NCBI RefSeq assembly: GCF_014269025.2 | Contig: NZ_CP077094.1 | Span: forward strand, 3,286,001 to 3,350,000 | Direction of reading: 5' to 3' | DNA length: 64,000 nucleotides | DNA from: Pseudomonas promysalinigenes | GTDB lineage: Bacteria; Pseudomonadota; Gammaproteobacteria; Pseudomonadales; Pseudomonadaceae | Shown: positions 1 to 64,000 of the stretch, one piece after another | Position numbering within the stretch: position 1 is the first letter of the stretch | Layout: each line of letters begins with the position of its first letter | Notes under the pieces: generated by a model | The model's database searches: none | The model's input: the letters and a program-made list of their open reading frames with translations, nothing else | What the model was told of the DNA's origin: nothing | Made by a program: the position numbers and the translations under genes

Positions 1-30
1 ACTCACTTATCACTAAGAGGAAACAACCCC

Positions 31-294
31 ATGCGTAAACCTTTTGCTTTTGCTCTGATGCTGGCTGCTGCCATGGGCCTGGCTGCTTGCGATAAAGCGA
101 GTGAAGACAAAGCCCAGGACGCACAAGAACACCGTGAACAAGCTCAGGAAAAGATGAGCGATGCTCAGGATAAGATGAACGACGCTGCCAAGGAAAATGC
201 CGAAGCCGCCAAAGATCAGGCTGAAGCCGAGCAAAAGGCTGCCCAAGAGGCTGCCCCTGCGACTCCAGCTCCGACCGAACCTGCCAAGCAGTAA
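31..294 (+). CDS. Small Ala/Glu/Lys-rich lipoprotein
   Basis: An 87-residue protein starting with a hydrophobic signal and a lipobox ending L-A-A-C at residues 17-20, so it should be lipidated on Cys20. The mature part is a charged, Ala/Glu/Lys/Gln-rich stretch with heptad-like spacing (residues about 22-75) that probably forms one long helix or coiled coil, followed by a Pro/Ala/Thr tail. AAGAGGAAA upstream is a good ribosome binding site for this ATG. Small lipoproteins of this make-up are common in pseudomonads; I do not know a function. The gene has its own intrinsic terminator. Confidence 0.8.
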   Translation: MRKPFAFALMLAAAMGLAACDKASEDKAQDAQEHREQAQEKMSDAQDKMNDAAKENAEAAKDQAEAEQKAAQEAAPATPAPTEPAKQ

Positions 295-306
295 TTGGGT
301 CCAAAC

Positions 307-335
307 AAAAAAACCCGACATTGTCGGGTTTTTTT
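307..335 (+). terminator. Intrinsic terminator of the small lipoprotein gene
   Basis: Stem AACCCGAC / GTCGGGTT (312-319 and 323-330) is followed by a T-run on the plus strand. An A-run on the other side lets it also act on minus-strand transcripts, such as that of the DUF599 gene. Confidence 0.9.
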
Positions 336-362
336 GTGCCTGAGATTTAGCGATTAATCGAT

Positions 363-1112
363 TCAGTTAGTTATGCCGGAACTTTCTCTTGGCGTGTCGG
401 TCGCTGGACTTTCAGTGGGTGTGAAGACCATAACGTCCAGTACATCGGAGTGAAACTCGCGGCGATACAAAATCAGAACCACCCCCACACTCATGACCAT
501 GAATAGCCATGGGCTGATGAACCAGGTCAGCATGGCCATCCCAAAGTAATAAGAGCGCAGGCCCAAGTTGAACTGGTTGGCCGCCAGCGACAGCACGCGC
601 GCTGCTCGAGAAGCAAAAGCCTTACGCTCCAGCTCATTGACCTGACGCTCACCGATCATCGGTGCAGACCCCACCAGCACGGCGGCAAAGTTGTATTGAC
701 GCATGCACCAACTGAACGTGAAAAAGGCGTAGACGAAGACCAAGGCCAGGCACAGCAGCTTGATCTCGGACATTCCTTGCGAGGTCTGCTGCACCAGGGG
801 TAGGTCTGCAAGCAACGACAGCGCGCGATCCGACGCCCCCAACACGGTCAGAATCCCTGCCAGGATAATCAGCGTGCTGGAGGCAAAGAATGAGGCGTTG
901 CGCTCCAGGTTGCCGATAACGCTGGCATCTGCAATACGGTTGTCGCGCAGCAGCATGCGGCGCATCCAGTCTTCCCGGTACAAATGCAGCACACTGGCCA
1001 GGCAGGCAGTATCGCGCCCCTTCCAGATGGCATAGCGGGTGTAACCACCCCAGCAGACTACGAACCAGCAGACAGCCAGTAGGTTGTGAAGGTTGCTTTG
1101 GATGAAGTTCAT
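363..1112 (-). CDS. DUF599-family inner membrane protein
   Basis: About 249 residues. I chose the ATG at 1112 (M-N-F-I-Q-S-N-L) because the longer frame upstream has no membrane or family character and runs into the brnQ terminator. Four hydrophobic segments are visible: near the N-terminus (LLAVCWFVVCW), in the FFASSTLIILAGILTVLG stretch, around LCLALVFVYAFFTFSW, and a C-terminal WLFMVMSVGVVLILYRREF segment. The pattern and the SSTLIILAG motif fit DUF599, an uncharacterised membrane family common in Proteobacteria. It stands alone between terminators, so context does not suggest a role. Confidence 0.8.
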   Translation of the reverse strand: MNFIQSNLHNLLAVCWFVVCWGGYTRYAIWKGRDTACLASVLHLYREDWMRRMLLRDNRIADASVIGNLERNASFFASSTLIILAGILTVLGASDRALSLLADLPLVQQTSQGMSEIKLLCLALVFVYAFFTFSWCMRQYNFAAVLVGSAPMIGERQVNELERKAFASRAARVLSLAANQFNLGLRSYYFGMAMLTWFISPWLFMVMSVGVVLILYRREFHSDVLDVMVFTPTESPATDTPRESSGITN

Positions 1113-1191
1113 GCAGATTTCCCGAGGGGCAGCACAAATACAAGTATCCGGGTTTCGACGTCCAACAGCGGCAAAAGGCACACCTGAAACG

Positions 1192-1222
1192 AAAAAGCCC
1201 CGCACCATTAGAGGTACGGGGC
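1192..1222 (-). terminator. Intrinsic terminator downstream of brnQ
   Basis: Read on the minus strand, a GC-rich stem (GGT-CGGGGC pairing with GCCCCG-ACC, one mismatch) is followed by a T-run, about 70 bp after the brnQ stop. Confidence 0.8.
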
Positions 1223-1291
1223 TTTCTTCGTCTTGACCCTTGGCAGACAGCCTATGGCTTTTGGCCGGCGCCGCGCTCAGGCATCAACGGC

Positions 1292-2605
1292 TCATGCCAA
1301 GGCTTCGCGGGGCTTGCCCAGCATACGGTCGCACACCACTGCGCCAATCAGAGTCAACACCGACGGCACCAGCCAAGCCAGGCCTTGATCGCTCAGCGGC
1401 AAGTGTGCCAGGGCATCAGGCAGCACGTGGGCAATGTCGCTGCCCTTGATCGCATCGACGATCCCAAAGACCAGCGATACCAGCATTACCGGTGCCAGGA
1501 TGCGCGTAGGCGAATTCCACAGCTCTTTCACGAAGCTCAGCCCCACCACTACGATGCATGGCGGATAGATGGCGGTGAGGACCGGGATCGAGAACATGAT
1601 CAGCTTGGTCAGGCCCAGGTTGGAGATCAACAGCGAGAAGCCAGCCAGGATAACCACCAACGCACGGTACGACAACGGCAGCATCTGGCTGAAGTACTCC
1701 GCACAGGCACAGGTCAGGCCCACTGCGGTCACCAGGCACGCCAAGGCAATCAGCACCGCAAGGAAGCCGCTGCCCAGGGAGCCGAAGGTATGCTGCACGT
1801 AGGCATGCAGGACAGCGGCACCGTTAGTGGCTCCGGCGGCGATATCGTGACTACCGGCACCCAGGCGGAACAGGCTGATGTATACCAATGCCAAGCCGAC
1901 ACCGGCGATCAGGCCGGCGATAATGGCGTAGCGGGTGATCAGCTTGGGCGATTCGACACCACGCGAACGAATGGCGTTGACGATGACGATACCGAACACC
2001 AGCGCACCGAGTGTGTCCATGGTCAGGTAGCCATCGGAGAAGCCCTTGGAGAATGCCGAGGCGGCGTAGGCCGGCTGCGCCTCACCGATGGTCCCGGCCG
2101 GCAGGGCGAAGGCTGCAATACCCAGCACCGCCAAGGCGATGATCTTAAGTGGCGCGAGAAAGCGGCCGACCGTGTCCAGCAACTTGCCTGGATACATCGA
2201 CACCGCCAAGACCACGGCGAAATAAACCAGGCTGTAGATGAACAGCGCAGTTGGGCTTTCACCCGTCAACGGCGCCACGCCAACTTCGAACGACACCGTT
2301 GCCGTACGCGGCGTGGCGAACAGTGGACCGACCGACAGGTAGCAAACGGCCGCTAGCAGGCCACCGAAGAACTTGCCGATCGGGCTGCTCAGGGCGTCCA
2401 TGCCGCCACCGACTTTGGCCAGGGCGACTACGGTGATGACCGGTAAGCCCACAGCAGTGACCAAAAAGCCCAGAGCCGCCATCCATACGTGTGGGCCGGA
2501 CTGCAGGCCTACGATAGGCGGAAAAATGATGTTGCCAGCGCCTACGAAAAGCGCGAACGTCATAAAGCCAAGCGCCAGGATATCCTGGCCTTTGAGAACT
2601 TTCAT
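1292..2605 (-). CDS. brnQ: Branched-chain amino acid transporter BrnQ (LIVCS family)
   Basis: 437 residues, full length for the LIVCS cation:branched-chain amino acid symporters that import Leu, Ile and Val. The N-terminus [18 protein letters not shown] is typical, followed by the conserved [10 protein letters not shown] segment and about twelve hydrophobic helices. It is monocistronic: a terminator follows it and about 330 bp of non-coding DNA precedes it. The ATG at 2605 lacks a strong Shine-Dalgarno sequence. Confidence 0.92.
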
Positions 2606-2930
2606 TTAAGGTAGTACCACACTGCTGAAATCGGGATTCGAGAGGGGATTTCCCATTTGGATGCGGGGAAATGCTGCCCGGCTTGATGAGCCAGACCCGT
2701 TTAGCGTGTCGTTCCCTTTTGGGGTACGGGCACAGAGTGAGCGCGTAGATTAACCGTTTTACCCAACAAACGCACTGATCCAGTGCTGCTTGTCCGATGT
2801 GCGTAAGTGTTTGTCGTCTGGTTATCTGACTGCGGCGATAATTTATTGCCGATTCGAGCAAATGTCTGGTGGAAAAACCTGACAGCACCTATCGAATTTT
2901 CCACAAGCTGAAATGCGCCTGCCAGCAACG
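2606..2930. other. Intergenic region upstream of brnQ
   Basis: No convincing gene, RNA or strong promoter was seen here. It must hold the brnQ promoter on the minus strand. Confidence 0.5.
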
Positions 2931-2958
2931 ACAAAGGCCACCCGAAGGTGGCCTTTGT
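2931..2958 (-). terminator. Intrinsic terminator of sucCD
   Basis: Perfect hairpin ACAAAGGCCACC - CGAA - GGTGGCCTTTGT, 23 bp beyond the sucD stop. The symmetry means it can work from either side. Confidence 0.85.
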
Positions 2959-2981
2959 GCGCGTGGGGGGTGTAGCAGGTA

Positions 2982-3866
2982 TTACTTCTTGGCTTCCCAG
3001 CCGGTCAGCTCGGCCAGTGCCTTGCCGATGTCAGCCAGGGAACGCACGGTCTTCACACCAGCGTCCTGCAGCGCGGCGAACTTCTCGTCCGCAGTGCCCT
3101 TGCCGCCGGAGATGATGGCGCCAGCGTGGCCCATGCGCTTGCCCGCAGGTGCAGTTACACCGGCGATGTAGGAAACGACTGGTTTGGTGACATTGGCCTT
3201 GATGTAGGCCGCCGCTTCTTCTTCAGCCGAGCCGCCGATCTCACCGATCATGACGATCGCTTCGGTCTTCGGATCTTCCTGGAACAGCTTGAGGATATCG
3301 ATGAAGTTCGAGCCTGGGATCGGGTCACCGCCGATACCTACGCAGGTCGACTGGCCGAAGCCGGCGTCGGTGGTCTGCTTGACCGCTTCATAGGTCAGGG
3401 TGCCGGAACGCGAAACGATACCGACCTTGCCTGGCAAGTGGATGTGGCCTGGCATGATGCCGATCTTGCACTCGCCTGGCGTGATCACGCCTGGGCAGTT
3501 AGGGCCGATCAGGGTCACGCCCAGTTCATCGCACTTGACCTTGGCATCGAGCATGTCCAGGGTCGGGATACCTTCGGTGATGCAGACGATCAGCTTGATG
3601 CCGCCGAATGCAGCTTCCAGGATCGAGTCCTTGCAGAACGGAGCTGGAACGTAGATGACCGAAGCGTCAGCGCCGGTGGCTTCCACGGCTTCCTTGACGG
3701 TGTTGAACACCGGCAGGCCCAGGTGGGTGGTACCACCCTTGCCTGGGGTAACGCCGCCGACCATCTTGGTGCCGTAGGCAATGGCTTGTTCGGAGTGGAA
3801 AGTACCCTGCGAGCCGGTGAAGCCCTGGCAGATGACTTTGGTGTCTTTATTGATCAGGACGCTCAT
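2982..3866 (-). CDS. sucD: Succinyl-CoA synthetase alpha subunit
   Basis: 294 residues, the normal length. The enzyme interconverts succinyl-CoA and succinate with nucleotide formation in the TCA cycle; this subunit binds CoA and carries the phospho-histidine. The N-terminal Rossmann segment ([12 protein letters not shown]) and the active-site motif [17 protein letters not shown] with its His are present. It is translationally coupled to sucC: the sucC stop and the sucD start share one base. Confidence 0.97.
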
Positions 3867-5032
3867 TACTTGCCCTCCGCAGCTTTGACAACTTGTTGAG
3901 CAGCGTCGGTCAGGCTGGTTGCCGCAATGATGTTCAAACCGCTTTCTGCCAGTACTTTAGCGCCCAGTTCGGCGTTGTTGCCTTCGAGGCGAACCACAAC
4001 CGGAACCTTGACGCCAACTTCTTTCACTGCACCGATGATGCCTTCGGCAATCATGTCGCAACGAACGATGCCGCCGAAGATGTTGACCAGAACGGCCGCG
4101 ACATTGCTGTCGGACAGAATGATCTTGAACGCTTCGGTAACGCGCTCTTTGGTAGCACCACCGCCCACGTCGAGGAAGTTGGCTGGCTTGCCGCCGTGCA
4201 GGTTGACGATATCCATGGTACCCATGGCCAGGCCGGCACCGTTGACCATGCAGCCGATGTTACCTTCAAGGGCAACGTAGTTCAGTTCGAACTTGGCAGC
4301 GTGAGCTTCACGGGCGTCGTCCTGAGACGGGTCGTGGAAAGTTTTCAGCTTAGGCTGACGGTACATGGCGTTGGCGTCGATGTTGATCTTGGCATCGAGG
4401 CAGTGCAGATCGCCATCGGCCTTGATCACCAGCGGGTTCACTTCCAGCAGGGCCAGATCGTGATCCTTGAACAGCTTGGCCAGGCCTACGAAGATCTTGG
4501 CGAACTGTTGTACTTGCTTGCCTTCCAGACCCAGCTGGAATGCCAGCTCACGACCCTGGAACGGCTGAGCGCCAACCAGTGGGTCGATGGTGGCCTTGAG
4601 GATCTTCTCAGGCGTTTCGTGCGCGACTTTCTCGATGTCCACGCCACCTTCGGTGGAGGCCATGAACACGATACGGCGGCTCGAACGGTCCACTACAGCG
4701 CCCAGGTACAGCTCTTTGGCGATGTCGGTGCAGGATTCGACCAGAATCTTGGAGACGGGTTGACCGTTGGCATCGGTCTGGTAAGTAACCAGATTCTTGC
4801 CCAACCACTGTGCAGCGAACGCCTTGGCGTCTTCCTTGCTGCGAACCAGCTTTACGCCGCCCGCTTTACCGCGACCACCGGCGTGGACCTGGGCTTTGAC
4901 GACCCACTCCGAACCACCGATCTTGTCGCAGGCTTCTGCTGCTTCTTCAGGGGTGTCGACCGCGAAACCCTTGGAAACTGGCAGGCCGTACTCAGCGAAC
5001 AGCTGCTTACCCTGATACTCGTGAAGATTCAT
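3866..5032 (-). CDS. sucC: Succinyl-CoA synthetase beta subunit
   Basis: 388 residues, full length. An N-terminal ATP-grasp domain (start [30 protein letters not shown]) is followed by the CoA-ligase domain with [15 protein letters not shown] and VVRLEGNN. It is the first gene of the sucCD pair. 172 bp separate it from lpdG upstream, so it may have its own promoter or be read through from the long sdh-suc transcript. Confidence 0.97.
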
Positions 5033-5204
5033 GCTTTTTACCGTCTTCGTTAGGTACTGCGCTTCGGCGCTGCGCCATCACTGGCGCCGCACCACCTGTG
5101 ACCATTGACCCCGGGTTTTCCCGTGTAGCCTGGTCCGGCGGACATTCCGCGGTGAGTCATGCACGCAAGACTCACGACGGGCAGACCGCCGTGGTTTCTT
5201 ATGA

Positions 5205-6730
<1,526 letters not shown>

Positions 6731-6736
6731 GTTCGA

Positions 6737-7960
<1,224 letters not shown>

Positions 7961-8002
7961 TATCTGTGTTTCCTTAAATTCGGTTTCAGGTGCGCGAAGG
8001 CA

Positions 8003-10834
8003 TTAAACAGTGAAGGCGTCTTGCAGCAGTTTCTCTTGCTGCTCGGCGTGCTTCGATGCGTAACCACAGGCAGGCGCGGCGGAAGCGTCGCGACCGGCGT
8101 ATTCCAGGACCAGAGCCTTGTTGTGACGGCCCAGGATACGGCGCATGTGGTGCTGACTGCTGTACCAGGCACCCTGGTTCATCGGTTCTTCCTGACACCA
8201 AACCGCATGCTTGAGGTTGGTGTAAGGCGAGAGGATCTCGACCAGGTCGTCCTCTGGGAACGGATACAGCTGCTCGATACGCACGATGGCGATGTCTTCA
8301 CGGCCTTCGGCACGGCGTTTTTCCAGCAGGTCGTAGTAAACCTTGCCGCCGCACAGCACCAGGCGCTCGACCTTGGCCGGATCGAGGGTGTCGATTTCCG
8401 GGATCACGGTCTGGAACGAGCCTTCGGCCAGGTCTTCCAAGGTCGAAATGGCCAGCTTGTGGCGCAGCAGCGACTTCGGCGTCAGTACGATCAGCGGCTT
8501 ACGCAGCGGACGGATGACCTGACGACGCAGCAGGTGGTAGATCTGTGCAGGCGTGGTGGGCACGCAAACCTGGATGTTGTGCTCGGCGCACAGTTGCAGG
8601 TAGCGCTCCAGGCGCGCGGAGGAGTGCTCAGGCCCCTGCCCTTCATAGCCGTGTGGCAGCAGCATGGTCAGACCGCACAGGCGGCCCCATTTGTGCTCAC
8701 CGCTGGTGATGAACTGGTCGATCACCACTTGCGCACCGTTGGCGAAGTCGCCGAACTGGGCTTCCCAGATCACCAGCGCGTTCGGCGTGGTGGTGGAATA
8801 GCCGTATTCGAAGGCCAGTACCGCCTCTTCCGACAGGAAGGAGTCGTACAGTTCGAACCGCGGCTGGCCTGGGAACAGGTTTTTCAGCGGAACGTAAGTG
8901 CTGGCGTCCTTCTGGTTGTGCAGCACCGCGTGACGGTGCGAGAAGGTGCCACGGCCGATGTCCTGGCCGGTCATGCGGATCGGGTGACCTTCGAACTGCA
9001 GGGTGGCGTAGGCCATGGTCTCCGCGTAACCCCAGTTGATCGGCAAGCCACCGGCCTGCATCTTCTGGCGGTCTTCGTAGATCTTGGCAACCTGACGCTG
9101 GACGACGAAGCCTTCAGGCAGTTCCAGCAGCTTGGCCGACAGGTCCTGCAGGGTCTTGAGGTCGAAGCGGGTGTCGTGGCGTGCAGTCCAGGCATGGCCC
9201 AGGTAAGGGCGCCAATCGACGAACAGCTCACGGTTCGGTTCTTTGACCAGGCTCTTGACCACGTGCAGCCCGTTGTCCAGGGCGTTGCGGTATTCGTCGA
9301 TCTTGGCCTGGGCGCGCTCGGCATCGATGCGACCGGCCTGGATCAGCGACTCGGCATACAGCTCGCGCGTGGTGCGCTGCTTGCTGATCTGCTGGTACAT
9401 CAGCGGCTGAGTACCGTTCGGCTCGTCTGCCTCGTTGTGGCCACGGCGACGGTAGCAGACCAGGTCGATGACTACGTCACGCTTGAACTGCATGCGGTAG
9501 TCGACGGCCAGCTGAGTCACGAACAATACGGCTTCCGGGTCGTCGCCGTTGACGTGCAGGATCGGCGCCTGAATCATCTTGGCAACGTCGGTGGCGTACT
9601 CGGTGGAGCGCGCGTCCAGCGGATTGCTGATGGTGAAACCAACCTGGTTGTTGATCACGATGTGCACGGTGCCGCCGGTCTTGAAACCGCGGGTCTGCGA
9701 CATCTGGAAGGTTTCCATGACCACGCCCTGGCCGGCGAATGCCGCATCGCCGTGGATCGAGATCGGCAGTACCTTGTCACCCAGGGTATCGTTGCGGCGG
9801 TCCTGACGGGCACGCACCGACCCTTCCACCACTGGCGAGACGATTTCCAGGTGGGACGGGTTGAACGCCATGGCCAGGTGGACTTCGCCGCCCGGCGTCA
9901 TCACGTTGGAGGAGAAGCCCTGGTGATACTTCACGTCACCGGAGCCCAGCTCGTTCATCTTCTTGCCTTCGAACTCGTCGAACAGCTCGCGCGGGTTCTT
10001 GCCGAAGGTGTTGACCAGCACGTTCAGACGGCCGCGGTGGGCCATGCCGATCACCACTTCCTTGGTGCCGTAGGAGCCGGAGCGCTGGATCATTTCGTCC
10101 AGCATCGGGATCAGGCTTTCGCCGCCCTCGAGGCCGAAGCGCTTGGTACCAGGGTACTTGGTGCCCAGGTACTTCTCCAGGCCCTCACCGGCAGTCACGC
10201 GCTCGAGCAGGTGGGCCTGCACGTCGGCGGAAAACTCCGGACGACCGCGCACGCTTTCCAGGCGCTGCTGGAACCAGCTGCGCTGCTCAGAATCGACAAT
10301 GTGGGTGAACTCGGCGCCAATGGTGCGACAATATGTCTTCTGGAGGGCCTCGAAGATCTCGCGTAGGCTCGCCTCCTCTTTGCCGATGAACAGGTCGCCG
10401 GCACGGAAGGTCGTATCAAGATCGGCATTGGTCAAGCCGTAATGATTGATCGACAGGTCTACTGGCGCAGGTCGCTGCCACAAGCCCAACGGGTCGAGCT
10501 TGGCAGCCTGATGGCCGCGCATACGATAGGCCTGGATCAGTCGCAGAACTTCAACCTGCTTCTTCTCGTGTTCTGTGCTCACGCTCCCGGCAGAAACCGG
10601 CTGAGCGCGGCGCTGGTTCTTTGCCAGCAGTACGAAATGGTCGCGGATCGTCGAGTGCGATACATCGGTAGCGGTGCTGCCGTCGGCGGGCAACTTCTGG
10701 AAGTAAGTGCGCCACTCTTCTGGCACAGCGTTAGGGTCGTGCAGGTAGAGTTCGTAGAGCTCTTCCACATATGCAGCGTTACCACCTGAAAGGTGGGCGC
10801 TTTCCCACATGCGCTGCATCACGCTTTCTTGCAT
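8003..10834 (-). CDS. sucA: 2-oxoglutarate dehydrogenase E1 component
   Basis: 943 residues, full length. This thiamine-diphosphate enzyme decarboxylates 2-oxoglutarate. The N-terminal E1o segment that binds the E2 core (MQRMWESAHLSGGNAAYVEELYELY) and the ThDP region (GMAHRGRLNVLVN; GDAAFAGQGVV) are intact, as are the C-terminal EEPMNQGAW and RRAEGREDIAIVR segments. It is the first gene of sucAB-lpdG and is separated from sdhB by about 250 bp that carry a hairpin. Confidence 0.97.
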   Translation of the reverse strand: MQESVMQRMWESAHLSGGNAAYVEELYELYLHDPNAVPEEWRTYFQKLPADGSTATDVSHSTIRDHFVLLAKNQRRAQPVSAGSVSTEHEKKQVEVLRLIQAYRMRGHQAAKLDPLGLWQRPAPVDLSINHYGLTNADLDTTFRAGDLFIGKEEASLREIFEALQKTYCRTIGAEFTHIVDSEQRSWFQQRLESVRGRPEFSADVQAHLLERVTAGEGLEKYLGTKYPGTKRFGLEGGESLIPMLDEMIQRSGSYGTKEVVIGMAHRGRLNVLVNTFGKNPRELFDEFEGKKMNELGSGDVKYHQGFSSNVMTPGGEVHLAMAFNPSHLEIVSPVVEGSVRARQDRRNDTLGDKVLPISIHGDAAFAGQGVVMETFQMSQTRGFKTGGTVHIVINNQVGFTISNPLDARSTEYATDVAKMIQAPILHVNGDDPEAVLFVTQLAVDYRMQFKRDVVIDLVCYRRRGHNEADEPNGTQPLMYQQISKQRTTRELYAESLIQAGRIDAERAQAKIDEYRNALDNGLHVVKSLVKEPNRELFVDWRPYLGHAWTARHDTRFDLKTLQDLSAKLLELPEGFVVQRQVAKIYEDRQKMQAGGLPINWGYAETMAYATLQFEGHPIRMTGQDIGRGTFSHRHAVLHNQKDASTYVPLKNLFPGQPRFELYDSFLSEEAVLAFEYGYSTTTPNALVIWEAQFGDFANGAQVVIDQFITSGEHKWGRLCGLTMLLPHGYEGQGPEHSSARLERYLQLCAEHNIQVCVPTTPAQIYHLLRRQVIRPLRKPLIVLTPKSLLRHKLAISTLEDLAEGSFQTVIPEIDTLDPAKVERLVLCGGKVYYDLLEKRRAEGREDIAIVRIEQLYPFPEDDLVEILSPYTNLKHAVWCQEEPMNQGAWYSSQHHMRRILGRHNKALVLEYAGRDASAAPACGYASKHAEQQEKLLQDAFTV

Positions 10835-10936
10835 GCTTGGTCACCCTCGGTTAGGGGACTGATCGGCAAAAAACCACAGCAAACCTGGAAAAGTCCGAAA
10901 GAAGCGACTGAACCACGCCACTTGGATCCTGCTGAT

Positions 10937-10958
10937 TTTCCGGGTACCAGCCCGGAAA
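10937..10958. other. Perfect hairpin in the sdhB-sucA gap
   Basis: TTTCCGGG - TACCAG - CCCGGAAA, an 8 bp perfect stem with no T-run on the minus strand. It could be an attenuator, an RNA-processing site or a weak pause between the sdh and suc parts of the message. The 247 bp gap (10835-11081) shows no ORF. Confidence 0.5.
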
Positions 10959-11081
10959 GCCCCTGCTGGTCTCATATCTTCATAGGTATCGAGCGCGAGC
11001 TTCGTGAGCCCTTGCTCAGGTTTTACCTCAGTGCGGGCTCACCACCCGCACCTCGGCATACTGCAGTTACAACGCTTTGAA

Positions 11082-11786
11082 TCAGGTGCCGCTTTGCAGC
11101 AGCATGTTACGTACGTGGCCGATTGCCTTGGTTGGGTTCAGACCCTTCGGGCAAACGTTGACGCAGTTCATGATCCCGCGGCAGCGGAATACGCTGAACG
11201 GGTCATCCAGGGACGCCAGGCGCTCCTGAGTCTTGGTATCACGGCTGTCGGCCAGGAAGCGATAAGCCTGCAGCAGCGCGGCCGGGCCCAGGAACTTGTC
11301 CGGGTTCCACCAGAACGACGGGCAGGAGGTCGAGCAGCAAGCGCACAGAATGCACTCGTACAGACCGTCCAGTTTTTCGCGATCTTCCGGCGACTGCAGA
11401 CGCTCGATAGCCGGGGCTGGAGTGTCGTTTTGCAGGAACGGTTTCACCTTCTCGTACTGCTTGTAGAAGATGCTCATGTCGACCACCAGGTCACGAATGA
11501 CCGGCAGGCCTGGCAGCGGACGCAGCACCAGCTTGTTGCCCTTGACCACACCCGACAGAGGCGTGATGCAAGCCAGGCCGTTCTTGCCGTTCATGTTCAT
11601 GCCATCGGAACCGCAAACGCCCTCACGGCAGGAGCGACGGTACGAGAAACCCTCGTCCTTCTCCTTGATCAGCGCCAGCACGTCCAGGACCATCAGGTCC
11701 TTTCCGCCGGTGTCGACGTCGAACGACTCCATCTTGGGCGCCGAGTCGGTATCCGGGTTGTAACGATAAACTTCGACTTTCAACAT
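11082..11786 (-). CDS. sdhB: Succinate dehydrogenase iron-sulfur subunit
   Basis: 234 residues from the ATG at 11786 (M-L-K-V-E-V-Y-R-Y); the longer upstream frame overlaps sdhA and lacks family character. The three cluster-binding regions are present: SCREGVCGSDGMNMNGKNGLAC for [2Fe-2S], CILCACCSTSCPSFWWN for [4Fe-4S] and CRGIMNCVNVCPKGLNP for [3Fe-4S]. The Trp-Trp after the second cluster and the CRGIMNC region line the ubiquinone site. This makes the subunit relevant to the promysalin-type cluster nearby, because promysalin is reported to inhibit Sdh. Confidence 0.96.
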   Translation of the reverse strand: MLKVEVYRYNPDTDSAPKMESFDVDTGGKDLMVLDVLALIKEKDEGFSYRRSCREGVCGSDGMNMNGKNGLACITPLSGVVKGNKLVLRPLPGLPVIRDLVVDMSIFYKQYEKVKPFLQNDTPAPAIERLQSPEDREKLDGLYECILCACCSTSCPSFWWNPDKFLGPAALLQAYRFLADSRDTKTQERLASLDDPFSVFRCRGIMNCVNVCPKGLNPTKAIGHVRNMLLQSGT

Positions 11787-11796
11787 AGCAGCCACC

Positions 11797-13569
11797 TCAG
11801 TAAGTCCGGACTTTTGGTTCGAAGGCTGGAACAGTCTTCGGCGCAAAGTTGACGCCACGCTTGGCTACGCGCTTCTCACCCGGGTAGTAGAGGGTGTGGC
11901 ACAGCCAGTTCTCGTCATCACGGTCTTCGAAGTCTTCACGGGCGTGCGCGCCGCGGGACTCTTTACGGGCTTCGGCCGCAATGGCGGTAGCTTCGGCGAC
12001 TTCCAGCAGGTTCTGCAACTCCAGCGCTTCGATACGCGCGGTGTTGAAGGCCTGGGACTTGTCGTTGATCTTGACGTTGGCGATGCGCTCGCGCAGGCCG
12101 GCCAACTGCTCGATACCCTTGAGCATGTATTCGCCGGTACGGAACACACCGAAGTAGTTCTGCATGCAGCTTTGCAGCTCGCGCTTGAGGCTGGCAACGT
12201 CTTCGCCAGTGTTGCGCTCGTTGAGCTTGTTCAGGCGACTCAGAGCGACATCGATGTCGGTGTCGCTGGCGTCCAGGTGCTCGATACCGTCGCTCAGCGC
12301 CTTCTCCAGGTGCAGGCCGGCAGCACGGCCGAACACTACCAGGTCGAGCAGCGAGTTGCCGCCCAGGCGGTTGGCACCGTGAACCGATACACAAGCAACT
12401 TCACCTACGGCGAACAGGCCAGGAATGATGTGATCCTTGCCTTCTTCGTCCATGGTGATGGCCTGGCCATGAATGTTGGTGGCAACGCCGCCCATCATGT
12501 AGTGGCAGGTCGGAACGACCGGCACCGGCGCGACCACAGGGTCGACGTGGGCGAAGGTCTTGGACAGTTCGCAGATACCTGGCAGACGGCTGTGCAGCAC
12601 TTCTTCGCCCAGGTGATCCAGCTTCAGCAGTACGTGGTCCTTGTTCGGGCCCACGCCGTTGCCGGCGATGATTTCCTTGACCATGGAGCGGGCGACCACG
12701 TCGCGGCCGGCCAGGTCTTTGGCGTTCGGCGCGTAACGCTCCATGAAGCGCTCGCCGTGGGCGTTGATCAGGTAACCACCCTCACCGCGGCAACCCTCGG
12801 TGACCAATACACCGGCGCCGGCAATGCCGGTCGGGTGGAACTGCCACATTTCGATGTCCTGCACCGGCACACCGGCACGCAGGGCCATACCGATACCGTC
12901 ACCGGTGTTGATCAGGGCGTTGGTGGTGGAGGCGTAGATGCGACCGGCACCGCCAGTCGCCAGAACGGTGGCCTTGGACTTGATGTACATGGTTTCGCCG
13001 GTTTCGATGCAGATCGCAATCACACCGACGAACGCGCCTTCCTTGTTCTTCACCAGATCAACGGCGTAGTACTCGTTGAGGAAGGTGGTGCCTGCCTTCA
13101 GGTTGCCTTGATACAGGGTGTGCAGCAGCGCATGGCCGGTACGGTCGGACGCAGCACAAGTACGGGCGGCCTGGCCACCTTTACCGAAGTCCTTGGACTG
13201 ACCACCGAACGGACGCTGGTAGATACGGCCGGTTTCGGTACGCGAGAACGGCAGACCCATGTGGTCCAGCTCGAAGACCGCAGCAGGGCCTTCCTGACAC
13301 ATGTATTCGATAGCGTCCTGATCACCGATGTAGTCGGAACCCTTGACGGTATCGTACATGTGCCAGCGCCAGTCGTCGTTCGGGTCGGCCGAGGCGATGG
13401 CGCAGGTGATGCCGCCCTGGGCGGATACAGTGTGCGAACGGGTCGGGAAGACCTTGGTGACTACGGCAGTCTTGTGACCGCCCTGAGCCAGCTGCAGCGC
13501 TGCGCGCATGCCGGCACCGCCGCCACCGATGATGATGGCGTCGAAAGAAATGGTTGGAATGCTAGCCAT
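11797..13569 (-). CDS. sdhA: Succinate dehydrogenase flavoprotein subunit
   Basis: 590 residues, full length. It oxidises succinate to fumarate on FAD. The FAD-binding motif [19 protein letters not shown], the HTVSAQGGI segment carrying the FAD-linked His, the substrate-capping region FPTGIAGAG and the [28 protein letters not shown] motif are intact. It lies 10 bp upstream of sdhB and 3 bp downstream of sdhD. Confidence 0.97.
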
Positions 13570-13572
13570 GGA

Positions 13573-13941
13573 TCAGATACCCCAAAGAATCTGCACACCC
13601 CAGACGAAGTAAGCGAACATCGCAACGCCGCATACCGCCTGGAACAGGAAACGTACCGCCGTCGCTGACTTGCCGATCGCCATGGGCGTCAGGTAGTCAG
13701 TGGTGACGGTCCACATGCCGACCCAGGCGTGAGCACCCAGAGCAACGAAGGCAAGCAGACTGAAGACACGCATCAGATTATTGGAGAACAAAGCATGCCA
13801 CTGGGCGTAATCAAGGCCCGGATGCATTGCCAGGTAGCCGATCAGAAAGATGAAATAAGCCGCGAGCACTACAGCGGATACGCGCTGCGCCATCCAGTCA
13901 TAAAGACCCGAGCGGGAAAAATTTGTGACGTTAGTTACCAT
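13573..13941 (-). CDS. sdhD: Succinate dehydrogenase membrane anchor SdhD
   Basis: 122 residues with three transmembrane helices (about 21-39, 55-77 and 95-117). With SdhC it anchors the complex, binds haem b and forms the quinone pocket with SdhB. FSRSGLYDWMAQRVSAVVLAAY is the typical amphipathic N-terminus. Its start overlaps the end of sdhC by 7 bp, giving translational coupling. Confidence 0.93.
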   Translation of the reverse strand: MVTNVTNFSRSGLYDWMAQRVSAVVLAAYFIFLIGYLAMHPGLDYAQWHALFSNNLMRVFSLLAFVALGAHAWVGMWTVTTDYLTPMAIGKSATAVRFLFQAVCGVAMFAYFVWGVQILWGI

Positions 13942-14321
13942 ATCCAGACTCCTGCCAGTACGAAAGCCACCAGGGACAGGGCGACGATGATTTTCGAGCC
14001 CAGTCGGCCGCCCTCGAGCGTTTCACCGACCCCCATATCCATGATCAAGTGACGTACACCTGCGATCATGTGATACAGCAAGGCAGACAGGAGGCCCCAT
14101 GCTACGAACTTGGCCAGCGGGCTGGTCAGGTAATCCTTCACATCAGCAAATCCTTCCTCTGAGCCCAGCGACTTGCTCAATGCAAACAGCATGATGCCCA
14201 GGCCAAGGAAAACGATAATGCCGGAGACGCGGTGAAGAAATGACGTAACAGCGGTGATAGGGACTTTGATGGTCCTTAGGTCTAGGTTTACAGGTCGTTG
14301 GCTTTTCACGGCTTTTTTCAC
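13935..14321 (-). CDS. sdhC: Succinate dehydrogenase cytochrome b556 subunit
   Basis: About 128 residues from a GTG start at 14321 (read M-K-K-A-V-K-S-Q-R-P-V-N-L-D-L). An ATG nine codons upstream gives 137 residues, but family members start close to K-S-Q-R-P-V-N-L. SFLHRVSGIIVFLG is the conserved quinone/haem-side helix, and the last helix carries the haem-ligand region YHMIAGVRHLIMD. It is the first gene of the sdh operon and is preceded by a sigma70 promoter. Confidence 0.9.
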   Translation of the reverse strand: MKKAVKSQRPVNLDLRTIKVPITAVTSFLHRVSGIIVFLGLGIMLFALSKSLGSEEGFADVKDYLTSPLAKFVAWGLLSALLYHMIAGVRHLIMDMGVGETLEGGRLGSKIIVALSLVAFVLAGVWIW

Positions 14322-14440
14322 ACTGAAGAGCCCTAGCGAACAGGGCAAGGTTGTTGGTAAGTGTACTGGTCAGGTACCCACCACCCAGGGAACGGCGACC
14401 CCCCTGGTTCAGGCTTGCAAGCCCAGGGAGTCGGGTGCCG

Positions 14441-14469
14441 AGTATAGACAGTTAGGCTGCTTATGACAA
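14441..14469 (-). promoter_or_regulatory. sigma70 promoter of the sdh operon
   Basis: On the minus strand: -35 TTGTCA (14464-14469), a 17 bp spacer, and -10 TATACT (14441-14446). Initiation near 14434 would give a leader of about 110 nt before sdhC, long enough for small-RNA control of the kind known for TCA genes. Confidence 0.8.
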
Positions 14470-14583
14470 CGTGACGGGGTAGCCCAAATAGCGGATTGCC
14501 TTTAGCGAGCAAAAGGCGTAAATGGGCGAGAAATTCTTGAAAAATCAGGCGTTGAGGGCCGTTTCAACCAGCCTTTAGGCAAA

Positions 14584-14611
14584 TTGACATTCGAATTTAC
14601 TTCTCTATAGT
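14584..14611 (+). promoter_or_regulatory. sigma70 promoter of gltA
   Basis: -35 TTGACA (14584-14589), 16 bp spacer, -10 TATAGT (14606-14611), about 58 bp before the ATG. With the sdh promoter it forms a divergent TCA regulatory region of about 350 bp (14322-14668) that holds no ORF. Confidence 0.85.
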
Positions 14612-14668
14612 GGTGCGGGCCCTGCGTGGGGGGCTGTCTGATGATTTCAAGCATTAATAGGAGGCCAC

Positions 14669-15958
14669 ATGGCTGACAAAAAAGCGCAGTTGGTCATCGA
14701 GGGCGCTGCCCCCGTCGAGCTGCCCATTTTAACCGGCACCGTTGGTCCTGATGTAATCGACGTCCGCGGGTTGGGGGCCACTGGTCACTTCACCTTCGAC
14801 CCAGGTTTCATGGCGACCGCCTCGTGCGAGTCGAAGATCACCTACATCGACGGCGACAAAGGCGTGCTGCTGCACCGCGGCTACCCGATCGAACAGCTCG
14901 CCGAGAAATCCGACTACCTGGAAACCTGCTACCTGCTGCTCAACGGCGAACTGCCGAATGCCGAGCAGAAGGCCCAGTTCGTCAGCACCGTAAAAAACCA
15001 CACCATGGTTCACGAGCAGCTGAAATCGTTCTTCAACGGTTTCCGCCGCGATGCTCACCCGATGGCGGTAATGTGCGGCGTAGTCGGCGCCCTGTCGGCG
15101 TTCTATCACGACTCCCTGGACATCAATAATCCGCAACACCGCGAAATTTCTGCGGTGCGCCTGGTCGCCAAGATGCCGACCCTGGCTGCGATGGTTTACA
15201 AGTACTCCATGGGCCAGCCGATGATGTATCCGCGCAACGACCTGTCGTACGCGGAAAACTTCCTGCACATGATGTTCAACACCCCGTGCGAGATCAAACC
15301 GATCAGCCCAGTGTTGGCCAAGGCCATGGATCGCATCTTCATTCTCCATGCCGACCACGAGCAGAACGCCTCCACCTCCACCGTACGCTTAGCTGGCTCC
15401 TCGGGTGCCAACCCGTTCGCCTGTATCGCCGCTGGCATCGCCGCTCTGTGGGGCCCGGCCCACGGTGGTGCGAACGAAGCGGTACTGACCATGCTCGATG
15501 AAATTGGCGATGTTTCGAACATCGACACCTACATCGCCAAGGCCAAAGACAAGAACGACCCGTTCAAGCTCATGGGCTTCGGTCACCGCGTGTACAAAAA
15601 CCGCGACCCACGCGCCACCGTGATGAAGCAGACCTGCGACGAAGTGCTGGGCGAGCTGGGCATCAAGAACGATCCGCAGCTTGAGCTGGCCATGCGCCTG
15701 GAAGAGATCGCCCTGACCGATCCTTACTTCATCGAGCGCTCGCTGTACCCGAACGTCGACTTCTATTCGGGCATCATCCTCAAAGCGATCGGCATTCCAA
15801 CCAGCATGTTCACCGTGATCTTCGCCCTGGCACGCACCGTCGGCTGGATCTCGCACTGGAAAGAAATGCTCTCCAGCCCGTACAAGATCGGCCGCCCTCG
15901 CCAGCTGTACACCGGCGAACTGCAACGCGACATCGTCGATCTCAAAGACCGCGATTAA
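14669..15958 (+). CDS. gltA: Citrate synthase (type I)
   Basis: 429 residues, the hexameric NADH-sensitive Gram-negative type by length. It condenses oxaloacetate and acetyl-CoA. The conserved blocks [31 protein letters not shown] (active-site His), [13 protein letters not shown] and NVDFYSG (catalytic Asp) are all present. AGGAGG lies 6 bp upstream of the ATG. Its 3' end faces the 3' end of the natural-product operon, with a shared hairpin between them. Confidence 0.98.
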
Positions 15959-15971
15959 AGCGGCCTTTCAG

Positions 15972-16005
15972 AAAAAACAGGCTGCTTATCGGCAGCCTGT
16001 TTTCA
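15972..16005. terminator. Bidirectional terminator between gltA and the biosynthetic operon
   Basis: Stem AACAGGCTGC (15976-15985) - TTATCG - GCAGCCTGTT (15992-16001), with T-runs on both strands. It insulates the TCA genes from the island and marks the island's left edge. Confidence 0.9.
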
Positions 16006-16018
16006 TGTCGACTCACTG

Positions 16019-17593
16019 TCAGGGGTATTCGAGCAACAAACGTTTCTTATCAATCTTACCTACGGCGGTCAGCGGCAGTTGGTCCATCAATACGACTTCA
16101 TCGGGGTACTTGAAGTCAGCAAGCCCCAACCCTTTTAGATAGTCGCAAACATCGCGCCGCGATGGTCCGGGGCCAATAGGTCGGATGAAGTAAACCACCC
16201 GCTCACCCAGCGTACGATCCTCTATCCCAACCACTGCGCATTCACCCACTCGTGACCAGTCGAGCATCAGTTTTTCCATGTCCGACGGCGAGTACTTTTC
16301 GCCAGCCCGGTTAATCTGCTCCTTGGCTCGTCCAACCACCGTGACATTGCCAGCCTGGTCGACACGCACTATATCGCCAGTACGGTAGAAACCCTCGTCA
16401 TCGAATGCCGCCGCATTGATTTCTGGCCTCGCATGATAACCGCGAATGGTGTAGGGGCCGCGCACATGAAGTTCGCCGGCTTCGCCAAGCGCAACCTGCT
16501 GCCCGCCCTCCCCGACGACGCGAATTTCATCGAACACCGATAATGGGCGCCCCTGGGTATTCACTTTCGAATCTTCCGAGTCCTCGGCACGATTGAAGCA
16601 GAGCAAGCCTTCGGCCATGCCATAGATATGCTGAAGTTCACAACCGAGCAAGGCCTTGAGACGTCGTGCTGACTCTTTGGAAAAACGGGCCGCTCCCACC
16701 TGCACCAGCTCTAGAGCGTCGAACGACAAGTCATCGAGCTCTAGGTACTCAATCATAATCTCGGCAATCGACGGCACCAGCGATGTGACGGTGATGCGTT
16801 GCTCAATCAGCAGTTCACATAAACGCATGATATCCGGCTGGGGCAGCATGTGAACAAAGCCTCCCACCGACAGCACGCCGAGAACGCCCGGGCAGCCCAA
16901 AGCAAAATTATGAGCAACCGGCACTACGCACAGGTAGCGCGTTTGCGCATTCAAGCCACACGCCTCAGCCATGGCGGTGACGTTATAGGTGTAGTCGGCA
17001 TGGGTGCGAGGAATCAGCTTGGGTACTTGGGTCGTGCCACCGGATAAGAGCAGGAAAGCCACATCGTCCGGCGCAGCTGAATGCGCCGCCAAGGTGACAG
17101 GCGCTTGCCAGGTCGCCTCCTCAAGCGTATCCAGATAGATGACGCCAGTTGGCGCCATACCTTGTCCGACCAGCGCCTGCGCCAGCACCTCATAGCGAAA
17201 ACCTGCCAACTCACTGCAAGTGATGTACATCGTGGCCCGCGCAGCCTCTTGTAACCCCAGCAATTCATACTGCCGGTGCCCAGGTAGCGCCAGTATTGCC
17301 ACACCTCCCAATTTCATCACTGCAAAAAGCGCGACGCAGAAACCGCAGCTGTTTGGCAGCTGCAGGATCACCTTATCGTCGGCGACCAGCCCCCGAGCTT
17401 TTAGCAGGCTCGCCAGCGCCGTGGAGCGCTGGTCTAGCTGGCGGTAGGTCAACCGCTCGCAGTCGTCTTGGAGCGCCGTTCGCTCGCCATACTGCACCGC
17501 CCATTTTCCCAAGCAATCGAGCAAGGTGCTCGACTGCAGCGCGCCGCTTTCCAGGTATCGCTCAAAGGAGGTCGGATCGATATGCGCTTTCAT
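16019..17593 (-). CDS. Salicylate-AMP ligase (promysalin-type cluster)
   Basis: 524 residues, an aryl-acid adenylating enzyme of the DhbE/EntE/PchD class. Domains: N-terminal ANL core with P-loop LLLSGGTTQVPK (181-192), then the hinge and C-terminal lid with GRAKEQINRAGEKYSP and the catalytic Lys near the end (VGKIDKK). Aligning by eye to DhbE, the pocket has N229, F230, C234 and L331 where DhbE has Asn, Tyr, Ser240 and Val337. The Ser-to-Cys and Val-to-Leu changes are those described for salicylate rather than dihydroxybenzoate enzymes. It should activate the salicylate made by the two chorismate-derived enzymes in this operon. It is the last gene of the minus-strand operon, and its ATG overlaps the stop of the preceding gene. 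Confidence 0.88.
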   Translation of the reverse strand: MKAHIDPTSFERYLESGALQSSTLLDCLGKWAVQYGERTALQDDCERLTYRQLDQRSTALASLLKARGLVADDKVILQLPNSCGFCVALFAVMKLGGVAILALPGHRQYELLGLQEAARATMYITCSELAGFRYEVLAQALVGQGMAPTGVIYLDTLEEATWQAPVTLAAHSAAPDDVAFLLLSGGTTQVPKLIPRTHADYTYNVTAMAEACGLNAQTRYLCVVPVAHNFALGCPGVLGVLSVGGFVHMLPQPDIMRLCELLIEQRITVTSLVPSIAEIMIEYLELDDLSFDALELVQVGAARFSKESARRLKALLGCELQHIYGMAEGLLCFNRAEDSEDSKVNTQGRPLSVFDEIRVVGEGGQQVALGEAGELHVRGPYTIRGYHARPEINAAAFDDEGFYRTGDIVRVDQAGNVTVVGRAKEQINRAGEKYSPSDMEKLMLDWSRVGECAVVGIEDRTLGERVVYFIRPIGPGPSRRDVCDYLKGLGLADFKYPDEVVLMDQLPLTAVGKIDKKRLLLEYP

Positions 17594-18855
17594 ACATGAA
17601 GCTCCTTGAGAAACGCCGCCTTAAACCGCTGCAGATGCTCCAGCTCGAGATTGACCTTCACGGTCATCAGCCCGGCACCAGAGAGACATGGAAAGAATTG
17701 CACGAAACGCATCGGATCATGCAGAGGAGAATCGACATGCACAGGCCCACCCGCCCCGAGGTCAAAACGCTGACAAGGCATGCCGGTGAGATTGTTAAAC
17801 AGGACCCCGTTGCCGAAGAAACTTTCATACAAGGGAGACAGAAGATATCGACCCTTCTCTGCGCCGTCGGCCACCGCGCAAATGGCTTGCAGTTCGGCGT
17901 GCAAGGTTTCACAGTCCATCACACGCTCACCCACCGCTTGGCGCACAAGCCCCGCAATTGCCGGCAAGCTCATCTCGCGCAGCAGCATAGCTCTGACCTT
18001 AACGGTTGGGTAACACAGCAGATTACCCATCCTGCCCGCGCTTACGCCCATCAACAGGCGCGCATCATAGACTGGATAGAGAACTACGTCCTGCTGATCC
18101 GGCATGATGTCGGTGGTAATGATGAGGCGCCAGATGCAACTTATCAGCAAGTCATCACGCATGAACCCATGGTAATCACAGCCTCCAAGCAACCGCTCGA
18201 TATTTTCTTTGGTCAGGGTGAAAGCCGCTTCAGCAAAGCGGGCCAGAACCTGCTCGTGCGCCGGGCGCTGCCAGCGATCCACCAGCGCATGCCCAGGCAT
18301 AGGCCCGGCTACGGCATCCAATGGAGTAAAATCCGGTGCATCGATCTGTTCGCTTCGAGCGGTTGCAAATTGGGCTATGCAAGCCAGAAACTCGAAGAAT
18401 GTTGTACCGTCGCTCAATCCGTGCCAGACGCTAAAGCCTACTACTGTGGCATCTTCGAACAGGCTCAGGCGGATCTGCAACAAAGGCTGACTAAGGCTGG
18501 TTCTGGACAAGCGATGCCGTTCGCGCCATGTCCTGTCGCAAAAGGGGTCCAACCCGCGGTAATCCCCTTGCAACACGGTTAGCGGCAGGCGCAGCGTGTG
18601 CCGGCTAATTTCCAGGCGCACCCCCTGGTTGTCACCGGTAGCAACCAGCCCTTGCGGCGTAGTTTGCTTGCGACCGGCGAAGTACGGATTCACATCAAGC
18701 GCTGAGGCCAAGTGCGTGGCAAACGCCTGCACATCCAGCGGGTAGTCATACACTAGCAGGTAGTCCGCCCAGGATTCGACCATCTTGTCGATTCCACTCA
18801 GAGGCCAAGAGGGCAGGCAGCGCTTGCCACGGACATTAATCAGCTCCAGGCTCAT
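17590..18855 (-). CDS. BAHD/condensation-like acyltransferase (promysalin-type cluster)
   Basis: 421 residues. The key motif is H-G-L-S-D-G at 145-150 (HxxxDG), the acyl-transfer catalytic motif of CoA-dependent acyltransferases and NRPS condensation domains. A D-L-G-A-G-G-P stretch at about 365-371 sits where BAHD enzymes carry D-F-G-W-G. It is a stand-alone protein rather than a module. Inference: it joins an acyl thioester to the 2-hydroxyl of the fatty chain (the ester of promysalin) or salicylate to the prolyl nitrogen. It is the only condensation-type enzyme in the cluster, although both bonds must be made. It overlaps both neighbours by ATGA. Confidence 0.72.
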   Translation of the reverse strand: MSLELINVRGKRCLPSWPLSGIDKMVESWADYLLVYDYPLDVQAFATHLASALDVNPYFAGRKQTTPQGLVATGDNQGVRLEISRHTLRLPLTVLQGDYRGLDPFCDRTWRERHRLSRTSLSQPLLQIRLSLFEDATVVGFSVWHGLSDGTTFFEFLACIAQFATARSEQIDAPDFTPLDAVAGPMPGHALVDRWQRPAHEQVLARFAEAAFTLTKENIERLLGGCDYHGFMRDDLLISCIWRLIITTDIMPDQQDVVLYPVYDARLLMGVSAGRMGNLLCYPTVKVRAMLLREMSLPAIAGLVRQAVGERVMDCETLHAELQAICAVADGAEKGRYLLSPLYESFFGNGVLFNNLTGMPCQRFDLGAGGPVHVDSPLHDPMRFVQFFPCLSGAGLMTVKVNLELEHLQRFKAAFLKELHV

Positions 18856-20048
18856 TGGCTACACCCTTGCTCAGGCGCGGAAAATACCAGCGCTACGTTC
18901 TGGCCGCCAAATCCGAACGAGTTCGACAACACATGATTAAGCCCCACTCCCTGGTGGCACTGGGAGGCAATTCGGATATTCTGGTTATCCAGACTGCCGT
19001 CGTAGTTCAAAGTCGGGGTCACCACCTGATGCATCAAGCTGAGCACCGACACCACAGCTTCCACCGCCCCGGCGGCGTGCACGGTGTGGCCCAGCATAGA
19101 TTTGACAGAGGTAACCCACGGCTGGTGTGGGAACAGTTCGGCGATCACCTGTGCTTCCATCCGGTCATTTTCAGGCGTACTCGTGCCGTGGGCATTCACG
19201 CAGTCCACTTGGCCAGGTTGCAATCGTGCTGACTCCACCGCCAGGCGCATGCAGTCACGCATGCCAGCGCCATTGGGATCCCCCTTGGTACGGTGGAAGT
19301 TGTCGGTAGTACTCGCGCAGCCGCTGAACCGAGCCAACACCCTCGCGCCCCTGGCTTTGGCACTGGCAACGCTTTCCAAGACCAAGCATGCCCCAGCCTC
19401 GCCGATCACAAACCCGTCACGATCCGCGCTGAAAGGTCGACAGGCGGTATGCGGCGAGTCATTGCGAGTCGAAAGGGCAGACAGATTGTTGAACTTGCTG
19501 ACGGTTTCGTCATAGATGGAGCTATCCGATGCTGCCACGATCACACGTTCCGCCAGTCCGTTGGCAATCGCCTCGTAGCCCAGCTGTAGGGCAGACGCCG
19601 AAGAAGCACAGGCTGTTGCTACGACGGTGGGGTATTCCCCCAGACTGTATGTGCTGACCAGCTCGCTACCCAGTGCCTCCTCCGAGGAAAAGGCGAAAAA
19701 CGCATTGTCGGCGCGCACCTGGGTGGCATCTCGCAGGCGTTCATACCAGTAATACATGCCGCTGGGCACACTGTAATAAAGGCGATCGTAGCTCGCGGCC
19801 GGGCACACAGCAGTCGCCTCGGCGATGACTTCTCGCAGGTACGTTTCAATGACCACACGCGGGTTACGCTGCGACTCAAAACGCTCGTCTACGGCGGCGA
19901 AACGGGTGCGGATAGCGCCAGGCGCGAGCCGCGCCGAAGCTTTGAAGTTGGAGCTTCCAGCTTGAAGGGCCTGCCAGTTGGATTCGACGCCCTGGCCTAG
20001 AGACGTACTCAAGCCCAACCCAGTTACAACGACATGTTGCTTTTGCAT
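18852..20048 (-). CDS. Beta-ketoacyl-ACP synthase, FabF-like (promysalin-type cluster)
   Basis: 398 residues, a complete ketosynthase. The nucleophile is Cys147 in TACASSASAL; the His and Lys of the triad region are H287 (NAHGTSTPEND), K316 and H321 (SVKSMLGHTVHAAGA). The C-terminal NSFGFGGQN glycine motif is present. It probably extends or supplies the C14 chain on a dedicated carrier. It is related to but divergent from housekeeping FabF. The ATG at 20048 lies 13 bp after the A-T protein gene, whose stop is at 20062. Confidence 0.88.
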   Translation of the reverse strand: MQKQHVVVTGLGLSTSLGQGVESNWQALQAGSSNFKASARLAPGAIRTRFAAVDERFESQRNPRVVIETYLREVIAEATAVCPAASYDRLYYSVPSGMYYWYERLRDATQVRADNAFFAFSSEEALGSELVSTYSLGEYPTVVATACASSASALQLGYEAIANGLAERVIVAASDSSIYDETVSKFNNLSALSTRNDSPHTACRPFSADRDGFVIGEAGACLVLESVASAKARGARVLARFSGCASTTDNFHRTKGDPNGAGMRDCMRLAVESARLQPGQVDCVNAHGTSTPENDRMEAQVIAELFPHQPWVTSVKSMLGHTVHAAGAVEAVVSVLSLMHQVVTPTLNYDGSLDNQNIRIASQCHQGVGLNHVLSNSFGFGGQNVALVFSAPEQGCSQ

Positions 20049-20061
20049 CTGTGCCTCGGCA

Positions 20062-21843
20062 TCAAAGGAAGTGGGCGACCCGTGCGATGGTCGGTTGCTG
20101 TAGAAACACGCTCATGTCCAGCTGAACACCCAGCTCACGCTCGACCAACTGGACGAAGCGTGTGGCCAGCAACGAGTTACCGCCGCTTTCAAAAAAGTTC
20201 ATATGGGGCCCAGTTACGCTCACCTTGAGCAAGCGAGAGAAAATTGCCGCGACCCTGGCCTGAGCATCGGACAGCTGCGCTACCACACCAGCAGACGCTT
20301 CGACCATAGCTGCCAGCGCGCGCTGATCAACTTTGCCATTGGTAGTCAATGGCAAGCGTTCGAGCACATACGCCCGCTGCGGCCGCATGAACGCAGGCAA
20401 CTGCTCAACCCAAGGCGCCAGGCGCTCAAGGGCCGCCTGCTGCCCTTCTGTCGAGTCCTGATACAACAGGAACGCCACCAGCATGCGTCCATCCACGTTC
20501 TCGCTCAGCGCGTGCGCCAGCACGATGGCTTCGCGCACGGCCGGGTCTTTTTTCAGACAGGCTTCGATTTCGGCCAGCTCGACACGATGTCCATTGAGTT
20601 TCACCTGGGTGTCTAAGCGCCCGTGATAGCGCAACAAGCCCTCCTCCCCTCGCACTACCCGGTCCCCGGTTCGATACAGACGCAACGATTCGCCTTGTGG
20701 CGAGCACCATGTAGGAAAACGCTTGGCGGTTTCCTCATCGCGCTGGAAATATCCGTTGGCCAGACAGGGCCCGGCAAGGCACAACTCCCCTTCTTCACCG
20801 TCAGCCACTGGCCGCAGCTGTTCGTCGAGGATGAACGCGCGCACGTTAGCAATCGGCAGGCCGATGGGCACCCGCACAGGCCATTCGCTGAGGGGACGCT
20901 CGCTGGTGTAGCTGGTCACGACATGAGTTTCAGTTGGGCCGTAGTGGTTGACCAGCACACAGCCACAGGCCTGCAACCAGCTAATGATCTGCGGCGTCAG
21001 TTGCAATGCCTCCCCTGCTGATACCACCTGGCGCAGGCAAAGTGTCTCACCGCGCTGACGCTCGTGTTCGATCGCAAGCGTCTGCAGCACCGAGTAAGGC
21101 AGGAAACAACGCTGCACACCGTTGTCACCCAGGAACCGATACAACCGTGAGAGATCCTGGCGCACATCGGCATCTACAAGGTGCATCTCACTGCCGCTCA
21201 CCACCGCGCTCAAAACCTCTTGAACCGACACATCGAAACCCACCGAAGCAAACAGCAGGGTTTTCAGCGGCTGCGCGAAGGCGCCTGCGCTTTCGAGCTG
21301 GTAATCGATTAAATTCACCAGCGCTCGGCGTGTCATTTCCACACCCTTTGGCTGCCCGGTCGAACCCGAGGTATACAGAAGGTAAGCTGGCGCATGAGCA
21401 TCGAAGTGCGGAGATGGGCAAGGGTCGAACGGCGCCGTCGATGTTCTGTCAATGCGCCAGAAGCGCCGAACGCCCGATGCCAGCAAGGCCGCATCGGCAT
21501 CGGCGTCAATCAGTACGCAGGCCATCTGGCTGTCCTCGATCATAAAGGCACGCCTGGCCCAAGGCAGCGATGTATCCAGCGGGATGTAGACCATGCCGGC
21601 GCGAAGCACGGCAAGCATGCCCACTACGCCCAGCCCGCGGTCGTTCACCTGTACACCAACGCAGCGCGGGCCGCTGCCGAGGATAGCTACCAATTCGGCC
21701 GCCAGCCGCTCCACACGTGTATCCAGGTCGTTGTAAGTAAGGCGCCAGCACGCACTGACCAGCGCCAGGGCAAGCGGCGTACGCCTGGCTTGGGTACGCA
21801 GATAATCTGACAAGTCGCGACCAGCCTCATAATCATTGCTCAT
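20062..21843 (-). CDS. NRPS-like prolyl adenylation-thiolation didomain protein
   Basis: 593 residues from the ATG at 21843, chosen because AAGGGAAG sits just upstream; a frame starting at 21873 is possible. Adenylation domain 1 to about 500 (A3 YTSGSTGQPKG; A4 with D204; A5 NHYGPTET; A7/A8 YRTGD and GRLDTQVKLNGHRVE; A10 TTNGKVDQ), then a carrier domain with S557 in GGNSLL. Reading the pocket against GrsA gives D-V-Q-F-V-A-H-V-V, a proline code. It should load L-proline on its own carrier domain, the precursor of the pyrroline carboxylate. There is no condensation or thioesterase domain. Confidence 0.88.
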   Translation of the reverse strand: MSNDYEAGRDLSDYLRTQARRTPLALALVSACWRLTYNDLDTRVERLAAELVAILGSGPRCVGVQVNDRGLGVVGMLAVLRAGMVYIPLDTSLPWARRAFMIEDSQMACVLIDADADAALLASGVRRFWRIDRTSTAPFDPCPSPHFDAHAPAYLLYTSGSTGQPKGVEMTRRALVNLIDYQLESAGAFAQPLKTLLFASVGFDVSVQEVLSAVVSGSEMHLVDADVRQDLSRLYRFLGDNGVQRCFLPYSVLQTLAIEHERQRGETLCLRQVVSAGEALQLTPQIISWLQACGCVLVNHYGPTETHVVTSYTSERPLSEWPVRVPIGLPIANVRAFILDEQLRPVADGEEGELCLAGPCLANGYFQRDEETAKRFPTWCSPQGESLRLYRTGDRVVRGEEGLLRYHGRLDTQVKLNGHRVELAEIEACLKKDPAVREAIVLAHALSENVDGRMLVAFLLYQDSTEGQQAALERLAPWVEQLPAFMRPQRAYVLERLPLTTNGKVDQRALAAMVEASAGVVAQLSDAQARVAAIFSRLLKVSVTGPHMNFFESGGNSLLATRFVQLVERELGVQLDMSVFLQQPTIARVAHFL

Positions 21844-21869
21844 GGGTACTTCCCTTGTATGCTCCGGCA

Positions 21870-22712
21870 TCAAGCGAACGCTTGATTCAAATGAACGGAA
21901 ACCAGGTCAATCAGGTGACGGTTATCGTGGTCCCAAGGGTGGAAATCGGCACGGTAGAAGTCTTCTATATGGGCGTTAATCGCCGCCAATAAGCCACACT
22001 CCCCTTGCAGGAACGGGCTAGTGTCGAGCCACTTGCGGGCATCGCGGGGCCGCCCGCCCTCCATCAGAAACATCTGGCAGACCGTGAAGCGAAGATTCTG
22101 CGCGAGCTGGATCACCGTGCGACGCATGATCTCGTCGAGATAGCTCTTATCGCCGACGAGCTGGCGATATACATCGAAGGCGACGGCCTTGTGCTCGATT
22201 TCCTCCACCGAGTGCCATAGCCAGAAATCACGCACCGCCGGTTTTGCCTCGGACAACCAGCCTGGCTCACTGATAAGCAGATGCGAGACGATCGCCGTAA
22301 GGTGCTCCATGCACACTGTAGTGGCCAATAGAAGGCGCGGCTCGGCGAAATCACAAAGGTACTCGTTATGATCTTTGTAGGGTGCTTCCACCTGAGCCAG
22401 GTCATAGCCGCGATGCTGGCAAACCCAGCGGTTGTACTTCACGTGTTCCTGAGTGTGGCTGGACTCCTGCTTGAAGAAGATTTTGACCTCCTCACGCAGT
22501 TGCGGATCTTCGATCGCCTCAAAATACTGACGCAGTGCCCGAATGAACATACGCTCGCCGCTGGGCAGCGGGATCGACAAAGCATTGGCGATGATCGTGC
22601 GCAAACGATCGCCACCAAACCAGTCTTCGCCAAGCGTCGTCTGAAGATCGAAAGGATAGCGGCGCACCACCATGGCGCTCGCCACAGGGAGCATTGGATT
22701 AGCTGTGTTCAT
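21870..22712 (-). CDS. Ferritin-like di-iron protein (PF10118-type 'metal-dependent hydrolase')
   Basis: 280 residues from the ATG at 22712, with GGAGG upstream. The length and pattern fit the family annotated as predicted metal-dependent hydrolase (PF10118). The sequence shows a full ferritin-like di-iron ligand set on four helices: E53, E83xxH86 (in QESSHTQEH), E136 (CMEHLT) and E171xxH174 (EEIEH). Inference: it is an O2-dependent oxidase, desaturase or hydroxylase rather than a hydrolase. It is the best candidate in the cluster for desaturating the prolyl group, because no flavin acyl-CoA-dehydrogenase-like enzyme is present; the alternative is hydroxylation of the acyl chain. It sits between the A-T gene and the isochorismate synthase gene. 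Confidence 0.75.
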   Translation of the reverse strand: MNTANPMLPVASAMVVRRYPFDLQTTLGEDWFGGDRLRTIIANALSIPLPSGERMFIRALRQYFEAIEDPQLREEVKIFFKQESSHTQEHVKYNRWVCQHRGYDLAQVEAPYKDHNEYLCDFAEPRLLLATTVCMEHLTAIVSHLLISEPGWLSEAKPAVRDFWLWHSVEEIEHKAVAFDVYRQLVGDKSYLDEIMRRTVIQLAQNLRFTVCQMFLMEGGRPRDARKWLDTSPFLQGECGLLAAINAHIEDFYRADFHPWDHDNRHLIDLVSVHLNQAFA

Positions 22713-22749
22713 AAAAGATGGCCTCCAAACACAGGGCTCGCAACGGCGT

Positions 22750-24159
22750 TCAGACCGTGGCCACTTTAGACTCGGCTCGCAAGGCATTGAACATGCCCGA
22801 GAGCTTAAGGCAGGTTTCCTGGTACTCGAGCTCTGGCACCGAGTCAGCTACCACGCCACAACCGGCGAACAGGTAGGTGCGCGTGCCTTGCACCAGCATC
22901 GAGCGCAACGCCACGACGAAGTCACCCTCGGCGCACTCATTCATCCAGCCGAGCGGCCCGGCATACCAGCCACGATCCATGCCCTCATGTCGGCGAATGA
23001 ATGTAAGCGCCTGCTCAAGCGATGAACCAGCCACGGCGGGTGTCGGATGCAACTGCTCAATGACATCCAGCACACCAATCTTCGCTCCGATTTTTGCCTG
23101 GATCGGAGTAGACAGATGTTGCAAAGTCGGCAGCCTGCGAAGCTCGGGTACCGCCGCCGCCTGCACCGTCGCACCCAGACGCTCGAGCCCCTGTCGAATG
23201 AAGCGCACCACCAGGTCATGCTCCTGACGCTCCTTTACCGATGCCAGCAGCGCTTGGCCCAGGCTGTGATCATTCGCCTCATCGCCGCCTCGCGCTACGG
23301 TGCCGGCCAAGGCGTGGGTGCTGACCAGACCATTTTGCAGATGCGCCAAGCGCTCCGGGGTAGCACCGAGGAAACAGCTCTTGCCACGGCGAATGGCGAA
23401 TAAGTGCGCGCCGGGATTGTGCCGGCGCAGACGTTTGAGTAATGGAATCACCCCAATCGGAGCAACATGCTGGCGCAGCAAGTGCCGGGCCAACACGACT
23501 TTGTGCATCTCACCCTGGCGAATGCACTTGACGGCCTTAGCGACCGTACTCTGCCACTGCTCGCGCGATACCGAAGACTGGTCATCACCCATGGCCTCGA
23601 TCACGAACTCGCTCCGGTCGACATCCTGATCCACGAAATCGAGCAGTCGGCGTTGCTCATCGAGTAAGGCAGGCAGATCACTGTCGGCCCGCACCTGGGC
23701 CTGCAGCAACAGGTAACTGCCCACGGAGTTCTGCAGCCACTGGAGCGGATACAACGTCATTACGGCATCAGGAAAATCACGCCAGTGCGGCTGTTGAGCT
23801 CCCCCACTGTCAAACCGCGCGCCACCCATCAGCAACGGACCTGACGGCCCTTCTTGGACGGCGCTAGCCAACCATTGTCGCCAGCGCCTCGATATTCCGG
23901 ACAATGACGATGCACCTTCGTCCAGCAATTCGCGACCTTGACCTATACCGAGCAGCACGCGGTCTGGCTCGCGGGACTCAAACAACGCATAGGGCAAACC
24001 CAGCGATTCTATATTAGCTACCTGCGCCAGAGCGTCGAACGGCTCACATGGTAAGGCCAGGCACACCAGCACCTCTCCCCCCTCCCGGACTGCGCGGCAG
24101 CGCCCCTGCTCGAGCATCGCCCACCAGCGCATCCATTGCCCAGGCTCTGGACGGCTCAT
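22750..24159 (-). CDS. Isochorismate synthase (salicylate branch, PchA-like)
   Basis: 469 residues from the ATG at 24159, which overlaps the stop of the lyase gene by ATGA. It converts chorismate to isochorismate. The C-terminal chorismate-binding domain is clear: FLGATPERLAHLQ, STHALAGTVARGGD, HPTPAVAG and the final YAGPLGW...ALRSMLV...GCGVVADS blocks. The N-terminal third is variable, as in PchA, EntC and MenF. It works with the pyruvate lyase encoded immediately upstream to give salicylate. Confidence 0.93.
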   Translation of the reverse strand: MSRPEPGQWMRWWAMLEQGRCRAVREGGEVLVCLALPCEPFDALAQVANIESLGLPYALFESREPDRVLLGIGQGRELLDEGASSLSGISRRWRQWLASAVQEGPSGPLLMGGARFDSGGAQQPHWRDFPDAVMTLYPLQWLQNSVGSYLLLQAQVRADSDLPALLDEQRRLLDFVDQDVDRSEFVIEAMGDDQSSVSREQWQSTVAKAVKCIRQGEMHKVVLARHLLRQHVAPIGVIPLLKRLRRHNPGAHLFAIRRGKSCFLGATPERLAHLQNGLVSTHALAGTVARGGDEANDHSLGQALLASVKERQEHDLVVRFIRQGLERLGATVQAAAVPELRRLPTLQHLSTPIQAKIGAKIGVLDVIEQLHPTPAVAGSSLEQALTFIRRHEGMDRGWYAGPLGWMNECAEGDFVVALRSMLVQGTRTYLFAGCGVVADSVPELEYQETCLKLSGMFNALRAESKVATV

Positions 24160-24467
24160 GGCGCAGTACCCTGTTGTTGGATAGACCAATAATCCATCTG
24201 CTGGGCTATGTACCAGTCGATGATGCCGGCGAACAGCTTCTCTATGTAATCGGCATCCAGCCCAGCCTGGCAAGCCCACTCCCTACGCTGGGGTAACATG
24301 CGCGCTACGCGTTCCGGCGCGGGTATGCTCTGCAGGCTGGGTTTGAACTGTGCCGCGGACTTGACGTACAGCATGCGCATCCCCATGCACTCGATGATCC
24401 GCTGGTCGAGATGGTCGATGGCTTCGCGGACGTCGTTGAGGCCTGTGACCTCGTTTGGTGCTTTCAT
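24156..24467 (-). CDS. Isochorismate pyruvate lyase (PchB-like)
   Basis: 103 residues with an AroQ-type chorismate-mutase helical fold: DVREAIDHLDQRIIECMGMRMLYVKSAAQFK carries the conserved Arg and Lys residues, and ERVARMLPQRREWACQAGLD is the second active-site helix. It eliminates pyruvate from isochorismate to release salicylate. AAGGAAG precedes the ATG. The gene order lyase-synthase with a stop/start overlap is the pchBA arrangement. Confidence 0.92.
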   Translation of the reverse strand: MKAPNEVTGLNDVREAIDHLDQRIIECMGMRMLYVKSAAQFKPSLQSIPAPERVARMLPQRREWACQAGLDADYIEKLFAGIIDWYIAQQMDYWSIQQQGTAP

Positions 24468-24533
24468 TGATTCAATCTTCCTTGATGACGACCCGTCAGT
24501 AGGGGCGGGCTAATAGAGACGCTGCTCAAACTC

Positions 24534-25526
24534 TTACCGGTAGAACGCGCTGGCCCACTGACGAAAATGACGTATGGGCCCATCCACGCGACTCAGTGGT
24601 GGGCGTTCGATATAGATCTTGTTTTCCCATATGGCGAAGTCCTTGGCCAACTCACCGGTCAGCCGCGGCAGGAGGTAGCTCAGCAGCATGCGGTCCTTGC
24701 GCCGATCACCGCTCGACTTGACGGAAACCGTCATGCGGATGTCAATACGCCCTTCTGCCACCGGTGTGACATACAGGAAGCTGCGAAACTGCAGCTTGTC
24801 TTGATCGATGACCACCTGAACCTGATGAAGGCCCAACGCGTTGAGCACTACGCTGGCCTTGGCGATTGAAGGCTTGCCGCCCAGGTCGCTGACACTGAGA
24901 GATGTCCAGCTCGCATGCGCGCCCTCATAGCGCAGATCAAGCAAATCACCGACAGCTTGTGCTCCATGCACAGTTGTGAAATGCGCGACATCGATACCAT
25001 TTTCCGCGATGTCTTGGACATGCGCCCGCAGATTCCAGTAACAATCCTCACGATGAATTGGAGCAGTCCATCCGTCCTGCTCAATTTCCACGGGTGTCCA
25101 CAGCGCAGGCTGATCATTTGGATCATGCCAGGCTTGCAACATGCCGCCCCGTACTACCGTAGGCCATTGGCGCAAACCGACTTTCATCGGCGTGTCAACA
25201 AACGGAATCTTGCTGCATCGCCCATGGCCGTCGTACTCCCAGCCGTGAAACGGGCAACGCAGATGCTCGCCTTCGACAATCCCGCCGTAACCAAGATGCG
25301 CCCCCAGGTGCGGGCAGTGCGCGTCGTACACGGCAACTTCGCCGGATTCGGTGCGGACCACCACGATGTCGCGGTCACACAGCCGGGCCGGTCTGACTGA
25401 CGCCAACGCCAGGTCTTCAACCCAGGCAACCGCATACCAGCCCCTGGGTGAAGCGCTGAACGGAAAACGCGCACCGGCCCTGCCCGCTTGCAGGTCAGTC
25501 TTTGAATACTCAACTTGTGTGTTCAT
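24534..25526 (-). CDS. Rieske non-haem iron oxygenase A (promysalin-type cluster)
   Basis: 330 residues from the ATG at 25526 (M-N-T-Q-V-E-Y-S-K), 7 bp after the preceding gene, with TGAGG upstream. The Rieske [2Fe-2S] ligands are C71-x-H73 and C91-x2-H94 (CPHLGAHLG and CPFHGWEYDG). The mononuclear iron ligands are D179, H182 and H187 (IDVAHFTTVHG), or the equivalent downstream carboxylate. The single-component layout resembles KshA/PrnD-type oxygenases, which need an external ferredoxin reductase; none is encoded in the cluster. The likely role is a hydroxylation of the C14 chain (C-2 or C-8). Confidence 0.88.
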   Translation of the reverse strand: MNTQVEYSKTDLQAGRAGARFPFSASPRGWYAVAWVEDLALASVRPARLCDRDIVVVRTESGEVAVYDAHCPHLGAHLGYGGIVEGEHLRCPFHGWEYDGHGRCSKIPFVDTPMKVGLRQWPTVVRGGMLQAWHDPNDQPALWTPVEIEQDGWTAPIHREDCYWNLRAHVQDIAENGIDVAHFTTVHGAQAVGDLLDLRYEGAHASWTSLSVSDLGGKPSIAKASVVLNALGLHQVQVVIDQDKLQFRSFLYVTPVAEGRIDIRMTVSVKSSGDRRKDRMLLSYLLPRLTGELAKDFAIWENKIYIERPPLSRVDGPIRHFRQWASAFYR

Positions 25527-25533
25527 CTGCGCC

Positions 25534-26520
25534 TCAGAAGACATCCAGCACGAAGGATTCGTAACGGTCACGGGCAATCTGCGTCAGCAGCAATGCTCGC
25601 CTATGTCCACCGGCAGCCTGACGCCGCAGCGCCTGTGCAGCGAGATAGATCTGAGCCGGTAAGGTAGCTTCATGCAGTTGCCCCATCATCTGCTGCACAT
25701 CCAACACTGGCACCGGAAGATTTAACGCTGCCAGCCAACCCTGTCCCGCAGCAAAGCCATGCACCGCGACAAGCGTGGCTTCACACTCTTGCAAGCGATC
25801 CCTCACCTGCGCCTGAGTCACCGGACCACCACGGCGCAAGCTCGCTAGTGCTGAAGAGGGTTCGGTATCAAGCAGCATGCAGCTGGCTGCGGTGCCGAAG
25901 ACCCCAAGCCGATCGCTATCCGGCCCTGCCAAGTACTCGTCATGAATGCGCTGATCGCCATTGAAGACGCCCCCAGCAAGAACCCGTGACGTGCGCCCGG
26001 CTCCCAGTTTCTCCAGTGCATGGATGAACGCCTGTACAGAGGCCGCAGCTTCCCCCACGAATGAGAGGCTCTCGCCCTTGAGTCCTAGCAGGATCGCGAT
26101 GTTGGCGGCATACAGGTTGGGCAACTCTGCTAGGAAATGAGTAGGCCTGAGGCGAGCAAGCTCCTGGTTGATATCGAGCGTTCCCGCGGCGGCCGCAGCG
26201 AAAATAGAGTTGTCGACAGCGTCATTGCGCTCACCGATTTTGGCAGCCATGTAGAGGTCACAAGTAGCGCGACTTTCGGCGCTCAGCCCGGCCTCTTCCA
26301 GCGCCAGGCCCGCTGCGCAGACGAGCATTTTCTGACCTGCACCCATGGCGTTTATGTCTCGCACCTTGGTGACGAAGCGATCCAGCGCAACTGAAGGTAG
26401 CGGAACTTTACCCCTCACCGCCGCAGCCGACGGCTTGGGCAATGGCTGCTCATCCCCCAGCGCGAAAGCGCCATCACTGTGAACAATCCCTATGCCCTTG
26501 ATATAGACCGTTTCGATCAT
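25534..26520 (-). CDS. Ketosynthase-like protein lacking the catalytic Cys
   Basis: 328 residues from the ATG at 26520, which overlaps the dehydratase stop by ATGA. The N-terminal half looks like a thiolase-fold ketosynthase (VYIKGIGIV; INAMGAGQKMLVCAAGLALEEAGL). At the nucleophile position it reads F-V-G-E-A-A-A-S, with E157 where a Cys is expected, and no clear HGT or GH motif follows. It is shorter than a true ketosynthase. It could act like a chain-length factor with the active ketosynthase of this operon, or be a scaffold. I cannot assign a catalytic activity. Confidence 0.75.
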   Translation of the reverse strand: MIETVYIKGIGIVHSDGAFALGDEQPLPKPSAAAVRGKVPLPSVALDRFVTKVRDINAMGAGQKMLVCAAGLALEEAGLSAESRATCDLYMAAKIGERNDAVDNSIFAAAAAGTLDINQELARLRPTHFLAELPNLYAANIAILLGLKGESLSFVGEAAASVQAFIHALEKLGAGRTSRVLAGGVFNGDQRIHDEYLAGPDSDRLGVFGTAASCMLLDTEPSSALASLRRGGPVTQAQVRDRLQECEATLVAVHGFAAGQGWLAALNLPVPVLDVQQMMGQLHEATLPAQIYLAAQALRRQAAGGHRRALLLTQIARDRYESFVLDVF

Positions 26521-26969
26521 CGGTGCCTCCCTTGGCAGTCCAGCACGGTATGCTGCACCGCCTGGCGTAGAACGTCGTTGTCGAACGGCATCAACCGCAA
26601 CATCCATTGCGCACGCGCTACCACGTCGGTGCTCTTTAGTACACCTTCGCAAACCAAATAGCTGTCGGCCCGATGGGTGATACGGACATCCGCCTGGAGC
26701 TGCTCGCCGGGTGCCACGAAACCATTGAACTTGGCTTGTTTGATATTGACCAGAAACGCCATCTTGTCGAAGTCCGAGGACAACATATAAAGAAAGCCTC
26801 CGGCCTGCGCCATCAATTCGACCATCAATACACCCGGTAATATAGGACGCCCCGGAAAGTGCCCATCAAATACCGGGGCTTGTTCCGGTACCTGACTGAT
26901 GCATTGGATGGTCTGCCAGGGTTCAATGGCGACGACGCCATCAATTAGCAGATTCTTTTCGATATTCAT
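26517..26969 (-). CDS. 3-hydroxyacyl-ACP dehydratase, FabZ-like hotdog
   Basis: 150 residues. The FabZ/FabA signature GHFPGRPILPGVLMVELMAQ supplies the catalytic H37 and E51. It should dehydrate a 3-hydroxyacyl-ACP intermediate during assembly of the fatty chain. It overlaps the ACP gene before it and the ketosynthase-like gene after it by ATGA each, so the three are translated together. Confidence 0.87.
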   Translation of the reverse strand: MNIEKNLLIDGVVAIEPWQTIQCISQVPEQAPVFDGHFPGRPILPGVLMVELMAQAGGFLYMLSSDFDKMAFLVNIKQAKFNGFVAPGEQLQADVRITHRADSYLVCEGVLKSTDVVARAQWMLRLMPFDNDVLRQAVQHTVLDCQGRHR

Positions 26970-27268
26970 GCACTGACAGGCGCACCCTGCAGAACCTGAT
27001 AAATGGCCGCAACGAAATCTTTCATCTTGTGGTTATTCTTTTCACCATTCGGCGCGCTCGCCGACCACGCTTCGAGTGGGAATTGAATTTTATACGTATC
27101 TTCAATTTCGAACACGATGTCCAGAAAATCGACACTATCGATACCCAACTCCTGGGTCAGGCTCAGCTCTCCGTCGATGCGATCAATGCCCAAGTCTGTG
27201 ACATCACAATATTGCATGATGATTTTTTCCACAGTTTGATACACGTCCTGCAGGCTCAATTCGCTCAT
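26966..27268 (-). CDS. Acyl carrier protein (type II, cluster-specific)
   Basis: 100 residues from the ATG at 27268, preceded by GGAAGGAA. Phosphopantetheine attachment site S45 in LGIDSVDFLDIVFEIE. It resembles fatty-acid ACPs more than peptidyl carriers and carries a C-terminal extension. It is probably the carrier for the myristoyl intermediate handled by the ketosynthase pair and dehydratase. Confidence 0.9.
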   Translation of the reverse strand: MSELSLQDVYQTVEKIIMQYCDVTDLGIDRIDGELSLTQELGIDSVDFLDIVFEIEDTYKIQFPLEAWSASAPNGEKNNHKMKDFVAAIYQVLQGAPVSA

Positions 27269-27287
27269 ATATTCCTTCCCTGTGTGA

Positions 27288-28064
27288 TTACGCGTTATCG
27301 TGCTGAATAAATTCAATCAATCGCTCGATTACCCCGGCATTACGAAGTGCGCCCGAGTGCCCCAACCCTTGTGTTTCTATGTATTGCGCTTGCGGCCACA
27401 CGTAGCGCAACCCACGTGCACCGGCCTCGATTTCGATGATCGGGTCATCTACATCATGGTGGATCAATGTTGGCAGAGTCATTGACTTGCACAGCTCAAT
27501 CGGTGAGTAGGCCTGACGCCACCCTGCACCAAATGCTTGATCAATCGCGCTAGCCAGTTCATCCAAGGCCACGCCCTGATCCTGTTGCAACTGCTGAAAC
27601 CGCTGGAACACGTACTCCTGAGTCGCAGCAGGCGACAAGCAGATGAATCGCTTCGCACCCAGCCCGGCATTGAGTGCGCGCATGACCCAACTGCATGCCA
27701 TTGAATGCGCAACCACTGCGGCCGGCTCGGCGTAACGCCGGGTCTGCAATAGTGCCTCCCAGATGAACACAGACGGAATGAAACGTCCGTGAGGGTCATG
27801 GGAGGGAATATCGACAGCGAGCACACCTCGGCCCGCCGCAAGCAACCCCTTGATGAGTGCGCCAAATTGTGCGGCATTGCCGTTGGAGCCATGCACGCAC
27901 AGCACTGGAGCGCTGCCCTCCCAATGGTGACAGCGCACCTCAAGATCACCCCATTCGAAGCTCTCGCAGCTGGCCTGAGCGAAGGTCGCTTGATAGATCC
28001 TGGGCACCCGCAAGGGCCCAAGGCGAGCAATGGCCTTAGTAGCGCGGTCAGGCATCCGAACCAT
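27288..28064 (-). CDS. Alpha/beta hydrolase (thioesterase-like)
   Basis: 258 residues. Oxyanion motif VHGSNGNA (58-65), nucleophile S121 in VAHSMACSW (an A-H-S-M-A variant of GxSxG), acid in HHDVDDPI (about 204-207) and H236 in GLGHSG complete a catalytic triad. Start at 28064, overlapping the preceding carrier gene; an ATG three codons later (28055) is also possible. Likely role: release or transfer of an acyl group from one of the carriers, for example freeing the fatty acid for amidation. Confidence 0.82.
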   Translation of the reverse strand: MVRMPDRATKAIARLGPLRVPRIYQATFAQASCESFEWGDLEVRCHHWEGSAPVLCVHGSNGNAAQFGALIKGLLAAGRGVLAVDIPSHDPHGRFIPSVFIWEALLQTRRYAEPAAVVAHSMACSWVMRALNAGLGAKRFICLSPAATQEYVFQRFQQLQQDQGVALDELASAIDQAFGAGWRQAYSPIELCKSMTLPTLIHHDVDDPIIEIEAGARGLRYVWPQAQYIETQGLGHSGALRNAGVIERLIEFIQHDNA

Positions 28065-28296
28065 CCTTTCGTGCCGCCAGGATGTAGCGAGCCTGCTGTT
28101 CGATTGATTGTAATTGGGGGTATTGGCTGATTTCGAGCCTGACCCCGAATACCTTCATACCCCGCATAAATAACCGCATCAAAGCCAATGAACTTCCACC
28201 GGCTTCGTGGAAGGGCGTAGTATCCTCAAACTGCTCGCCTGGCAACAAAGCCTGCCACAACTCCCGCAATTGGATACGCACTGTCTGATCCTTCAA
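28048..28296 (-). CDS. Stand-alone carrier protein with TTG start
   Basis: 82 residues with GGSSLALM (S36 is the expected phosphopantetheine site), closer to peptidyl/aryl carriers than to fatty-acid ACPs. The start codon is TTG at 28296, supported by GGGAGAG seven bases upstream; no ATG or GTG fits the frame better. It is the first gene of the minus-strand operon. A salicyl carrier role is a reasonable inference, since the salicylate-AMP ligase has no fused carrier. Confidence 0.82.
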   Translation of the reverse strand: MKDQTVRIQLRELWQALLPGEQFEDTTPFHEAGGSSLALMRLFMRGMKVFGVRLEISQYPQLQSIEQQARYILAARKDGSDA

Positions 28297-28309
28297 GAAA
28301 TTACTCTCC

Positions 28310-28327
28310 CTTAGACTAAGGTCTAAG
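28310..28327 (-). promoter_or_regulatory. Hairpin adjoining the Shine-Dalgarno sequence of the first operon gene
   Basis: Perfect stem CTTAGAC (28310-28316) - TAAG - GTCTAAG (28321-28327). On the minus-strand transcript it ends directly at the GGGAGAG ribosome binding site of the TTG-started carrier gene. Such placement suits translational control (RNA structure or RsmA/CsrA-type protein), but the loop itself has no GGA. Confidence 0.5.
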
Positions 28328-28333
28328 CACCAT

Positions 28334-28373
28334 CATTTGAATGACCTATACCTCAAACGCATGCATTCAAATG
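28334..28373. repeat. Inverted repeat pair, candidate operator
   Basis: CATTTGAATG (28334-28343) and its exact reverse complement CATTCAAATG (28364-28373), spaced 30 bp start to start, which is about three helical turns. Each arm is itself a CATT-NN-AATG near-palindrome. This suits cooperative binding of a dimeric regulator between the divergent operons. Confidence 0.5.
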
Positions 28374-28699
28374 GATAATTTAATAATGTGCTTATTCGCA
28401 AACGAGCGATCTCATGCTCCGACATCTTCATGATCCTTGTGTCGCCCGCGATCAAAACCGCAATTTCATCGTCCGGAAATGGCATTAATCATCTCCATTT
28501 AGCTCACCAGAGGAGCACCACAAATGTCAACTAAACAATAAAAAAATCAGATAGGCGCGTGTTCTTTACTGCACTTGCACTCTTTCAAAATTTGTTCTAG
28601 GCTCGCACTCCCAAACATCGAAAACTGTTCGAACTTCGCCCCACCCGCTTATACGCCACGTGGCTCAGCGGCTTCGAATTTAAGAAGGAAGTACACGCC

Positions 28700-29698
28700 A
28701 TGGAGTTTGGCTGGAGCCGCATTTCGCGCTTTTTTCACCCCGTTCATGCCGAACAGGACATCCGCGACAAACCGGTTCAGGTGCAAGTGGGCGGCTTGAA
28801 GATCGTGCTGTTCCGCAGCAAGGACAGGCAGATCGTCGCCATGCCCGACCGTTGTCCTCACCGGTTCACGCCATTGTCGATGGGACGTGTCGATGAGAAT
28901 GGCAACATCGAGTGCCCTTACCATGGGTGGAGCTTTGATGTGCAGGGCCAGGGCTACATTCCGCATCAGCCAACCTCCCGCTCCTGCCGTATCGAAACCC
29001 TAAAAACCATGGTTCGCAATGGAGTTGTCTGGGTGGGCGGTCAACAGGCCGAACCCCTTGAGGAGTTCGCCGATCCGGAATACACGTTTCTTGGACAGTT
29101 CCCCGTCGTGTTCGACTGCCCGCTGCACGTTGCACTGGACAACTTCTCCGAAGACGAACATTTTCCTTATGTCCATCAAACCTTCGGCTGGGACCGTGAA
29201 GGCGCTAAGGATGTCGAGTACGAGTTCAGCCAGGATGAGCGCAGTACGCTGAACTACTATCGGGGCCCAATCCGTAAGTTTCCCTTGATGTTTCTAACTG
29301 GGGTCAAGGCAGGGGACATTTCGCACAACCGTTTCCACACGCTGTTCAATCCAGTGCGTAGCACCTACGAATCCTGGGTGACCTGCCAAGCCCGGCACGT
29401 CAACATCGGTGGACACATCAAGACCACCATTTTCTTCGTGCCTAATGCCGACAACCGCACCACGCTGTACAGCTTCGTGCACTCGCGTGCTAGCGATGCC
29501 AAATCGGCCTTCTTCCAGAAGCACATGCGCCGCTTCATCTTGCGTTTCATCAAAAAAGAGTTTGAAGCCGACGGCTCATTTTCGAGCCAACTTGCCCACT
29601 TACCCTACGCGCTGAACGGTGCCCGCCTGGGCAAATACGACAAGCCGCTGGTCGTTCATCGCCGCATGCTGGAACGCATATACCTCGGTGAGCCCTGA
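28700..29698 (+). CDS. Rieske non-haem iron oxygenase B (promysalin-type cluster)
   Basis: 332 residues. Rieske ligands C52-x-H54 and C72-x2-H75 (CPHRFTP and CPYHGWSFD). The mononuclear iron site lies in NFSEDEHFPYVH (H154, H159, with an upstream acidic residue). It is only distantly similar to the other Rieske protein of the cluster and fits the phenylpropionate-dioxygenase-like group. AAGAAGGA precedes the ATG. With the amidotransferase it forms a separate plus-strand operon, which suggests both act late on the fatty chain; the product needs hydroxyls at C-2 and C-8. Confidence 0.88.
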   Translation: MEFGWSRISRFFHPVHAEQDIRDKPVQVQVGGLKIVLFRSKDRQIVAMPDRCPHRFTPLSMGRVDENGNIECPYHGWSFDVQGQGYIPHQPTSRSCRIETLKTMVRNGVVWVGGQQAEPLEEFADPEYTFLGQFPVVFDCPLHVALDNFSEDEHFPYVHQTFGWDREGAKDVEYEFSQDERSTLNYYRGPIRKFPLMFLTGVKAGDISHNRFHTLFNPVRSTYESWVTCQARHVNIGGHIKTTIFFVPNADNRTTLYSFVHSRASDAKSAFFQKHMRRFILRFIKKEFEADGSFSSQLAHLPYALNGARLGKYDKPLVVHRRMLERIYLGEP

Positions 29699-29735
29699 AC
29701 TTCGGCTTTTCAGTCATTCTAAGAAGGAGCACAGG

Positions 29736-31724
29736 ATGTGCGGAATTTTCGCCTCTATCGGCTACGCTACCGATAGCGTGGACCTCGACAGCGCCTTAGC
29801 CGCGTTGATCCACCGTGGGCCCGACGGCAACAATGGCTATCGCAACGCAGAAAATGGTGTGGTGCTCGGCCATACCCGTCTGTCGGTCATCGACATCGCC
29901 AGCGGGGAGCAGCCGCTGTACAGCCATAACCAGGACACGGTGCTCATCTGCAACGGCGAACTGTATGACCACCAGCGATTGCGTGCCGACCTGATGAACG
30001 AAGGCTTCAGCTTCCAAACGGGCTCAGACTCAGAACTGATACTGGCCCTATACGAACGTGACGGCCTGGACTTCACAAGCCACTTACGCGGAGAGTTCGC
30101 CTTCATCCTACTCGACTGCCGACGCCAACACGTGATCGCCTGCCGCGATCGCTTTGGCATCAAACCCTTGTTCATGCACCAGCACCCCAAGCACCCCAGC
30201 CAATTGCTGTTTGCCAGCGAAGCCAAGGCCTTGTTCGCCAGTGGCCTGGCCAAGCCGTCGCTGGACCCGGTGCGCTTGCGCGACATGCTCAGCTTTGTGC
30301 CGATGGACAGCGTGTTTGAACATGTCAGCGCAGTCCCCCCTGCGCATCTAATGCAGATCGATTTACGTACTGGCGAGCAGATTCTGACCCCGTATTGGTC
30401 CATGGACCTGTTACCCCAACCACTGGCAGACGGCACTACGGAGGCCGACCTGAAACAGAGCCTGCGCAATCACCTGGAGGAAGCCGTCGCCCTGCGTCTG
30501 CAGGCAGATGTCCCTGTGGGGGTTTACCTGAGTGGCGGGCTGGATTCCACCGCAGTGGCTGCCGTGGCGGCAAAGCTGAGCGCCACGCCCATCGAAACAT
30601 TCAGCATTTCGTTCAGTGACCATGCCGACTTCGATGAGGCATTGATCGCACAACGCACAGCTCAGCACCTGGGGGCGCGACTGCACAAGGTTACCTGTCA
30701 GTCCGATGATCTGCTGACCCACCTTGAAGAAAGTTTATGGTTCAGCGAAACACCTGCGGTCAACTACAACGGAGTCGGCAAGTTTCTGCTTTCGAAACTG
30801 GCAAGACAACATGTCACCTGCGTGCTTACCGGCGAAGGCGCTGACGAAGGGCTGCTCGGTTATGGCTATTTCAAAGCCAATGGGCAAGGTCTATCCAGCC
30901 ATGCATACGGTCGTACCCAGGACCCCTTGAGTGCGGCTGGCGGGTCGAGCGTTCGGCAATTGCATGAAACGCTAGGTTTCATCCCGCAACCAGAAATGCG
31001 CGCACTGTTCAAACCGGCCGCACAGCGCATACTAACTCGGCTGTTCCATCGTCAGCACCGTCAGAAGGTGCAGGCGACGTCTCCCCTTCAGCGCTTGAGC
31101 CAGCGCCTCGACCGCGAGGAGCTCGACCGTCTGCCCCTGCTGAACAAGCTGCAAACTTTCAGCATCCGAGGATTACTCAGCCCGTTCATTCTGGCTAACC
31201 TTGGCGACCGTCAGGAAATGGCACACTCGATCGAAGGGCGCACACCTTTTCTCGACCACAAGCTCTTCGAGTGGCTGGCAAAACTGCCAAACGAGTGGAA
31301 ATTACGTGGGAACGTGGAAAAGTACCTGCTGCGCGAAGCAGTGAAAGACATCATTCCCGAAGAAGTATATAGCCGTCGAAAATGGCCGTTCATCGCTCCG
31401 CCATTGTGGGTGACTAAACGCTCAGGAAAGTTCATGACCAAGCTCATCGATACCTATTTGAGCAGTACGGCGCTGCGCGCCTCGGGCATGTTCTCCAATG
31501 CCTCGGTGCAGTGCATGCTGCTGGCGGTGAGAACCTCTTGGCTTCCCGATCGCCTGCGAGAAAAACTCAACAACTTGCTGCTGTTCATACTGACAGTGCA
31601 AATCATCGAGAAAGACTTCGTGCAACAGTTTGAGCACAATCTGTGCAAGTATCGCCAGCAGACTCAGGCTGCCTACCACGGGATCAAAGCCGCAGCCAAG
31701 CAAGCCGAAGCACAGCCTGGATAG
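29736..31724 (+). CDS. AsnB-type glutamine amidotransferase (promysalin-type cluster)
   Basis: 662 residues from the ATG at 29736 so that Cys2 of M-C-G-I-F is the glutaminase nucleophile; AAGGAG lies upstream. The N-terminal Ntn-hydrolase domain (IHRGPDGNN; CNGELYDHQ) is followed by the synthetase domain with PPi-loop SGGLDSTAVAAVAA and a GEGADEGLLGYGYF block. Homologues outside asparagine synthesis amidate carboxylates in natural products. Here the expected reaction is conversion of the dihydroxymyristate carboxylate to the terminal carboxamide. It lies 37 bp after the Rieske gene and is the right-hand edge of the island. Confidence 0.88.
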   Translation: MCGIFASIGYATDSVDLDSALAALIHRGPDGNNGYRNAENGVVLGHTRLSVIDIASGEQPLYSHNQDTVLICNGELYDHQRLRADLMNEGFSFQTGSDSELILALYERDGLDFTSHLRGEFAFILLDCRRQHVIACRDRFGIKPLFMHQHPKHPSQLLFASEAKALFASGLAKPSLDPVRLRDMLSFVPMDSVFEHVSAVPPAHLMQIDLRTGEQILTPYWSMDLLPQPLADGTTEADLKQSLRNHLEEAVALRLQADVPVGVYLSGGLDSTAVAAVAAKLSATPIETFSISFSDHADFDEALIAQRTAQHLGARLHKVTCQSDDLLTHLEESLWFSETPAVNYNGVGKFLLSKLARQHVTCVLTGEGADEGLLGYGYFKANGQGLSSHAYGRTQDPLSAAGGSSVRQLHETLGFIPQPEMRALFKPAAQRILTRLFHRQHRQKVQATSPLQRLSQRLDREELDRLPLLNKLQTFSIRGLLSPFILANLGDRQEMAHSIEGRTPFLDHKLFEWLAKLPNEWKLRGNVEKYLLREAVKDIIPEEVYSRRKWPFIAPPLWVTKRSGKFMTKLIDTYLSSTALRASGMFSNASVQCMLLAVRTSWLPDRLREKLNNLLLFILTVQIIEKDFVQQFEHNLCKYRQQTQAAYHGIKAAAKQAEAQPG

Positions 31725-31731
31725 GCTGTGC
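31710..31731. other. Hairpin at the 3' end of the amidotransferase gene
   Basis: GCACAGCCT (31710-31718) - GGAT - AGGCTGTGC (31723-31731), a perfect 9 bp stem that includes the stop codon. No T-run follows, so it may only be a barrier between the convergent genes. Confidence 0.5.
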
Positions 31732-31742
31732 CGGCTGATTAC

Positions 31743-32351
31743 TCAGTTGCGTTCGGCACGGGTCCGCAGGCTTTTGAGCGTATTGAACGGCGCATCCACC
31801 ACAAACTTGTTGGCTACCATCGCAGGCACGCTGCCGCCAGGCTCCGTATGCACCTGATAGGTCACCTCGGTGCTGTCACCCTTGGGCACCAACTTCCAGA
31901 AACCCTCGACCTTCGCAACCCGCACAAAGCCTTTTTCTTCCGGTGTGTATGTTGGCTCTGCGACTAACTCGCGGGTAATGCTGCCGTCAGCCCCTTTTTT
32001 GGTGGTCACTCGCAGCACCGAATCCCGCGGCGTCACAGGCCATGGCGTATTGAATTGGGTGTAGGTCCAAACCTCGCCGCCCTCCTGTTTCAAGAGCTTT
32101 TGCAACTTGCACTCGTGAATCCACTTGCAGGCACCGACCACATCCTCCTGCAACGCCTGCACCTTGGCCAGTGGCGCCTTGATCAGCGTCACCCCTTGAT
32201 AAGCCTTGTACTTGGAGCCCGGCACCTCACTGAGTGAAACCTTGATGCCCTCCTCGTTCTTGGCCACCTGCCAGTTTTCAGCCCAGGCCGCCGGAGCCAG
32301 CAAGACACTCATGCCACACAGCAGTGCAATACGCTTGAACGATCTCATCAT
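31743..32351 (-). CDS. Periplasmic START-domain protein
   Basis: 202 residues with a signal peptide (cleavage after A-A-W-A, about residue 24). The body reads as a START/SRPBCC lipid-binding fold: KVSLSEVPGSKYKAYQGVTLI, NTPWPVTPRDSVLRVTTKK and the C-terminal MVANKFVVDAPFNTLKSLRTRAE helix. Homologues are conserved single genes in pseudomonads with no known ligand. AGGATAAAC precedes a tandem ATG-ATG start. It resumes ordinary core-genome content to the right of the island. Confidence 0.82.
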   Translation of the reverse strand: MMRSFKRIALLCGMSVLLAPAAWAENWQVAKNEEGIKVSLSEVPGSKYKAYQGVTLIKAPLAKVQALQEDVVGACKWIHECKLQKLLKQEGGEVWTYTQFNTPWPVTPRDSVLRVTTKKGADGSITRELVAEPTYTPEEKGFVRVAKVEGFWKLVPKGDSTEVTYQVHTEPGGSVPAMVANKFVVDAPFNTLKSLRTRAERN

Positions 32352-32381
32352 GTTTATCCTTGTTGTCGAAGATCCAGCCTC

Positions 32382-32636
32382 TCACGCCGCCGTTATCTGT
32401 TCCCACCAGCCAAGAATCCTGATCGCCTCATCGCGATCGTTGCCACACACCTCGATATCGGCCTTGAACCCTCCACACACCGCGGGCCGCTCGGGCTTGC
32501 CGAACAGGTCGCAGAGATTGTCCAAGGTCAGGTGCAGGCAGCGCTCACCGGCAGGCTTGCCATGGGGCATGCGCGGCATCGCTGAAGAAATGGATGGAGC
32601 GATGCAGCAGGCACCGCAGCCCTCGCGACAATTCAT
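32382..32636 (-). CDS. YkgJ-family cysteine cluster protein
   Basis: 84 residues with the N-terminal cysteine cluster C-R-E-G-C-G-A-C-C and further Cys at CLHL, CDLFGKPERPAVCGG and the VCGN segment. This matches the small YkgJ/CxxCxxCC zinc- or iron-binding family of unknown function. It lies 30 bp upstream of the START-domain gene on the same strand. Confidence 0.82.
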   Translation of the reverse strand: MNCREGCGACCIAPSISSAMPRMPHGKPAGERCLHLTLDNLCDLFGKPERPAVCGGFKADIEVCGNDRDEAIRILGWWEQITAA

Positions 32637-32760
32637 GGCTAAATCAGGACTCCCTGGAACAGAACGGGACGAACGCCCCTGGATAGTAACGGCTCAAACA
32701 TGCGTTTGAAATTGTCAGGCCGATGAAATCTGCAGTGACTCGGCAGTCAGTTGCGGCCGC

Positions 32761-33210
32761 TTAATTACGAAACTCGAAATCCAGTGCTGCCCCTTCGACA
32801 TCGCGGCGGCTTTCGTTGCGCAACTGCAACTGCATTTCGTTGCTGATCAGCCGACCGTTGAGCTGGAACGGGCTATCGTCTTCGGGCTTGTCCGCGAACA
32901 TGGCCGGCAGCAGAGGTTTGCGGCGCGTCGTGGAAACACCCACTTGCGGCTCGAGTTTGTCGACCATCTCGGCTGGTAGGCTCAGGTCCAACTTGGGCTT
33001 TGGTAGAGGCTGAGCTACCGCCTTATTAACCGGCTTGGCCCGGGCTTTGGCCTTACGAGGCGCGGACTTGGCTTTGGCCACTGGCTTGGCTGGCGTCTTG
33101 GCTTGCGCGCTTTGTGCCTGGACGGCAGGCTGCGCCGCGTGAGCTGCTGACCCTGGCAGCCAGAACGGAACAAGACAGATGACCAGCACAGCACTTGGCA
33201 ACAAATTCAT
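32761..33210 (-). CDS. Secreted Lys/Ala/Pro-rich hypothetical protein
   Basis: 149 residues with a signal peptide (cleavage after A-A-H-A, about residue 25). A basic AKxPAKPVAKAKS low-complexity region follows, and then a compact C-terminal part (LDLSLPAEMVDKLEP ... VEGAALDFEFRN). No family is recognised. The Ala/Lys/Pro tract sometimes leads automated annotation to call such proteins translation initiation factor 2, which the rest does not support. Confidence 0.7.
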   Translation of the reverse strand: MNLLPSAVLVICLVPFWLPGSAAHAAQPAVQAQSAQAKTPAKPVAKAKSAPRKAKARAKPVNKAVAQPLPKPKLDLSLPAEMVDKLEPQVGVSTTRRKPLLPAMFADKPEDDSPFQLNGRLISNEMQLQLRNESRRDVEGAALDFEFRN

Positions 33211-33277
33211 GGACTTCGGCAGGCAGGCGAGAATGGAAAGTGTCTATGCTCTCCGTTCCGCCCTTCGCTGGCAAGCC

Positions 33278-34720
33278 TTACAAAAGTAAGGCCTGTGATT
33301 CTCTGCACAATTGCTGGGCCAACAAACCGAGTGTCATAACCGCCCTTTCGGCTTCCTTGTTCCAGGGAATGCCGCAGTTGAGCCGTATGCAGTGGTTGAA
33401 TTGCTCGGTGTTACTGAAGATCAGACCGGGCGCGATACTGATACCCTGCTCCAGCGCACGCACATGCAATTCTTGCGTATTCACTCGCCCTGGCAGGCTG
33501 ACCCAGAGGATGAAGCCCCCGGTGGGCCTGGTCATCTGCGTACCCTCGGGAAAATGTTGCTGGACCGCCAACTGGTACGCACTGAGGTTCTTGCGATACT
33601 CCTGACGGATGTAGCGCAAGTGCCGGTCATAACCCCCATTTTCCAAGTACGCCGCCACCCCCATCTGCGTCACGCTACACGCTGAGTGAGTGGTGAATGT
33701 CTGAAGGCGTTGAATTTCATCCTGATAACGCCCCGCCACCATCCAGCCGACCCGCACACCTGGCGAAAGGGTCTTGGAAAAGCTCGAGCAATAAATGACT
33801 CGATCCAGCCGGTCGAAGGCCTTGAGCGCCTTGGTCTTGCCCTGCTCGAACATCAATTCGCCGTAGATATCGTCCTCGACGATCTGGATATCGAAGTCCG
33901 AGGCCAGGCGCAGCAGCTGTTTCTGGCGCTCCTCCGGCACGGTGCCGCCGAGCGGGTTGCTCAAGCGCGCCGTCAGTACCAGCGCCTTGATCGACCACTG
34001 ATTGGCAGCCAACTGCAGGGCTTCGAGACTGATGCCGGTGGAGGGGTCGCTGGGAATTTCGATAACCTTCAACCCCAGCAGGTCAGCCAACTGCAACAGC
34101 CCATAATAGGTGGGCGACTCAGCGGCGATCAGATCACCAGGGCGAGTCAGCACGCGCAATGACATCTGCAAGGCATCGACACAACCGTGGGTGACGATGA
34201 CCTCCCGCGGATCGACCAGCACACCTGCATCGCGCATGCGGATCGCAATCTGCCGGCGCAGAGGTTCGAAGCCTGGGCTGAACATGTAGCTGAAGGCTCG
34301 CGGACTGTGGAAGCGGGTGACCTTGGCGATCTGCTGGTGCAGAGCGCGCACCGGCAGATAGTCAACATGAGGTACGGCAGCGCCGAACGGAAACACCCCA
34401 TCGCGGCGGGCTTCTGTCAGAACCTGTTGAATAATGCTGGCGCGGGTGACCAGCCCGGGGCGTTCAACGCGGGCTATATCGGGTGTCTGTGCGGTCAGCG
34501 CAGGCGTTTGGTGCACGTAATAGCCCGACTGTGGCCGGGCGCGAATCAGCCCCTGATCCTCGAGATTGGCGTAAGCCTGCAACACCGTGGCATGGCTGAC
34601 GTTGAGCTGGGCACTCATCTTGCGCACGGACGGGACACGCTCGCCTGGCTGGTAGACACCGCGACGGATGTCATCGGCCAGTTGCTGGGCGATACGCTGG
34701 TACAACAGCAGGTTGGTCAT
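33278..34720 (-). CDS. MocR/PdxR-type transcriptional regulator (GntR-aminotransferase fusion)
   Basis: 480 residues from the ATG at 34720. An N-terminal GntR winged helix (IAQQLADDIRRGVYQPGERVPSVRKMSAQLNVSHATV, about 5-75) is fused to a class I aminotransferase-fold domain. The PLP-binding Lys lies in YCSSFSKTLSPGVRVGW. Such regulators sense PLP or amino-compound ligands. The adjacent divergent gene is often the target, but here the upstream neighbour faces the same way, so the target is not evident. Confidence 0.88.
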   Translation of the reverse strand: MTNLLLYQRIAQQLADDIRRGVYQPGERVPSVRKMSAQLNVSHATVLQAYANLEDQGLIRARPQSGYYVHQTPALTAQTPDIARVERPGLVTRASIIQQVLTEARRDGVFPFGAAVPHVDYLPVRALHQQIAKVTRFHSPRAFSYMFSPGFEPLRRQIAIRMRDAGVLVDPREVIVTHGCVDALQMSLRVLTRPGDLIAAESPTYYGLLQLADLLGLKVIEIPSDPSTGISLEALQLAANQWSIKALVLTARLSNPLGGTVPEERQKQLLRLASDFDIQIVEDDIYGELMFEQGKTKALKAFDRLDRVIYCSSFSKTLSPGVRVGWMVAGRYQDEIQRLQTFTTHSACSVTQMGVAAYLENGGYDRHLRYIRQEYRKNLSAYQLAVQQHFPEGTQMTRPTGGFILWVSLPGRVNTQELHVRALEQGISIAPGLIFSNTEQFNHCIRLNCGIPWNKEAERAVMTLGLLAQQLCRESQALLL

Positions 34721-34912
34721 GGGGTTGTCTCGGCTCGCAGACGGGCTCGTTGTTCTTGTACGACAAACTGACGGTAAAGCATACCGTAACAGTTGCAAAG
34801 TGTACTGGGACAGATGGCTGGTTCGTCAACGCTACACTTGTGTGACAGCCATCATCCGAACTGCCCAGTCAGGACCTTGACCAGGAGGCCCCGAGCCACC
34901 TGGTCAGCCCAC

Positions 34913-35725
34913 TCAGCGCGCGGGCGCCAGGCGGCCCTTGTCGTCAGAGAAAACGATTTCGACCCGGCGATTCTGCGCCCTGCCCCGCTCCGAGGCGTTG
35001 GCTTCGATCGGGTATTGGTCGCCGTAACCTTCGACCTGCAGGCGCCTCTCATCGATGCCCAGATCCACCAGCATGTCGGCCACTGACTGCGCACGATCAC
35101 GTGACAATTTAAGGTTGTCTTCAGGGGTGCCTGTGCTGTCGGTGTAACCTTCGATCCGCACCACGCGGCGCGGATTGAGTTGAAGGAACTGGACCAGCTT
35201 GAGCACGGTGCGACTGGCCGAATTCCTGAGGTCCGCGCTACCGGTGTCGAACAGCACGTCGCTCAGCGTCATCACCAGGCCACGATCTGCCTGTTCTGAT
35301 GCCAGCGCGGCAATCTGGTTCTCAACCCACTTGCCCTGCTGCTGAACACTGGCGAGTTTCGCTTCACGCAGCGCAAGCTGCAGACGCTGGCGTTCCAGGT
35401 CGAGCTTGGCACGGCGCTCCTGGTTCAGTGCCAGCTTGGCGTGCTCGGTGGCGATCTCGCTGTAGCGCTGGCTCAGGTAGGCGTAATGGCGCACGTCACT
35501 GCCCGTGCCGATATAACTGGACAGGCGCTCGGCACGCGACAGCGACTCACCGGCTCGGATCACGTCACGCGGCGCACTGCGCAACACGTCAGCATCGTCC
35601 TTGACCTTCTGGAAAGCCGCAGTGGCTTCATCCAGCGCTGCCGAGCTGCGCTGGCTGGCACAGCCTTGCAAGCCGGCCGCCAGCACCAGGAGTACCAGCG
35701 CGGCGCTCTTATGCACAAACATCAT
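34913..35725 (-). CDS. OmpA-family lipoprotein with DUF4398 N-terminus
   Basis: 270 residues starting with tandem Met. Lipobox L-Q-G-C places the lipid on Cys22. A helical DUF4398-like region with a coiled coil (ERRAKLDLERQRLQLALREAKLASVQQ) is followed by a C-terminal OmpA peptidoglycan-binding domain (LFDTGSADLRNSA; IEGYTDSTGTPEDN; LSRDRAQSVADMLVDLGID; NRRVEIVF). It tethers the outer membrane to peptidoglycan. Its start overlaps the end of the next gene upstream, another DUF4398 lipoprotein. Confidence 0.87.
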   Translation of the reverse strand: MMFVHKSAALVLLVLAAGLQGCASQRSSAALDEATAAFQKVKDDADVLRSAPRDVIRAGESLSRAERLSSYIGTGSDVRHYAYLSQRYSEIATEHAKLALNQERRAKLDLERQRLQLALREAKLASVQQQGKWVENQIAALASEQADRGLVMTLSDVLFDTGSADLRNSASRTVLKLVQFLQLNPRRVVRIEGYTDSTGTPEDNLKLSRDRAQSVADMLVDLGIDERRLQVEGYGDQYPIEANASERGRAQNRRVEIVFSDDKGRLAPAR

Positions 35726-36075
35726 GGCTGCACCTCCAGCTGCTTGTGCAGGCGCTTGACCCGCGACTGCAGCAGCTGCAGCTGCTCTTCACTCTTCTGG
35801 TTCAGCACCTGCGCCTCGGCCAATCGCGCATCCAACTCAGCCTGTTCGGCACGCATGCGCGCGTCGCGAAAGTCCTGGGTGAGCATATTGGTCTTGGCCC
35901 GGGCGAATTTGTCTTCGGCCAGCTTCATCGCTTCGACCTGATCGGTGGCACCGACGGCTTTGGCCTGCTCCAGCGCCTGCTCGGAAATACGCATCTGTTC
36001 GTTGGGCGCCGGATCATTGGCGCAGCCAGCCAGGCCGAGCATGGCCACGGCTAGGATCAAGGATTGGGTTCTCAC
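35722..36075 (-). CDS. DUF4398 lipoprotein
   Basis: 117 residues with lipobox L-A-G-C (lipidated on Cys18) and a long helical body rich in Ala, Glu, Gln and Lys (residues 30-115). It is the short partner of the OmpA-DUF4398 lipoprotein gene just downstream, with which it overlaps by ATGA. The pair is widespread in pseudomonads; the function is probably structural in the envelope. Confidence 0.82.
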   Translation of the reverse strand: MRTQSLILAVAMLGLAGCANDPAPNEQMRISEQALEQAKAVGATDQVEAMKLAEDKFARAKTNMLTQDFRDARMRAEQAELDARLAEAQVLNQKSEEQLQLLQSRVKRLHKQLEVQP

Positions 36076-36084
36076 GCACTCTTC

Positions 36085-36906
36085 CTAATGTTTAGGGGCA
36101 TCCGCCTGCACTTGCATCTGTGCCTTCCAGCGCTCGACATTACGTTGCAGCACGGCTTCGGACGCACCGGAGATCGGCAATTCTGTCAGCTTTTTTGCCA
36201 ATTGCCCACGCAACCACGAGTCGTTGCAGGCCGAGTTGTGCGACACAGCCAGATATAAACCCGGGCGGTCCACTGGCAAACCGCGGGCGATCAGGTTGTT
36301 GCTCATGCCCAAACTCTGGGTCATGGCCATGCCCGAGTAACGCCCGGCCAAGACATAATCGACCTGGCCCAGTACCAGTTTCTGGAAGGCCTGAGTGAGG
36401 TTCTGCGCCGGCACCAGCTTGAGCTGGGCCTTGGCGAAGGCGGTGAAGGCTGGGGTCAGTCGTGCACGCTCCGACAGGCTCCCCTGATAGCTGGCAAGGT
36501 CAGCCGGGCCCTGGAACGCCAGCGTCGCGTCGTGGCGGGTCCAGACCAGGTATTCGTTTTGCTGCAGCGGCGGGTGGATATAGTCCAACGCGGTCAGCTG
36601 CTCCACTTGCATGGGTGTATCGAGCAGCAGGTCCATGCGCCCACTGCGCACTTCTTCCAGCGCCTGATCGCGCCGCCCCGCATTGAGCACTTCGACCTTG
36701 ACTCCCAACTCCCCTAGAACCTGACGCAGCAGGTCGACATTGGCCCCCACCAGGTGCTTGGGATCGTCAGGGTCCTGCCAGGAATAGGGTGGCGCATCTG
36801 GGCTGCCGGTCGCCACGAGGCGCTCGCACTTGCCCGCCGCCATCACCACTGGCGACAACAGCGCCGCCATGCATGCCAGCACTTTGCTCGCGTTGCGCAA
36901 CACCAT
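36085..36906 (-). CDS. Periplasmic solute-binding-like protein (SBP family 3)
   Basis: 273 residues with a signal peptide (cleavage after V-V-M-A, about residue 24). The fold is the two-lobed family-3 binding protein: ATGSPDAPPYSWQDP, LVGANVDLLRQVLGELGVKVEVL and GRMDLLLDTPMQVEQ. No ABC-transporter genes are adjacent, so it may be an orphan or act in sensing. It precedes the DUF4398 gene by 9 bp and may belong to its operon. Confidence 0.8.
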   Translation of the reverse strand: MVLRNASKVLACMAALLSPVVMAAGKCERLVATGSPDAPPYSWQDPDDPKHLVGANVDLLRQVLGELGVKVEVLNAGRRDQALEEVRSGRMDLLLDTPMQVEQLTALDYIHPPLQQNEYLVWTRHDATLAFQGPADLASYQGSLSERARLTPAFTAFAKAQLKLVPAQNLTQAFQKLVLGQVDYVLAGRYSGMAMTQSLGMSNNLIARGLPVDRPGLYLAVSHNSACNDSWLRGQLAKKLTELPISGASEAVLQRNVERWKAQMQVQADAPKH

Positions 36907-36926
36907 CCGTCACTCCTTGTCCAGCA

Positions 36927-36961
36927 ACAAAAAAACCCGGCCCTCTGTCGAGGGCCGGGCT
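36927..36961 (-). terminator. Intrinsic terminator of etfBA
   Basis: Stem CCCGGCCCTC (36936-36945) / GAGGGCCGGG (36950-36959). On the minus strand it ends in a T-run, 24 bp after the etfA stop. Confidence 0.9.
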
Positions 36962-36984
36962 TCTTTATAAGTGAAGCAGGCGGA

Positions 36985-37914
36985 TCAGACCAGCTTTTCC
37001 AGCTCCGGAACCGCTTCGAACAGGTCGGCGACCAGCCCGTAGTCCGCTACCTGGAAGATCGGCGCCTCTTCATCCTTGTTGATCGCAACGATCACTTTGG
37101 AATCTTTCATACCCGCCAGATGCTGGATCGCGCCAGAGATACCAACGGCAATGTACAGCTGCGGTGCAACGATCTTGCCGGTCTGGCCGACCTGCATGTC
37201 GTTTGGCACGAAGCCTGCGTCGACTGCAGCGCGCGATGCCCCCACAGCAGCGCCGAGCTTGTCGGCCAGGCTGTACAGGTGCTTGAAGTTGTCACCGTTG
37301 CCCATGCCACGGCCGCCGGAAACGACGATCTTGGCAGCGGTCAGCTCTGGGCGGTCGGACTTGGCCAGCTCTTCGCCAACGAAAGCCGAGATACCGGCGT
37401 TGTGCGCAGCAGCCACCGCTTCGACGGCAGCTGAGCCACCTTCGGCGGCCACAGCGTCGAAGCCGGTGGTACGCACGGTGATGACCTTGATGGCCGCGCT
37501 CGATTGCACGGTGGCAATGGCGTTACCGGCGTAGATCGGGCGCTTGAAGGTGTCGGCGGACTCGACCGAGATGATCTCGGAGATCTGGTCCACGTCCAGC
37601 AGCGCGGCAACGCGCGGCAGGATGTTCTTGCCATTGGTGGTGGCCGGAGCCAGCACGTGGCTGTAGCCGCTTGCCAGCTCGACGATCAGCGGCGCAACGT
37701 TCTCTGGCAGTACGTGGGCGTAGGCAGCGTTGTCGGCAACCAGCACCTTGGCCACACCAGCGATCTTGGCAGCAGACTCGGCAACGCCGCCGACGTTCTG
37801 GCCAGCGACCAGCACGTGCACATCGCCACCGATTTTGGCGGCAGCGGCGACAGTGTTCAGGGTGGCCGGGGCTACGGCACCATTTTCGTATTCAGCGACA
37901 ACCAGGATAGTCAT
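36985..37914 (-). CDS. etfA: Electron transfer flavoprotein alpha subunit
   Basis: 309 residues. The FAD-binding C-terminal domain shows [13 protein letters not shown], the [24 protein letters not shown] region and [12 protein letters not shown]. It carries electrons from acyl-CoA and other dehydrogenases to ETF-quinone oxidoreductase, encoded divergently here. It lies directly after etfB with no gap. Confidence 0.96.
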
Positions 37915-38664
37915 TTAGATTACCTTCGCTTCGTTCTTCAGCTTCTCGACCAGTTCGGCCACCGATTTGACCTTGATGCCAGCGCTGCGAGCAGCCGGGG
38001 CTTCAACTTTCAGGGTCTTGGTGGTGGAGGCCAGGGAAACGCCCAGCGCGTCTGGCGTGACGGTTTCCAGCGGCTTCTTCTTGGCCTTCATGATGTTGGG
38101 CAGCGACGCGTAGCGTGGCTCGTTCAGGCGCAGGTCAGTGGTGACGATGGCAGGCAGGTTCAGCGCAACGGTCTGCAAGCCGCCGTCGATTTCACGGGTG
38201 ACGTTCAACTTGTCGCCAGCCGCTTCAACCTTGGAGGCGAAGGTGCCCTGGGCGAAACCGGTGAGCGCGGCGAGCATCTGGCCGGTCTGGTTGTTGTCGC
38301 TGTCGATGGCCTGTTTGCCGAGGATGACCAGCTGTGGCTGCTCCTTGTCGACAACCGCTTTGAGCGCCTTGGCCACGGCCAGAGAGTTAAGTTCGTCAGC
38401 GGCTTCGACCAGAATGGCACGATCGGCACCCAGGGCCAGGGCGGTACGCAGTTGCTCCTGCGCGGTAGCCGGGCCGACGGAGACGACAACGATTTCGGTC
38501 GCCACGCCCTTTTCCTTCAGGCGTACGGCTTCTTCCACGGCGATTTCGCAGAAGGGGTTCATGGACATCTTGACGTTAGCAAGGTCGACGCCGGAGTTGT
38601 CCGCTTTGACGCGAACCTTGACGTTGTAGTCGACCACTCGTTTGACAGCTACAAGAACCTTCAT
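37915..38664 (-). CDS. etfB: Electron transfer flavoprotein beta subunit
   Basis: 249 residues, start [14 protein letters not shown]. The AMP-binding segment [24 protein letters not shown] and the C-terminal recognition region near [23 protein letters not shown] (the docking loop for partner dehydrogenases) are intact. It is the first gene of etfBA. Confidence 0.96.
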
Positions 38665-39035
38665 GGATTCCTCGTTACTCTCCGGTGAATAGATAGTCGC
38701 CTGGGGCAGAGCCCGGCGATGCGCGTGGGTACAAGGGCACCTCTAAAAACGTACCGGGGCAAAGCTCATGGTGACCGAACAGTCTTGTCGCGACCGTTGC
38801 GGCAAATACCCACGGGTCATTTCGTGTCGTGGCGTGTAGACTTCACTACAAGTTGCTTTGCGACCCGACAACCCTGCTCCACACCTGGTCTTTAGAGGTG
38901 TACCTGCGCCCGGCTGCAAGCCTACGGCGAACGTAAAACCGCTCGTATCTTGACCGTAACACCCAATCCGGTCAATACGGCAAATCGGTCACCTTCCAGC
39001 CGCGTTCCTGTGATTTTACTGGGCTGCGGCAAATT

Positions 39036-39049
39036 CAAACAAACGTTTG
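39036..39049. promoter_or_regulatory. PsrA-type operator
   Basis: CAAAC-AAAC-GTTTG matches the published PsrA consensus (G/C)AAAC-N2-4-GTTT(G/C). PsrA is the long-chain fatty-acid-sensing TetR regulator reported to act on etf and fatty-acid genes in pseudomonads. It sits just upstream of the ETF-QO -35 box. Confidence 0.75.
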
Positions 39050-39051
39050 TA

Positions 39052-39080
39052 TTGGACCCGCCAAGTGGTGTAGATATAAT
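39052..39080 (+). promoter_or_regulatory. sigma70 promoter of the ETF-QO gene
   Basis: -35 TTGGAC (39052-39057), 17 bp spacer, -10 TATAAT (39075-39080). Transcription would start near 39087, about 120 bp before the GTG start. Confidence 0.8.
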
Positions 39081-39209
39081 GCGCGCCAAGACAAAACGGT
39101 GTAGTCCGTCCAATGCGTAGCTACAGTTTCGCGCCCTTGAAGCGCCGCGGCACGCAAGCACCCATAAGACAAAGCAACAGCACGAGCCTTGATGAGTAGG
39201 AGAGAACCT

Positions 39210-40874
39210 GTGGAACGCGAATACATGGAATTCGACGTGGTCATCGTCGGGGCAGGCCCCGCGGGCCTGTCAGCCGCCTGCCGCCTGAAGCAGAAGGCCG
39301 CCGAAGCCGGTAGCGAGATCAGCGTCTGCGTGGTGGAAAAAGGCTCCGAAGTCGGTGCTCACATCCTCTCCGGGGCGGTCTTCGAGCCGCGCGCCCTGAA
39401 CGAGCTATTCCCTGACTGGAAAGCGCTCGGTGCGCCGCTCAATACCGAGGTCAAGCGCGATGACATCTACGTGCTCAAGGATGGCGACAGCGCAACCAAA
39501 GTGCCAGACCTGTTCGTGCCAAAGACCATGCACAACCAGGGCAACTACATCATCTCTCTGGGCAATCTGTGCCGCTGGCTGGCCCAGCAGGCCGAAAACC
39601 TGGGCGTGGAAGTCTACCCAGGCTTCGCCGCACAGGAAGCCCTGTTCGATGAAAACGGCGTGGTGCGCGGCATCGTCACCGGTGACATGGGCGTGGACCG
39701 TGAGGGCAACCCAAAGGACGGCATGTACACCCCCGGCATGGAGCTGCGTGGCAAGTACACCCTGTTCGCCGAAGGCTGCCGTGGCCACATCGGCAAGCAA
39801 CTGATCAAGCGTTTCAATCTCGATAGCGAGTCCGATGTGCAGCACTATGGCATTGGTCTGAAGGAAATCTGGGAGATCGACCCGGCCAAGCACGAGCAGG
39901 GCCTGGTGGTGCACACCGCCGGCTGGCCGCTTGACGTGGTGAGCGCCGACAACACAGGCGGCTCGTTCCTCTACCACCTGGAAAACAACCAGGTGGTTGT
40001 CGGCCTGATCGTCGACCTGTCCTACGCCAATCCTTACCTGTCGCCGTTCGACGAATTCCAGCGCCTGAAGCACCACCCGGTAATCAAGCAGTATCTCGAA
40101 GGCGGCAAGCGCATCAGCTATGGCGCCCGCGCCATCTGCAAGGGAGGCCTGAACTCGCTGCCGAAAATGGTATTCGAAGGTGGCGCACTGATTGGATGCG
40201 ACCTGGGCACCCTGAACTTCTCCAAAATCAAGGGCAGCCACACCGCAATGAAATCCGGCATGCTCGCCGCCGACGCCGTGGCCGACGCACTGATCGCGGG
40301 CAGCGAGGGTGGCGACATCCTGAACACATACGTCGAGGCGTTCAAGGCCAGCTGGCTGCACGAAGAACTGTTCGCCAGCCGCAATTTTGGCCCGGCCCTG
40401 CACAAGTTCGGGCCACTGTTCGGTGGTGCATTCAACTATGTCGACCAGAACTGGTTCGGCGGCAAGCTGCCCTTCACCCTGCACGACACCAAGCCCGACT
40501 ATGCCTGCCTCAAGCTCGCCGCCGAGTCGAAGAAGATCGACTACCCAAAACCGGACGGCAAGCTCAGCTTCGACAAGCTCAGCTCGGTATTCCTCTCCAG
40601 CACCAACCATGAAGAGGAACAACCCTGCCACCTCAAGCTGACTGACCCGAACGTGCCGATCGCCAGCAACCTGCCGCTGTACGACGAGCCGGCTCAGCGT
40701 TACTGCCCAGCGGGTGTGTACGAAGTAGTCACCCAGGAAGATGGCAGCAAGCGCTTCCAGATCAACGCGCAGAACTGCGTACATTGCAAAACCTGCGACA
40801 TCAAGGACCCAGCCCAGAACATCACCTGGGTTACCCCTGAAGGCGCTGGCGGGCCGAACTACCCCAACATGTAA
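39210..40874 (+). CDS. Electron transfer flavoprotein-ubiquinone oxidoreductase
   Basis: 554 residues from the GTG at 39210 (read M-E-R-E-Y-M-E-F-D-V-V), chosen because AGGAGA lies just upstream; longer TTG/ATG starts at 39189/39192 would place the ribosome binding site inside the gene. The FAD motif VVIVGAGPAGLSAACRL, the ubiquinone-binding middle domain and the C-terminal [4Fe-4S] cysteines (CPAGVYEV; NCVHCKTCDIKDP) are present. It passes electrons from EtfAB to the ubiquinone pool. Confidence 0.95.
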   Translation: MEREYMEFDVVIVGAGPAGLSAACRLKQKAAEAGSEISVCVVEKGSEVGAHILSGAVFEPRALNELFPDWKALGAPLNTEVKRDDIYVLKDGDSATKVPDLFVPKTMHNQGNYIISLGNLCRWLAQQAENLGVEVYPGFAAQEALFDENGVVRGIVTGDMGVDREGNPKDGMYTPGMELRGKYTLFAEGCRGHIGKQLIKRFNLDSESDVQHYGIGLKEIWEIDPAKHEQGLVVHTAGWPLDVVSADNTGGSFLYHLENNQVVVGLIVDLSYANPYLSPFDEFQRLKHHPVIKQYLEGGKRISYGARAICKGGLNSLPKMVFEGGALIGCDLGTLNFSKIKGSHTAMKSGMLAADAVADALIAGSEGGDILNTYVEAFKASWLHEELFASRNFGPALHKFGPLFGGAFNYVDQNWFGGKLPFTLHDTKPDYACLKLAAESKKIDYPKPDGKLSFDKLSSVFLSSTNHEEEQPCHLKLTDPNVPIASNLPLYDEPAQRYCPAGVYEVVTQEDGSKRFQINAQNCVHCKTCDIKDPAQNITWVTPEGAGGPNYPNM

Positions 40875-40895
40875 GGCTGCCGCCCTCGCGTAGCG

Positions 40896-40931
40896 AAAAG
40901 CCCCCGGGTCATCAGAGCCGGGGGCTTTTTT
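40896..40931 (+). terminator. Intrinsic terminator of the ETF-QO gene
   Basis: Stem AAGCCCCCGG / CCGGGGGCTT is followed by a T-run, 20 bp after the stop. It could also serve the convergent transporter gene. Confidence 0.85.
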
Positions 40932-40945
40932 GCATCAGATGGCTG

Positions 40946-42271
40946 CTATTTTTCAGCGCATGCAACCGGTGCAGCCTCCACAGCGAACGCCAGAGGCTCA
41001 CGACGCCCGAAATACACGGCTGTCAGCAGCCCCACCGTGCCCATCATCAGACAAAAGCCTACACACACCCAAGGGCTCCAGGGCATTAGCGCAATCAACG
41101 CCAGTGGCGTGGTACTGGCCCACAGTGCATAAGCCACGTTGTATGTGAACGAAATTCCCGAAACCCGGATCTGCGCCGGGAACAGCCCGACCATCACCGA
41201 GGGCACCACCCCCACTACGCCACATGCCAGCCCAGCCAAGGCATAGGCCAGCCACGTCACGCCCCACTGCCCTACCAGGCTTGCGTACAACGCACCGATA
41301 CCCAGCGGCAGCAGCAGGCTGTAGATCATCAGGGCGCGCCAGGCACCGAGTCGGTCGACCAGCAACCCGGCCAGCACGCAGCCAAGGTTGAGGAAGACGA
41401 TGCCCACGCTGCTCAAGGCGAAGGTATGCCCTGCCGTCATGCCAAAACGCTGTTGCATTACTGTCGGCGTGATCACCACCAGCACCACCACGGCAGAGGT
41501 CAAAACACAGGTGAGCAGCGCTGCCGGAATCAACGCCGAGCGATGCTCGCTCAGCACCTGCCTCAAGGGGAACTGCACCGGCTGCTCCTGACGCTCGCGC
41601 AATGCCAAAAATACCGGCGTTTCGCTAAGCCAGCGGCGCAGCCACACGCCGATCACACCGAATACCCCACCCAGCAGGAACGGGTAGCGCCAGGCGTAGT
41701 CGAGAATTTCCTGTGGGCTGAACACCTGTGCAAGCAATGTCGCGGTCAATGCTCCCAACAAGTAGCCGAAGGTCAGCCCCGCTTGTAGAAAACCAAGCGC
41801 ATAACCACGACGCCCGTCGGGCGCATGTTCGGCGACGAAGGTCCAGGCGCTGGGCACTTCACCGCCCACCGCCGCGCCTTGCAGAATGCGCAGCGCCAAC
41901 AGAATCAGGGGGGCCGCATAGCCGATGTCGGCATAGGTCGGCATCACCCCGATCAGCAGGCACGGCAAGGCCATCATGAGGATGCTCAGGCTGAACACCC
42001 GCTTGCGCCCCAGGTGGTCGGCAAAATGGGCCATCAGGATGCCGCCCAAAGGGCGTGCCAGGTAACCGGTCACAAAAATGCCGAAGCTTTGCAGAAGGCG
42101 CAGCCACTCCGGCATTTGCGGCGGGAAAAATAGCTGGCTGAGGGTCAGGGCGAAAAACACGAAGATGATGAAATCGTAGATTTCCAAGGCACCGCCCAGT
42201 GCCGCCAGGCCCAAGGTCCGGTGATCGCCGCGGCTGAACCGGGGCGGGCGAGCGGTATCGATGGCAGTCAT
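40946..42271 (-). CDS. MFS transporter, metabolite:H+ symporter (MHS) type
   Basis: 441 residues with twelve hydrophobic helices. The MHS marks are visible: GGALEIYDFIIFVFFA at the start, GHLGRKR-like DHLGRKRVF loop between helices 2 and 3, RILQGAAVGGEVPSAWTFVAEHAP, and the central loop before helix 7. Relatives import citrate, 2-oxoglutarate, proline or betaine; the substrate cannot be read from the sequence. It is a single gene. Confidence 0.85.
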   Translation of the reverse strand: MTAIDTARPPRFSRGDHRTLGLAALGGALEIYDFIIFVFFALTLSQLFFPPQMPEWLRLLQSFGIFVTGYLARPLGGILMAHFADHLGRKRVFSLSILMMALPCLLIGVMPTYADIGYAAPLILLALRILQGAAVGGEVPSAWTFVAEHAPDGRRGYALGFLQAGLTFGYLLGALTATLLAQVFSPQEILDYAWRYPFLLGGVFGVIGVWLRRWLSETPVFLALRERQEQPVQFPLRQVLSEHRSALIPAALLTCVLTSAVVVLVVITPTVMQQRFGMTAGHTFALSSVGIVFLNLGCVLAGLLVDRLGAWRALMIYSLLLPLGIGALYASLVGQWGVTWLAYALAGLACGVVGVVPSVMVGLFPAQIRVSGISFTYNVAYALWASTTPLALIALMPWSPWVCVGFCLMMGTVGLLTAVYFGRREPLAFAVEAAPVACAEK

Positions 42272-42340
42272 GGCAGGTGTCCGCAGATCGGCAAAAGGCT
42301 GGAGGATAGCAAATCGCTCGCTACGGCCCCAGCGACTTGG

Positions 42341-42820
42341 CTAACGGCTGAAAACGGTGTGGCCGAAATTTCTAGGCCTGCGCTCAGGGACAGCGCCGGG
42401 GGCAAGGCTCGATGGCAGGGCGATCTTGCCCACCAGTACGGGGCTGTCGATGATCGCCATGAAAGACTGCAACGCTTCATTATCCGGCACTTGAGGCAGG
42501 CTGACGCTGACGGCCTGGCGCTCGGTCTGTGGCACGACGGGTACTTTCAAGTGGTGCGAGTGGTACAGCAAGGCATGCTGGATCTGCGCACTGACGCGGC
42601 AGAAGCGTGCCAGATCGACGCCCGCATGGCTGGCCAGCTCGATGTTGCCCAGCAACAGATTGAACGGTAGCAAGGCGCACTGCACCAAGCGCTGCAACTC
42701 CTCGAACGATTCAACCGGGGCGATACGGTAATAACCCAGGCCATTGAGCAGCTTCTCCAGCTGCAAGCGCTGCTGGGGATGCTCGTCGGCAATCAGAATG
42801 CGCAGGGTCTTGTTCGTCAT
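42341..42820 (-). CDS. Receiver-like protein lacking the phospho-acceptor Asp
   Basis: 159 residues. The start TLRILIADEHPQQRLQLEKLLNGLG reads as a CheY-type receiver (acidic pair D-E). At the phosphorylation position it has L-L-L-G-N-I-E-L, with Asn where D-I/L-x-L-P normally carries Asp. No output domain follows; the C-terminus is a low-complexity tail. It is probably a pseudo-receiver acting by protein contact. It is 170 bp downstream of the ECF sigma gene on the same strand, but a functional link is not shown. Confidence 0.7.
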   Translation of the reverse strand: MTNKTLRILIADEHPQQRLQLEKLLNGLGYYRIAPVESFEELQRLVQCALLPFNLLLGNIELASHAGVDLARFCRVSAQIQHALLYHSHHLKVPVVPQTERQAVSVSLPQVPDNEALQSFMAIIDSPVLVGKIALPSSLAPGAVPERRPRNFGHTVFSR

Positions 42821-42990
42821 TGTCGGACCTGGGCCGTCAGGTGATTATGGGACAGCTCCCTGACCAAACTGCGCCAAAAACAGGCAACCACCAGGCCAGC
42901 GCCCAGTGGGGTCAAACTAGATAGTTGTCGGGAAACCGGGGGAAATCAAGTGGCCATCACACAGAATTTTCACTTTCCAGCACACCGCGC

Positions 42991-43467
42991 TCAGGACTCC
43001 CACTGGCGCATACGTACCCGGCAGTGTCTCATGGCGTTGACGATGTGCTTTTCCACCAGGCTGCGGGAAATACCCAGATGCTCTGCAATTTGTTGATGCG
43101 ACAGGCCATCGAGCTTGCGCAATAAAAAGCAATCCCGGCACACCTTGTTCAATTCATCCAGGGCCTTCTTCATCAGGGTCAGGCGCTGATCGAGCTGCAT
43201 ATCCTGCGGCGGCTCTGCGGCAAACAAATGCCCGTCGGCCTCGAGGGCGTCCAGGGACTCGGCCTGGCGTACCTGATGGCGCCTGTGTCGGTCGATCACC
43301 AGGTTGAGGGCGGTGCGATATAGAAACGCCCGCGGGTGGGTGATGTGCCCGCCCCCGCTGCGCTCCAGTACACGCAAATAGGCATCGTGGGCAACGTCCT
43401 CCGCAGCCTGTCGGTTGCCAAGGCGCGCGCTAAGAAAGCTCACCAGTTCGCGATAATAATGTTCCAC
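42991..43467 (-). CDS. ECF sigma factor of the iron-starvation (PvdS/FpvI-like) group
   Basis: 158 residues from a GTG start (M-E-H-Y-Y-R-E-L-V-S-F-L). Region 2 (AAEDVAHDAYLRVL; AFLYRTALNLVIDRHRRH) and region 4 (DELNKVCRDCFLLRKLDGLSHQQIAEHLGISRSLVEKHI) are complete. It resembles FpvI/FecI-type sigma factors for siderophore uptake and synthesis. No anti-sigma (FecR/FpvR) or TonB receptor gene is next to it. It diverges from pvdRT-opmQ, and a weak Fur-box-like sequence lies upstream. Confidence 0.88.
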   Translation of the reverse strand: MEHYYRELVSFLSARLGNRQAAEDVAHDAYLRVLERSGGGHITHPRAFLYRTALNLVIDRHRRHQVRQAESLDALEADGHLFAAEPPQDMQLDQRLTLMKKALDELNKVCRDCFLLRKLDGLSHQQIAEHLGISRSLVEKHIVNAMRHCRVRMRQWES

Positions 43468-43531
43468 AACAGCACCTGAAATCGTCCTTGCAACCCACGA
43501 GCGGGACTGAGTGATACTGGAGCGTGATAGT

Positions 43532-43550
43532 ACAAATTATAACTATTCTC
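43532..43550 (-). promoter_or_regulatory. Possible Fur box upstream of the ECF sigma gene
   Basis: The minus-strand 19-mer GAGAATAGTTATAATTTGT matches the Fur consensus at 11 of 19 positions by my count. It sits 65-83 bp upstream of the GTG start in an AT-rich patch. Modest match, but the gene is of a typically Fur-controlled type. Confidence 0.45.
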
Positions 43551-43581
43551 AGCAACACGCCTTCCCCTGCCGTGATCAACC

Positions 43582-43605
43582 TAAATATGCAGCGCCAACC
43601 TTCGT
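43582..43605 (+). promoter_or_regulatory. PvdS-type iron-starvation promoter of pvdRT-opmQ
   Basis: TAAAT (43582-43586), 16 bp, CGT (43603-43605): the exact iron-starvation box recognised by PvdS-type sigma factors, 67 bp before the pvdR ATG. Confidence 0.8.
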
Positions 43606-43671
43606 TTATCTGAAACTTCGGTGCGCACCGCAATTGGCTACGCGCGACCTCTCCCCTGGCTGGAAGCCCGC

Positions 43672-44829
43672 ATGAGCCGCTCAACCTCCCCCCGTCGCAA
43701 GTTCACATTCGCAGCCATGGGCCTGATTGGACTGGGCTGCCTGCTCGCCTGGCAGGCGCTGCCAAGCGGCGCGCAGCGCCAGGGCACCGTACCGGTCACA
43801 AGGGCCGATATCGAAAGCAGCGTCACCGCCCTGGGCACCTTGCAGCCGCGCCGCTACGTGGATGTCGGTGCCCAGGCCTCGGGGCAGATCCGCACCTTGC
43901 ACGTGGAGGCAGGAGACTCGGTACGCAAGGGGCAGCTGCTGGTCGAAATCGACCCCTCCACCCAGCAGGCGCGGCTGGATGCAGGGCGCTTTTCGATCGA
44001 CAACCTCAAGGCCCAGCTCGCCGAACAGCGCGCACAGTTCGAGCTGGCCAACCAGCAACTCAAGCGCCAGCGCGATCTGGCCGCCGCCGGCGCGACCCGT
44101 GATGAGGACGTGCAGGCCGCAGCAGCCCAGCTCAAGGTCACCCAGGCGCGCATCGACATGTTCCTGGCGCAGATCCGCCAAGCCCAGGCGAGCCTGCGCA
44201 GCGACGAGGCAGAATTGGGCTATACCCGCATCTACGCGCCAATGGACGGCACGGTTGTGGCCGTCGACGCCCGCGAAGGCCAGACCCTCAATGCGCAACA
44301 ACAGACCCCACTGATCCTGCGCATCGCCAAATTGTCACCGATGACCGTGTGGGCTCAAGTTTCCGAAGCCGATATCGGCAAGGTCAAACCGGGCATGACT
44401 GCCTACTTCACCACACTGTCCGGTGGCAAACGCCGCTGGAACAGCACAGTGCGACAAATCCTGCCGGTGCCGCCAAAACCCCTGGAGCAGAACCGCCAGG
44501 GCAGTGGCAGCCCGGTCAATGCCGCCAGCCAGGTGGTGCAATACACCGTACTGCTGGATGTCGACAACCCCGACGGCGCGCTGATGGCCGACATGACTAC
44601 CCAGGTATTTTTCGTCTCCGGTCACGCCAGCCAGGTGTTGACCGTACCCCTGGCGGCACTGCACGGCGATGGCGAGCGTTACCTGGCTCGGGTCGTCGAC
44701 CCCCACGGCAACGTGGTGCAGCGTCAGGTACGCACTGGCCTGAGCGACCGCCTGCGCATTGAGGTGCTAGAGGGGCTGAATGAGGGTGAACAGCTACTGA
44801 TGGGCGCCACCGGCGCCAGCGGAGGCTGA
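43672..44829 (+). CDS. pvdR: Pyoverdine efflux periplasmic adaptor
   Basis: 385 residues from the ATG at 43672 (M-S-R-S-T-S-P-R-R-K); an upstream GTG frame lacks support. An N-terminal membrane anchor precedes the membrane-fusion-protein body: barrel-sandwich hybrid (VDVGAQASGQIRTLHVEAGDSVRKGQLL), alpha-hairpin coiled coil (about 95-170) and beta-barrel (YAPMDGTVVAVDAREGQTLN). It is MacA-like. With PvdT and OpmQ it exports or recycles pyoverdine. The gene ends one base before pvdT starts. Confidence 0.92.
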   Translation: MSRSTSPRRKFTFAAMGLIGLGCLLAWQALPSGAQRQGTVPVTRADIESSVTALGTLQPRRYVDVGAQASGQIRTLHVEAGDSVRKGQLLVEIDPSTQQARLDAGRFSIDNLKAQLAEQRAQFELANQQLKRQRDLAAAGATRDEDVQAAAAQLKVTQARIDMFLAQIRQAQASLRSDEAELGYTRIYAPMDGTVVAVDAREGQTLNAQQQTPLILRIAKLSPMTVWAQVSEADIGKVKPGMTAYFTTLSGGKRRWNSTVRQILPVPPKPLEQNRQGSGSPVNAASQVVQYTVLLDVDNPDGALMADMTTQVFFVSGHASQVLTVPLAALHGDGERYLARVVDPHGNVVQRQVRTGLSDRLRIEVLEGLNEGEQLLMGATGASGG

Positions 44830-46794
44830 ATGAGCTCCCCTCTGATAGAGCTGGTCGATATCCGTAAATCCTACGGTGGCAAGGACTCGCCTAGCGTCGA
44901 TGTTCTACGGGGCATCAGCCTGAGTATTCACCCTGGGGAGTTCGTTGCCATCGTGGGCGCATCCGGCTCGGGCAAATCGACCTTGATGAACATTCTCGGC
45001 TGCCTGGACCGACCGACATCGGGTCATTATCGCTTCGCCGGCAAGGGCGTGGCCGAACTGAGCAACGACGAACTGGCTTGGCTGCGCCGGGAGGCGTTCG
45101 GCTTCGTGTTCCAAGGCTATCACCTGATTGCGTCTGGTTCGGCCCAGGAAAACGTCGAAATGCCGGCCATTTACGCGGGTACGCCCGCCCCTGAGCGCCA
45201 TGCTCGCGCCAGAGCCCTGCTCGCCCGCCTAGGCCTGGCCAACCGCAGCGGCAACCGCCCGCATCAGCTTTCGGGCGGGCAGCAACAACGGGTATCGATT
45301 GCCCGAGCCTTGATGAACGGCGGCCACATCATCCTTGCCGACGAACCCACCGGTGCCCTTGACAGCCATAGCGGCGCCGAGGTCATGGCGCTGCTCGACG
45401 AACTGGCCAGCCAAGGACACGTGATCATCCTGATCACCCACGATCACAAAGTCGCAGCGCGGGCTCAACGAGTGATCGAGATACGCGACGGCCAGGTGAT
45501 CAGCGATAGCGCAGCCAAGCAGCCAACCATCGCTACCCCACAAGCGCTGCAGGCCGATGACCTGCGCCAGCGCCTGGCCCAAGGAGCCACTTTGCCCGGA
45601 GCCTGGAAGGGCGAGTTGCTCGAAGCTCTGCAGGCGGCCTGGCGGGTGATGTGGGTCAACCGCTTTCGCACCGCTCTGACCTTGCTCGGCATCATCATTG
45701 GAGTGGCTTCGGTAGTGGTCATGCTGGCCGTCGGTGAAGGCAGCAAACGTCAGGTCATGGCGCAGATGGCCGCTTTCGGCTCGAACATCCTTTACCTCAA
45801 CGGCAAGCCCGCCGCACTGGGCGAGCCTGCCGGGGCCATTACCCTGGATGACGTTGCAGCCATCGGCCAACTGCCGCAAGTCAGGCAGATCATGCCAGTG
45901 TTAGGCGAGAAGGTGATGGTGCGCCACGGCAACCGCAGCCAGCGTTTCTACGTGGGAGGCAACAACAACCAATTCCCGCTGATCTTCAACTGGCCGGCCG
46001 CTAAGGGGGCGTTTTTCACCGAGGCTGATGAAGCCAGTGGAGCGGCAGTGGCGGTAATCGGCCAAAAGGTCCGGGACAAGATGCTCGACCCCGACCGGGA
46101 CCCGCTCGGTCAATACATCCTGATCGGCAATGTACCCTTCCAGGTCATCGGCGTTCTGGCCGGCAAAGGCGCAAGCTCCGGGGACCAAGACGCCGACGGT
46201 CGGATCGTGGTGCCCTACGCGGCAGCGGCTATCCGCTTGTTTGGCCAGCGCGATCCCGATTACATCACCGTCGCCGCCACCGATGCCGCCCGGGTGGATG
46301 AAACCGAAGCAGCGGTCGACCGCCTGCTGCGCCAGCGACATCAGGGCCGCCACGACTTCGAACTGACCAACTCGGCGGCACTGATCCAGGCCCAGGCGCG
46401 CACCCAGAACAGCCTGGCGCTGATGCTCGGGGCCATTGCCGCCATCTCACTGCTGGTCGGCGGCATAGGTGTGATGAACATCATGCTCATGACCGTGCGC
46501 GAGCGCACCCGGGAAATCGGCATCCGGATGGCAACCGGTGCACGGCAGTACGACATCCTGCGCCAGTTCCTCAGCGAGGCGGTGATGCTGTCGATGGTCG
46601 GCGGCGTGGCCGGCATTGGCCTGGCGCTGCTGATTGGCGGCGCATTGATGCTGGGCAAGGTTGCCGTAGCCTTCACCCTGCAGGCCATGTTCGGTGCATT
46701 TTCCTGCGCCGTGCTCACCGGCATCCTGTTCGGCTTCATGCCGGCACGCAACGCCGCCCGACTCGACCCGGTCAAAGCCCTCACCAGCGAATAA
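44830..46794 (+). CDS. pvdT: Pyoverdine efflux ABC transporter (MacB-type)
   Basis: 654 residues. N-terminal ATPase with Walker [10 protein letters not shown], signature [15 protein letters not shown] and Walker [12 protein letters not shown]; then a MacB periplasmic domain between the first and later membrane helices, and the C-terminal FtsX helices ([23 protein letters not shown]). It drives export from the periplasm through OpmQ. The arrangement pvdR-pvdT-opmQ with 0-3 bp gaps is the usual one. Confidence 0.93.
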
Positions 46795-46797
46795 ACC

Positions 46798-48213
46798 ATG
46801 ACCCTGCCAAGCCGCATCAGCCTACTGTCCCTGTGCCTGGGCCTCGCCGCCTGTAGCCTGCCGCCCGCACCCTCCAGCGGTATCGTTGCGCCCGCCGCCT
46901 GGCAAGGCCCCAATGCTCGGGCCTCTGCACCTCTGCCCAGCGCCCAATGGTGGCACGCATTCGACAGCGCCGAGCTCAATCGCCTGGTCGAGCGCGCACG
47001 CAACAACGCCCACGACCTTGCAGCCGCTACCGCACGCGTGCGCCAGGCCCAGGCACGCGCAATGATCGCCGGTGCACCGCTACTGCCGCAGCTGCAGCTG
47101 GAATTGGACGCCAGCCGTCAGCGCCTGCTGCATGGCGAGGGCTATGATCAGCTCGATGTCAGCCGCTACCAGCCCACCAGCACGGCATTCGACATGCAGT
47201 TGGTCGCCAGTTACGAGCTCGATTTCTGGGGTGGCCTGCGCGCTGCCCGCCAAAGCGCGCTACACAGCCTTGATGCCAGCCGCTTCGATCGCCAGACGGT
47301 GGAGTTGACCTTGATCAGCAGTGTCGCCAGCACCTACCTGCAGGGCCTGGCCTTGCAGGAACAACTGCGCATTGCCCGCCTCAACCTGGAAAATGCCCGT
47401 GATGTGCTGGGCTTGGTACAGACACGCCAGGATGCCGGCGCCGCGACGCGTCTGGAGCTGGCCCAGCAGCGCAGCCTGGTGGCTGCCCAGGCGCGGCAAG
47501 TGCCCAAGCTCGAACAGCAGTGGCAGGACAACCGCGTGACCCTGGCCACGCTACTGGGCGAACCGGTGCAGGCCCTGCCCACTACCAGCCAAGCGCTTGG
47601 CGCGGTGAACTGGCCGCAGCTCGGTAGCGGCGTACCCAGTTCACTGCTCACCCGCCGGCCAGACATTGCGGCCGCCGAAGCGCGCCTAGCCGCTGCCAAC
47701 GCCAACGTGCAGGTCGCCAGGGCTGCCTTGCTGCCCAAAGTGACCTTGGGCGCCAACCTGGGAACCGGCGCGCGTACCCTGGCCGATGTTTTCGGCAGTT
47801 CCTACTACACCCTGACCTCCGGCCTGGTGGCGCCCATTTTCAACAATGGCCGACTACGGGCGGCACGGCAGTTGGCCGAAGCCGAACAGGACGAGCTGCT
47901 GGCAAACTACCGAAGCAGCATCCTGGCGGGTTTCGCCGATGTCGAGAAAGCCTTGAATGCTATTGAGGGAATAGAGCGCCAGCGCCACTGGCAGGATCAG
48001 GAGCTGGAGCAGGCGCGTCTGGCCTTTGAGCTGGCGCAACGGCGCTACGCGGCGGGTGCCGAAACCCTGCTGAGCGTACTCGATACACAGCGCGCGCTTT
48101 ACCTGGCTCAAGACCAGCAGGCAACCTTGCGCCTGGCACGGCTGCAAGGCAGCGTGGCGTTGTACAAGGCGTTGGGTGGCGGATGGCAGCTGGAGGCCGG
48201 GGGTAAGGGTTGA
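46798..48213 (+). CDS. opmQ: Outer membrane efflux channel OpmQ
   Basis: 471 residues, a TolC/OprM-type outer membrane lipoprotein: signal with lipobox L-A-A-C (lipidated Cys19), then two repeats of the outer-membrane-factor fold (AATARVRQAQARAMIAGAPLLPQ; LLTRRPDIAAAEARLAAANANVQVARAALLPKVTL) and YAAGAETLLSVLDTQRALY near the end. It is the exit duct of the PvdRT pump. Confidence 0.93.
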   Translation: MTLPSRISLLSLCLGLAACSLPPAPSSGIVAPAAWQGPNARASAPLPSAQWWHAFDSAELNRLVERARNNAHDLAAATARVRQAQARAMIAGAPLLPQLQLELDASRQRLLHGEGYDQLDVSRYQPTSTAFDMQLVASYELDFWGGLRAARQSALHSLDASRFDRQTVELTLISSVASTYLQGLALQEQLRIARLNLENARDVLGLVQTRQDAGAATRLELAQQRSLVAAQARQVPKLEQQWQDNRVTLATLLGEPVQALPTTSQALGAVNWPQLGSGVPSSLLTRRPDIAAAEARLAAANANVQVARAALLPKVTLGANLGTGARTLADVFGSSYYTLTSGLVAPIFNNGRLRAARQLAEAEQDELLANYRSSILAGFADVEKALNAIEGIERQRHWQDQELEQARLAFELAQRRYAAGAETLLSVLDTQRALYLAQDQQATLRLARLQGSVALYKALGGGWQLEAGGKG

Positions 48214-48234
48214 CACGGCAAGGCTAGGTAAAAG

Positions 48235-48255
48235 CAAGGGCCGAAGCGGCCCTTG
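48235..48255. terminator. Bidirectional terminator between opmQ and pvdH
   Basis: CAAGGGCC (48235-48242) - GAAGC - GGCCCTTG (48248-48255) lies between the convergent 3' ends. The T content is short, so strength is uncertain. Confidence 0.7.
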
Positions 48256-48260
48256 TTGGG

Positions 48261-49652
48261 TCACACGGCCGCGGCCAGGGCCTGGGCAAAGCGCTGCACC
48301 ACCTCGTCCACCTGCTGAGCGCTGATGATCAGCGGTGGCAAAAAGCGCACAACGGCGCCATGTCGCCCGCCCAATTCGAGGATCAAGCCACGCTTGAGGC
48401 ATTCTCGCTGAAGCTTGGGCGCCAACAGCCGATTGGCAGGCCGATGGCCCTGGGCATCAGGCTGACCCAACGGGTCGACCAGCTCTACACCGACCATCAA
48501 GCCTCGGCCGCGAACATCGCCTAGCTGTGGGTAGCGGCTTTGCAGGCCCTGCAACTGTTCACGCAAGCGCTGGCCCATGGCTTGGGCATGTTCGGCCAGG
48601 CGATGCTCGACCAGGTAATCGATCACTGCAGAACCCGCGGCCATGGCCATCTGGTTGCCGCGGAAAGTGCCGGCGTGTGCACCCGGCTTCCAGGTGTCAA
48701 GCCAGTCACGGTACACCACCACTGCCAGCGGCAGGCTGCCACCAATGGCCTTGGACAGGGTGACCACATCCGGCACGATGCCGGCGTGCTCGAAAGCGAA
48801 CATCCGCCCAGTACGGGCAAAACCGCTTTGGATCTCGTCGACGATCAGCGCCACGCCCGCCTGCTCAGTGATACGTCGCACGCCTTTGAGCCACTCGATA
48901 TCGGCAGGGATCACTCCGCCCTCCCCCTGCACCACTTCGAGAATGACCGCGGCCGGTAGCGGCACGCCGCTTTCCGGGTCCGACAGCAGGTTTTCCAAGT
49001 AATGCAGGTTAGCTTTGACCCCGGCTTCACCCCCCAGCCCAAAGGGGCAGCGGAAATCGTAGGGGTATGGCATGAACTGCACGCCATTGCCCAGCAGCGC
49101 GCCTAGCGGTTGCTTGGGGCCGTGGCTGCCCATCAGGCTGAGTGCGCCTTGACTCATGCCGTGGTAAGCGCCCTGGAACGCCAGCACAGTGCTGCGCCCG
49201 GTGGCACTGCGCACCAGTTTCAGTGCCGCTTCCACCGCGTCGGTGCCGGTCGGCCCGCAGAACTGCACCTTGGCCTCGCGGCGCAAGGGCTCAGGCAGTA
49301 TGCCGAAAAGGTCCTGAACGAAGCGGTCCTTGACCGGCGTGGTCAGGTCCAGGGTGTGCAATGGCAACTCGTCTGCCAGCACTCGCTGAATCGCTTCAAC
49401 CACTACCGGATGGTTGTGGCCTAGGGCCAAGGTGCCAGCCCCCGCCAGGCAATCGATGAATTGACGGCCTTCGACGTCCTCGACGTAAATGCCGCGCGCG
49501 CGCTTGAGCGCCAGCGGGATGCGCCGTGGATAACTACGGGCATTGGACTCCTGCTGCTGCTGGCGTTGCAGCAGCGGCGAGTCGCTGAATTCATACAGAG
49601 GGTTAGGTGCGCCTGCCGGCAGGACCTGGGCAAGGCTGGTAGCGGTGGACAT
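48261..49652 (-). CDS. pvdH: Diaminobutyrate-2-oxoglutarate aminotransferase
   Basis: 463 residues from the ATG at 49652 (M-S-T-A-T-S-L-A-Q). A class III PLP aminotransferase: GAGTLALGHNHPVV, FCGPTGTDAVEAALK, YHGMSQGALS, VILEVVQGEGGV and DEIQSGFARTGRMFAFEH; the PLP Lys is in TLSKAIGGSLP. It makes L-2,4-diaminobutyrate from aspartate semialdehyde for the pyoverdine peptide. This fits the diaminobutyrate-specific last module of PvdL found at the right end of the window. A PvdS-type promoter lies upstream. Confidence 0.93.
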   Translation of the reverse strand: MSTATSLAQVLPAGAPNPLYEFSDSPLLQRQQQQESNARSYPRRIPLALKRARGIYVEDVEGRQFIDCLAGAGTLALGHNHPVVVEAIQRVLADELPLHTLDLTTPVKDRFVQDLFGILPEPLRREAKVQFCGPTGTDAVEAALKLVRSATGRSTVLAFQGAYHGMSQGALSLMGSHGPKQPLGALLGNGVQFMPYPYDFRCPFGLGGEAGVKANLHYLENLLSDPESGVPLPAAVILEVVQGEGGVIPADIEWLKGVRRITEQAGVALIVDEIQSGFARTGRMFAFEHAGIVPDVVTLSKAIGGSLPLAVVVYRDWLDTWKPGAHAGTFRGNQMAMAAGSAVIDYLVEHRLAEHAQAMGQRLREQLQGLQSRYPQLGDVRGRGLMVGVELVDPLGQPDAQGHRPANRLLAPKLQRECLKRGLILELGGRHGAVVRFLPPLIISAQQVDEVVQRFAQALAAAV

Positions 49653-49698
49653 GGGTGAATCCTCGCAAGCAAGCGAAAGGGCAGTTATCGCTAGAAAA

Positions 49699-49722
49699 AC
49701 GCTTGAGTGCGGGGAGGATTTA
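49699..49722 (-). promoter_or_regulatory. PvdS-type iron-starvation promoter of pvdH
   Basis: On the minus strand: TAAAT (49718-49722), 16 bp, CGT (49699-49701), 47 bp before the pvdH ATG. Same spacing as the box in front of pvdR. Confidence 0.8.
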
Positions 49723-49771
49723 GCGTTTGTTGCGGGATTTTCGCAGGGTCGAACCGGCGCTTTTGCCAGCG

Positions 49772-49815
49772 AACCGGCTTGCAATCGGGAGCGTCGCTCG
49801 CCGCACAAGCCGGTT
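49772..49815. repeat. REP-like inverted repeat
   Basis: AACCGGCTTG (49772-49781) and CAAGCCGGTT (49806-49815) form a perfect 10 bp stem with a 24-base loop, in the 193 bp between pvdH and the sensor kinase gene. It may double as a terminator for the kinase gene, which reads toward it. Confidence 0.55.
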
Positions 49816-49845
49816 TGCCAAAAACCGGGGCGGTAATGGGTGGAT

Positions 49846-51168
49846 TCAACCCGCTGTCCGCGCTGGGACCTGCAGCAGAACCCGCAGCCCGTCGCCACGG
49901 CTATCGAACTTCAGGTCCCCGGCGCAGCGCTGCACGATCGCCTGGACAATCGCCAGCCCCAGGCCACAACCGCCACTCTGGCCATTTCGCCAGAAACGCT
50001 CGGTAAGATGTGCAAGGTCGGCGTCGGCAATCCCAGGGCCGTGGTCACGCACCATGAACCCCACCTGCCCGTCGGCCATCTGCACTTCCAGCTCAACCTC
50101 GGTTTCGCCACCGTGGCGCAACGCGTTGTCCAGCAAGTTGCGCAGGGCTGCAACGGCCAGCGGCGCGGGCATTCCCAGGTAGATCCGCGTGGCCTCTTCC
50201 GGTAGGCGTAGAGCGATCCGCCGGTTGTCGCCACCGCCGGCATCCTGCATGGCCTGGCGGGCGACCTGTTCGGCGCTGCACAGCACGCCATCTTCGAACG
50301 ACAAGCTGCCCTCCACCCGTGCCAGCATCAAGAGCTGCTCCAGGGTGCGGTGCATGCGGTCAGCGCCCTGTTCGGCGTGCTCCAAAGCCTGCTCGCGCAC
50401 CGCACCATCGGTCATCCGTGCCACTTGCAGGTGGGTCTTGATCGCTGTCAGTGGGCTGCGCAGTTCGTGTGCAGCATCGTCGGTCAGGCGGCGTTCCCGT
50501 TCGATGGTCTGGGCAATGCGCAGGAACAGCTGGTTCTGGGTGTCGAGCAAGGGTTGCAACTCGCTGGGCAAACCGGCCACCTGCAGCGGCTCGACACTGT
50601 CGGCGCGCCGGCGGCGCAGGGCATCGCGCATGCGATTGAGCGGCTCCAGGCCTTTGCCCAGGCCAATCCACAGCAGCCCGAGGCTACCGAGCAAGGCCAT
50701 CAGTACTGGCGCGGAGGCCGCCAACAGAATCGACTGGTTGAGCGCTTCGCGCTCCATGTGTCGGTCTGCGGTGGTAATGCGTACGTCACCATGGTTGTAG
50801 GTGAAGGTACGCCAGGAAGCGCCGTCGATGGTCTGATCGCGAAAACCGCTGTGCTGGTCGTCCATGGCGCCGTCATGCTTGTGGTTGCTGGCGAGGATTT
50901 CACCGCGCAACGAACTGACTTGGCAGGCCATGCCGTCGGGTACGCTCAACTGGTCGGCGGAAAAGTGTGCGTCTTCACCCTTGCCGGCCAGTGGTTGCGG
51001 TAACTGCTCGATCAGCCCGGCGACCATGCGCGCCGAGGCCACCAGGCGCTGGTCGAGGGAGAACATCATCTGCTGACGCAGGTCACGCAGCATCCAGGCG
51101 GCCGCCAGCGCCCAAATGATGATGAAGGCGCTACCGAGGATCAGGCTCAGGCGTACCCGCAGGCTCAT
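49846..51168 (-). CDS. Two-component sensor histidine kinase (QseC/TctE-like)
   Basis: 440 residues. Two membrane helices (about 10-28 and 150-172) flank a periplasmic sensor region. The HAMP segment is followed by the H-box DDAAHELRSPLTAIKTHLQVA, N-box LRNLLDNALRHGG and G-boxes VRDHGPGI and GGCGLGLAIV. It probably phosphorylates the regulator encoded just upstream, with which it overlaps by ATGA. The stimulus is not evident; the QseC/TctE/PmrB group senses metals, citrate or other small ligands. Confidence 0.9.
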   Translation of the reverse strand: MSLRVRLSLILGSAFIIIWALAAAWMLRDLRQQMMFSLDQRLVASARMVAGLIEQLPQPLAGKGEDAHFSADQLSVPDGMACQVSSLRGEILASNHKHDGAMDDQHSGFRDQTIDGASWRTFTYNHGDVRITTADRHMEREALNQSILLAASAPVLMALLGSLGLLWIGLGKGLEPLNRMRDALRRRRADSVEPLQVAGLPSELQPLLDTQNQLFLRIAQTIERERRLTDDAAHELRSPLTAIKTHLQVARMTDGAVREQALEHAEQGADRMHRTLEQLLMLARVEGSLSFEDGVLCSAEQVARQAMQDAGGGDNRRIALRLPEEATRIYLGMPAPLAVAALRNLLDNALRHGGETEVELEVQMADGQVGFMVRDHGPGIADADLAHLTERFWRNGQSGGCGLGLAIVQAIVQRCAGDLKFDSRGDGLRVLLQVPARTAG

Positions 51169-51848
51169 GACGCCGCCTCGTGTGGTGCCTGCGCCGGCCC
51201 CAGGCGATAGCCCAGCCCGCGTACGGTTTCGACGATACGGTTGCCGAGCTTGCGCCGCAGGTGGTGGATGTGCACGTTCAGCGCGTTGCTCTCGACCTCG
51301 TCGCTGAAGCCGTACACGCAGTCCTTGAGCTGTTCGCTGGACAGCACCCTGCCGGGATTTTGCAGCAGGGCCTGCAGCAGCGCCTGCTCGCGCCGGGACA
51401 GGTCGACCGGCTGCCCTGCCAGGGTCGCTTCGCAGCTGCTGGGGTCGTAACGCAACGGGCCATGCTCGATCACATTGACCGCCCGCCCCGCCACCCGGCG
51501 CAACAGGGTATGCAGGCGTGCAGCCAGCTCACGCAGGTCGAAGGGCTTGAGCAGGTAGTCGTCGGCACCGGCCTGCAGGCCATCGACCCGGTCGGTGACC
51601 GCATCTCGGGCGGTAAGCACCAGCACGGGTAGGTCTACACCTTGCTGGCGCAGGCGGCGAAGCAATTTGAGGCCATCTTCGTCCGGCAGGCCGAGGTCGA
51701 GGATCATCACATCGAACTGCGCCGCCTGCAGCAAAGCCCGAGCGCTGGCGGCATTGGCCACGCGATCGACGGTCAGGCCCTGGGCAGTGAGGCCGGCGCA
51801 GATGCCGCTGGCGATCAGGTCGTCGTCCTCACATAGCAGTACGTGCAT
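51165..51848 (-). CDS. OmpR-family response regulator
   Basis: 227 residues from the ATG at 51848 (M-H-V-L-L-C-E-D-D-D). The receiver has the acidic triad and phospho-acceptor Asp in FDVMILDLGLPDEDG and the Lys in LLKPFDLRELAAR. A C-terminal winged helix (ALLQALLQNPGRVLSSEQLKDCVYG...NALNVHIHHLRRKLG) binds DNA. It is the first gene of a regulator-kinase operon. Confidence 0.92.
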   Translation of the reverse strand: MHVLLCEDDDLIASGICAGLTAQGLTVDRVANAASARALLQAAQFDVMILDLGLPDEDGLKLLRRLRQQGVDLPVLVLTARDAVTDRVDGLQAGADDYLLKPFDLRELAARLHTLLRRVAGRAVNVIEHGPLRYDPSSCEATLAGQPVDLSRREQALLQALLQNPGRVLSSEQLKDCVYGFSDEVESNALNVHIHHLRRKLGNRIVETVRGLGYRLGPAQAPHEAAS

Positions 51849-51940
51849 GGTGGAGCTCCCGCAGTGGTGTAGCTGGCATTGCACTATGAAGGGATTAAGG
51901 GGGGATTATGGACCTTTTTGTGTTCGCCGAAAGCCTTGCA

Positions 51941-52183
51941 GCGCCTGTGAGATCGAGCGCCGCCCGCGCGGCGCATCGCGAGCTGCGCTCGCTCCTACGT
52001 TTGTTTCGGGCCAGTTGATCCTGTGGGATTTGCGCGCGGACGCTTTGGGGCCTGACGCGATATTGCGTTGCACCAACCAGGCGGTCGCGCGCGCCTGCCA
52101 CAGGCGTTACTGGCCCGAAACAAACGTAGGAGCGAGCGCAGCTCGCGATGCGCCGCGCGGGCGGCGCTCGATCTCACAGGCGC
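51941..52183. repeat. Long inverted-repeat element, copy 1 (MITE/REPIN-like)
   Basis: A 243 bp non-coding element whose two 75 bp arms (51941-52015 and 52109-52183) are perfect reverse complements around a 93 bp interior. The core arm runs from AGATCGAGCGCCGCC to TTTGTTTCGGGCCAG and includes the small hairpin GCGAGC-TGC-GCTCGC followed by GCTCCTACG, a motif reminiscent of Pseudomonas REPs. The interior is the reverse complement of that in copy 2 at 62005-62237. The outer 9 bp (GCGCCTGTG / CACAGGCGC) are not shared with copy 2 and look like a split palindromic target. The rest of the 51849-52278 gap shows no gene. Confidence 0.85.
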
Positions 52184-52278
52184 CCAATCCCTACAGCCAT
52201 ACCCTTCGCAGCACCACCCCCATCCCTAAAAACCCCACCACCAGCACCGCACCGATGAGTAAAGCCGTGACAGAAAAC

Positions 52279-52845
52279 TCACTGGCGCAGTGCCTCAGGC
52301 GTATCGACATCCCGCAGCACGCCGGCATCCTCGACGTCCAGCCTGACGCAACTGTGGGGATTGGCCCTGACCACCGAACGCGCCCCCTCATCCCCCGACA
52401 GCCGCACCAGCGCTGGCCAGAAATCGCGACCGAACAACACCGGGTGCCCCTGCTGCCCGCCATGACAAGGCAGAACTATCGTTGACTCACCGGCCTTACT
52501 TGCAAGCAGGCCAAGGGTCGCTGGCTCCACCCAGGGCATGTCCCCCAGCAGAATCGCCACCGCCTGCGCCTCACTGTCGACCAGCGAAGCAGCACCAGCC
52601 GCCAGACTGTGGCCCATGCCAAGCGTGTAATCTGCGCTGGAGATGACCCGGCATGCCGATGGCAACCCCAACGCCTCGCCCCGCTCACCGTCACGCAACA
52701 CCACCCGCACGTCATCGAATACCGTGCAGGCAAGTTCGACGCTGTGCACCAGCACGCTTCGCCCATCTGCCATCAATGCCCGGCGCTTGTCACCCCCAAA
52801 ACGCACGCTGCTGCCAGCCGCCAGCACCAGCGCCACCACGCTCAC
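52279..52845 (-). CDS. MocA/MobA-like nucleotidyltransferase
   Basis: 188 residues. The N-terminal motif VALVLAAGSSVRFGGDKR is the nucleotide-binding loop of molybdenum-cofactor cytidylyl/guanylyltransferases, followed by GDMPWVEPATL. It probably attaches CMP to the molybdopterin used by the hydroxylase encoded in this operon. It overlaps the xdhC gene by ATGA. Confidence 0.85.
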   Translation of the reverse strand: MSVVALVLAAGSSVRFGGDKRRALMADGRSVLVHSVELACTVFDDVRVVLRDGERGEALGLPSACRVISSADYTLGMGHSLAAGAASLVDSEAQAVAILLGDMPWVEPATLGLLASKAGESTIVLPCHGGQQGHPVLFGRDFWPALVRLSGDEGARSVVRANPHSCVRLDVEDAGVLRDVDTPEALRQ

Positions 52846-53813
52846 AGCGCATCTCGCGCGATGCCATTGCGCAGGCGCAGAATATCGGCAAGCACCGCCA
52901 GGGCGATCTCGGCCGGCGTCTTGCTGCCCAGATTGAGGCCGATGGGCGCGTGGATCCGCGCCATTTGCTCGTCACTCAAGCCGCCAATGCGGTGCAGGCG
53001 TTCACGACGCTTCTCGGAAGTCGCCATGGAGCCCATCACGCCGATATAGAACGCTTCAGTACGCACCGCTTCGAGCATGGCGAGGTCGTCTATTTTCGGG
53101 TCGTGGGTCAATGCAACCACCGCCGTGTCGGCATGGCAACCGCCATTGACGATGAACTCCGAGGGCAGCTCCCGGCGCACCTCGATGCCCTCCAGCAGCA
53201 CGCCCTCAAGCACTTCTTCACGGGGCTCGCAAAGGATGACCTCAAAGCCCAGGCTTTTGCCGAACTCGGCGCAGAAGTGCGCGACACTGGAGTAGCCTGC
53301 CAACAGCAAGCGCTGAGCCGCACCGACACGCAAACGCACTTGGTCGCTCTGGCGCTCCACCCGCGGCCCCTGATCGCGGTCATCGAACAGCTGACGCTGG
53401 CCTTGCGGAAGGCGCACCTCGCGCAACAGCCGGCGCTGGCCGCGCAATGCGCCTTGCAGCTCACGCAGGTGAGCCTGCACGTCACAATCGGCGGCCAAGT
53501 TTTCCACCAGCACCTCGAGTACACCGCCACAAGGCAAGCGAATGCTCGATCGCCGGTCGCTGCCATCGCCATAGCGCACGATGGCTACCGGCTCGGGAAA
53601 TTCACCCTGCCCCACACGCTCCAGGAAATCTTCTTCCACGCAGCCGCCAGACAGCGACCCCAGCCGCTGGCCGCTCTGGTTGACCGCCAGCAGTGAGCCC
53701 GGCGCCCGAGGCGCCGAGCCGTAAGTGGCCAGCACCGTGCACAACCAAACCCGCTGACCGCTCAAGGACCACTGCAAGGCCTGACTGATGACTTGAAGAT
53801 CCAGATGCTGCAC
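52842..53813 (-). CDS. XdhC-family molybdenum hydroxylase maturation protein
   Basis: 323 residues. N-terminal XdhC/CoxI domain with VWLCTVLATYGSAPRAPGSLLAV and GSLSGGCVEEDFLERV, and a C-terminal Rossmann-like domain (VALTHDPKIDDLAML; YIGVMGSMATSEKRRERL). It binds and sulfurates the molybdenum cofactor before insertion into the partner enzyme. It lies between the nucleotidyltransferase and cytochrome genes, 2 bp after the latter. Confidence 0.9.
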   Translation of the reverse strand: MQHLDLQVISQALQWSLSGQRVWLCTVLATYGSAPRAPGSLLAVNQSGQRLGSLSGGCVEEDFLERVGQGEFPEPVAIVRYGDGSDRRSSIRLPCGGVLEVLVENLAADCDVQAHLRELQGALRGQRRLLREVRLPQGQRQLFDDRDQGPRVERQSDQVRLRVGAAQRLLLAGYSSVAHFCAEFGKSLGFEVILCEPREEVLEGVLLEGIEVRRELPSEFIVNGGCHADTAVVALTHDPKIDDLAMLEAVRTEAFYIGVMGSMATSEKRRERLHRIGGLSDEQMARIHAPIGLNLGSKTPAEIALAVLADILRLRNGIARDAL

Positions 53814-53815
53814 GT

Positions 53816-55033
53816 TTACTCCGTTTTTAGCTCCGCGAGCTGTTGCAGGCTCAGGTCGCCGGGCAATCCACCCCAGGCCTGGCGCAGGTAGTTGACCATG
53901 TCCGTCACTTGCTGGTCGTCGAGTTTGTCGGCAAAGCCCGGCATCGGCTGCATGCGCTCGAAGCCGGTGAACTGCTGCTCAGCAATGCCGTCGAGAATCG
54001 CCTTCACCAAATTGCGCGAGTCGCTCTGGCGCAGCACCGTGTTGCCTTGCATGGCCACGGCGATGTGCGGTTTGCCCTCACCCTCCACCCCGTGACAACC
54101 GGCGCACACGTTCAGGTACTGCTGACGCCCACGCTTGGCGCTATCGTTGAGCTGGGCCAGCGGCACCGGCTCCACCAGCCGGGCCTTGGGCGGCTGATCA
54201 CCCAGCAGGTAGGTGGCCATGGCCGACAGGTCAGCGTCTTGCAGATGCTGCGTGCTGTGGTGCACCACCGGGTACATCTCGTTGAACATGCTGCCTTGGG
54301 CACTGATACCGTGCTTGAGGAACGTGGTCAGGTCCGGCTGGGTCCAGCCACGCTCGGCCAGGTCCTGGGCCAGTAAGCTCGGCGCCAGGTAGCCCATGAG
54401 CAGGCCTCCGGTAAAGCGCTTGTCCTGTTGCAGCGCGCCGATGGGGTTACGCGGGGTATGGCACTCGCCGCAGTGGCCCAGCACTTCGACCATGTACTGC
54501 CCACGCTGCCAGGCTGGGCTCTTACCTTCGCCCGGCTGCAATTGCACGCTCTTGCCGTACAGCATGTTCCAACCGGTCAGGCCCAGGCGCACATTGAACG
54601 GGAAGCTCAGCTTGGTTTCTGGCGCCGGACGGTTGATCGGCGCGATGGTCATCAGGTAGGCCAGAATGGCGTCGGAGTCTTCACGCTTGATCAGGTGGTA
54701 CGAGGTGTAGGGCATCGCCGGATAGAGGTTGGCGCCATCCTTGCGCTTACCCTCGGTCACTGCTGCGAAAAACTCGTCAGGCGTATAGCTACCGATGCCG
54801 TACTGCTTGTCCGAGGTGATGTTGGTGCCATAGATGGTGCCGAATGGCGAGTGAATCGGCAGCCCTCCGGCAAACGGCGCGCCGCCTTCGGCCGTGTGGC
54901 AGGCCATGCAATCGGCGGCACGGGCCAGGTATTCACCGCGCTTGACCTGAGCATCGTCGGCGGCGTGGGCGAGCGAAACCCCAGCGAGCACCAGTGTCAT
55001 TACCAGCGTGTTGCGAACCAAGCCCATGCTCAA
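53816..55033 (-). CDS. Tri-haem cytochrome c subunit of the molybdenum hydroxylase
   Basis: 405 residues with a Sec signal peptide (cleavage after A-H-A, about residue 24). Three CxxCH haem sites are visible: CMACH, CGECH and CAGCH. This matches the alcohol/aldehyde dehydrogenase-type tri-haem cytochromes that take electrons from periplasmic quinoprotein or molybdenum enzymes to the respiratory chain. It overlaps the 2Fe-2S subunit gene by ATGA. Confidence 0.92.
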   Translation of the reverse strand: MSMGLVRNTLVMTLVLAGVSLAHAADDAQVKRGEYLARAADCMACHTAEGGAPFAGGLPIHSPFGTIYGTNITSDKQYGIGSYTPDEFFAAVTEGKRKDGANLYPAMPYTSYHLIKREDSDAILAYLMTIAPINRPAPETKLSFPFNVRLGLTGWNMLYGKSVQLQPGEGKSPAWQRGQYMVEVLGHCGECHTPRNPIGALQQDKRFTGGLLMGYLAPSLLAQDLAERGWTQPDLTTFLKHGISAQGSMFNEMYPVVHHSTQHLQDADLSAMATYLLGDQPPKARLVEPVPLAQLNDSAKRGRQQYLNVCAGCHGVEGEGKPHIAVAMQGNTVLRQSDSRNLVKAILDGIAEQQFTGFERMQPMPGFADKLDDQQVTDMVNYLRQAWGGLPGDLSLQQLAELKTE

Positions 55034-55566
55034 CCCTCCTTGACCAGGCCGAGATCATTGAGCACGGCGCGGGTGGCGTCGTAATAGCGCACATAACCGG
55101 TGCAACGGCAGATGTGATGGCCGAGGCTCGCCTCGATGCGGTCTTGCACCTCACTCTTTTTCAATGGCTGGCGCTGGGCGGTTTCCACCAGCACGGTGGC
55201 GGCATTGACGAAGCCTGGGGCGCAGTAGCTGCACTGGAAGGCGAACAGGTCGACGAACTTCTGCTGAATCGGGTTCAGGGTCAGGTTACCCGCCTCGTCC
55301 TGCTTAGCATGGCTCTCGATGGTGCGCACTTGCTTGCCTTCGAAATAATGTGCGCCGGTGATGCAGGTACGCACCTCCTCGCAGGTGCCGTCGGGGTTGT
55401 CGACGATCACCACACAGGCATGACAGATGCCCTGCCCGCAGCCCAGGCGGGAACCGGTAAGGTTCTGGTGTTCGTGCAGGTAGTCGATCATCGCCAGGTC
55501 ATCAGGGACCTCGACCGGGCCGACCGGTTGACCGTTGAGGGTCAGTTGCAGTGGACGGTTAGCCAT
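55030..55566 (-). CDS. [2Fe-2S] subunit of the molybdenum hydroxylase
   Basis: 178 residues from the ATG at 55566. Plant-type ferredoxin cysteines in GCGQGICHACVV and RTCITG, then the second cluster in FQCSYCAPGF and HHICRCTGYVRY. This is the small subunit of xanthine-oxidase-family enzymes (IorA/CoxS type). It has no Tat signal of its own and would travel with the large subunit. Its start overlaps the large-subunit stop by 8 bp. Confidence 0.92.
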   Translation of the reverse strand: MANRPLQLTLNGQPVGPVEVPDDLAMIDYLHEHQNLTGSRLGCGQGICHACVVIVDNPDGTCEEVRTCITGAHYFEGKQVRTIESHAKQDEAGNLTLNPIQQKFVDLFAFQCSYCAPGFVNAATVLVETAQRQPLKKSEVQDRIEASLGHHICRCTGYVRYYDATRAVLNDLGLVKEG

Positions 55567-58390
55567 TGAGGGCCTCCTTGATGCGGGCTGGGGTGATGGG
55601 TAGATCGCGTACGCGCTTGCCAATGGCATGCGCCACGGCGTTGCCGATGGCACCGACGACCGGGATCATCACCACTTCGGCGATACCTTTGGACGGGTCG
55701 GTCGGTGACAGCGGCGGGAGGATTTCGCTGGTCTGCTCCCACACCGCCACATCCCGTGCATGGGGCAGCCGGTAGCGGTTGAAGTTCCAGTCACCTTCAC
55801 CGGGCCCACCTTCGTGAAGCGGCATTTCTTCGGTCAACGCATGGCCAATGCCCATGGCGATGCCGCCTTCGAGCTGGCCTTTGACCAACTCAGGCACAAG
55901 CACGCGGCCACACTCGACCCAGCTGTGGTGGTTGAGCACCTGGACTTCATGGGTGCCCTTGTTGACCTTGATCTCGACGATGGTCGCCACGGGGCTGTAG
56001 TAAGTGACCATGGCATTGTTCAGTTGAGTGACTGGGTAAGCGGCGTTCTGCCGGTCGAGCAAGTGATACCCATGGCTGCTCATCTGCGCCTTCTTGGCAT
56101 TGACTGCACCGTCACCGTACTTCACCGCGACGGCATCGAGAGGGAAGCGCTCGCGCACGCCATCGATAACAAAGTCGGCCTCGGCCCAGCTCCAGCGGTT
56201 GAAACCATGCACGCTGACGCCGGTCACCAGGCCCATTTCGTGGGCCTTGCTTGCCAACTGGGCGAACGGGATCGGTGCCAGGCCGTTGCCGGTCAATTCG
56301 CCGTTGACCCATACCGCATTCTCACGGCGCACCACCAGCGGGTTGGCCTGGCCGCCGTGCGGGCCTTGGCTCCAGATGGCCATGGCCGCCGGCCACAGGC
56401 CGTGATTGAACAGCACGCGGGCTGCTTCACGGGTGGCATGGCTGAAATAGAACGCCGAGTTGGTGGCCGAGGACGGCGAGGCCAGCTTGCCGACCCAGCG
56501 CGGGTTGCGCAGCGCGGCGTCCTGATCGGCCTGGCTGATCAGGTACGGGTTGCCACTGGTGGTCAACTGCAACTCCGGCCATTCGGTGACCGCGGTCTTG
56601 ACCTCATCGGCCGAACGGCCAAGGAAGTCACTGACCACCAGCGCCTGGGAGGTGGACATGCCCGTGCCCAGTTCGGTGCCGATATGACGCAGGCTGATGC
56701 GCCCGTCGGCGCTGAACTCGACACTGGCCATCGGCGCCTCGGATCCGGTGCCGAAGTCTTTCTGGCAGATGGCGAAGCCGACGCCGTACCAATGGTCAGG
56801 GTCTTTGGCGTCCATCTGCTGCTTGCGCGCATCGCGGTTGCGCCACCACTCGTGCACAGCAGCCTTGTCGAGAATCTCATAAAGGCGAAGCGCACCGGCA
56901 GGGACCGCCCCCTGGGTGTTTTTCATGCCCGACTTGAGCGCATTGGCGCGGCGCAGGTCGATGGCATCGACGCCCAGGCGACCGGCGACTTCGTCAACCA
57001 TCATTTCGGTAGCGGCCATGCTCTGCAAAGTGCCGTAGCCGCGCATGGAGCCTGCCTCGACCCCCCGGGAGAAGTAAGCGGTCACCGACAGGTCATTCTG
57101 CGGCATATAGTAAATCGATTGCGCTGCGGTGGCGCCCACCGCAGCCACCGATGGGCTGTAATTGATCCGCCCGCCCCCGTCGCAGCTCATGTCGGCGCGG
57201 AATATCTTGAAACTGTTGTCCTTCTTGTCCACCGCAAGTTGGTAACGGATATCGAAAGCATGGCGCTTGATGCCGCTCTGGAACTGCTCGTAGCGGTCGT
57301 TGGCCAGTCGGATCGGCACCCCGGCGCCATATAGGGCAGCGACAGCCGCGTAAAAGACAAAAATATTGTTGTCTTTGGAGCCGTAGCCCACGGTGTAGCC
57401 CGGGTGCATGTTCAGATTGTTCAAGGCAAACCGAGACGGCTTGATCATGTGCACGCATTCCTGCGCCACCTCGAACGGGCACTGGGTCGCGACCACGAAG
57501 TGCAGCGTGCCGCTGGCTGGGTCGTACCAGCCATTGCCATTGTCCGGTTCGAGCGCAGCAGGCTCGATCGACGGCGTTTTATAGCGCTCGTCGAACACCA
57601 GCCAGTCCTCAGGTGGGTTGTCCAGCTGCTCGCCCATGCGCTTGGCATAGAACAGCCCCTGCTCGGTGAGGTCGCCGTGCTGATTGGGCGATTTGGACCA
57701 CACCGGTTTGCGGTTGAGGATGGTGGGGAACAGCATGGAGTTCTTCAGGCTCGAGAACTCGTCTTCGTCAAACGGCGTGGCCCCGCCAACGCGCACGAAG
57801 CGGAAGCTGCCATACGGGTCGCGCTGGTAGAGCGGTGCCTGAGCGCCGTACTGAATGGCCTTATCGTTGAACTGCAGCTTGCGCTTGGCCTGGCGGAACC
57901 GCTCGAAGTCGTGCCAGATCAGGATCGCCACCGGGTGGCCGATGAACATCGGCACCTGCCCAGGCGGCAGCAGTGGGTCGGGCGAATGCGCCTCTGGCCA
58001 GACGATGCCGTCTTTGGCCAGGTCAGCTGCGGTGACTACACGATCCGGCTGCAGGTCGTTGCCCAGCAGGCTCAAATCATGGCCGGCATAGATACGGTCG
58101 ACCTTGGTCGTCTTGAGCAGCAAAGCATGGCCTTGCTGGGTAGGCCAGCCGGGCATGTCCTTGGCGCGTATGTCGCGTGCGAAGACCTTGTTGCCACAGA
58201 CCTTGGACAGCGCGTCATTACGAAAACGCGCCTTGCCATCGTGGCTCATCCATTTTTGCGGCGAGGTGGTGACGCGCTCCTCCATCAGTGCGGCGAATGC
58301 CTGGCTGCCAAGTGGCGCCATGGTCACGCCGACACCAGCGATCAGGCCGCCTTGCAAGAAGGCGCGCCGGGAAATATCACGGTTGGACAT
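55559..58390 (-). CDS. Tat-exported molybdopterin-binding hydroxylase large subunit
   Basis: 943 residues. The N-terminus is a twin-arginine signal (SRRAFLQGG, hydrophobic core to about residue 33). The rest is a xanthine-oxidase-family molybdenum subunit of the IorB/aldehyde oxidase type, with the molybdopterin regions near RGVEAGSMRGYG and QLEGGIAMGIGHAL and the catalytic Glu in KGIAEVVMIP near the C-terminus. With the 2Fe-2S and cytochrome c subunits it forms a periplasmic dehydrogenase of unknown substrate (aldehydes or N-heterocycles are plausible). Confidence 0.9.
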   Translation of the reverse strand: MSNRDISRRAFLQGGLIAGVGVTMAPLGSQAFAALMEERVTTSPQKWMSHDGKARFRNDALSKVCGNKVFARDIRAKDMPGWPTQQGHALLLKTTKVDRIYAGHDLSLLGNDLQPDRVVTAADLAKDGIVWPEAHSPDPLLPPGQVPMFIGHPVAILIWHDFERFRQAKRKLQFNDKAIQYGAQAPLYQRDPYGSFRFVRVGGATPFDEDEFSSLKNSMLFPTILNRKPVWSKSPNQHGDLTEQGLFYAKRMGEQLDNPPEDWLVFDERYKTPSIEPAALEPDNGNGWYDPASGTLHFVVATQCPFEVAQECVHMIKPSRFALNNLNMHPGYTVGYGSKDNNIFVFYAAVAALYGAGVPIRLANDRYEQFQSGIKRHAFDIRYQLAVDKKDNSFKIFRADMSCDGGGRINYSPSVAAVGATAAQSIYYMPQNDLSVTAYFSRGVEAGSMRGYGTLQSMAATEMMVDEVAGRLGVDAIDLRRANALKSGMKNTQGAVPAGALRLYEILDKAAVHEWWRNRDARKQQMDAKDPDHWYGVGFAICQKDFGTGSEAPMASVEFSADGRISLRHIGTELGTGMSTSQALVVSDFLGRSADEVKTAVTEWPELQLTTSGNPYLISQADQDAALRNPRWVGKLASPSSATNSAFYFSHATREAARVLFNHGLWPAAMAIWSQGPHGGQANPLVVRRENAVWVNGELTGNGLAPIPFAQLASKAHEMGLVTGVSVHGFNRWSWAEADFVIDGVRERFPLDAVAVKYGDGAVNAKKAQMSSHGYHLLDRQNAAYPVTQLNNAMVTYYSPVATIVEIKVNKGTHEVQVLNHHSWVECGRVLVPELVKGQLEGGIAMGIGHALTEEMPLHEGGPGEGDWNFNRYRLPHARDVAVWEQTSEILPPLSPTDPSKGIAEVVMIPVVGAIGNAVAHAIGKRVRDLPITPARIKEALNG

Positions 58391-58670
58391 GCTTGATCCT
58401 CTGGGCAGAAGAGTTTCTGCCCATCTTTTTTGATTCTTGTGCGGGGAACTTGGCAGGGATAACGCCTTGTTGCCTAAGCCATAGAAATTGACTCTCGCGT
58501 CAACTTTACAACAAGAGAGCGAGCATAAGCAAAGTCAAGCCGACAATATGTCGCGGTATGTCTAAGCCCGACATACCCTGCGTTAGCAATGGCTTAGGCA
58601 GTAACGGTTAACCTTGAGTTAATCGACCAGAGCCAGCATGGCCACCACTGCGAAACACCAAGGCGAATAC
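58391..58670. promoter_or_regulatory. Divergent intergenic region with nested inverted repeats
   Basis: Between the hydroxylase and dsbD-like operons. Outer repeat TGCCTAAGCCAT (58471-58482) / ATGGCTTAGGCA (58589-58600), and inner repeat GGTATGTC (58555-58562) / GACATACC (58570-58577). These are candidate operators; no ORF was seen. Confidence 0.5.
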
Positions 58671-60383
58671 ATGCGCACCCTCCTACTACTGCTGACGTTC
58701 ATGCTGGCCGGCCCTTTGCAGGCCAACCCATTCGACGTCAAACCTGATTTCCTGCCAGTCAACCAGGCGTTCGTGCTGACCCACGACCGTCAGGCCGATG
58801 GCCAGATGCGCCTGTATTTCCAGATCAAACAGGGTTACTACCTGTACCAGAAGCGCCTGAAGTTCGACGGCCTGGCCATCGATCAGCAACCGCAGTTGCC
58901 AGCCGGGCTGAATCATCACGACGAGTTTTTCGGTGACAGCACGGTCTACCGTGACCAGCTCGAACTACTGATCCCGGCTAGCGCCCAAGGCCAGCTGCAG
59001 CTCGGCTGGCAGGGGTGTGCCGATGCCGGGCTGTGCTATCCACCGCAGACCACCACCATCGACTTGGGCGGCGACGACGCCCCAGCCTCCGAGCAAGCCA
59101 GCGACCAAGCACTGGCCAGCGGCTTGCAGAGCGCCAGCCTGGCCTGGAGCCTGCTGGCATTTTTTGGCCTTGGTTTGCTGCTGGCGTTCACGCCCTGCTC
59201 GCTGCCGATGCTGCCGATACTAGCAGGCTTGGTCCTAGGCAATGGCGCTAGCGCAAGACGTGGCTGGCTTTTGGCCGGTGTCTACGTCTTGAGTATGGCG
59301 CTGGTCTATGCGGCTTTAGGTGTGGTCGCAGCGCTGCTAGGCGCCAGCCTGCAGGCGTGGTTGCAGCAACCCTGGCTGCTGGGAAGCCTGGCTGGCCTGT
59401 TCATCCTGCTCGCCCTGCCGATGTTCGGCGCTTTCGAACTGCAACTGCCGGCCGCCCTGCGCGATCGCCTCGACCGCGCCGGGCAAGGCACGCGCGGTGG
59501 CAACCTGTATGGTGCAGCGTTACTCGGTGCGTTGTCCGGTTTGCTGCTGGGCCCATGCATGACTGCACCATTGGCAGGTGCGCTGCTGTACATCGCGCAA
59601 AGCGGCGATGTGGCGCAAGGCGCCTTGGTGCTATTCAGTCTTGGGTTGGGCATGGGTGTGCCGCTGTTGCTGCTCGTGACACTGGGCAACCGTTATCTGC
59701 CACGCCCTGGGGCATGGATGGAGCGGGTCAAAGGCGTATTCGGCTTCGTGTTCCTGGCCATGGCCCTGTACACGGTGCGCAGCCTGCTTGCAGCACCTGT
59801 GGTGTTGGCCCTGAGCGGCGCCTGGCTGATTGCCTTGGGCTGGGCGGCCTGGCCAGCGCTGCAACGCTTGCCGGCGCTGCGCGCGTTACCGCTGCTGGGG
59901 GCATTGTGGGGAGTGTTGCTGCTGGTCGGTGCGGCCGCTGGCGGGGACAACCTTTGGCAACCGCTGCGGCCTTTGGCCGGCAGTGCAGTCAGCACACGGC
60001 TGGCAGAACCCGACGAGCCTTTCGTCACGGTCAGCAGCCCCGAGGCTTTGCAACGTGAACTTGATGCGGCCAAGGCCCGCGGGCAGTGGGTCATGATCGA
60101 CTATTACGCCGATTGGTGCGTGTCGTGCAAGGTCATGGAAAAGCAAGTGTTCAGCCGCCCAGACGTTCAGGCAAGCCTGGCGGGCGTGCATTTGTTACGC
60201 CTTGACGTAACGGCCGACTCCTCCGCCAGCCGTGCCCTGCTGCAACGCTATCAAGTCCCTGGTCCACCGAGCATTGTCTGGCTCGGACCAGAGGGTGACG
60301 AACGCCGTGCAAGGCGTATCACTGGCGAAGTGGACGCGGCTTCATTTGTGCAACATTGGACCCAAACCCGGAGCCAAGGCTGA
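58671..60383 (+). CDS. Thiol:disulfide interchange protein DsbD-like
   Basis: 570 residues from the ATG at 58671, which starts a good signal peptide (M-R-T-L-L-L-L-L-T-F); an ATG at 58638 is possible. N-terminal periplasmic domain with cysteines in CADAGLCYPP, eight membrane helices with CSLPMLPILAG and GPCMTAPLAGALL, and a C-terminal thioredoxin domain with active site CVSC (ADWCVSCK). It transfers reducing power to periplasmic thiol enzymes. It overlaps the next gene by one base. Confidence 0.9.
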   Translation: MRTLLLLLTFMLAGPLQANPFDVKPDFLPVNQAFVLTHDRQADGQMRLYFQIKQGYYLYQKRLKFDGLAIDQQPQLPAGLNHHDEFFGDSTVYRDQLELLIPASAQGQLQLGWQGCADAGLCYPPQTTTIDLGGDDAPASEQASDQALASGLQSASLAWSLLAFFGLGLLLAFTPCSLPMLPILAGLVLGNGASARRGWLLAGVYVLSMALVYAALGVVAALLGASLQAWLQQPWLLGSLAGLFILLALPMFGAFELQLPAALRDRLDRAGQGTRGGNLYGAALLGALSGLLLGPCMTAPLAGALLYIAQSGDVAQGALVLFSLGLGMGVPLLLLVTLGNRYLPRPGAWMERVKGVFGFVFLAMALYTVRSLLAAPVVLALSGAWLIALGWAAWPALQRLPALRALPLLGALWGVLLLVGAAAGGDNLWQPLRPLAGSAVSTRLAEPDEPFVTVSSPEALQRELDAAKARGQWVMIDYYADWCVSCKVMEKQVFSRPDVQASLAGVHLLRLDVTADSSASRALLQRYQVPGPPSIVWLGPEGDERRARRITGEVDAASFVQHWTQTRSQG

Positions 60384-61219
60384 TGCTGACGGTAACCCTC
60401 GGGCCGCTGACCATGGCCCTCAATCACCTGCTGATGCTCACCGCCCTGGGCGTCGCGTGCCTGGTTGGCTGGTGGGCCGCTCGGCGTGGCGGCCAGAGCC
60501 CGGAGTCGGCGTTGTTCAATCTGTTCCTGGTCGGCCTGCTGTGCGCACGTGTGGGTTTCGTGCTGGCCTACTGGCCGATGTACCGCGGCGACTGGGTGCA
60601 GGTCATCGATATCCGTGATGGGGGTTTTCTGCTCTGGTCAGGCTTGGTCGGCATCGTGCTGGCCACCCTGTGGCAGGGCTGGCGCCAGCCCGGCCTGCGT
60701 CGCCCGCTGGGCTGGGCGCTGCTGAGCGGGGCACTGTTCTGGGGCCTGGCGAGCCTGGGCAGCCACCTGTACAGCAAAGGCACTGCCTTGCCCGAGCTCA
60801 CCTTGCGCAATGCCGCAGGCCAATCCGTAGCCCTGCGCAGTTACCGTGGCAAGCCGTTGGTGATCAACATCTGGGCCACCTGGTGCCCCCCTTGCCGGCG
60901 GGAAATGCCCGTGCTGCAACGGGCCCAAGGCGAATACCCGGATGTGACCTTCCTCTTCGTCAACCAAGGCGAGACGCCGGAAATCGTCACCACCTTCCTT
61001 GCCACCACCGGGCTTAGCCTGACCCATGTGCTGTTCGACGGCACGGGCGCACTGGCTCAGCGAGTAGGCTCCATGGCCCTGCCCACCACCCTGTTCTACG
61101 ACGCCGATGGCCGCCTGATCGGCAGCCATCTGGGCGAACTGTCGCGGGCCAGCCTGCGCCATGCCCTGGAACCCTTCGAGCGGGCCAAAGCGCCCGCCAC
61201 TGCCGCACAAGGAAACTGA
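60383..61219 (+). CDS. Membrane-anchored TlpA/ResA-like thiol oxidoreductase
   Basis: 278 residues. The N-terminal half has about four membrane helices with Lgt-like appearance (LTALGVACLVGWWAARR; GFVLAYWPMYRGDW; GGFLLWSGLVGIVLATLW). It is joined to a C-terminal thioredoxin domain with CPPC (WATWCPPCRREMPVL). It probably receives electrons from the DsbD-like protein encoded one base before. The Lgt-type membrane part fused to a TlpA domain is unusual but recurrent in pseudomonads. Confidence 0.82.
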   Translation: MLTVTLGPLTMALNHLLMLTALGVACLVGWWAARRGGQSPESALFNLFLVGLLCARVGFVLAYWPMYRGDWVQVIDIRDGGFLLWSGLVGIVLATLWQGWRQPGLRRPLGWALLSGALFWGLASLGSHLYSKGTALPELTLRNAAGQSVALRSYRGKPLVINIWATWCPPCRREMPVLQRAQGEYPDVTFLFVNQGETPEIVTTFLATTGLSLTHVLFDGTGALAQRVGSMALPTTLFYDADGRLIGSHLGELSRASLRHALEPFERAKAPATAAQGN

Positions 61220-61220
61220 C

Positions 61221-61979
61221 ATGCGATTGACTGCCCTGATTCCCCTGTCCATGGCCCTGCTTGCCGCCCCGCTGGTGCAGGCCGAAAATCTGCCCAAGGC
61301 GATCCAGCAAATGCAAGCCAAGGGCGCCGAGATCAAGGGCGGCTTCGATGCGCCCAACGGTCTGCGCGGCTATGCCGCCCAGTACCAGAACAATGCCCTA
61401 GCGCTCTACCTGACCCCGGATGGCAAGCACGTGCTGGTCGGCAGCCTGTTCGACGAGCAGGGCAAAGACCTGAGCGCCGAACCTTTGCAGAAGCTGGTGT
61501 ACGCCCCCATGAGCAAAGCACTGTGGGCGAAGATGGAGAGCGCTGCCTGGATTGCCGACGGCAAGGACAGTGCACCGCGCAAGGTCTACCTGTTCAGCGA
61601 CCCGAACTGCCCGTACTGCAACATGTTCTGGGAGCAGGCTCGCCCTTGGGTGGAATCAGGCAAGGTGCAGCTACGCCATATCATGGTTGGCATCATCCGC
61701 GAAGACAGCCCAGGCAAGTCAGCGGCGCTCCTGGCAGCCAAAGAGCCGGCCAAGGCGCTGCATGATCATGAGAAAGCTGGCAAGGCGAGCACTTTGAAGG
61801 CGCTGGACAAGGTCCCGGAAGCCGTGCAACAGAAGTTGGCGGCTAACATGGCGTTGATGGAAGAGATGGGGTTGCAGGCGACGCCGGCGATCTTTTACCA
61901 AGACGAGCAGGGTAGTTTGCAGAGCCAGCAAGGCGCGCCGCGGCCGGAGTTGCTTGGGAAGATTCTTGGTAAGCGGTAG
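61221..61979 (+). CDS. dsbG: Periplasmic disulfide isomerase/chaperone DsbG-like
   Basis: 252 residues with a signal peptide (cleavage after V-Q-A, about residue 20). N-terminal dimerisation domain, then a thioredoxin fold with active site C-P-Y-C (DPNCPYCNMFW) and the cis-Pro region ATPAIFY. It fits DsbC/DsbG, which reduce wrong disulfides or sulfenic acids, recharged by the DsbD-like protein two genes before. It starts 1 bp after the TlpA gene. Confidence 0.87.
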   Translation: MRLTALIPLSMALLAAPLVQAENLPKAIQQMQAKGAEIKGGFDAPNGLRGYAAQYQNNALALYLTPDGKHVLVGSLFDEQGKDLSAEPLQKLVYAPMSKALWAKMESAAWIADGKDSAPRKVYLFSDPNCPYCNMFWEQARPWVESGKVQLRHIMVGIIREDSPGKSAALLAAKEPAKALHDHEKAGKASTLKALDKVPEAVQQKLAANMALMEEMGLQATPAIFYQDEQGSLQSQQGAPRPELLGKILGKR

Positions 61980-62004
61980 TGCATGCCTCATGATTTGCGT
62001 TGGC

Positions 62005-62237
62005 GCGTAGATCGAGCGCCGCCCGCGCGGCGCATCGCGAGCTGTGCTCGCTCCTACGTTTGTTTCGGGCCAGTAACGCCTGTGACAGGCGCGCGCGACC
62101 GCCTGGTTTATACGACGCGCTACCGCGCCATGCCCCAAAGCGTCCGCGCGCAGATCCCACAGGATCAATTGGCCCGAAACAAACGTAGGAGCGAGCGCAG
62201 CTCGCGATGCGCCGCGCGGGCGGCGCTCGATCTACGC
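62005..62237. repeat. Long inverted-repeat element, copy 2 (MITE/REPIN-like)
   Basis: A 233 bp element with 68 bp arms (62005-62072 and 62170-62237) differing at one base, around a 97 bp interior. The core arms equal those of copy 1 (51941-52183), while the interior is the reverse complement of the copy-1 interior with scattered differences. The outer 4 bp (GCGT / ACGC) differ from copy 1. It lies between dsbG and pvdL, with only short plain sequence on either side (61980-62268). Confidence 0.85.
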
Positions 62238-62268
62238 AACCCCGCAAAACTCAAGACGTACCTTACCC

Positions 62269-64000
62269 TTACAGCCCCTCCAGCTCGGCCATCAGGTCAC
62301 TCAGCCGATCAATCTTCGCCTCATCCACCTCACGCCCCTGCAACCCACGCACATACTCGGCCAACTCCTCCACCGTGCTGCACTCGAACATCGCTCGCAG
62401 CGGCACGTTCAACTGCAACTGCTTCTGCACCCGCGAGGCAATCTGCGTGGCCAGCAGCGAATGGCCGCCCAGTTCGAAGAAGTTGTCTCGCACACCTACC
62501 CGCTCGGCTTTGAGCACATCGGCCCAAATAGCGGCTAGCACCCCTTCCAGTTCATCGCGCGGCGCCAGGTACGCCTGGCTGTGCTGGGCACCTATCTCGA
62601 TGGCAGGCAATGCCTTGCGGTCGAGCTTGCCGTTGGCGTTGTGGGGCAGGCTGGCGAACCAGGCCCAGTGCAGTGGCACCATGTAGTCCGGGAGCTGTGC
62701 ACGCAGACGCTGTTTGACCTGTTCCAGCAGCGCCCCATCGGCCTCGACGTCCTGATGGGCTACCAGGTAGCCAACCAAATGCTTGCCGTTGGGGCCTTCT
62801 TGTACCCCCACTGCTGCATCGCGAACCTCGGCCTGCTCGTGCAGGCGCGCCTCGATCTCACCCAGTTCGATGCGGTAGCCGCGAATCTTCACTTGGTGGT
62901 CGATACGCCCGACATACTCGAACACTCCGTTCGGGCGCTGCCGGGCCAGGTCCCCGGTACGGTACAGGCGCTCGCCAGGCGCTCCGTGCGGATGCGGGAT
63001 AAAGGCCAGTGCCGTGCGCGCCGGATCGCCAACATAGCCGCGGCCCACGCCGGTGCCGGCAACGCACAACTCGCCCACTGCCCCCAGGGGCACCAGGGCC
63101 TGATCATCGCCGTACAGGTAAAGGCGGTTGTTGTCAGTCGGTGTGCCGATGGGCAGGTAGCTGCCACGGGTCGATTCGCTGTCGACCCGGAAGAAGGCCA
63201 CGTCGTCGGAGCACTCAGCCGGCCCGTAGGCGTTCACCAGGCCTATCTGCGGGTAACGTCGCAGCCATTGCGCCGCCAGCTCCGGCGGCATCGCCTCGCC
63301 GGTGGGCAACATCCAGCGCAGGCCATCGAGCGCCTGGTGGTCGTTGGCCAGCATGCCTTGGATCAGCGAAGGCACGCTTTCCAGGACGGTGATGCCAGTG
63401 GCCTGCACGTGGGCCAGCAATGCGTGTGGGTCATGGGCGATGGCGTTGGGCACGATCTGCACCCTGGCTCCGAACAACGGCGCGGCCAGGAACTGCCAAA
63501 CCGAGATGTCGAAGCTTTGCGATGCGGTCTGGGCGATCACGTCGTGCGCGCTCAACGCCAGGTACGGCACCTTGCTCAACTGGTTGTTGAGCATGCCGCG
63601 CTGCTCGACCATCACACCCTTGGGCAGCCCGGTGGACCCGGAGGTGTAGATCACGTAGGCCAGGTTGTCCGGCCCACTGTGAATGCCTGGGTTGTGGCTG
63701 GCGATGCTGCTGCCCTGCACCTCTTCCCACACCAGCAACTGCGGCCGTGGCACATCGACCAGCTCATCCAGTAACTGGCGAGCCTGCGCGGCGCAGCCCG
63801 CGCTACACACCAATACCGGCGTGCGGCTGAGCGCGACGATGCGCTGCAGGCGCGCCGACGGCAGGCTTGGATCCAGAGGCAGGTAGCCGGCGCCGGCCTT
63901 GAAGCTGCCGACGATCATGCCCAGCAACGGCAAGCCGCGCTCGGCCAGCAAGGCAACAGGCTGGTCGACGGCCACACCCGCCGCGACCAAGGCGTGGCCG
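62269..64000 (-). CDS. pvdL: Pyoverdine NRPS PvdL, last module (partial, runs off the window)
   Basis: The C-terminal 577 or so residues of an NRPS. The 5' part lies beyond position 64000. The visible part is an adenylation domain (A3 [12 protein letters not shown]4 FDISVWQF; A5 NAYGPAE; A8 [16 protein letters not shown]10 NGKLDRKAL) followed by a carrier domain with GGHSLLATQ. No thioesterase domain follows; the protein ends after [12 protein letters not shown]. Reading the pocket gives D-I-W-E-L-T-A-D-D, the L-2,4-diaminobutyrate code. That and the missing TE fit PvdL, whose chain passes to the next pyoverdine synthetase. PvdH in this window supplies the diaminobutyrate. Confidence 0.88.

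What the first reader, a model, noticed from the sequence alone, without database searches (positions are those of the whole stretch)
16019..31724. Complete promysalin-type biosynthetic island of 15 genes
Seen: isochorismate synthase/lyase, salicylate-AMP ligase, prolyl A-T protein, ketosynthase, Cys-less ketosynthase, dehydratase, two free carriers, two Rieske oxygenases, a di-iron protein, a BAHD-like transferase, a hydrolase and an AsnB-type amidotransferase. Known: promysalin of P. putida is salicylate + pyrroline carboxylate + 2,8-dihydroxymyristamide, and its reported cluster has type II FAS parts, two Rieske enzymes, an amidotransferase and a proline-loading enzyme. The gene content fits that product point by point. 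I did not assign the published ppg letters because I cannot recall the order with certainty.
Basis: partly seen in the sequence, partly recalled or inferred. Interest (0 to 1): 0.88.

Follow-up and report, generated by a model that had tools for sequence, protein, structure and literature searches.

The report
Promysalin cluster beside its target genes
The window holds the known gene cluster for the antibiotic promysalin, and in the carriers examined it sits right next to the genes of the enzyme the antibiotic attacks, two of which look swapped for a special version that may protect the producer.

Summary
By elimination the genome is most likely Pseudomonas promysalinigenes, perhaps the published producer RW10S1, so the cluster itself is already known; no named RW10S1 record could be compared.

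New is the setting. In 4 of 4 carriers examined (window, BP8, 4A7, 6C6) the cluster lies between gltA, the divergent neighbour of sdhCDAB, and a START-domain gene. Succinate dehydrogenase is promysalin's reported target (PMC10077553). Most of the window's only sdhC and of sdhD form a sharply bounded patch (13654-14265): 77-85% identical to the nearest relatives, against 90-99% over sdhB, sdhA and gltA. The carriers share this allele class (sdhCD tree 100/99), and its signature residues neighbour the docked promysalin site in sequence. One cluster-less genome (G024) has it too.

I propose target-site self-resistance: an altered quinone pocket inherited with the cluster, in which no exporter gene was recognised. 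This is inferred. No inhibition was measured, at most three independent lineages carry the cluster, and sdhCD also changes class without a cluster.

The parts
16019..17593 (-). salicylate-AMP ligase (EntE/DhbE-like)
   Evidence: PF00501, TIGR02275 below cut-off
17590..18855 (-). BAHD-like acyltransferase, HGLSDG motif; few relatives known
   Evidence: PF02458 just under cut-off, profile match to plant BAHD structures, 10 proteins found
18852..20048 (-). FabF-type ketosynthase, active Cys and two His motifs
   Evidence: PF00109/PF02801, motifs
20062..21873 (-). prolyl adenylation-thiolation protein (probable start near 21843)
   Evidence: PF00501+PF00550; FDVSVQE and NHYGPTE fit a proline-type code by hand alignment to a recalled template
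21870..22787 (-). PF10118 protein, possible di-iron oxygenase (probable start near 22712)
   Evidence: PF10118, 218 bits; no solved relative at E<=1; the di-iron reading is inferred
22750..24279 (-). isochorismate synthase (probable start near 24159)
   Evidence: NF005459 over cut-off
24156..24467 (-). isochorismate pyruvate lyase (PchB-type)
   Evidence: NF005475 over cut-off
24534..25577 (-). Rieske oxygenase, KshA_C type
   Evidence: PF00355, PF19298
25534..26652 (-). Cys-less ketosynthase (chain-length-factor-like; probable start near 26520)
   Evidence: PF00109; GEAAASVQ
26517..26969 (-). FabZ-like dehydratase
   Evidence: PF07977
26966..27316 (-). acyl carrier protein, GIDS
   Evidence: PF00550, motif
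27288..28064 (-). alpha/beta hydrolase
   Evidence: PF12697
28048..28296 (-). second carrier protein, GGSS (aryl/peptidyl-carrier-like)
   Evidence: PF00550, motif
28575..28603 (+). sigma-70-like promoter TTGCAC-N17-TAGGCT before the Rieske2-AsnB pair; TAGGCT and the 17-base spacing kept in all four carriers, the -35 box in its first four letters
28700..29698 (+). Rieske oxygenase, VanA_C type
   Evidence: PF00355; PF19112 at the cut-off's edge
29736..31724 (+). AsnB-type amidotransferase (called ORF starts at 29619)
   Evidence: TIGR01536 over cut-off; MCGIF at residue 40 of the called ORF
13654..14265 (.). recombinant-looking patch: sdhC from about codon 19 to its end and sdhD codons 1 to about 96
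13935..14321 (-). sdhC, carrier-type allele, the only SdhC match in the genome; V20, V37, F46, V114 (E. coli numbering)
13573..13941 (-). sdhD, carrier-type allele over most of its length; V79, T80 beside D82/Y83
14669..15958 (+). gltA, native-type, left border of the island
   Evidence: TIGR01798
31743..32351 (-). START-domain gene, right border; directly downstream of gltA in most cluster-less loci examined

Best explanation
The island is the promysalin biosynthetic cluster (near certain for the type of cluster), most likely in P. promysalinigenes (about 0.88). Isochorismate synthase and lyase make salicylate, and the ligase activates it, probably onto the GGSS carrier. The A-T protein loads proline. 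KS, Cys-less KS, dehydratase and the GIDS carrier supply the C14 chain. The two Rieske enzymes and the PF10118 protein provide the three oxidations the product needs (ring desaturation and two chain hydroxyls). AsnB makes the terminal amide, and the BAHD-like enzyme forms the ester or the N-acyl bond. These step assignments are inferred from families. The producer survives its own succinate dehydrogenase inhibitor because its single sdhCD copy has been replaced, over 13654-14265, by a variant with a changed ubiquinone pocket. That allele is inherited or exchanged together with the cluster, which is kept beside the sdh operon. Shown: the location, the mosaic patch, the shared allele. Inferred: reduced promysalin binding.
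For: Complete gene set. Same place between gltA and the START gene in 4 of 4 carriers; the START gene follows gltA in 25 of 28 cluster-less gltA loci. Mosaic: window against G307 is 90-99% in every 150-base bin over sdhB, sdhA and gltA but 77-85% over 13651-14250; against G024 that stretch is 91-94%. In 30-base bins the patch runs from 13654 to 14265, with 0-1 differences to G307 in each bin just outside. The sdhCD tree joins the 4 carriers and G024 at 100/99. The flank data reject that clade (AU p=0.0025), and the sdhCD data reject joining the window with G307, G045 and G076 (p=2e-53). SdhC signature: outside the carriers, G024, P0011 and P0012, Val20 is in 2 and Val37 in 1 of 172 other rows; the row with both, P0015, reads the same as the 4A7 protein. 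SdhD: V79 in 0 of 54 and T80 in 1 of 54 others. All these residues lie inside the patch. Docking puts promysalin at Tyr83, Ser27 and the backbone of Ala24 in a nonpolar pocket (PMC10077553 passages). Pfam shows no exporter, regulator or resistance gene among the 15. P0011, an SdhC identical to the window's, has a longest contig of 309,061 bases, the same length as the contig of BAHD homolog P0002 (Pantoea sp. Tr-811).
Against: No inhibition data. sdhCD also changes class without any cluster (G133, G322; 7 changes of SdhC type on the flank tree), so swapping alone is not specific. The cluster label needs only 3 changes: 3 independent pairs on all branches, 1 on well supported ones, too few for a significant test. 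The window's own place in the flank tree has weak local support (87/62), and the flank data do not reject the four carriers alone as one clade (p=0.113). Over whole sdhD the carriers are not uniformly closer to each other in DNA: 4A7 is 84% to the window but 86% to G307, and BP8 85% and 86%. Bases 14266-14339 are the same or nearly so in all six genomes compared, so the patch's sdhC-side edge may only mark a conserved stretch. G024 has the allele but no cluster. At Ser27 and Tyr83 carriers do not differ; at 24 they have Ala, as in the docked P. aeruginosa model and the P. putida-type class; SdhB shows no carrier-specific change. PMC10077553 reports that four efflux genes rise in the producing strain, and PMC10714402 a shift to the glyoxylate shunt in P. 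putida, so efflux or bypass may be enough.
Confidence: 0.6

Rival explanations
1. Hitch-hiking: sdhCD came along when the cluster was exchanged by homologous recombination through the flanks, and the allele has no role in protection; the producer is protected by efflux or by bypassing succinate dehydrogenase through the glyoxylate shunt.
For: The cluster is only about 1.7 kb from the patch. Clusters in the same slot differ by 15-45% in protein sequence while GltA is 98% identical, which suggests repeated exchange. Efflux genes respond in the producing strain (PMC10077553); P. putida shifts flux to the shunt (PMC10714402 passages).
Against: gltA and the sdhC-gltA spacer, which lie between patch and cluster, are native-like in the window (90-99% to G307 in 150-base bins); BP8 shows a similar pattern (gltA 95%, sdhC 79% to G307). 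G024 has the allele without the cluster.
Confidence: 0.25
2. The cluster is the ordinary known promysalin cluster, its place beside sdh is a coincidence of an insertion-tolerant slot, and the carriers share cluster and allele by descent from one ancestor.
For: The four-carrier clade is not rejected by the flank data (p=0.113). Two of 14 loci examined lack the START gene after gltA and hold other sequence there (G363, G391).
Against: Window and BP8 clusters share 58-85% protein identity, but their GltA, SdhA and SdhB share 93-98%; the sharp edges of the sdhCD patch are not explained by this.
Confidence: 0.1
3. A related but different metabolite: same scaffold, other chain or oxidation pattern.
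For: No product was measured, and the step assignments are inferred.
Against: The gene content fits promysalin throughout, and the genome is most likely P. promysalinigenes.
Confidence: 0.08

Closest known systems
Promysalin cluster of Pseudomonas promysalinigenes (formerly P. putida) RW10S1
   Different: Nothing found to differ, but no letter-by-letter comparison was possible. I saw no report of its place beside sdhCDAB or of the sdhCD allele in the listings and passages seen
Rifamycin cluster of Amycolatopsis beside rpoB (recalled, no call)
   Same: An antibiotic cluster next to the housekeeping gene of its own target, with a resistant target form
   Different: Here two small membrane-anchor subunits carry a recombinant-looking patch, and a cluster-less genome shares the allele
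Target-site resistance to SDHI fungicides in fungi (SdhC, SdhD changes)
   Same: Changes in the quinone pocket of succinate dehydrogenase; by recalled alignment fungal SdhC T79/W80 correspond to E. coli 23/24
   Different: Fungal cases are point mutations under fungicide use; here a multi-residue allele tracks a biosynthetic cluster. Papers seen as a search listing only

Membership tests
Promysalin biosynthetic cluster | salicylate genes plus activating ligase | tested here: met
   ICS and lyase over curated cut-offs; ligase of DHB type below cut-off
Promysalin biosynthetic cluster | proline-loading A-T protein | tested here: met
   PF00501 and PF00550; the proline specificity rests on a hand alignment to a recalled template (motifs)
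Promysalin biosynthetic cluster | type II fatty acid synthase parts, two Rieske oxygenases, amidotransferase | tested here: met
Promysalin biosynthetic cluster | high identity to the RW10S1 cluster record | not testable with these tools
   own or near-own records may be left out of the scan; identity argued by elimination and G+C
Promysalin biosynthetic cluster | production of promysalin | not testable with these tools
   needs LC-MS
Target-site self-resistance | producers share a target variant absent from close relatives | tested here: met
   one cluster-less genome (G024) shares it
Target-site self-resistance | changes lie in the inhibitor pocket | tested here: inconclusive
   SdhC 20 and SdhD 79/80 neighbour docked residues Ala24, Ser27, Tyr83 in sequence; those three do not differ, and no structure was computed here
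Target-site self-resistance | variant enzyme resists the inhibitor | not testable with these tools
   needs an enzyme assay
Target-site self-resistance | association exceeds shared ancestry | tested here: inconclusive
   3 independent pairs at most; flank data do not reject one carrier clade (p=0.113)

The most novel reading that the evidence does not exclude
In the P. putida group the ubiquinone-site subunits sdhC and sdhD are an arena of chemical warfare. Natural succinate dehydrogenase inhibitors such as promysalin drive repeated exchange of sdhCD alleles; the promysalin cluster is kept beside the operon so that weapon and protected target travel together; and non-producers such as G024 pick up or keep the protective allele alone.
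Probability: 0.45. Interest if true: 0.78.

Novelty: new member of a known kind. Interest (0 to 1): 0.6.

Why it matters
How a promysalin producer tolerates an inhibitor of its own respiratory enzyme, and why the compound is species-selective, looked unsettled in the passages read here. The sequence offers a concrete answer with named residues, and natural test cases: carriers, ordinary relatives, and a cluster-less genome with the producer allele. It also suggests a marker for finding other natural succinate dehydrogenase inhibitors: clusters beside sdh, or odd sdhCD patches.

Tried and rejected
Considered and dropped: (1) that low SdhC identity alone shows an odd producer target. In 398 genus genomes (396 with a match; about the best 150 places listed) the listed SdhC proteins other than the window's and G024's are 83-89% identical to the window's; most of the 28 cluster-less P. 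putida-type loci are at 77-82%, so more than one ordinary class exists. Only tree, mosaic and signature residues make the case. (2) Resistance through SdhB: no carrier-specific change in 18 other loci. (3) A cluster remnant in G024: no blastn match to the island in 16 kb around its gltA; best AsnB match in that genome 31%; not among the 2 of 398 genomes with a BAHD match. (4) Plasmid carriage: no tblastn match to the BAHD-like protein in 72,556 plasmid records. (5) A conserved regulator site in the divergent spacer 28297-28699: only a sigma-70-like promoter stood out by eye. (6) G+C as an identity test: 60.8% with s.e. 0.34 from 40 x 20 kb, compatible with 60.62 but too coarse to decide.

Limits of counts: the 58 genomes of the trees were picked by best gltA or best SdhC score, not at random; L025, L042, L043 and L047 (duplicates) and L068 were left out. 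SdhC letters were read for 62 loci (duplicates included), for 120 of 1745 protein hits and for 20 more genomes, not for all 398 genomes. Of the 3 loci without a START gene, one (L021) ends at 3034 bases. Fisher's test, 4 of 4 carriers against 1 of 54 others (p=1.2e-5), ignores relatedness. The right flank (31800-35000) is less alike than the left in all eight genomes compared.

The SdhB row count was corrected to 18. Contrary sdhD identities, the weak local support in the flank tree and the Ala24 point were added, and confidence went from 0.62 to 0.60 for them.
Full report
What is there. The window is G000:C1:3286001-3350000 of a single-contig genome of 5,046,521 bases. Isochorismate synthase and isochorismate lyase pass their curated NCBIfam cut-offs; the salicylate ligase is closest to 2,3-dihydroxybenzoyl-AMP synthases but below cut-off. 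Motifs are as expected for one active and one Cys-less ketosynthase, a FabZ-like dehydratase, two carriers, two Rieske enzymes, a BAHD-like enzyme with HxxxDG, and an AsnB with its N-terminal Cys. The profile of the BAHD-like family matches solved plant BAHD enzymes such as rosmarinate synthase. The PF10118 protein has no solved relative at E<=1.

Which organism. A search of 5.8 billion proteins (7993 candidates scored) found 10 relatives of the BAHD-like protein: the window's own and nine at 58-75%, six of them with other organisms' names and three without a name. A scan of one genome per species found three more clusters, in Pseudomonas sp. BP8 and in strains 4A7 and 6C6 labelled P. entomophila; it warns that records of the window's own genome may be left out. 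In 398 genomes of the genus 2 had the gene: the window's and G344, whose contig length equals that of the 4A7 record. RW10S1, the promysalin producer and type strain of P. promysalinigenes, has a CP accession and 60.62% G+C (PMC8401041, passages); 40 sampled stretches of this genome give 60.8%, s.e. 0.34. So the genome is most likely that species and perhaps that strain, by elimination and not by direct comparison.

How the product is probably made (inferred from families). Chorismate to isochorismate to salicylate; activation to salicyl-AMP; loading on a carrier. Proline is loaded by the A-T protein, whose motifs FDVSVQE and NHYGPTE fit a proline code when aligned by hand to a recalled template. 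No flavoprotein dehydrogenase of the kind recalled for pyrrole pathways is among the 15, so ring desaturation probably falls to one of three oxygenase candidates (two Rieske, one PF10118), which match in number the ring desaturation and the two chain hydroxyls. AsnB makes the amide. The BAHD-like enzyme is the candidate for the ester or N-acyl bond. The plus-strand pair has a sigma-70-like promoter with a 17-base spacer in all four carriers.

Where it sits. In all four carriers the cluster has the same gene order and lies between gltA and the START gene, with sdhCDAB divergent from gltA on the far side. In cluster-less genomes the START gene follows gltA in 25 of 28 loci (one of the other three is cut by a contig end), and at 74-213 bases in 12 of 14 loci. 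Protein identity between the window's and the other clusters is 55-85%, while GltA, SdhA and SdhB are 93-98%. Promysalin competitively inhibits succinate dehydrogenase at the ubiquinone site (PMC10077553, part 1 of 4 of the text and passages).

The sdhCD patch. Against its flank-tree neighbours G307 and G045 the window is 90-99% identical in 150-base bins over sdhB, sdhA and gltA, but 77-85% over 13651-14250. In 30-base bins the differences to G307 start at 13654 and stop at 14265, with 0-1 per bin just outside. The patch thus covers sdhC from about codon 19 to its end and sdhD codons 1 to about 96. Bases 14266-14339 are nearly invariant in all six genomes compared, so that edge may lie anywhere in them. 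Against G024 the same stretch is 91-94%. On 58 genomes, an sdhC+sdhD tree puts the four carriers and G024 in one clade (100/99); a gltA+sdhA tree puts the window beside G307, G045 and G076 (local support only 87/62) and G024 beside G258 (100/99). AU tests: flank data reject carriers+G024 as one clade (p=0.0025) but not the four carriers alone (p=0.113); sdhCD data reject window+G307+G045+G076 (p=2e-53) and G024+G258 (p=5e-5). The genome has one SdhC match, so this is the working target and not a spare copy. BP8 shows a similar contrast for sdhC (88% to window and G024, 79% to G307, with gltA 93%, 93% and 95%); for sdhD it does not (85, 86 and 86%), and 4A7's sdhD is 84% to the window and 86% to G307.

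Residues. In E. coli numbering the carriers and G024 have Val20, Val37, Phe46 and Val114 in SdhC. Among 172 other rows Val20 occurs in 2, Val37 in 1, Val114 in 3 and Phe46 in 18; the one row with both Val20 and Val37 (P0015) reads like the 4A7 protein. Twenty further genomes lack Val20. In SdhD they have Val79 (0 of 54 others), Thr80 (1 of 54), Phe or Ile65 (0 of 54) and Ile89 (0 of 54). SdhB shows no carrier-specific change in 18 other loci. Docking in a P. aeruginosa homology model puts promysalin next to Tyr83, Ser27 and the backbone of Ala24, in a nonpolar pocket of Ala, Leu and Ile (PMC10077553). Position 20 of SdhC and 79/80 of SdhD neighbour these in sequence; the three docked residues themselves are unchanged in carriers. 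No structure was computed here.

A fifth carrier, by inference: P0011, an SdhC identical to the window's, has a longest contig of 309,061 bases, the same as the contig of BAHD homolog P0002 named Pantoea sp. Tr-811.

What speaks against. sdhCD also changes class in genomes without any cluster: four SdhC types by four residues (26, 25, 5 and 2 genomes) need 7 changes on the flank tree. Independent carrier lineages are at most three, so no phylogenetic test can reach significance. G024 has the allele without the cluster; this fits loss of the cluster or gain of protection alone, but also fits no link. Efflux genes respond to promysalin in the producing strain (PMC10077553) and P. putida shifts to the glyoxylate shunt (PMC10714402).

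Literature seen. Listings of searches for promysalin alone, with gene cluster, ppg names and RW10S1, succinate dehydrogenase, sdhC, and self-resistance/gltA, and for an accession (28), Sdh residues (63) and SDHI resistance (66). Passages of PMC13223145, PMC8401041, PMC10299588, PMC10077553, PMC8150894, PMC10248269, PMC10714402, PMC3278827; part 1 of 4 of PMC10077553; a word search of PMC5562885 for cluster terms found none. Nothing in these listings and passages mentions the place of the cluster beside sdh or the sdhCD allele. In one search the 10 listed of 121 papers hold no 'promysalin'. The original 2011 cluster paper was not found or read, and the 2018 target paper is not held.

Verdict. 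The finding as given is right and the cluster is already known. The new part is the linkage of cluster and target allele, proposed as a new member of the known kind 'antibiotic cluster with protected target'.

Noticed in passing
L028, L043, L076 (G024): A cluster-less genome carries the producer-type sdhC (identical protein over the matched part) and a 97% identical SdhD.
   Followed up: partly
L019 (G133), L030 (G322): These P. putida-group genomes have another sdhCD class than most of their flank neighbours, so sdhCD alleles seem to be exchanged repeatedly in the group.
   Followed up: partly
window 44830-48213 and 62269-63990: A MacB-type ABC exporter with an outer membrane efflux protein, and an A-T protein end on the minus strand near the window's end: parts of what may be another secondary-metabolite region.
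   Followed up: no
L087 (G363), L088 (G391): The START gene is missing downstream of gltA; other sequence occupies the slot.
   Followed up: no
PMC13223145: A clinical P. promysalinigenes isolate is reported to lack the cluster; its sdhCD allele would be a natural test.
   Followed up: no
window 18852-20048, 26517-26969, 26966-27316: KS, dehydratase and carrier also match, below cut-off, NCBIfam models of cispentacin biosynthesis (AmcF, AmcE, AmcB).
   Followed up: no
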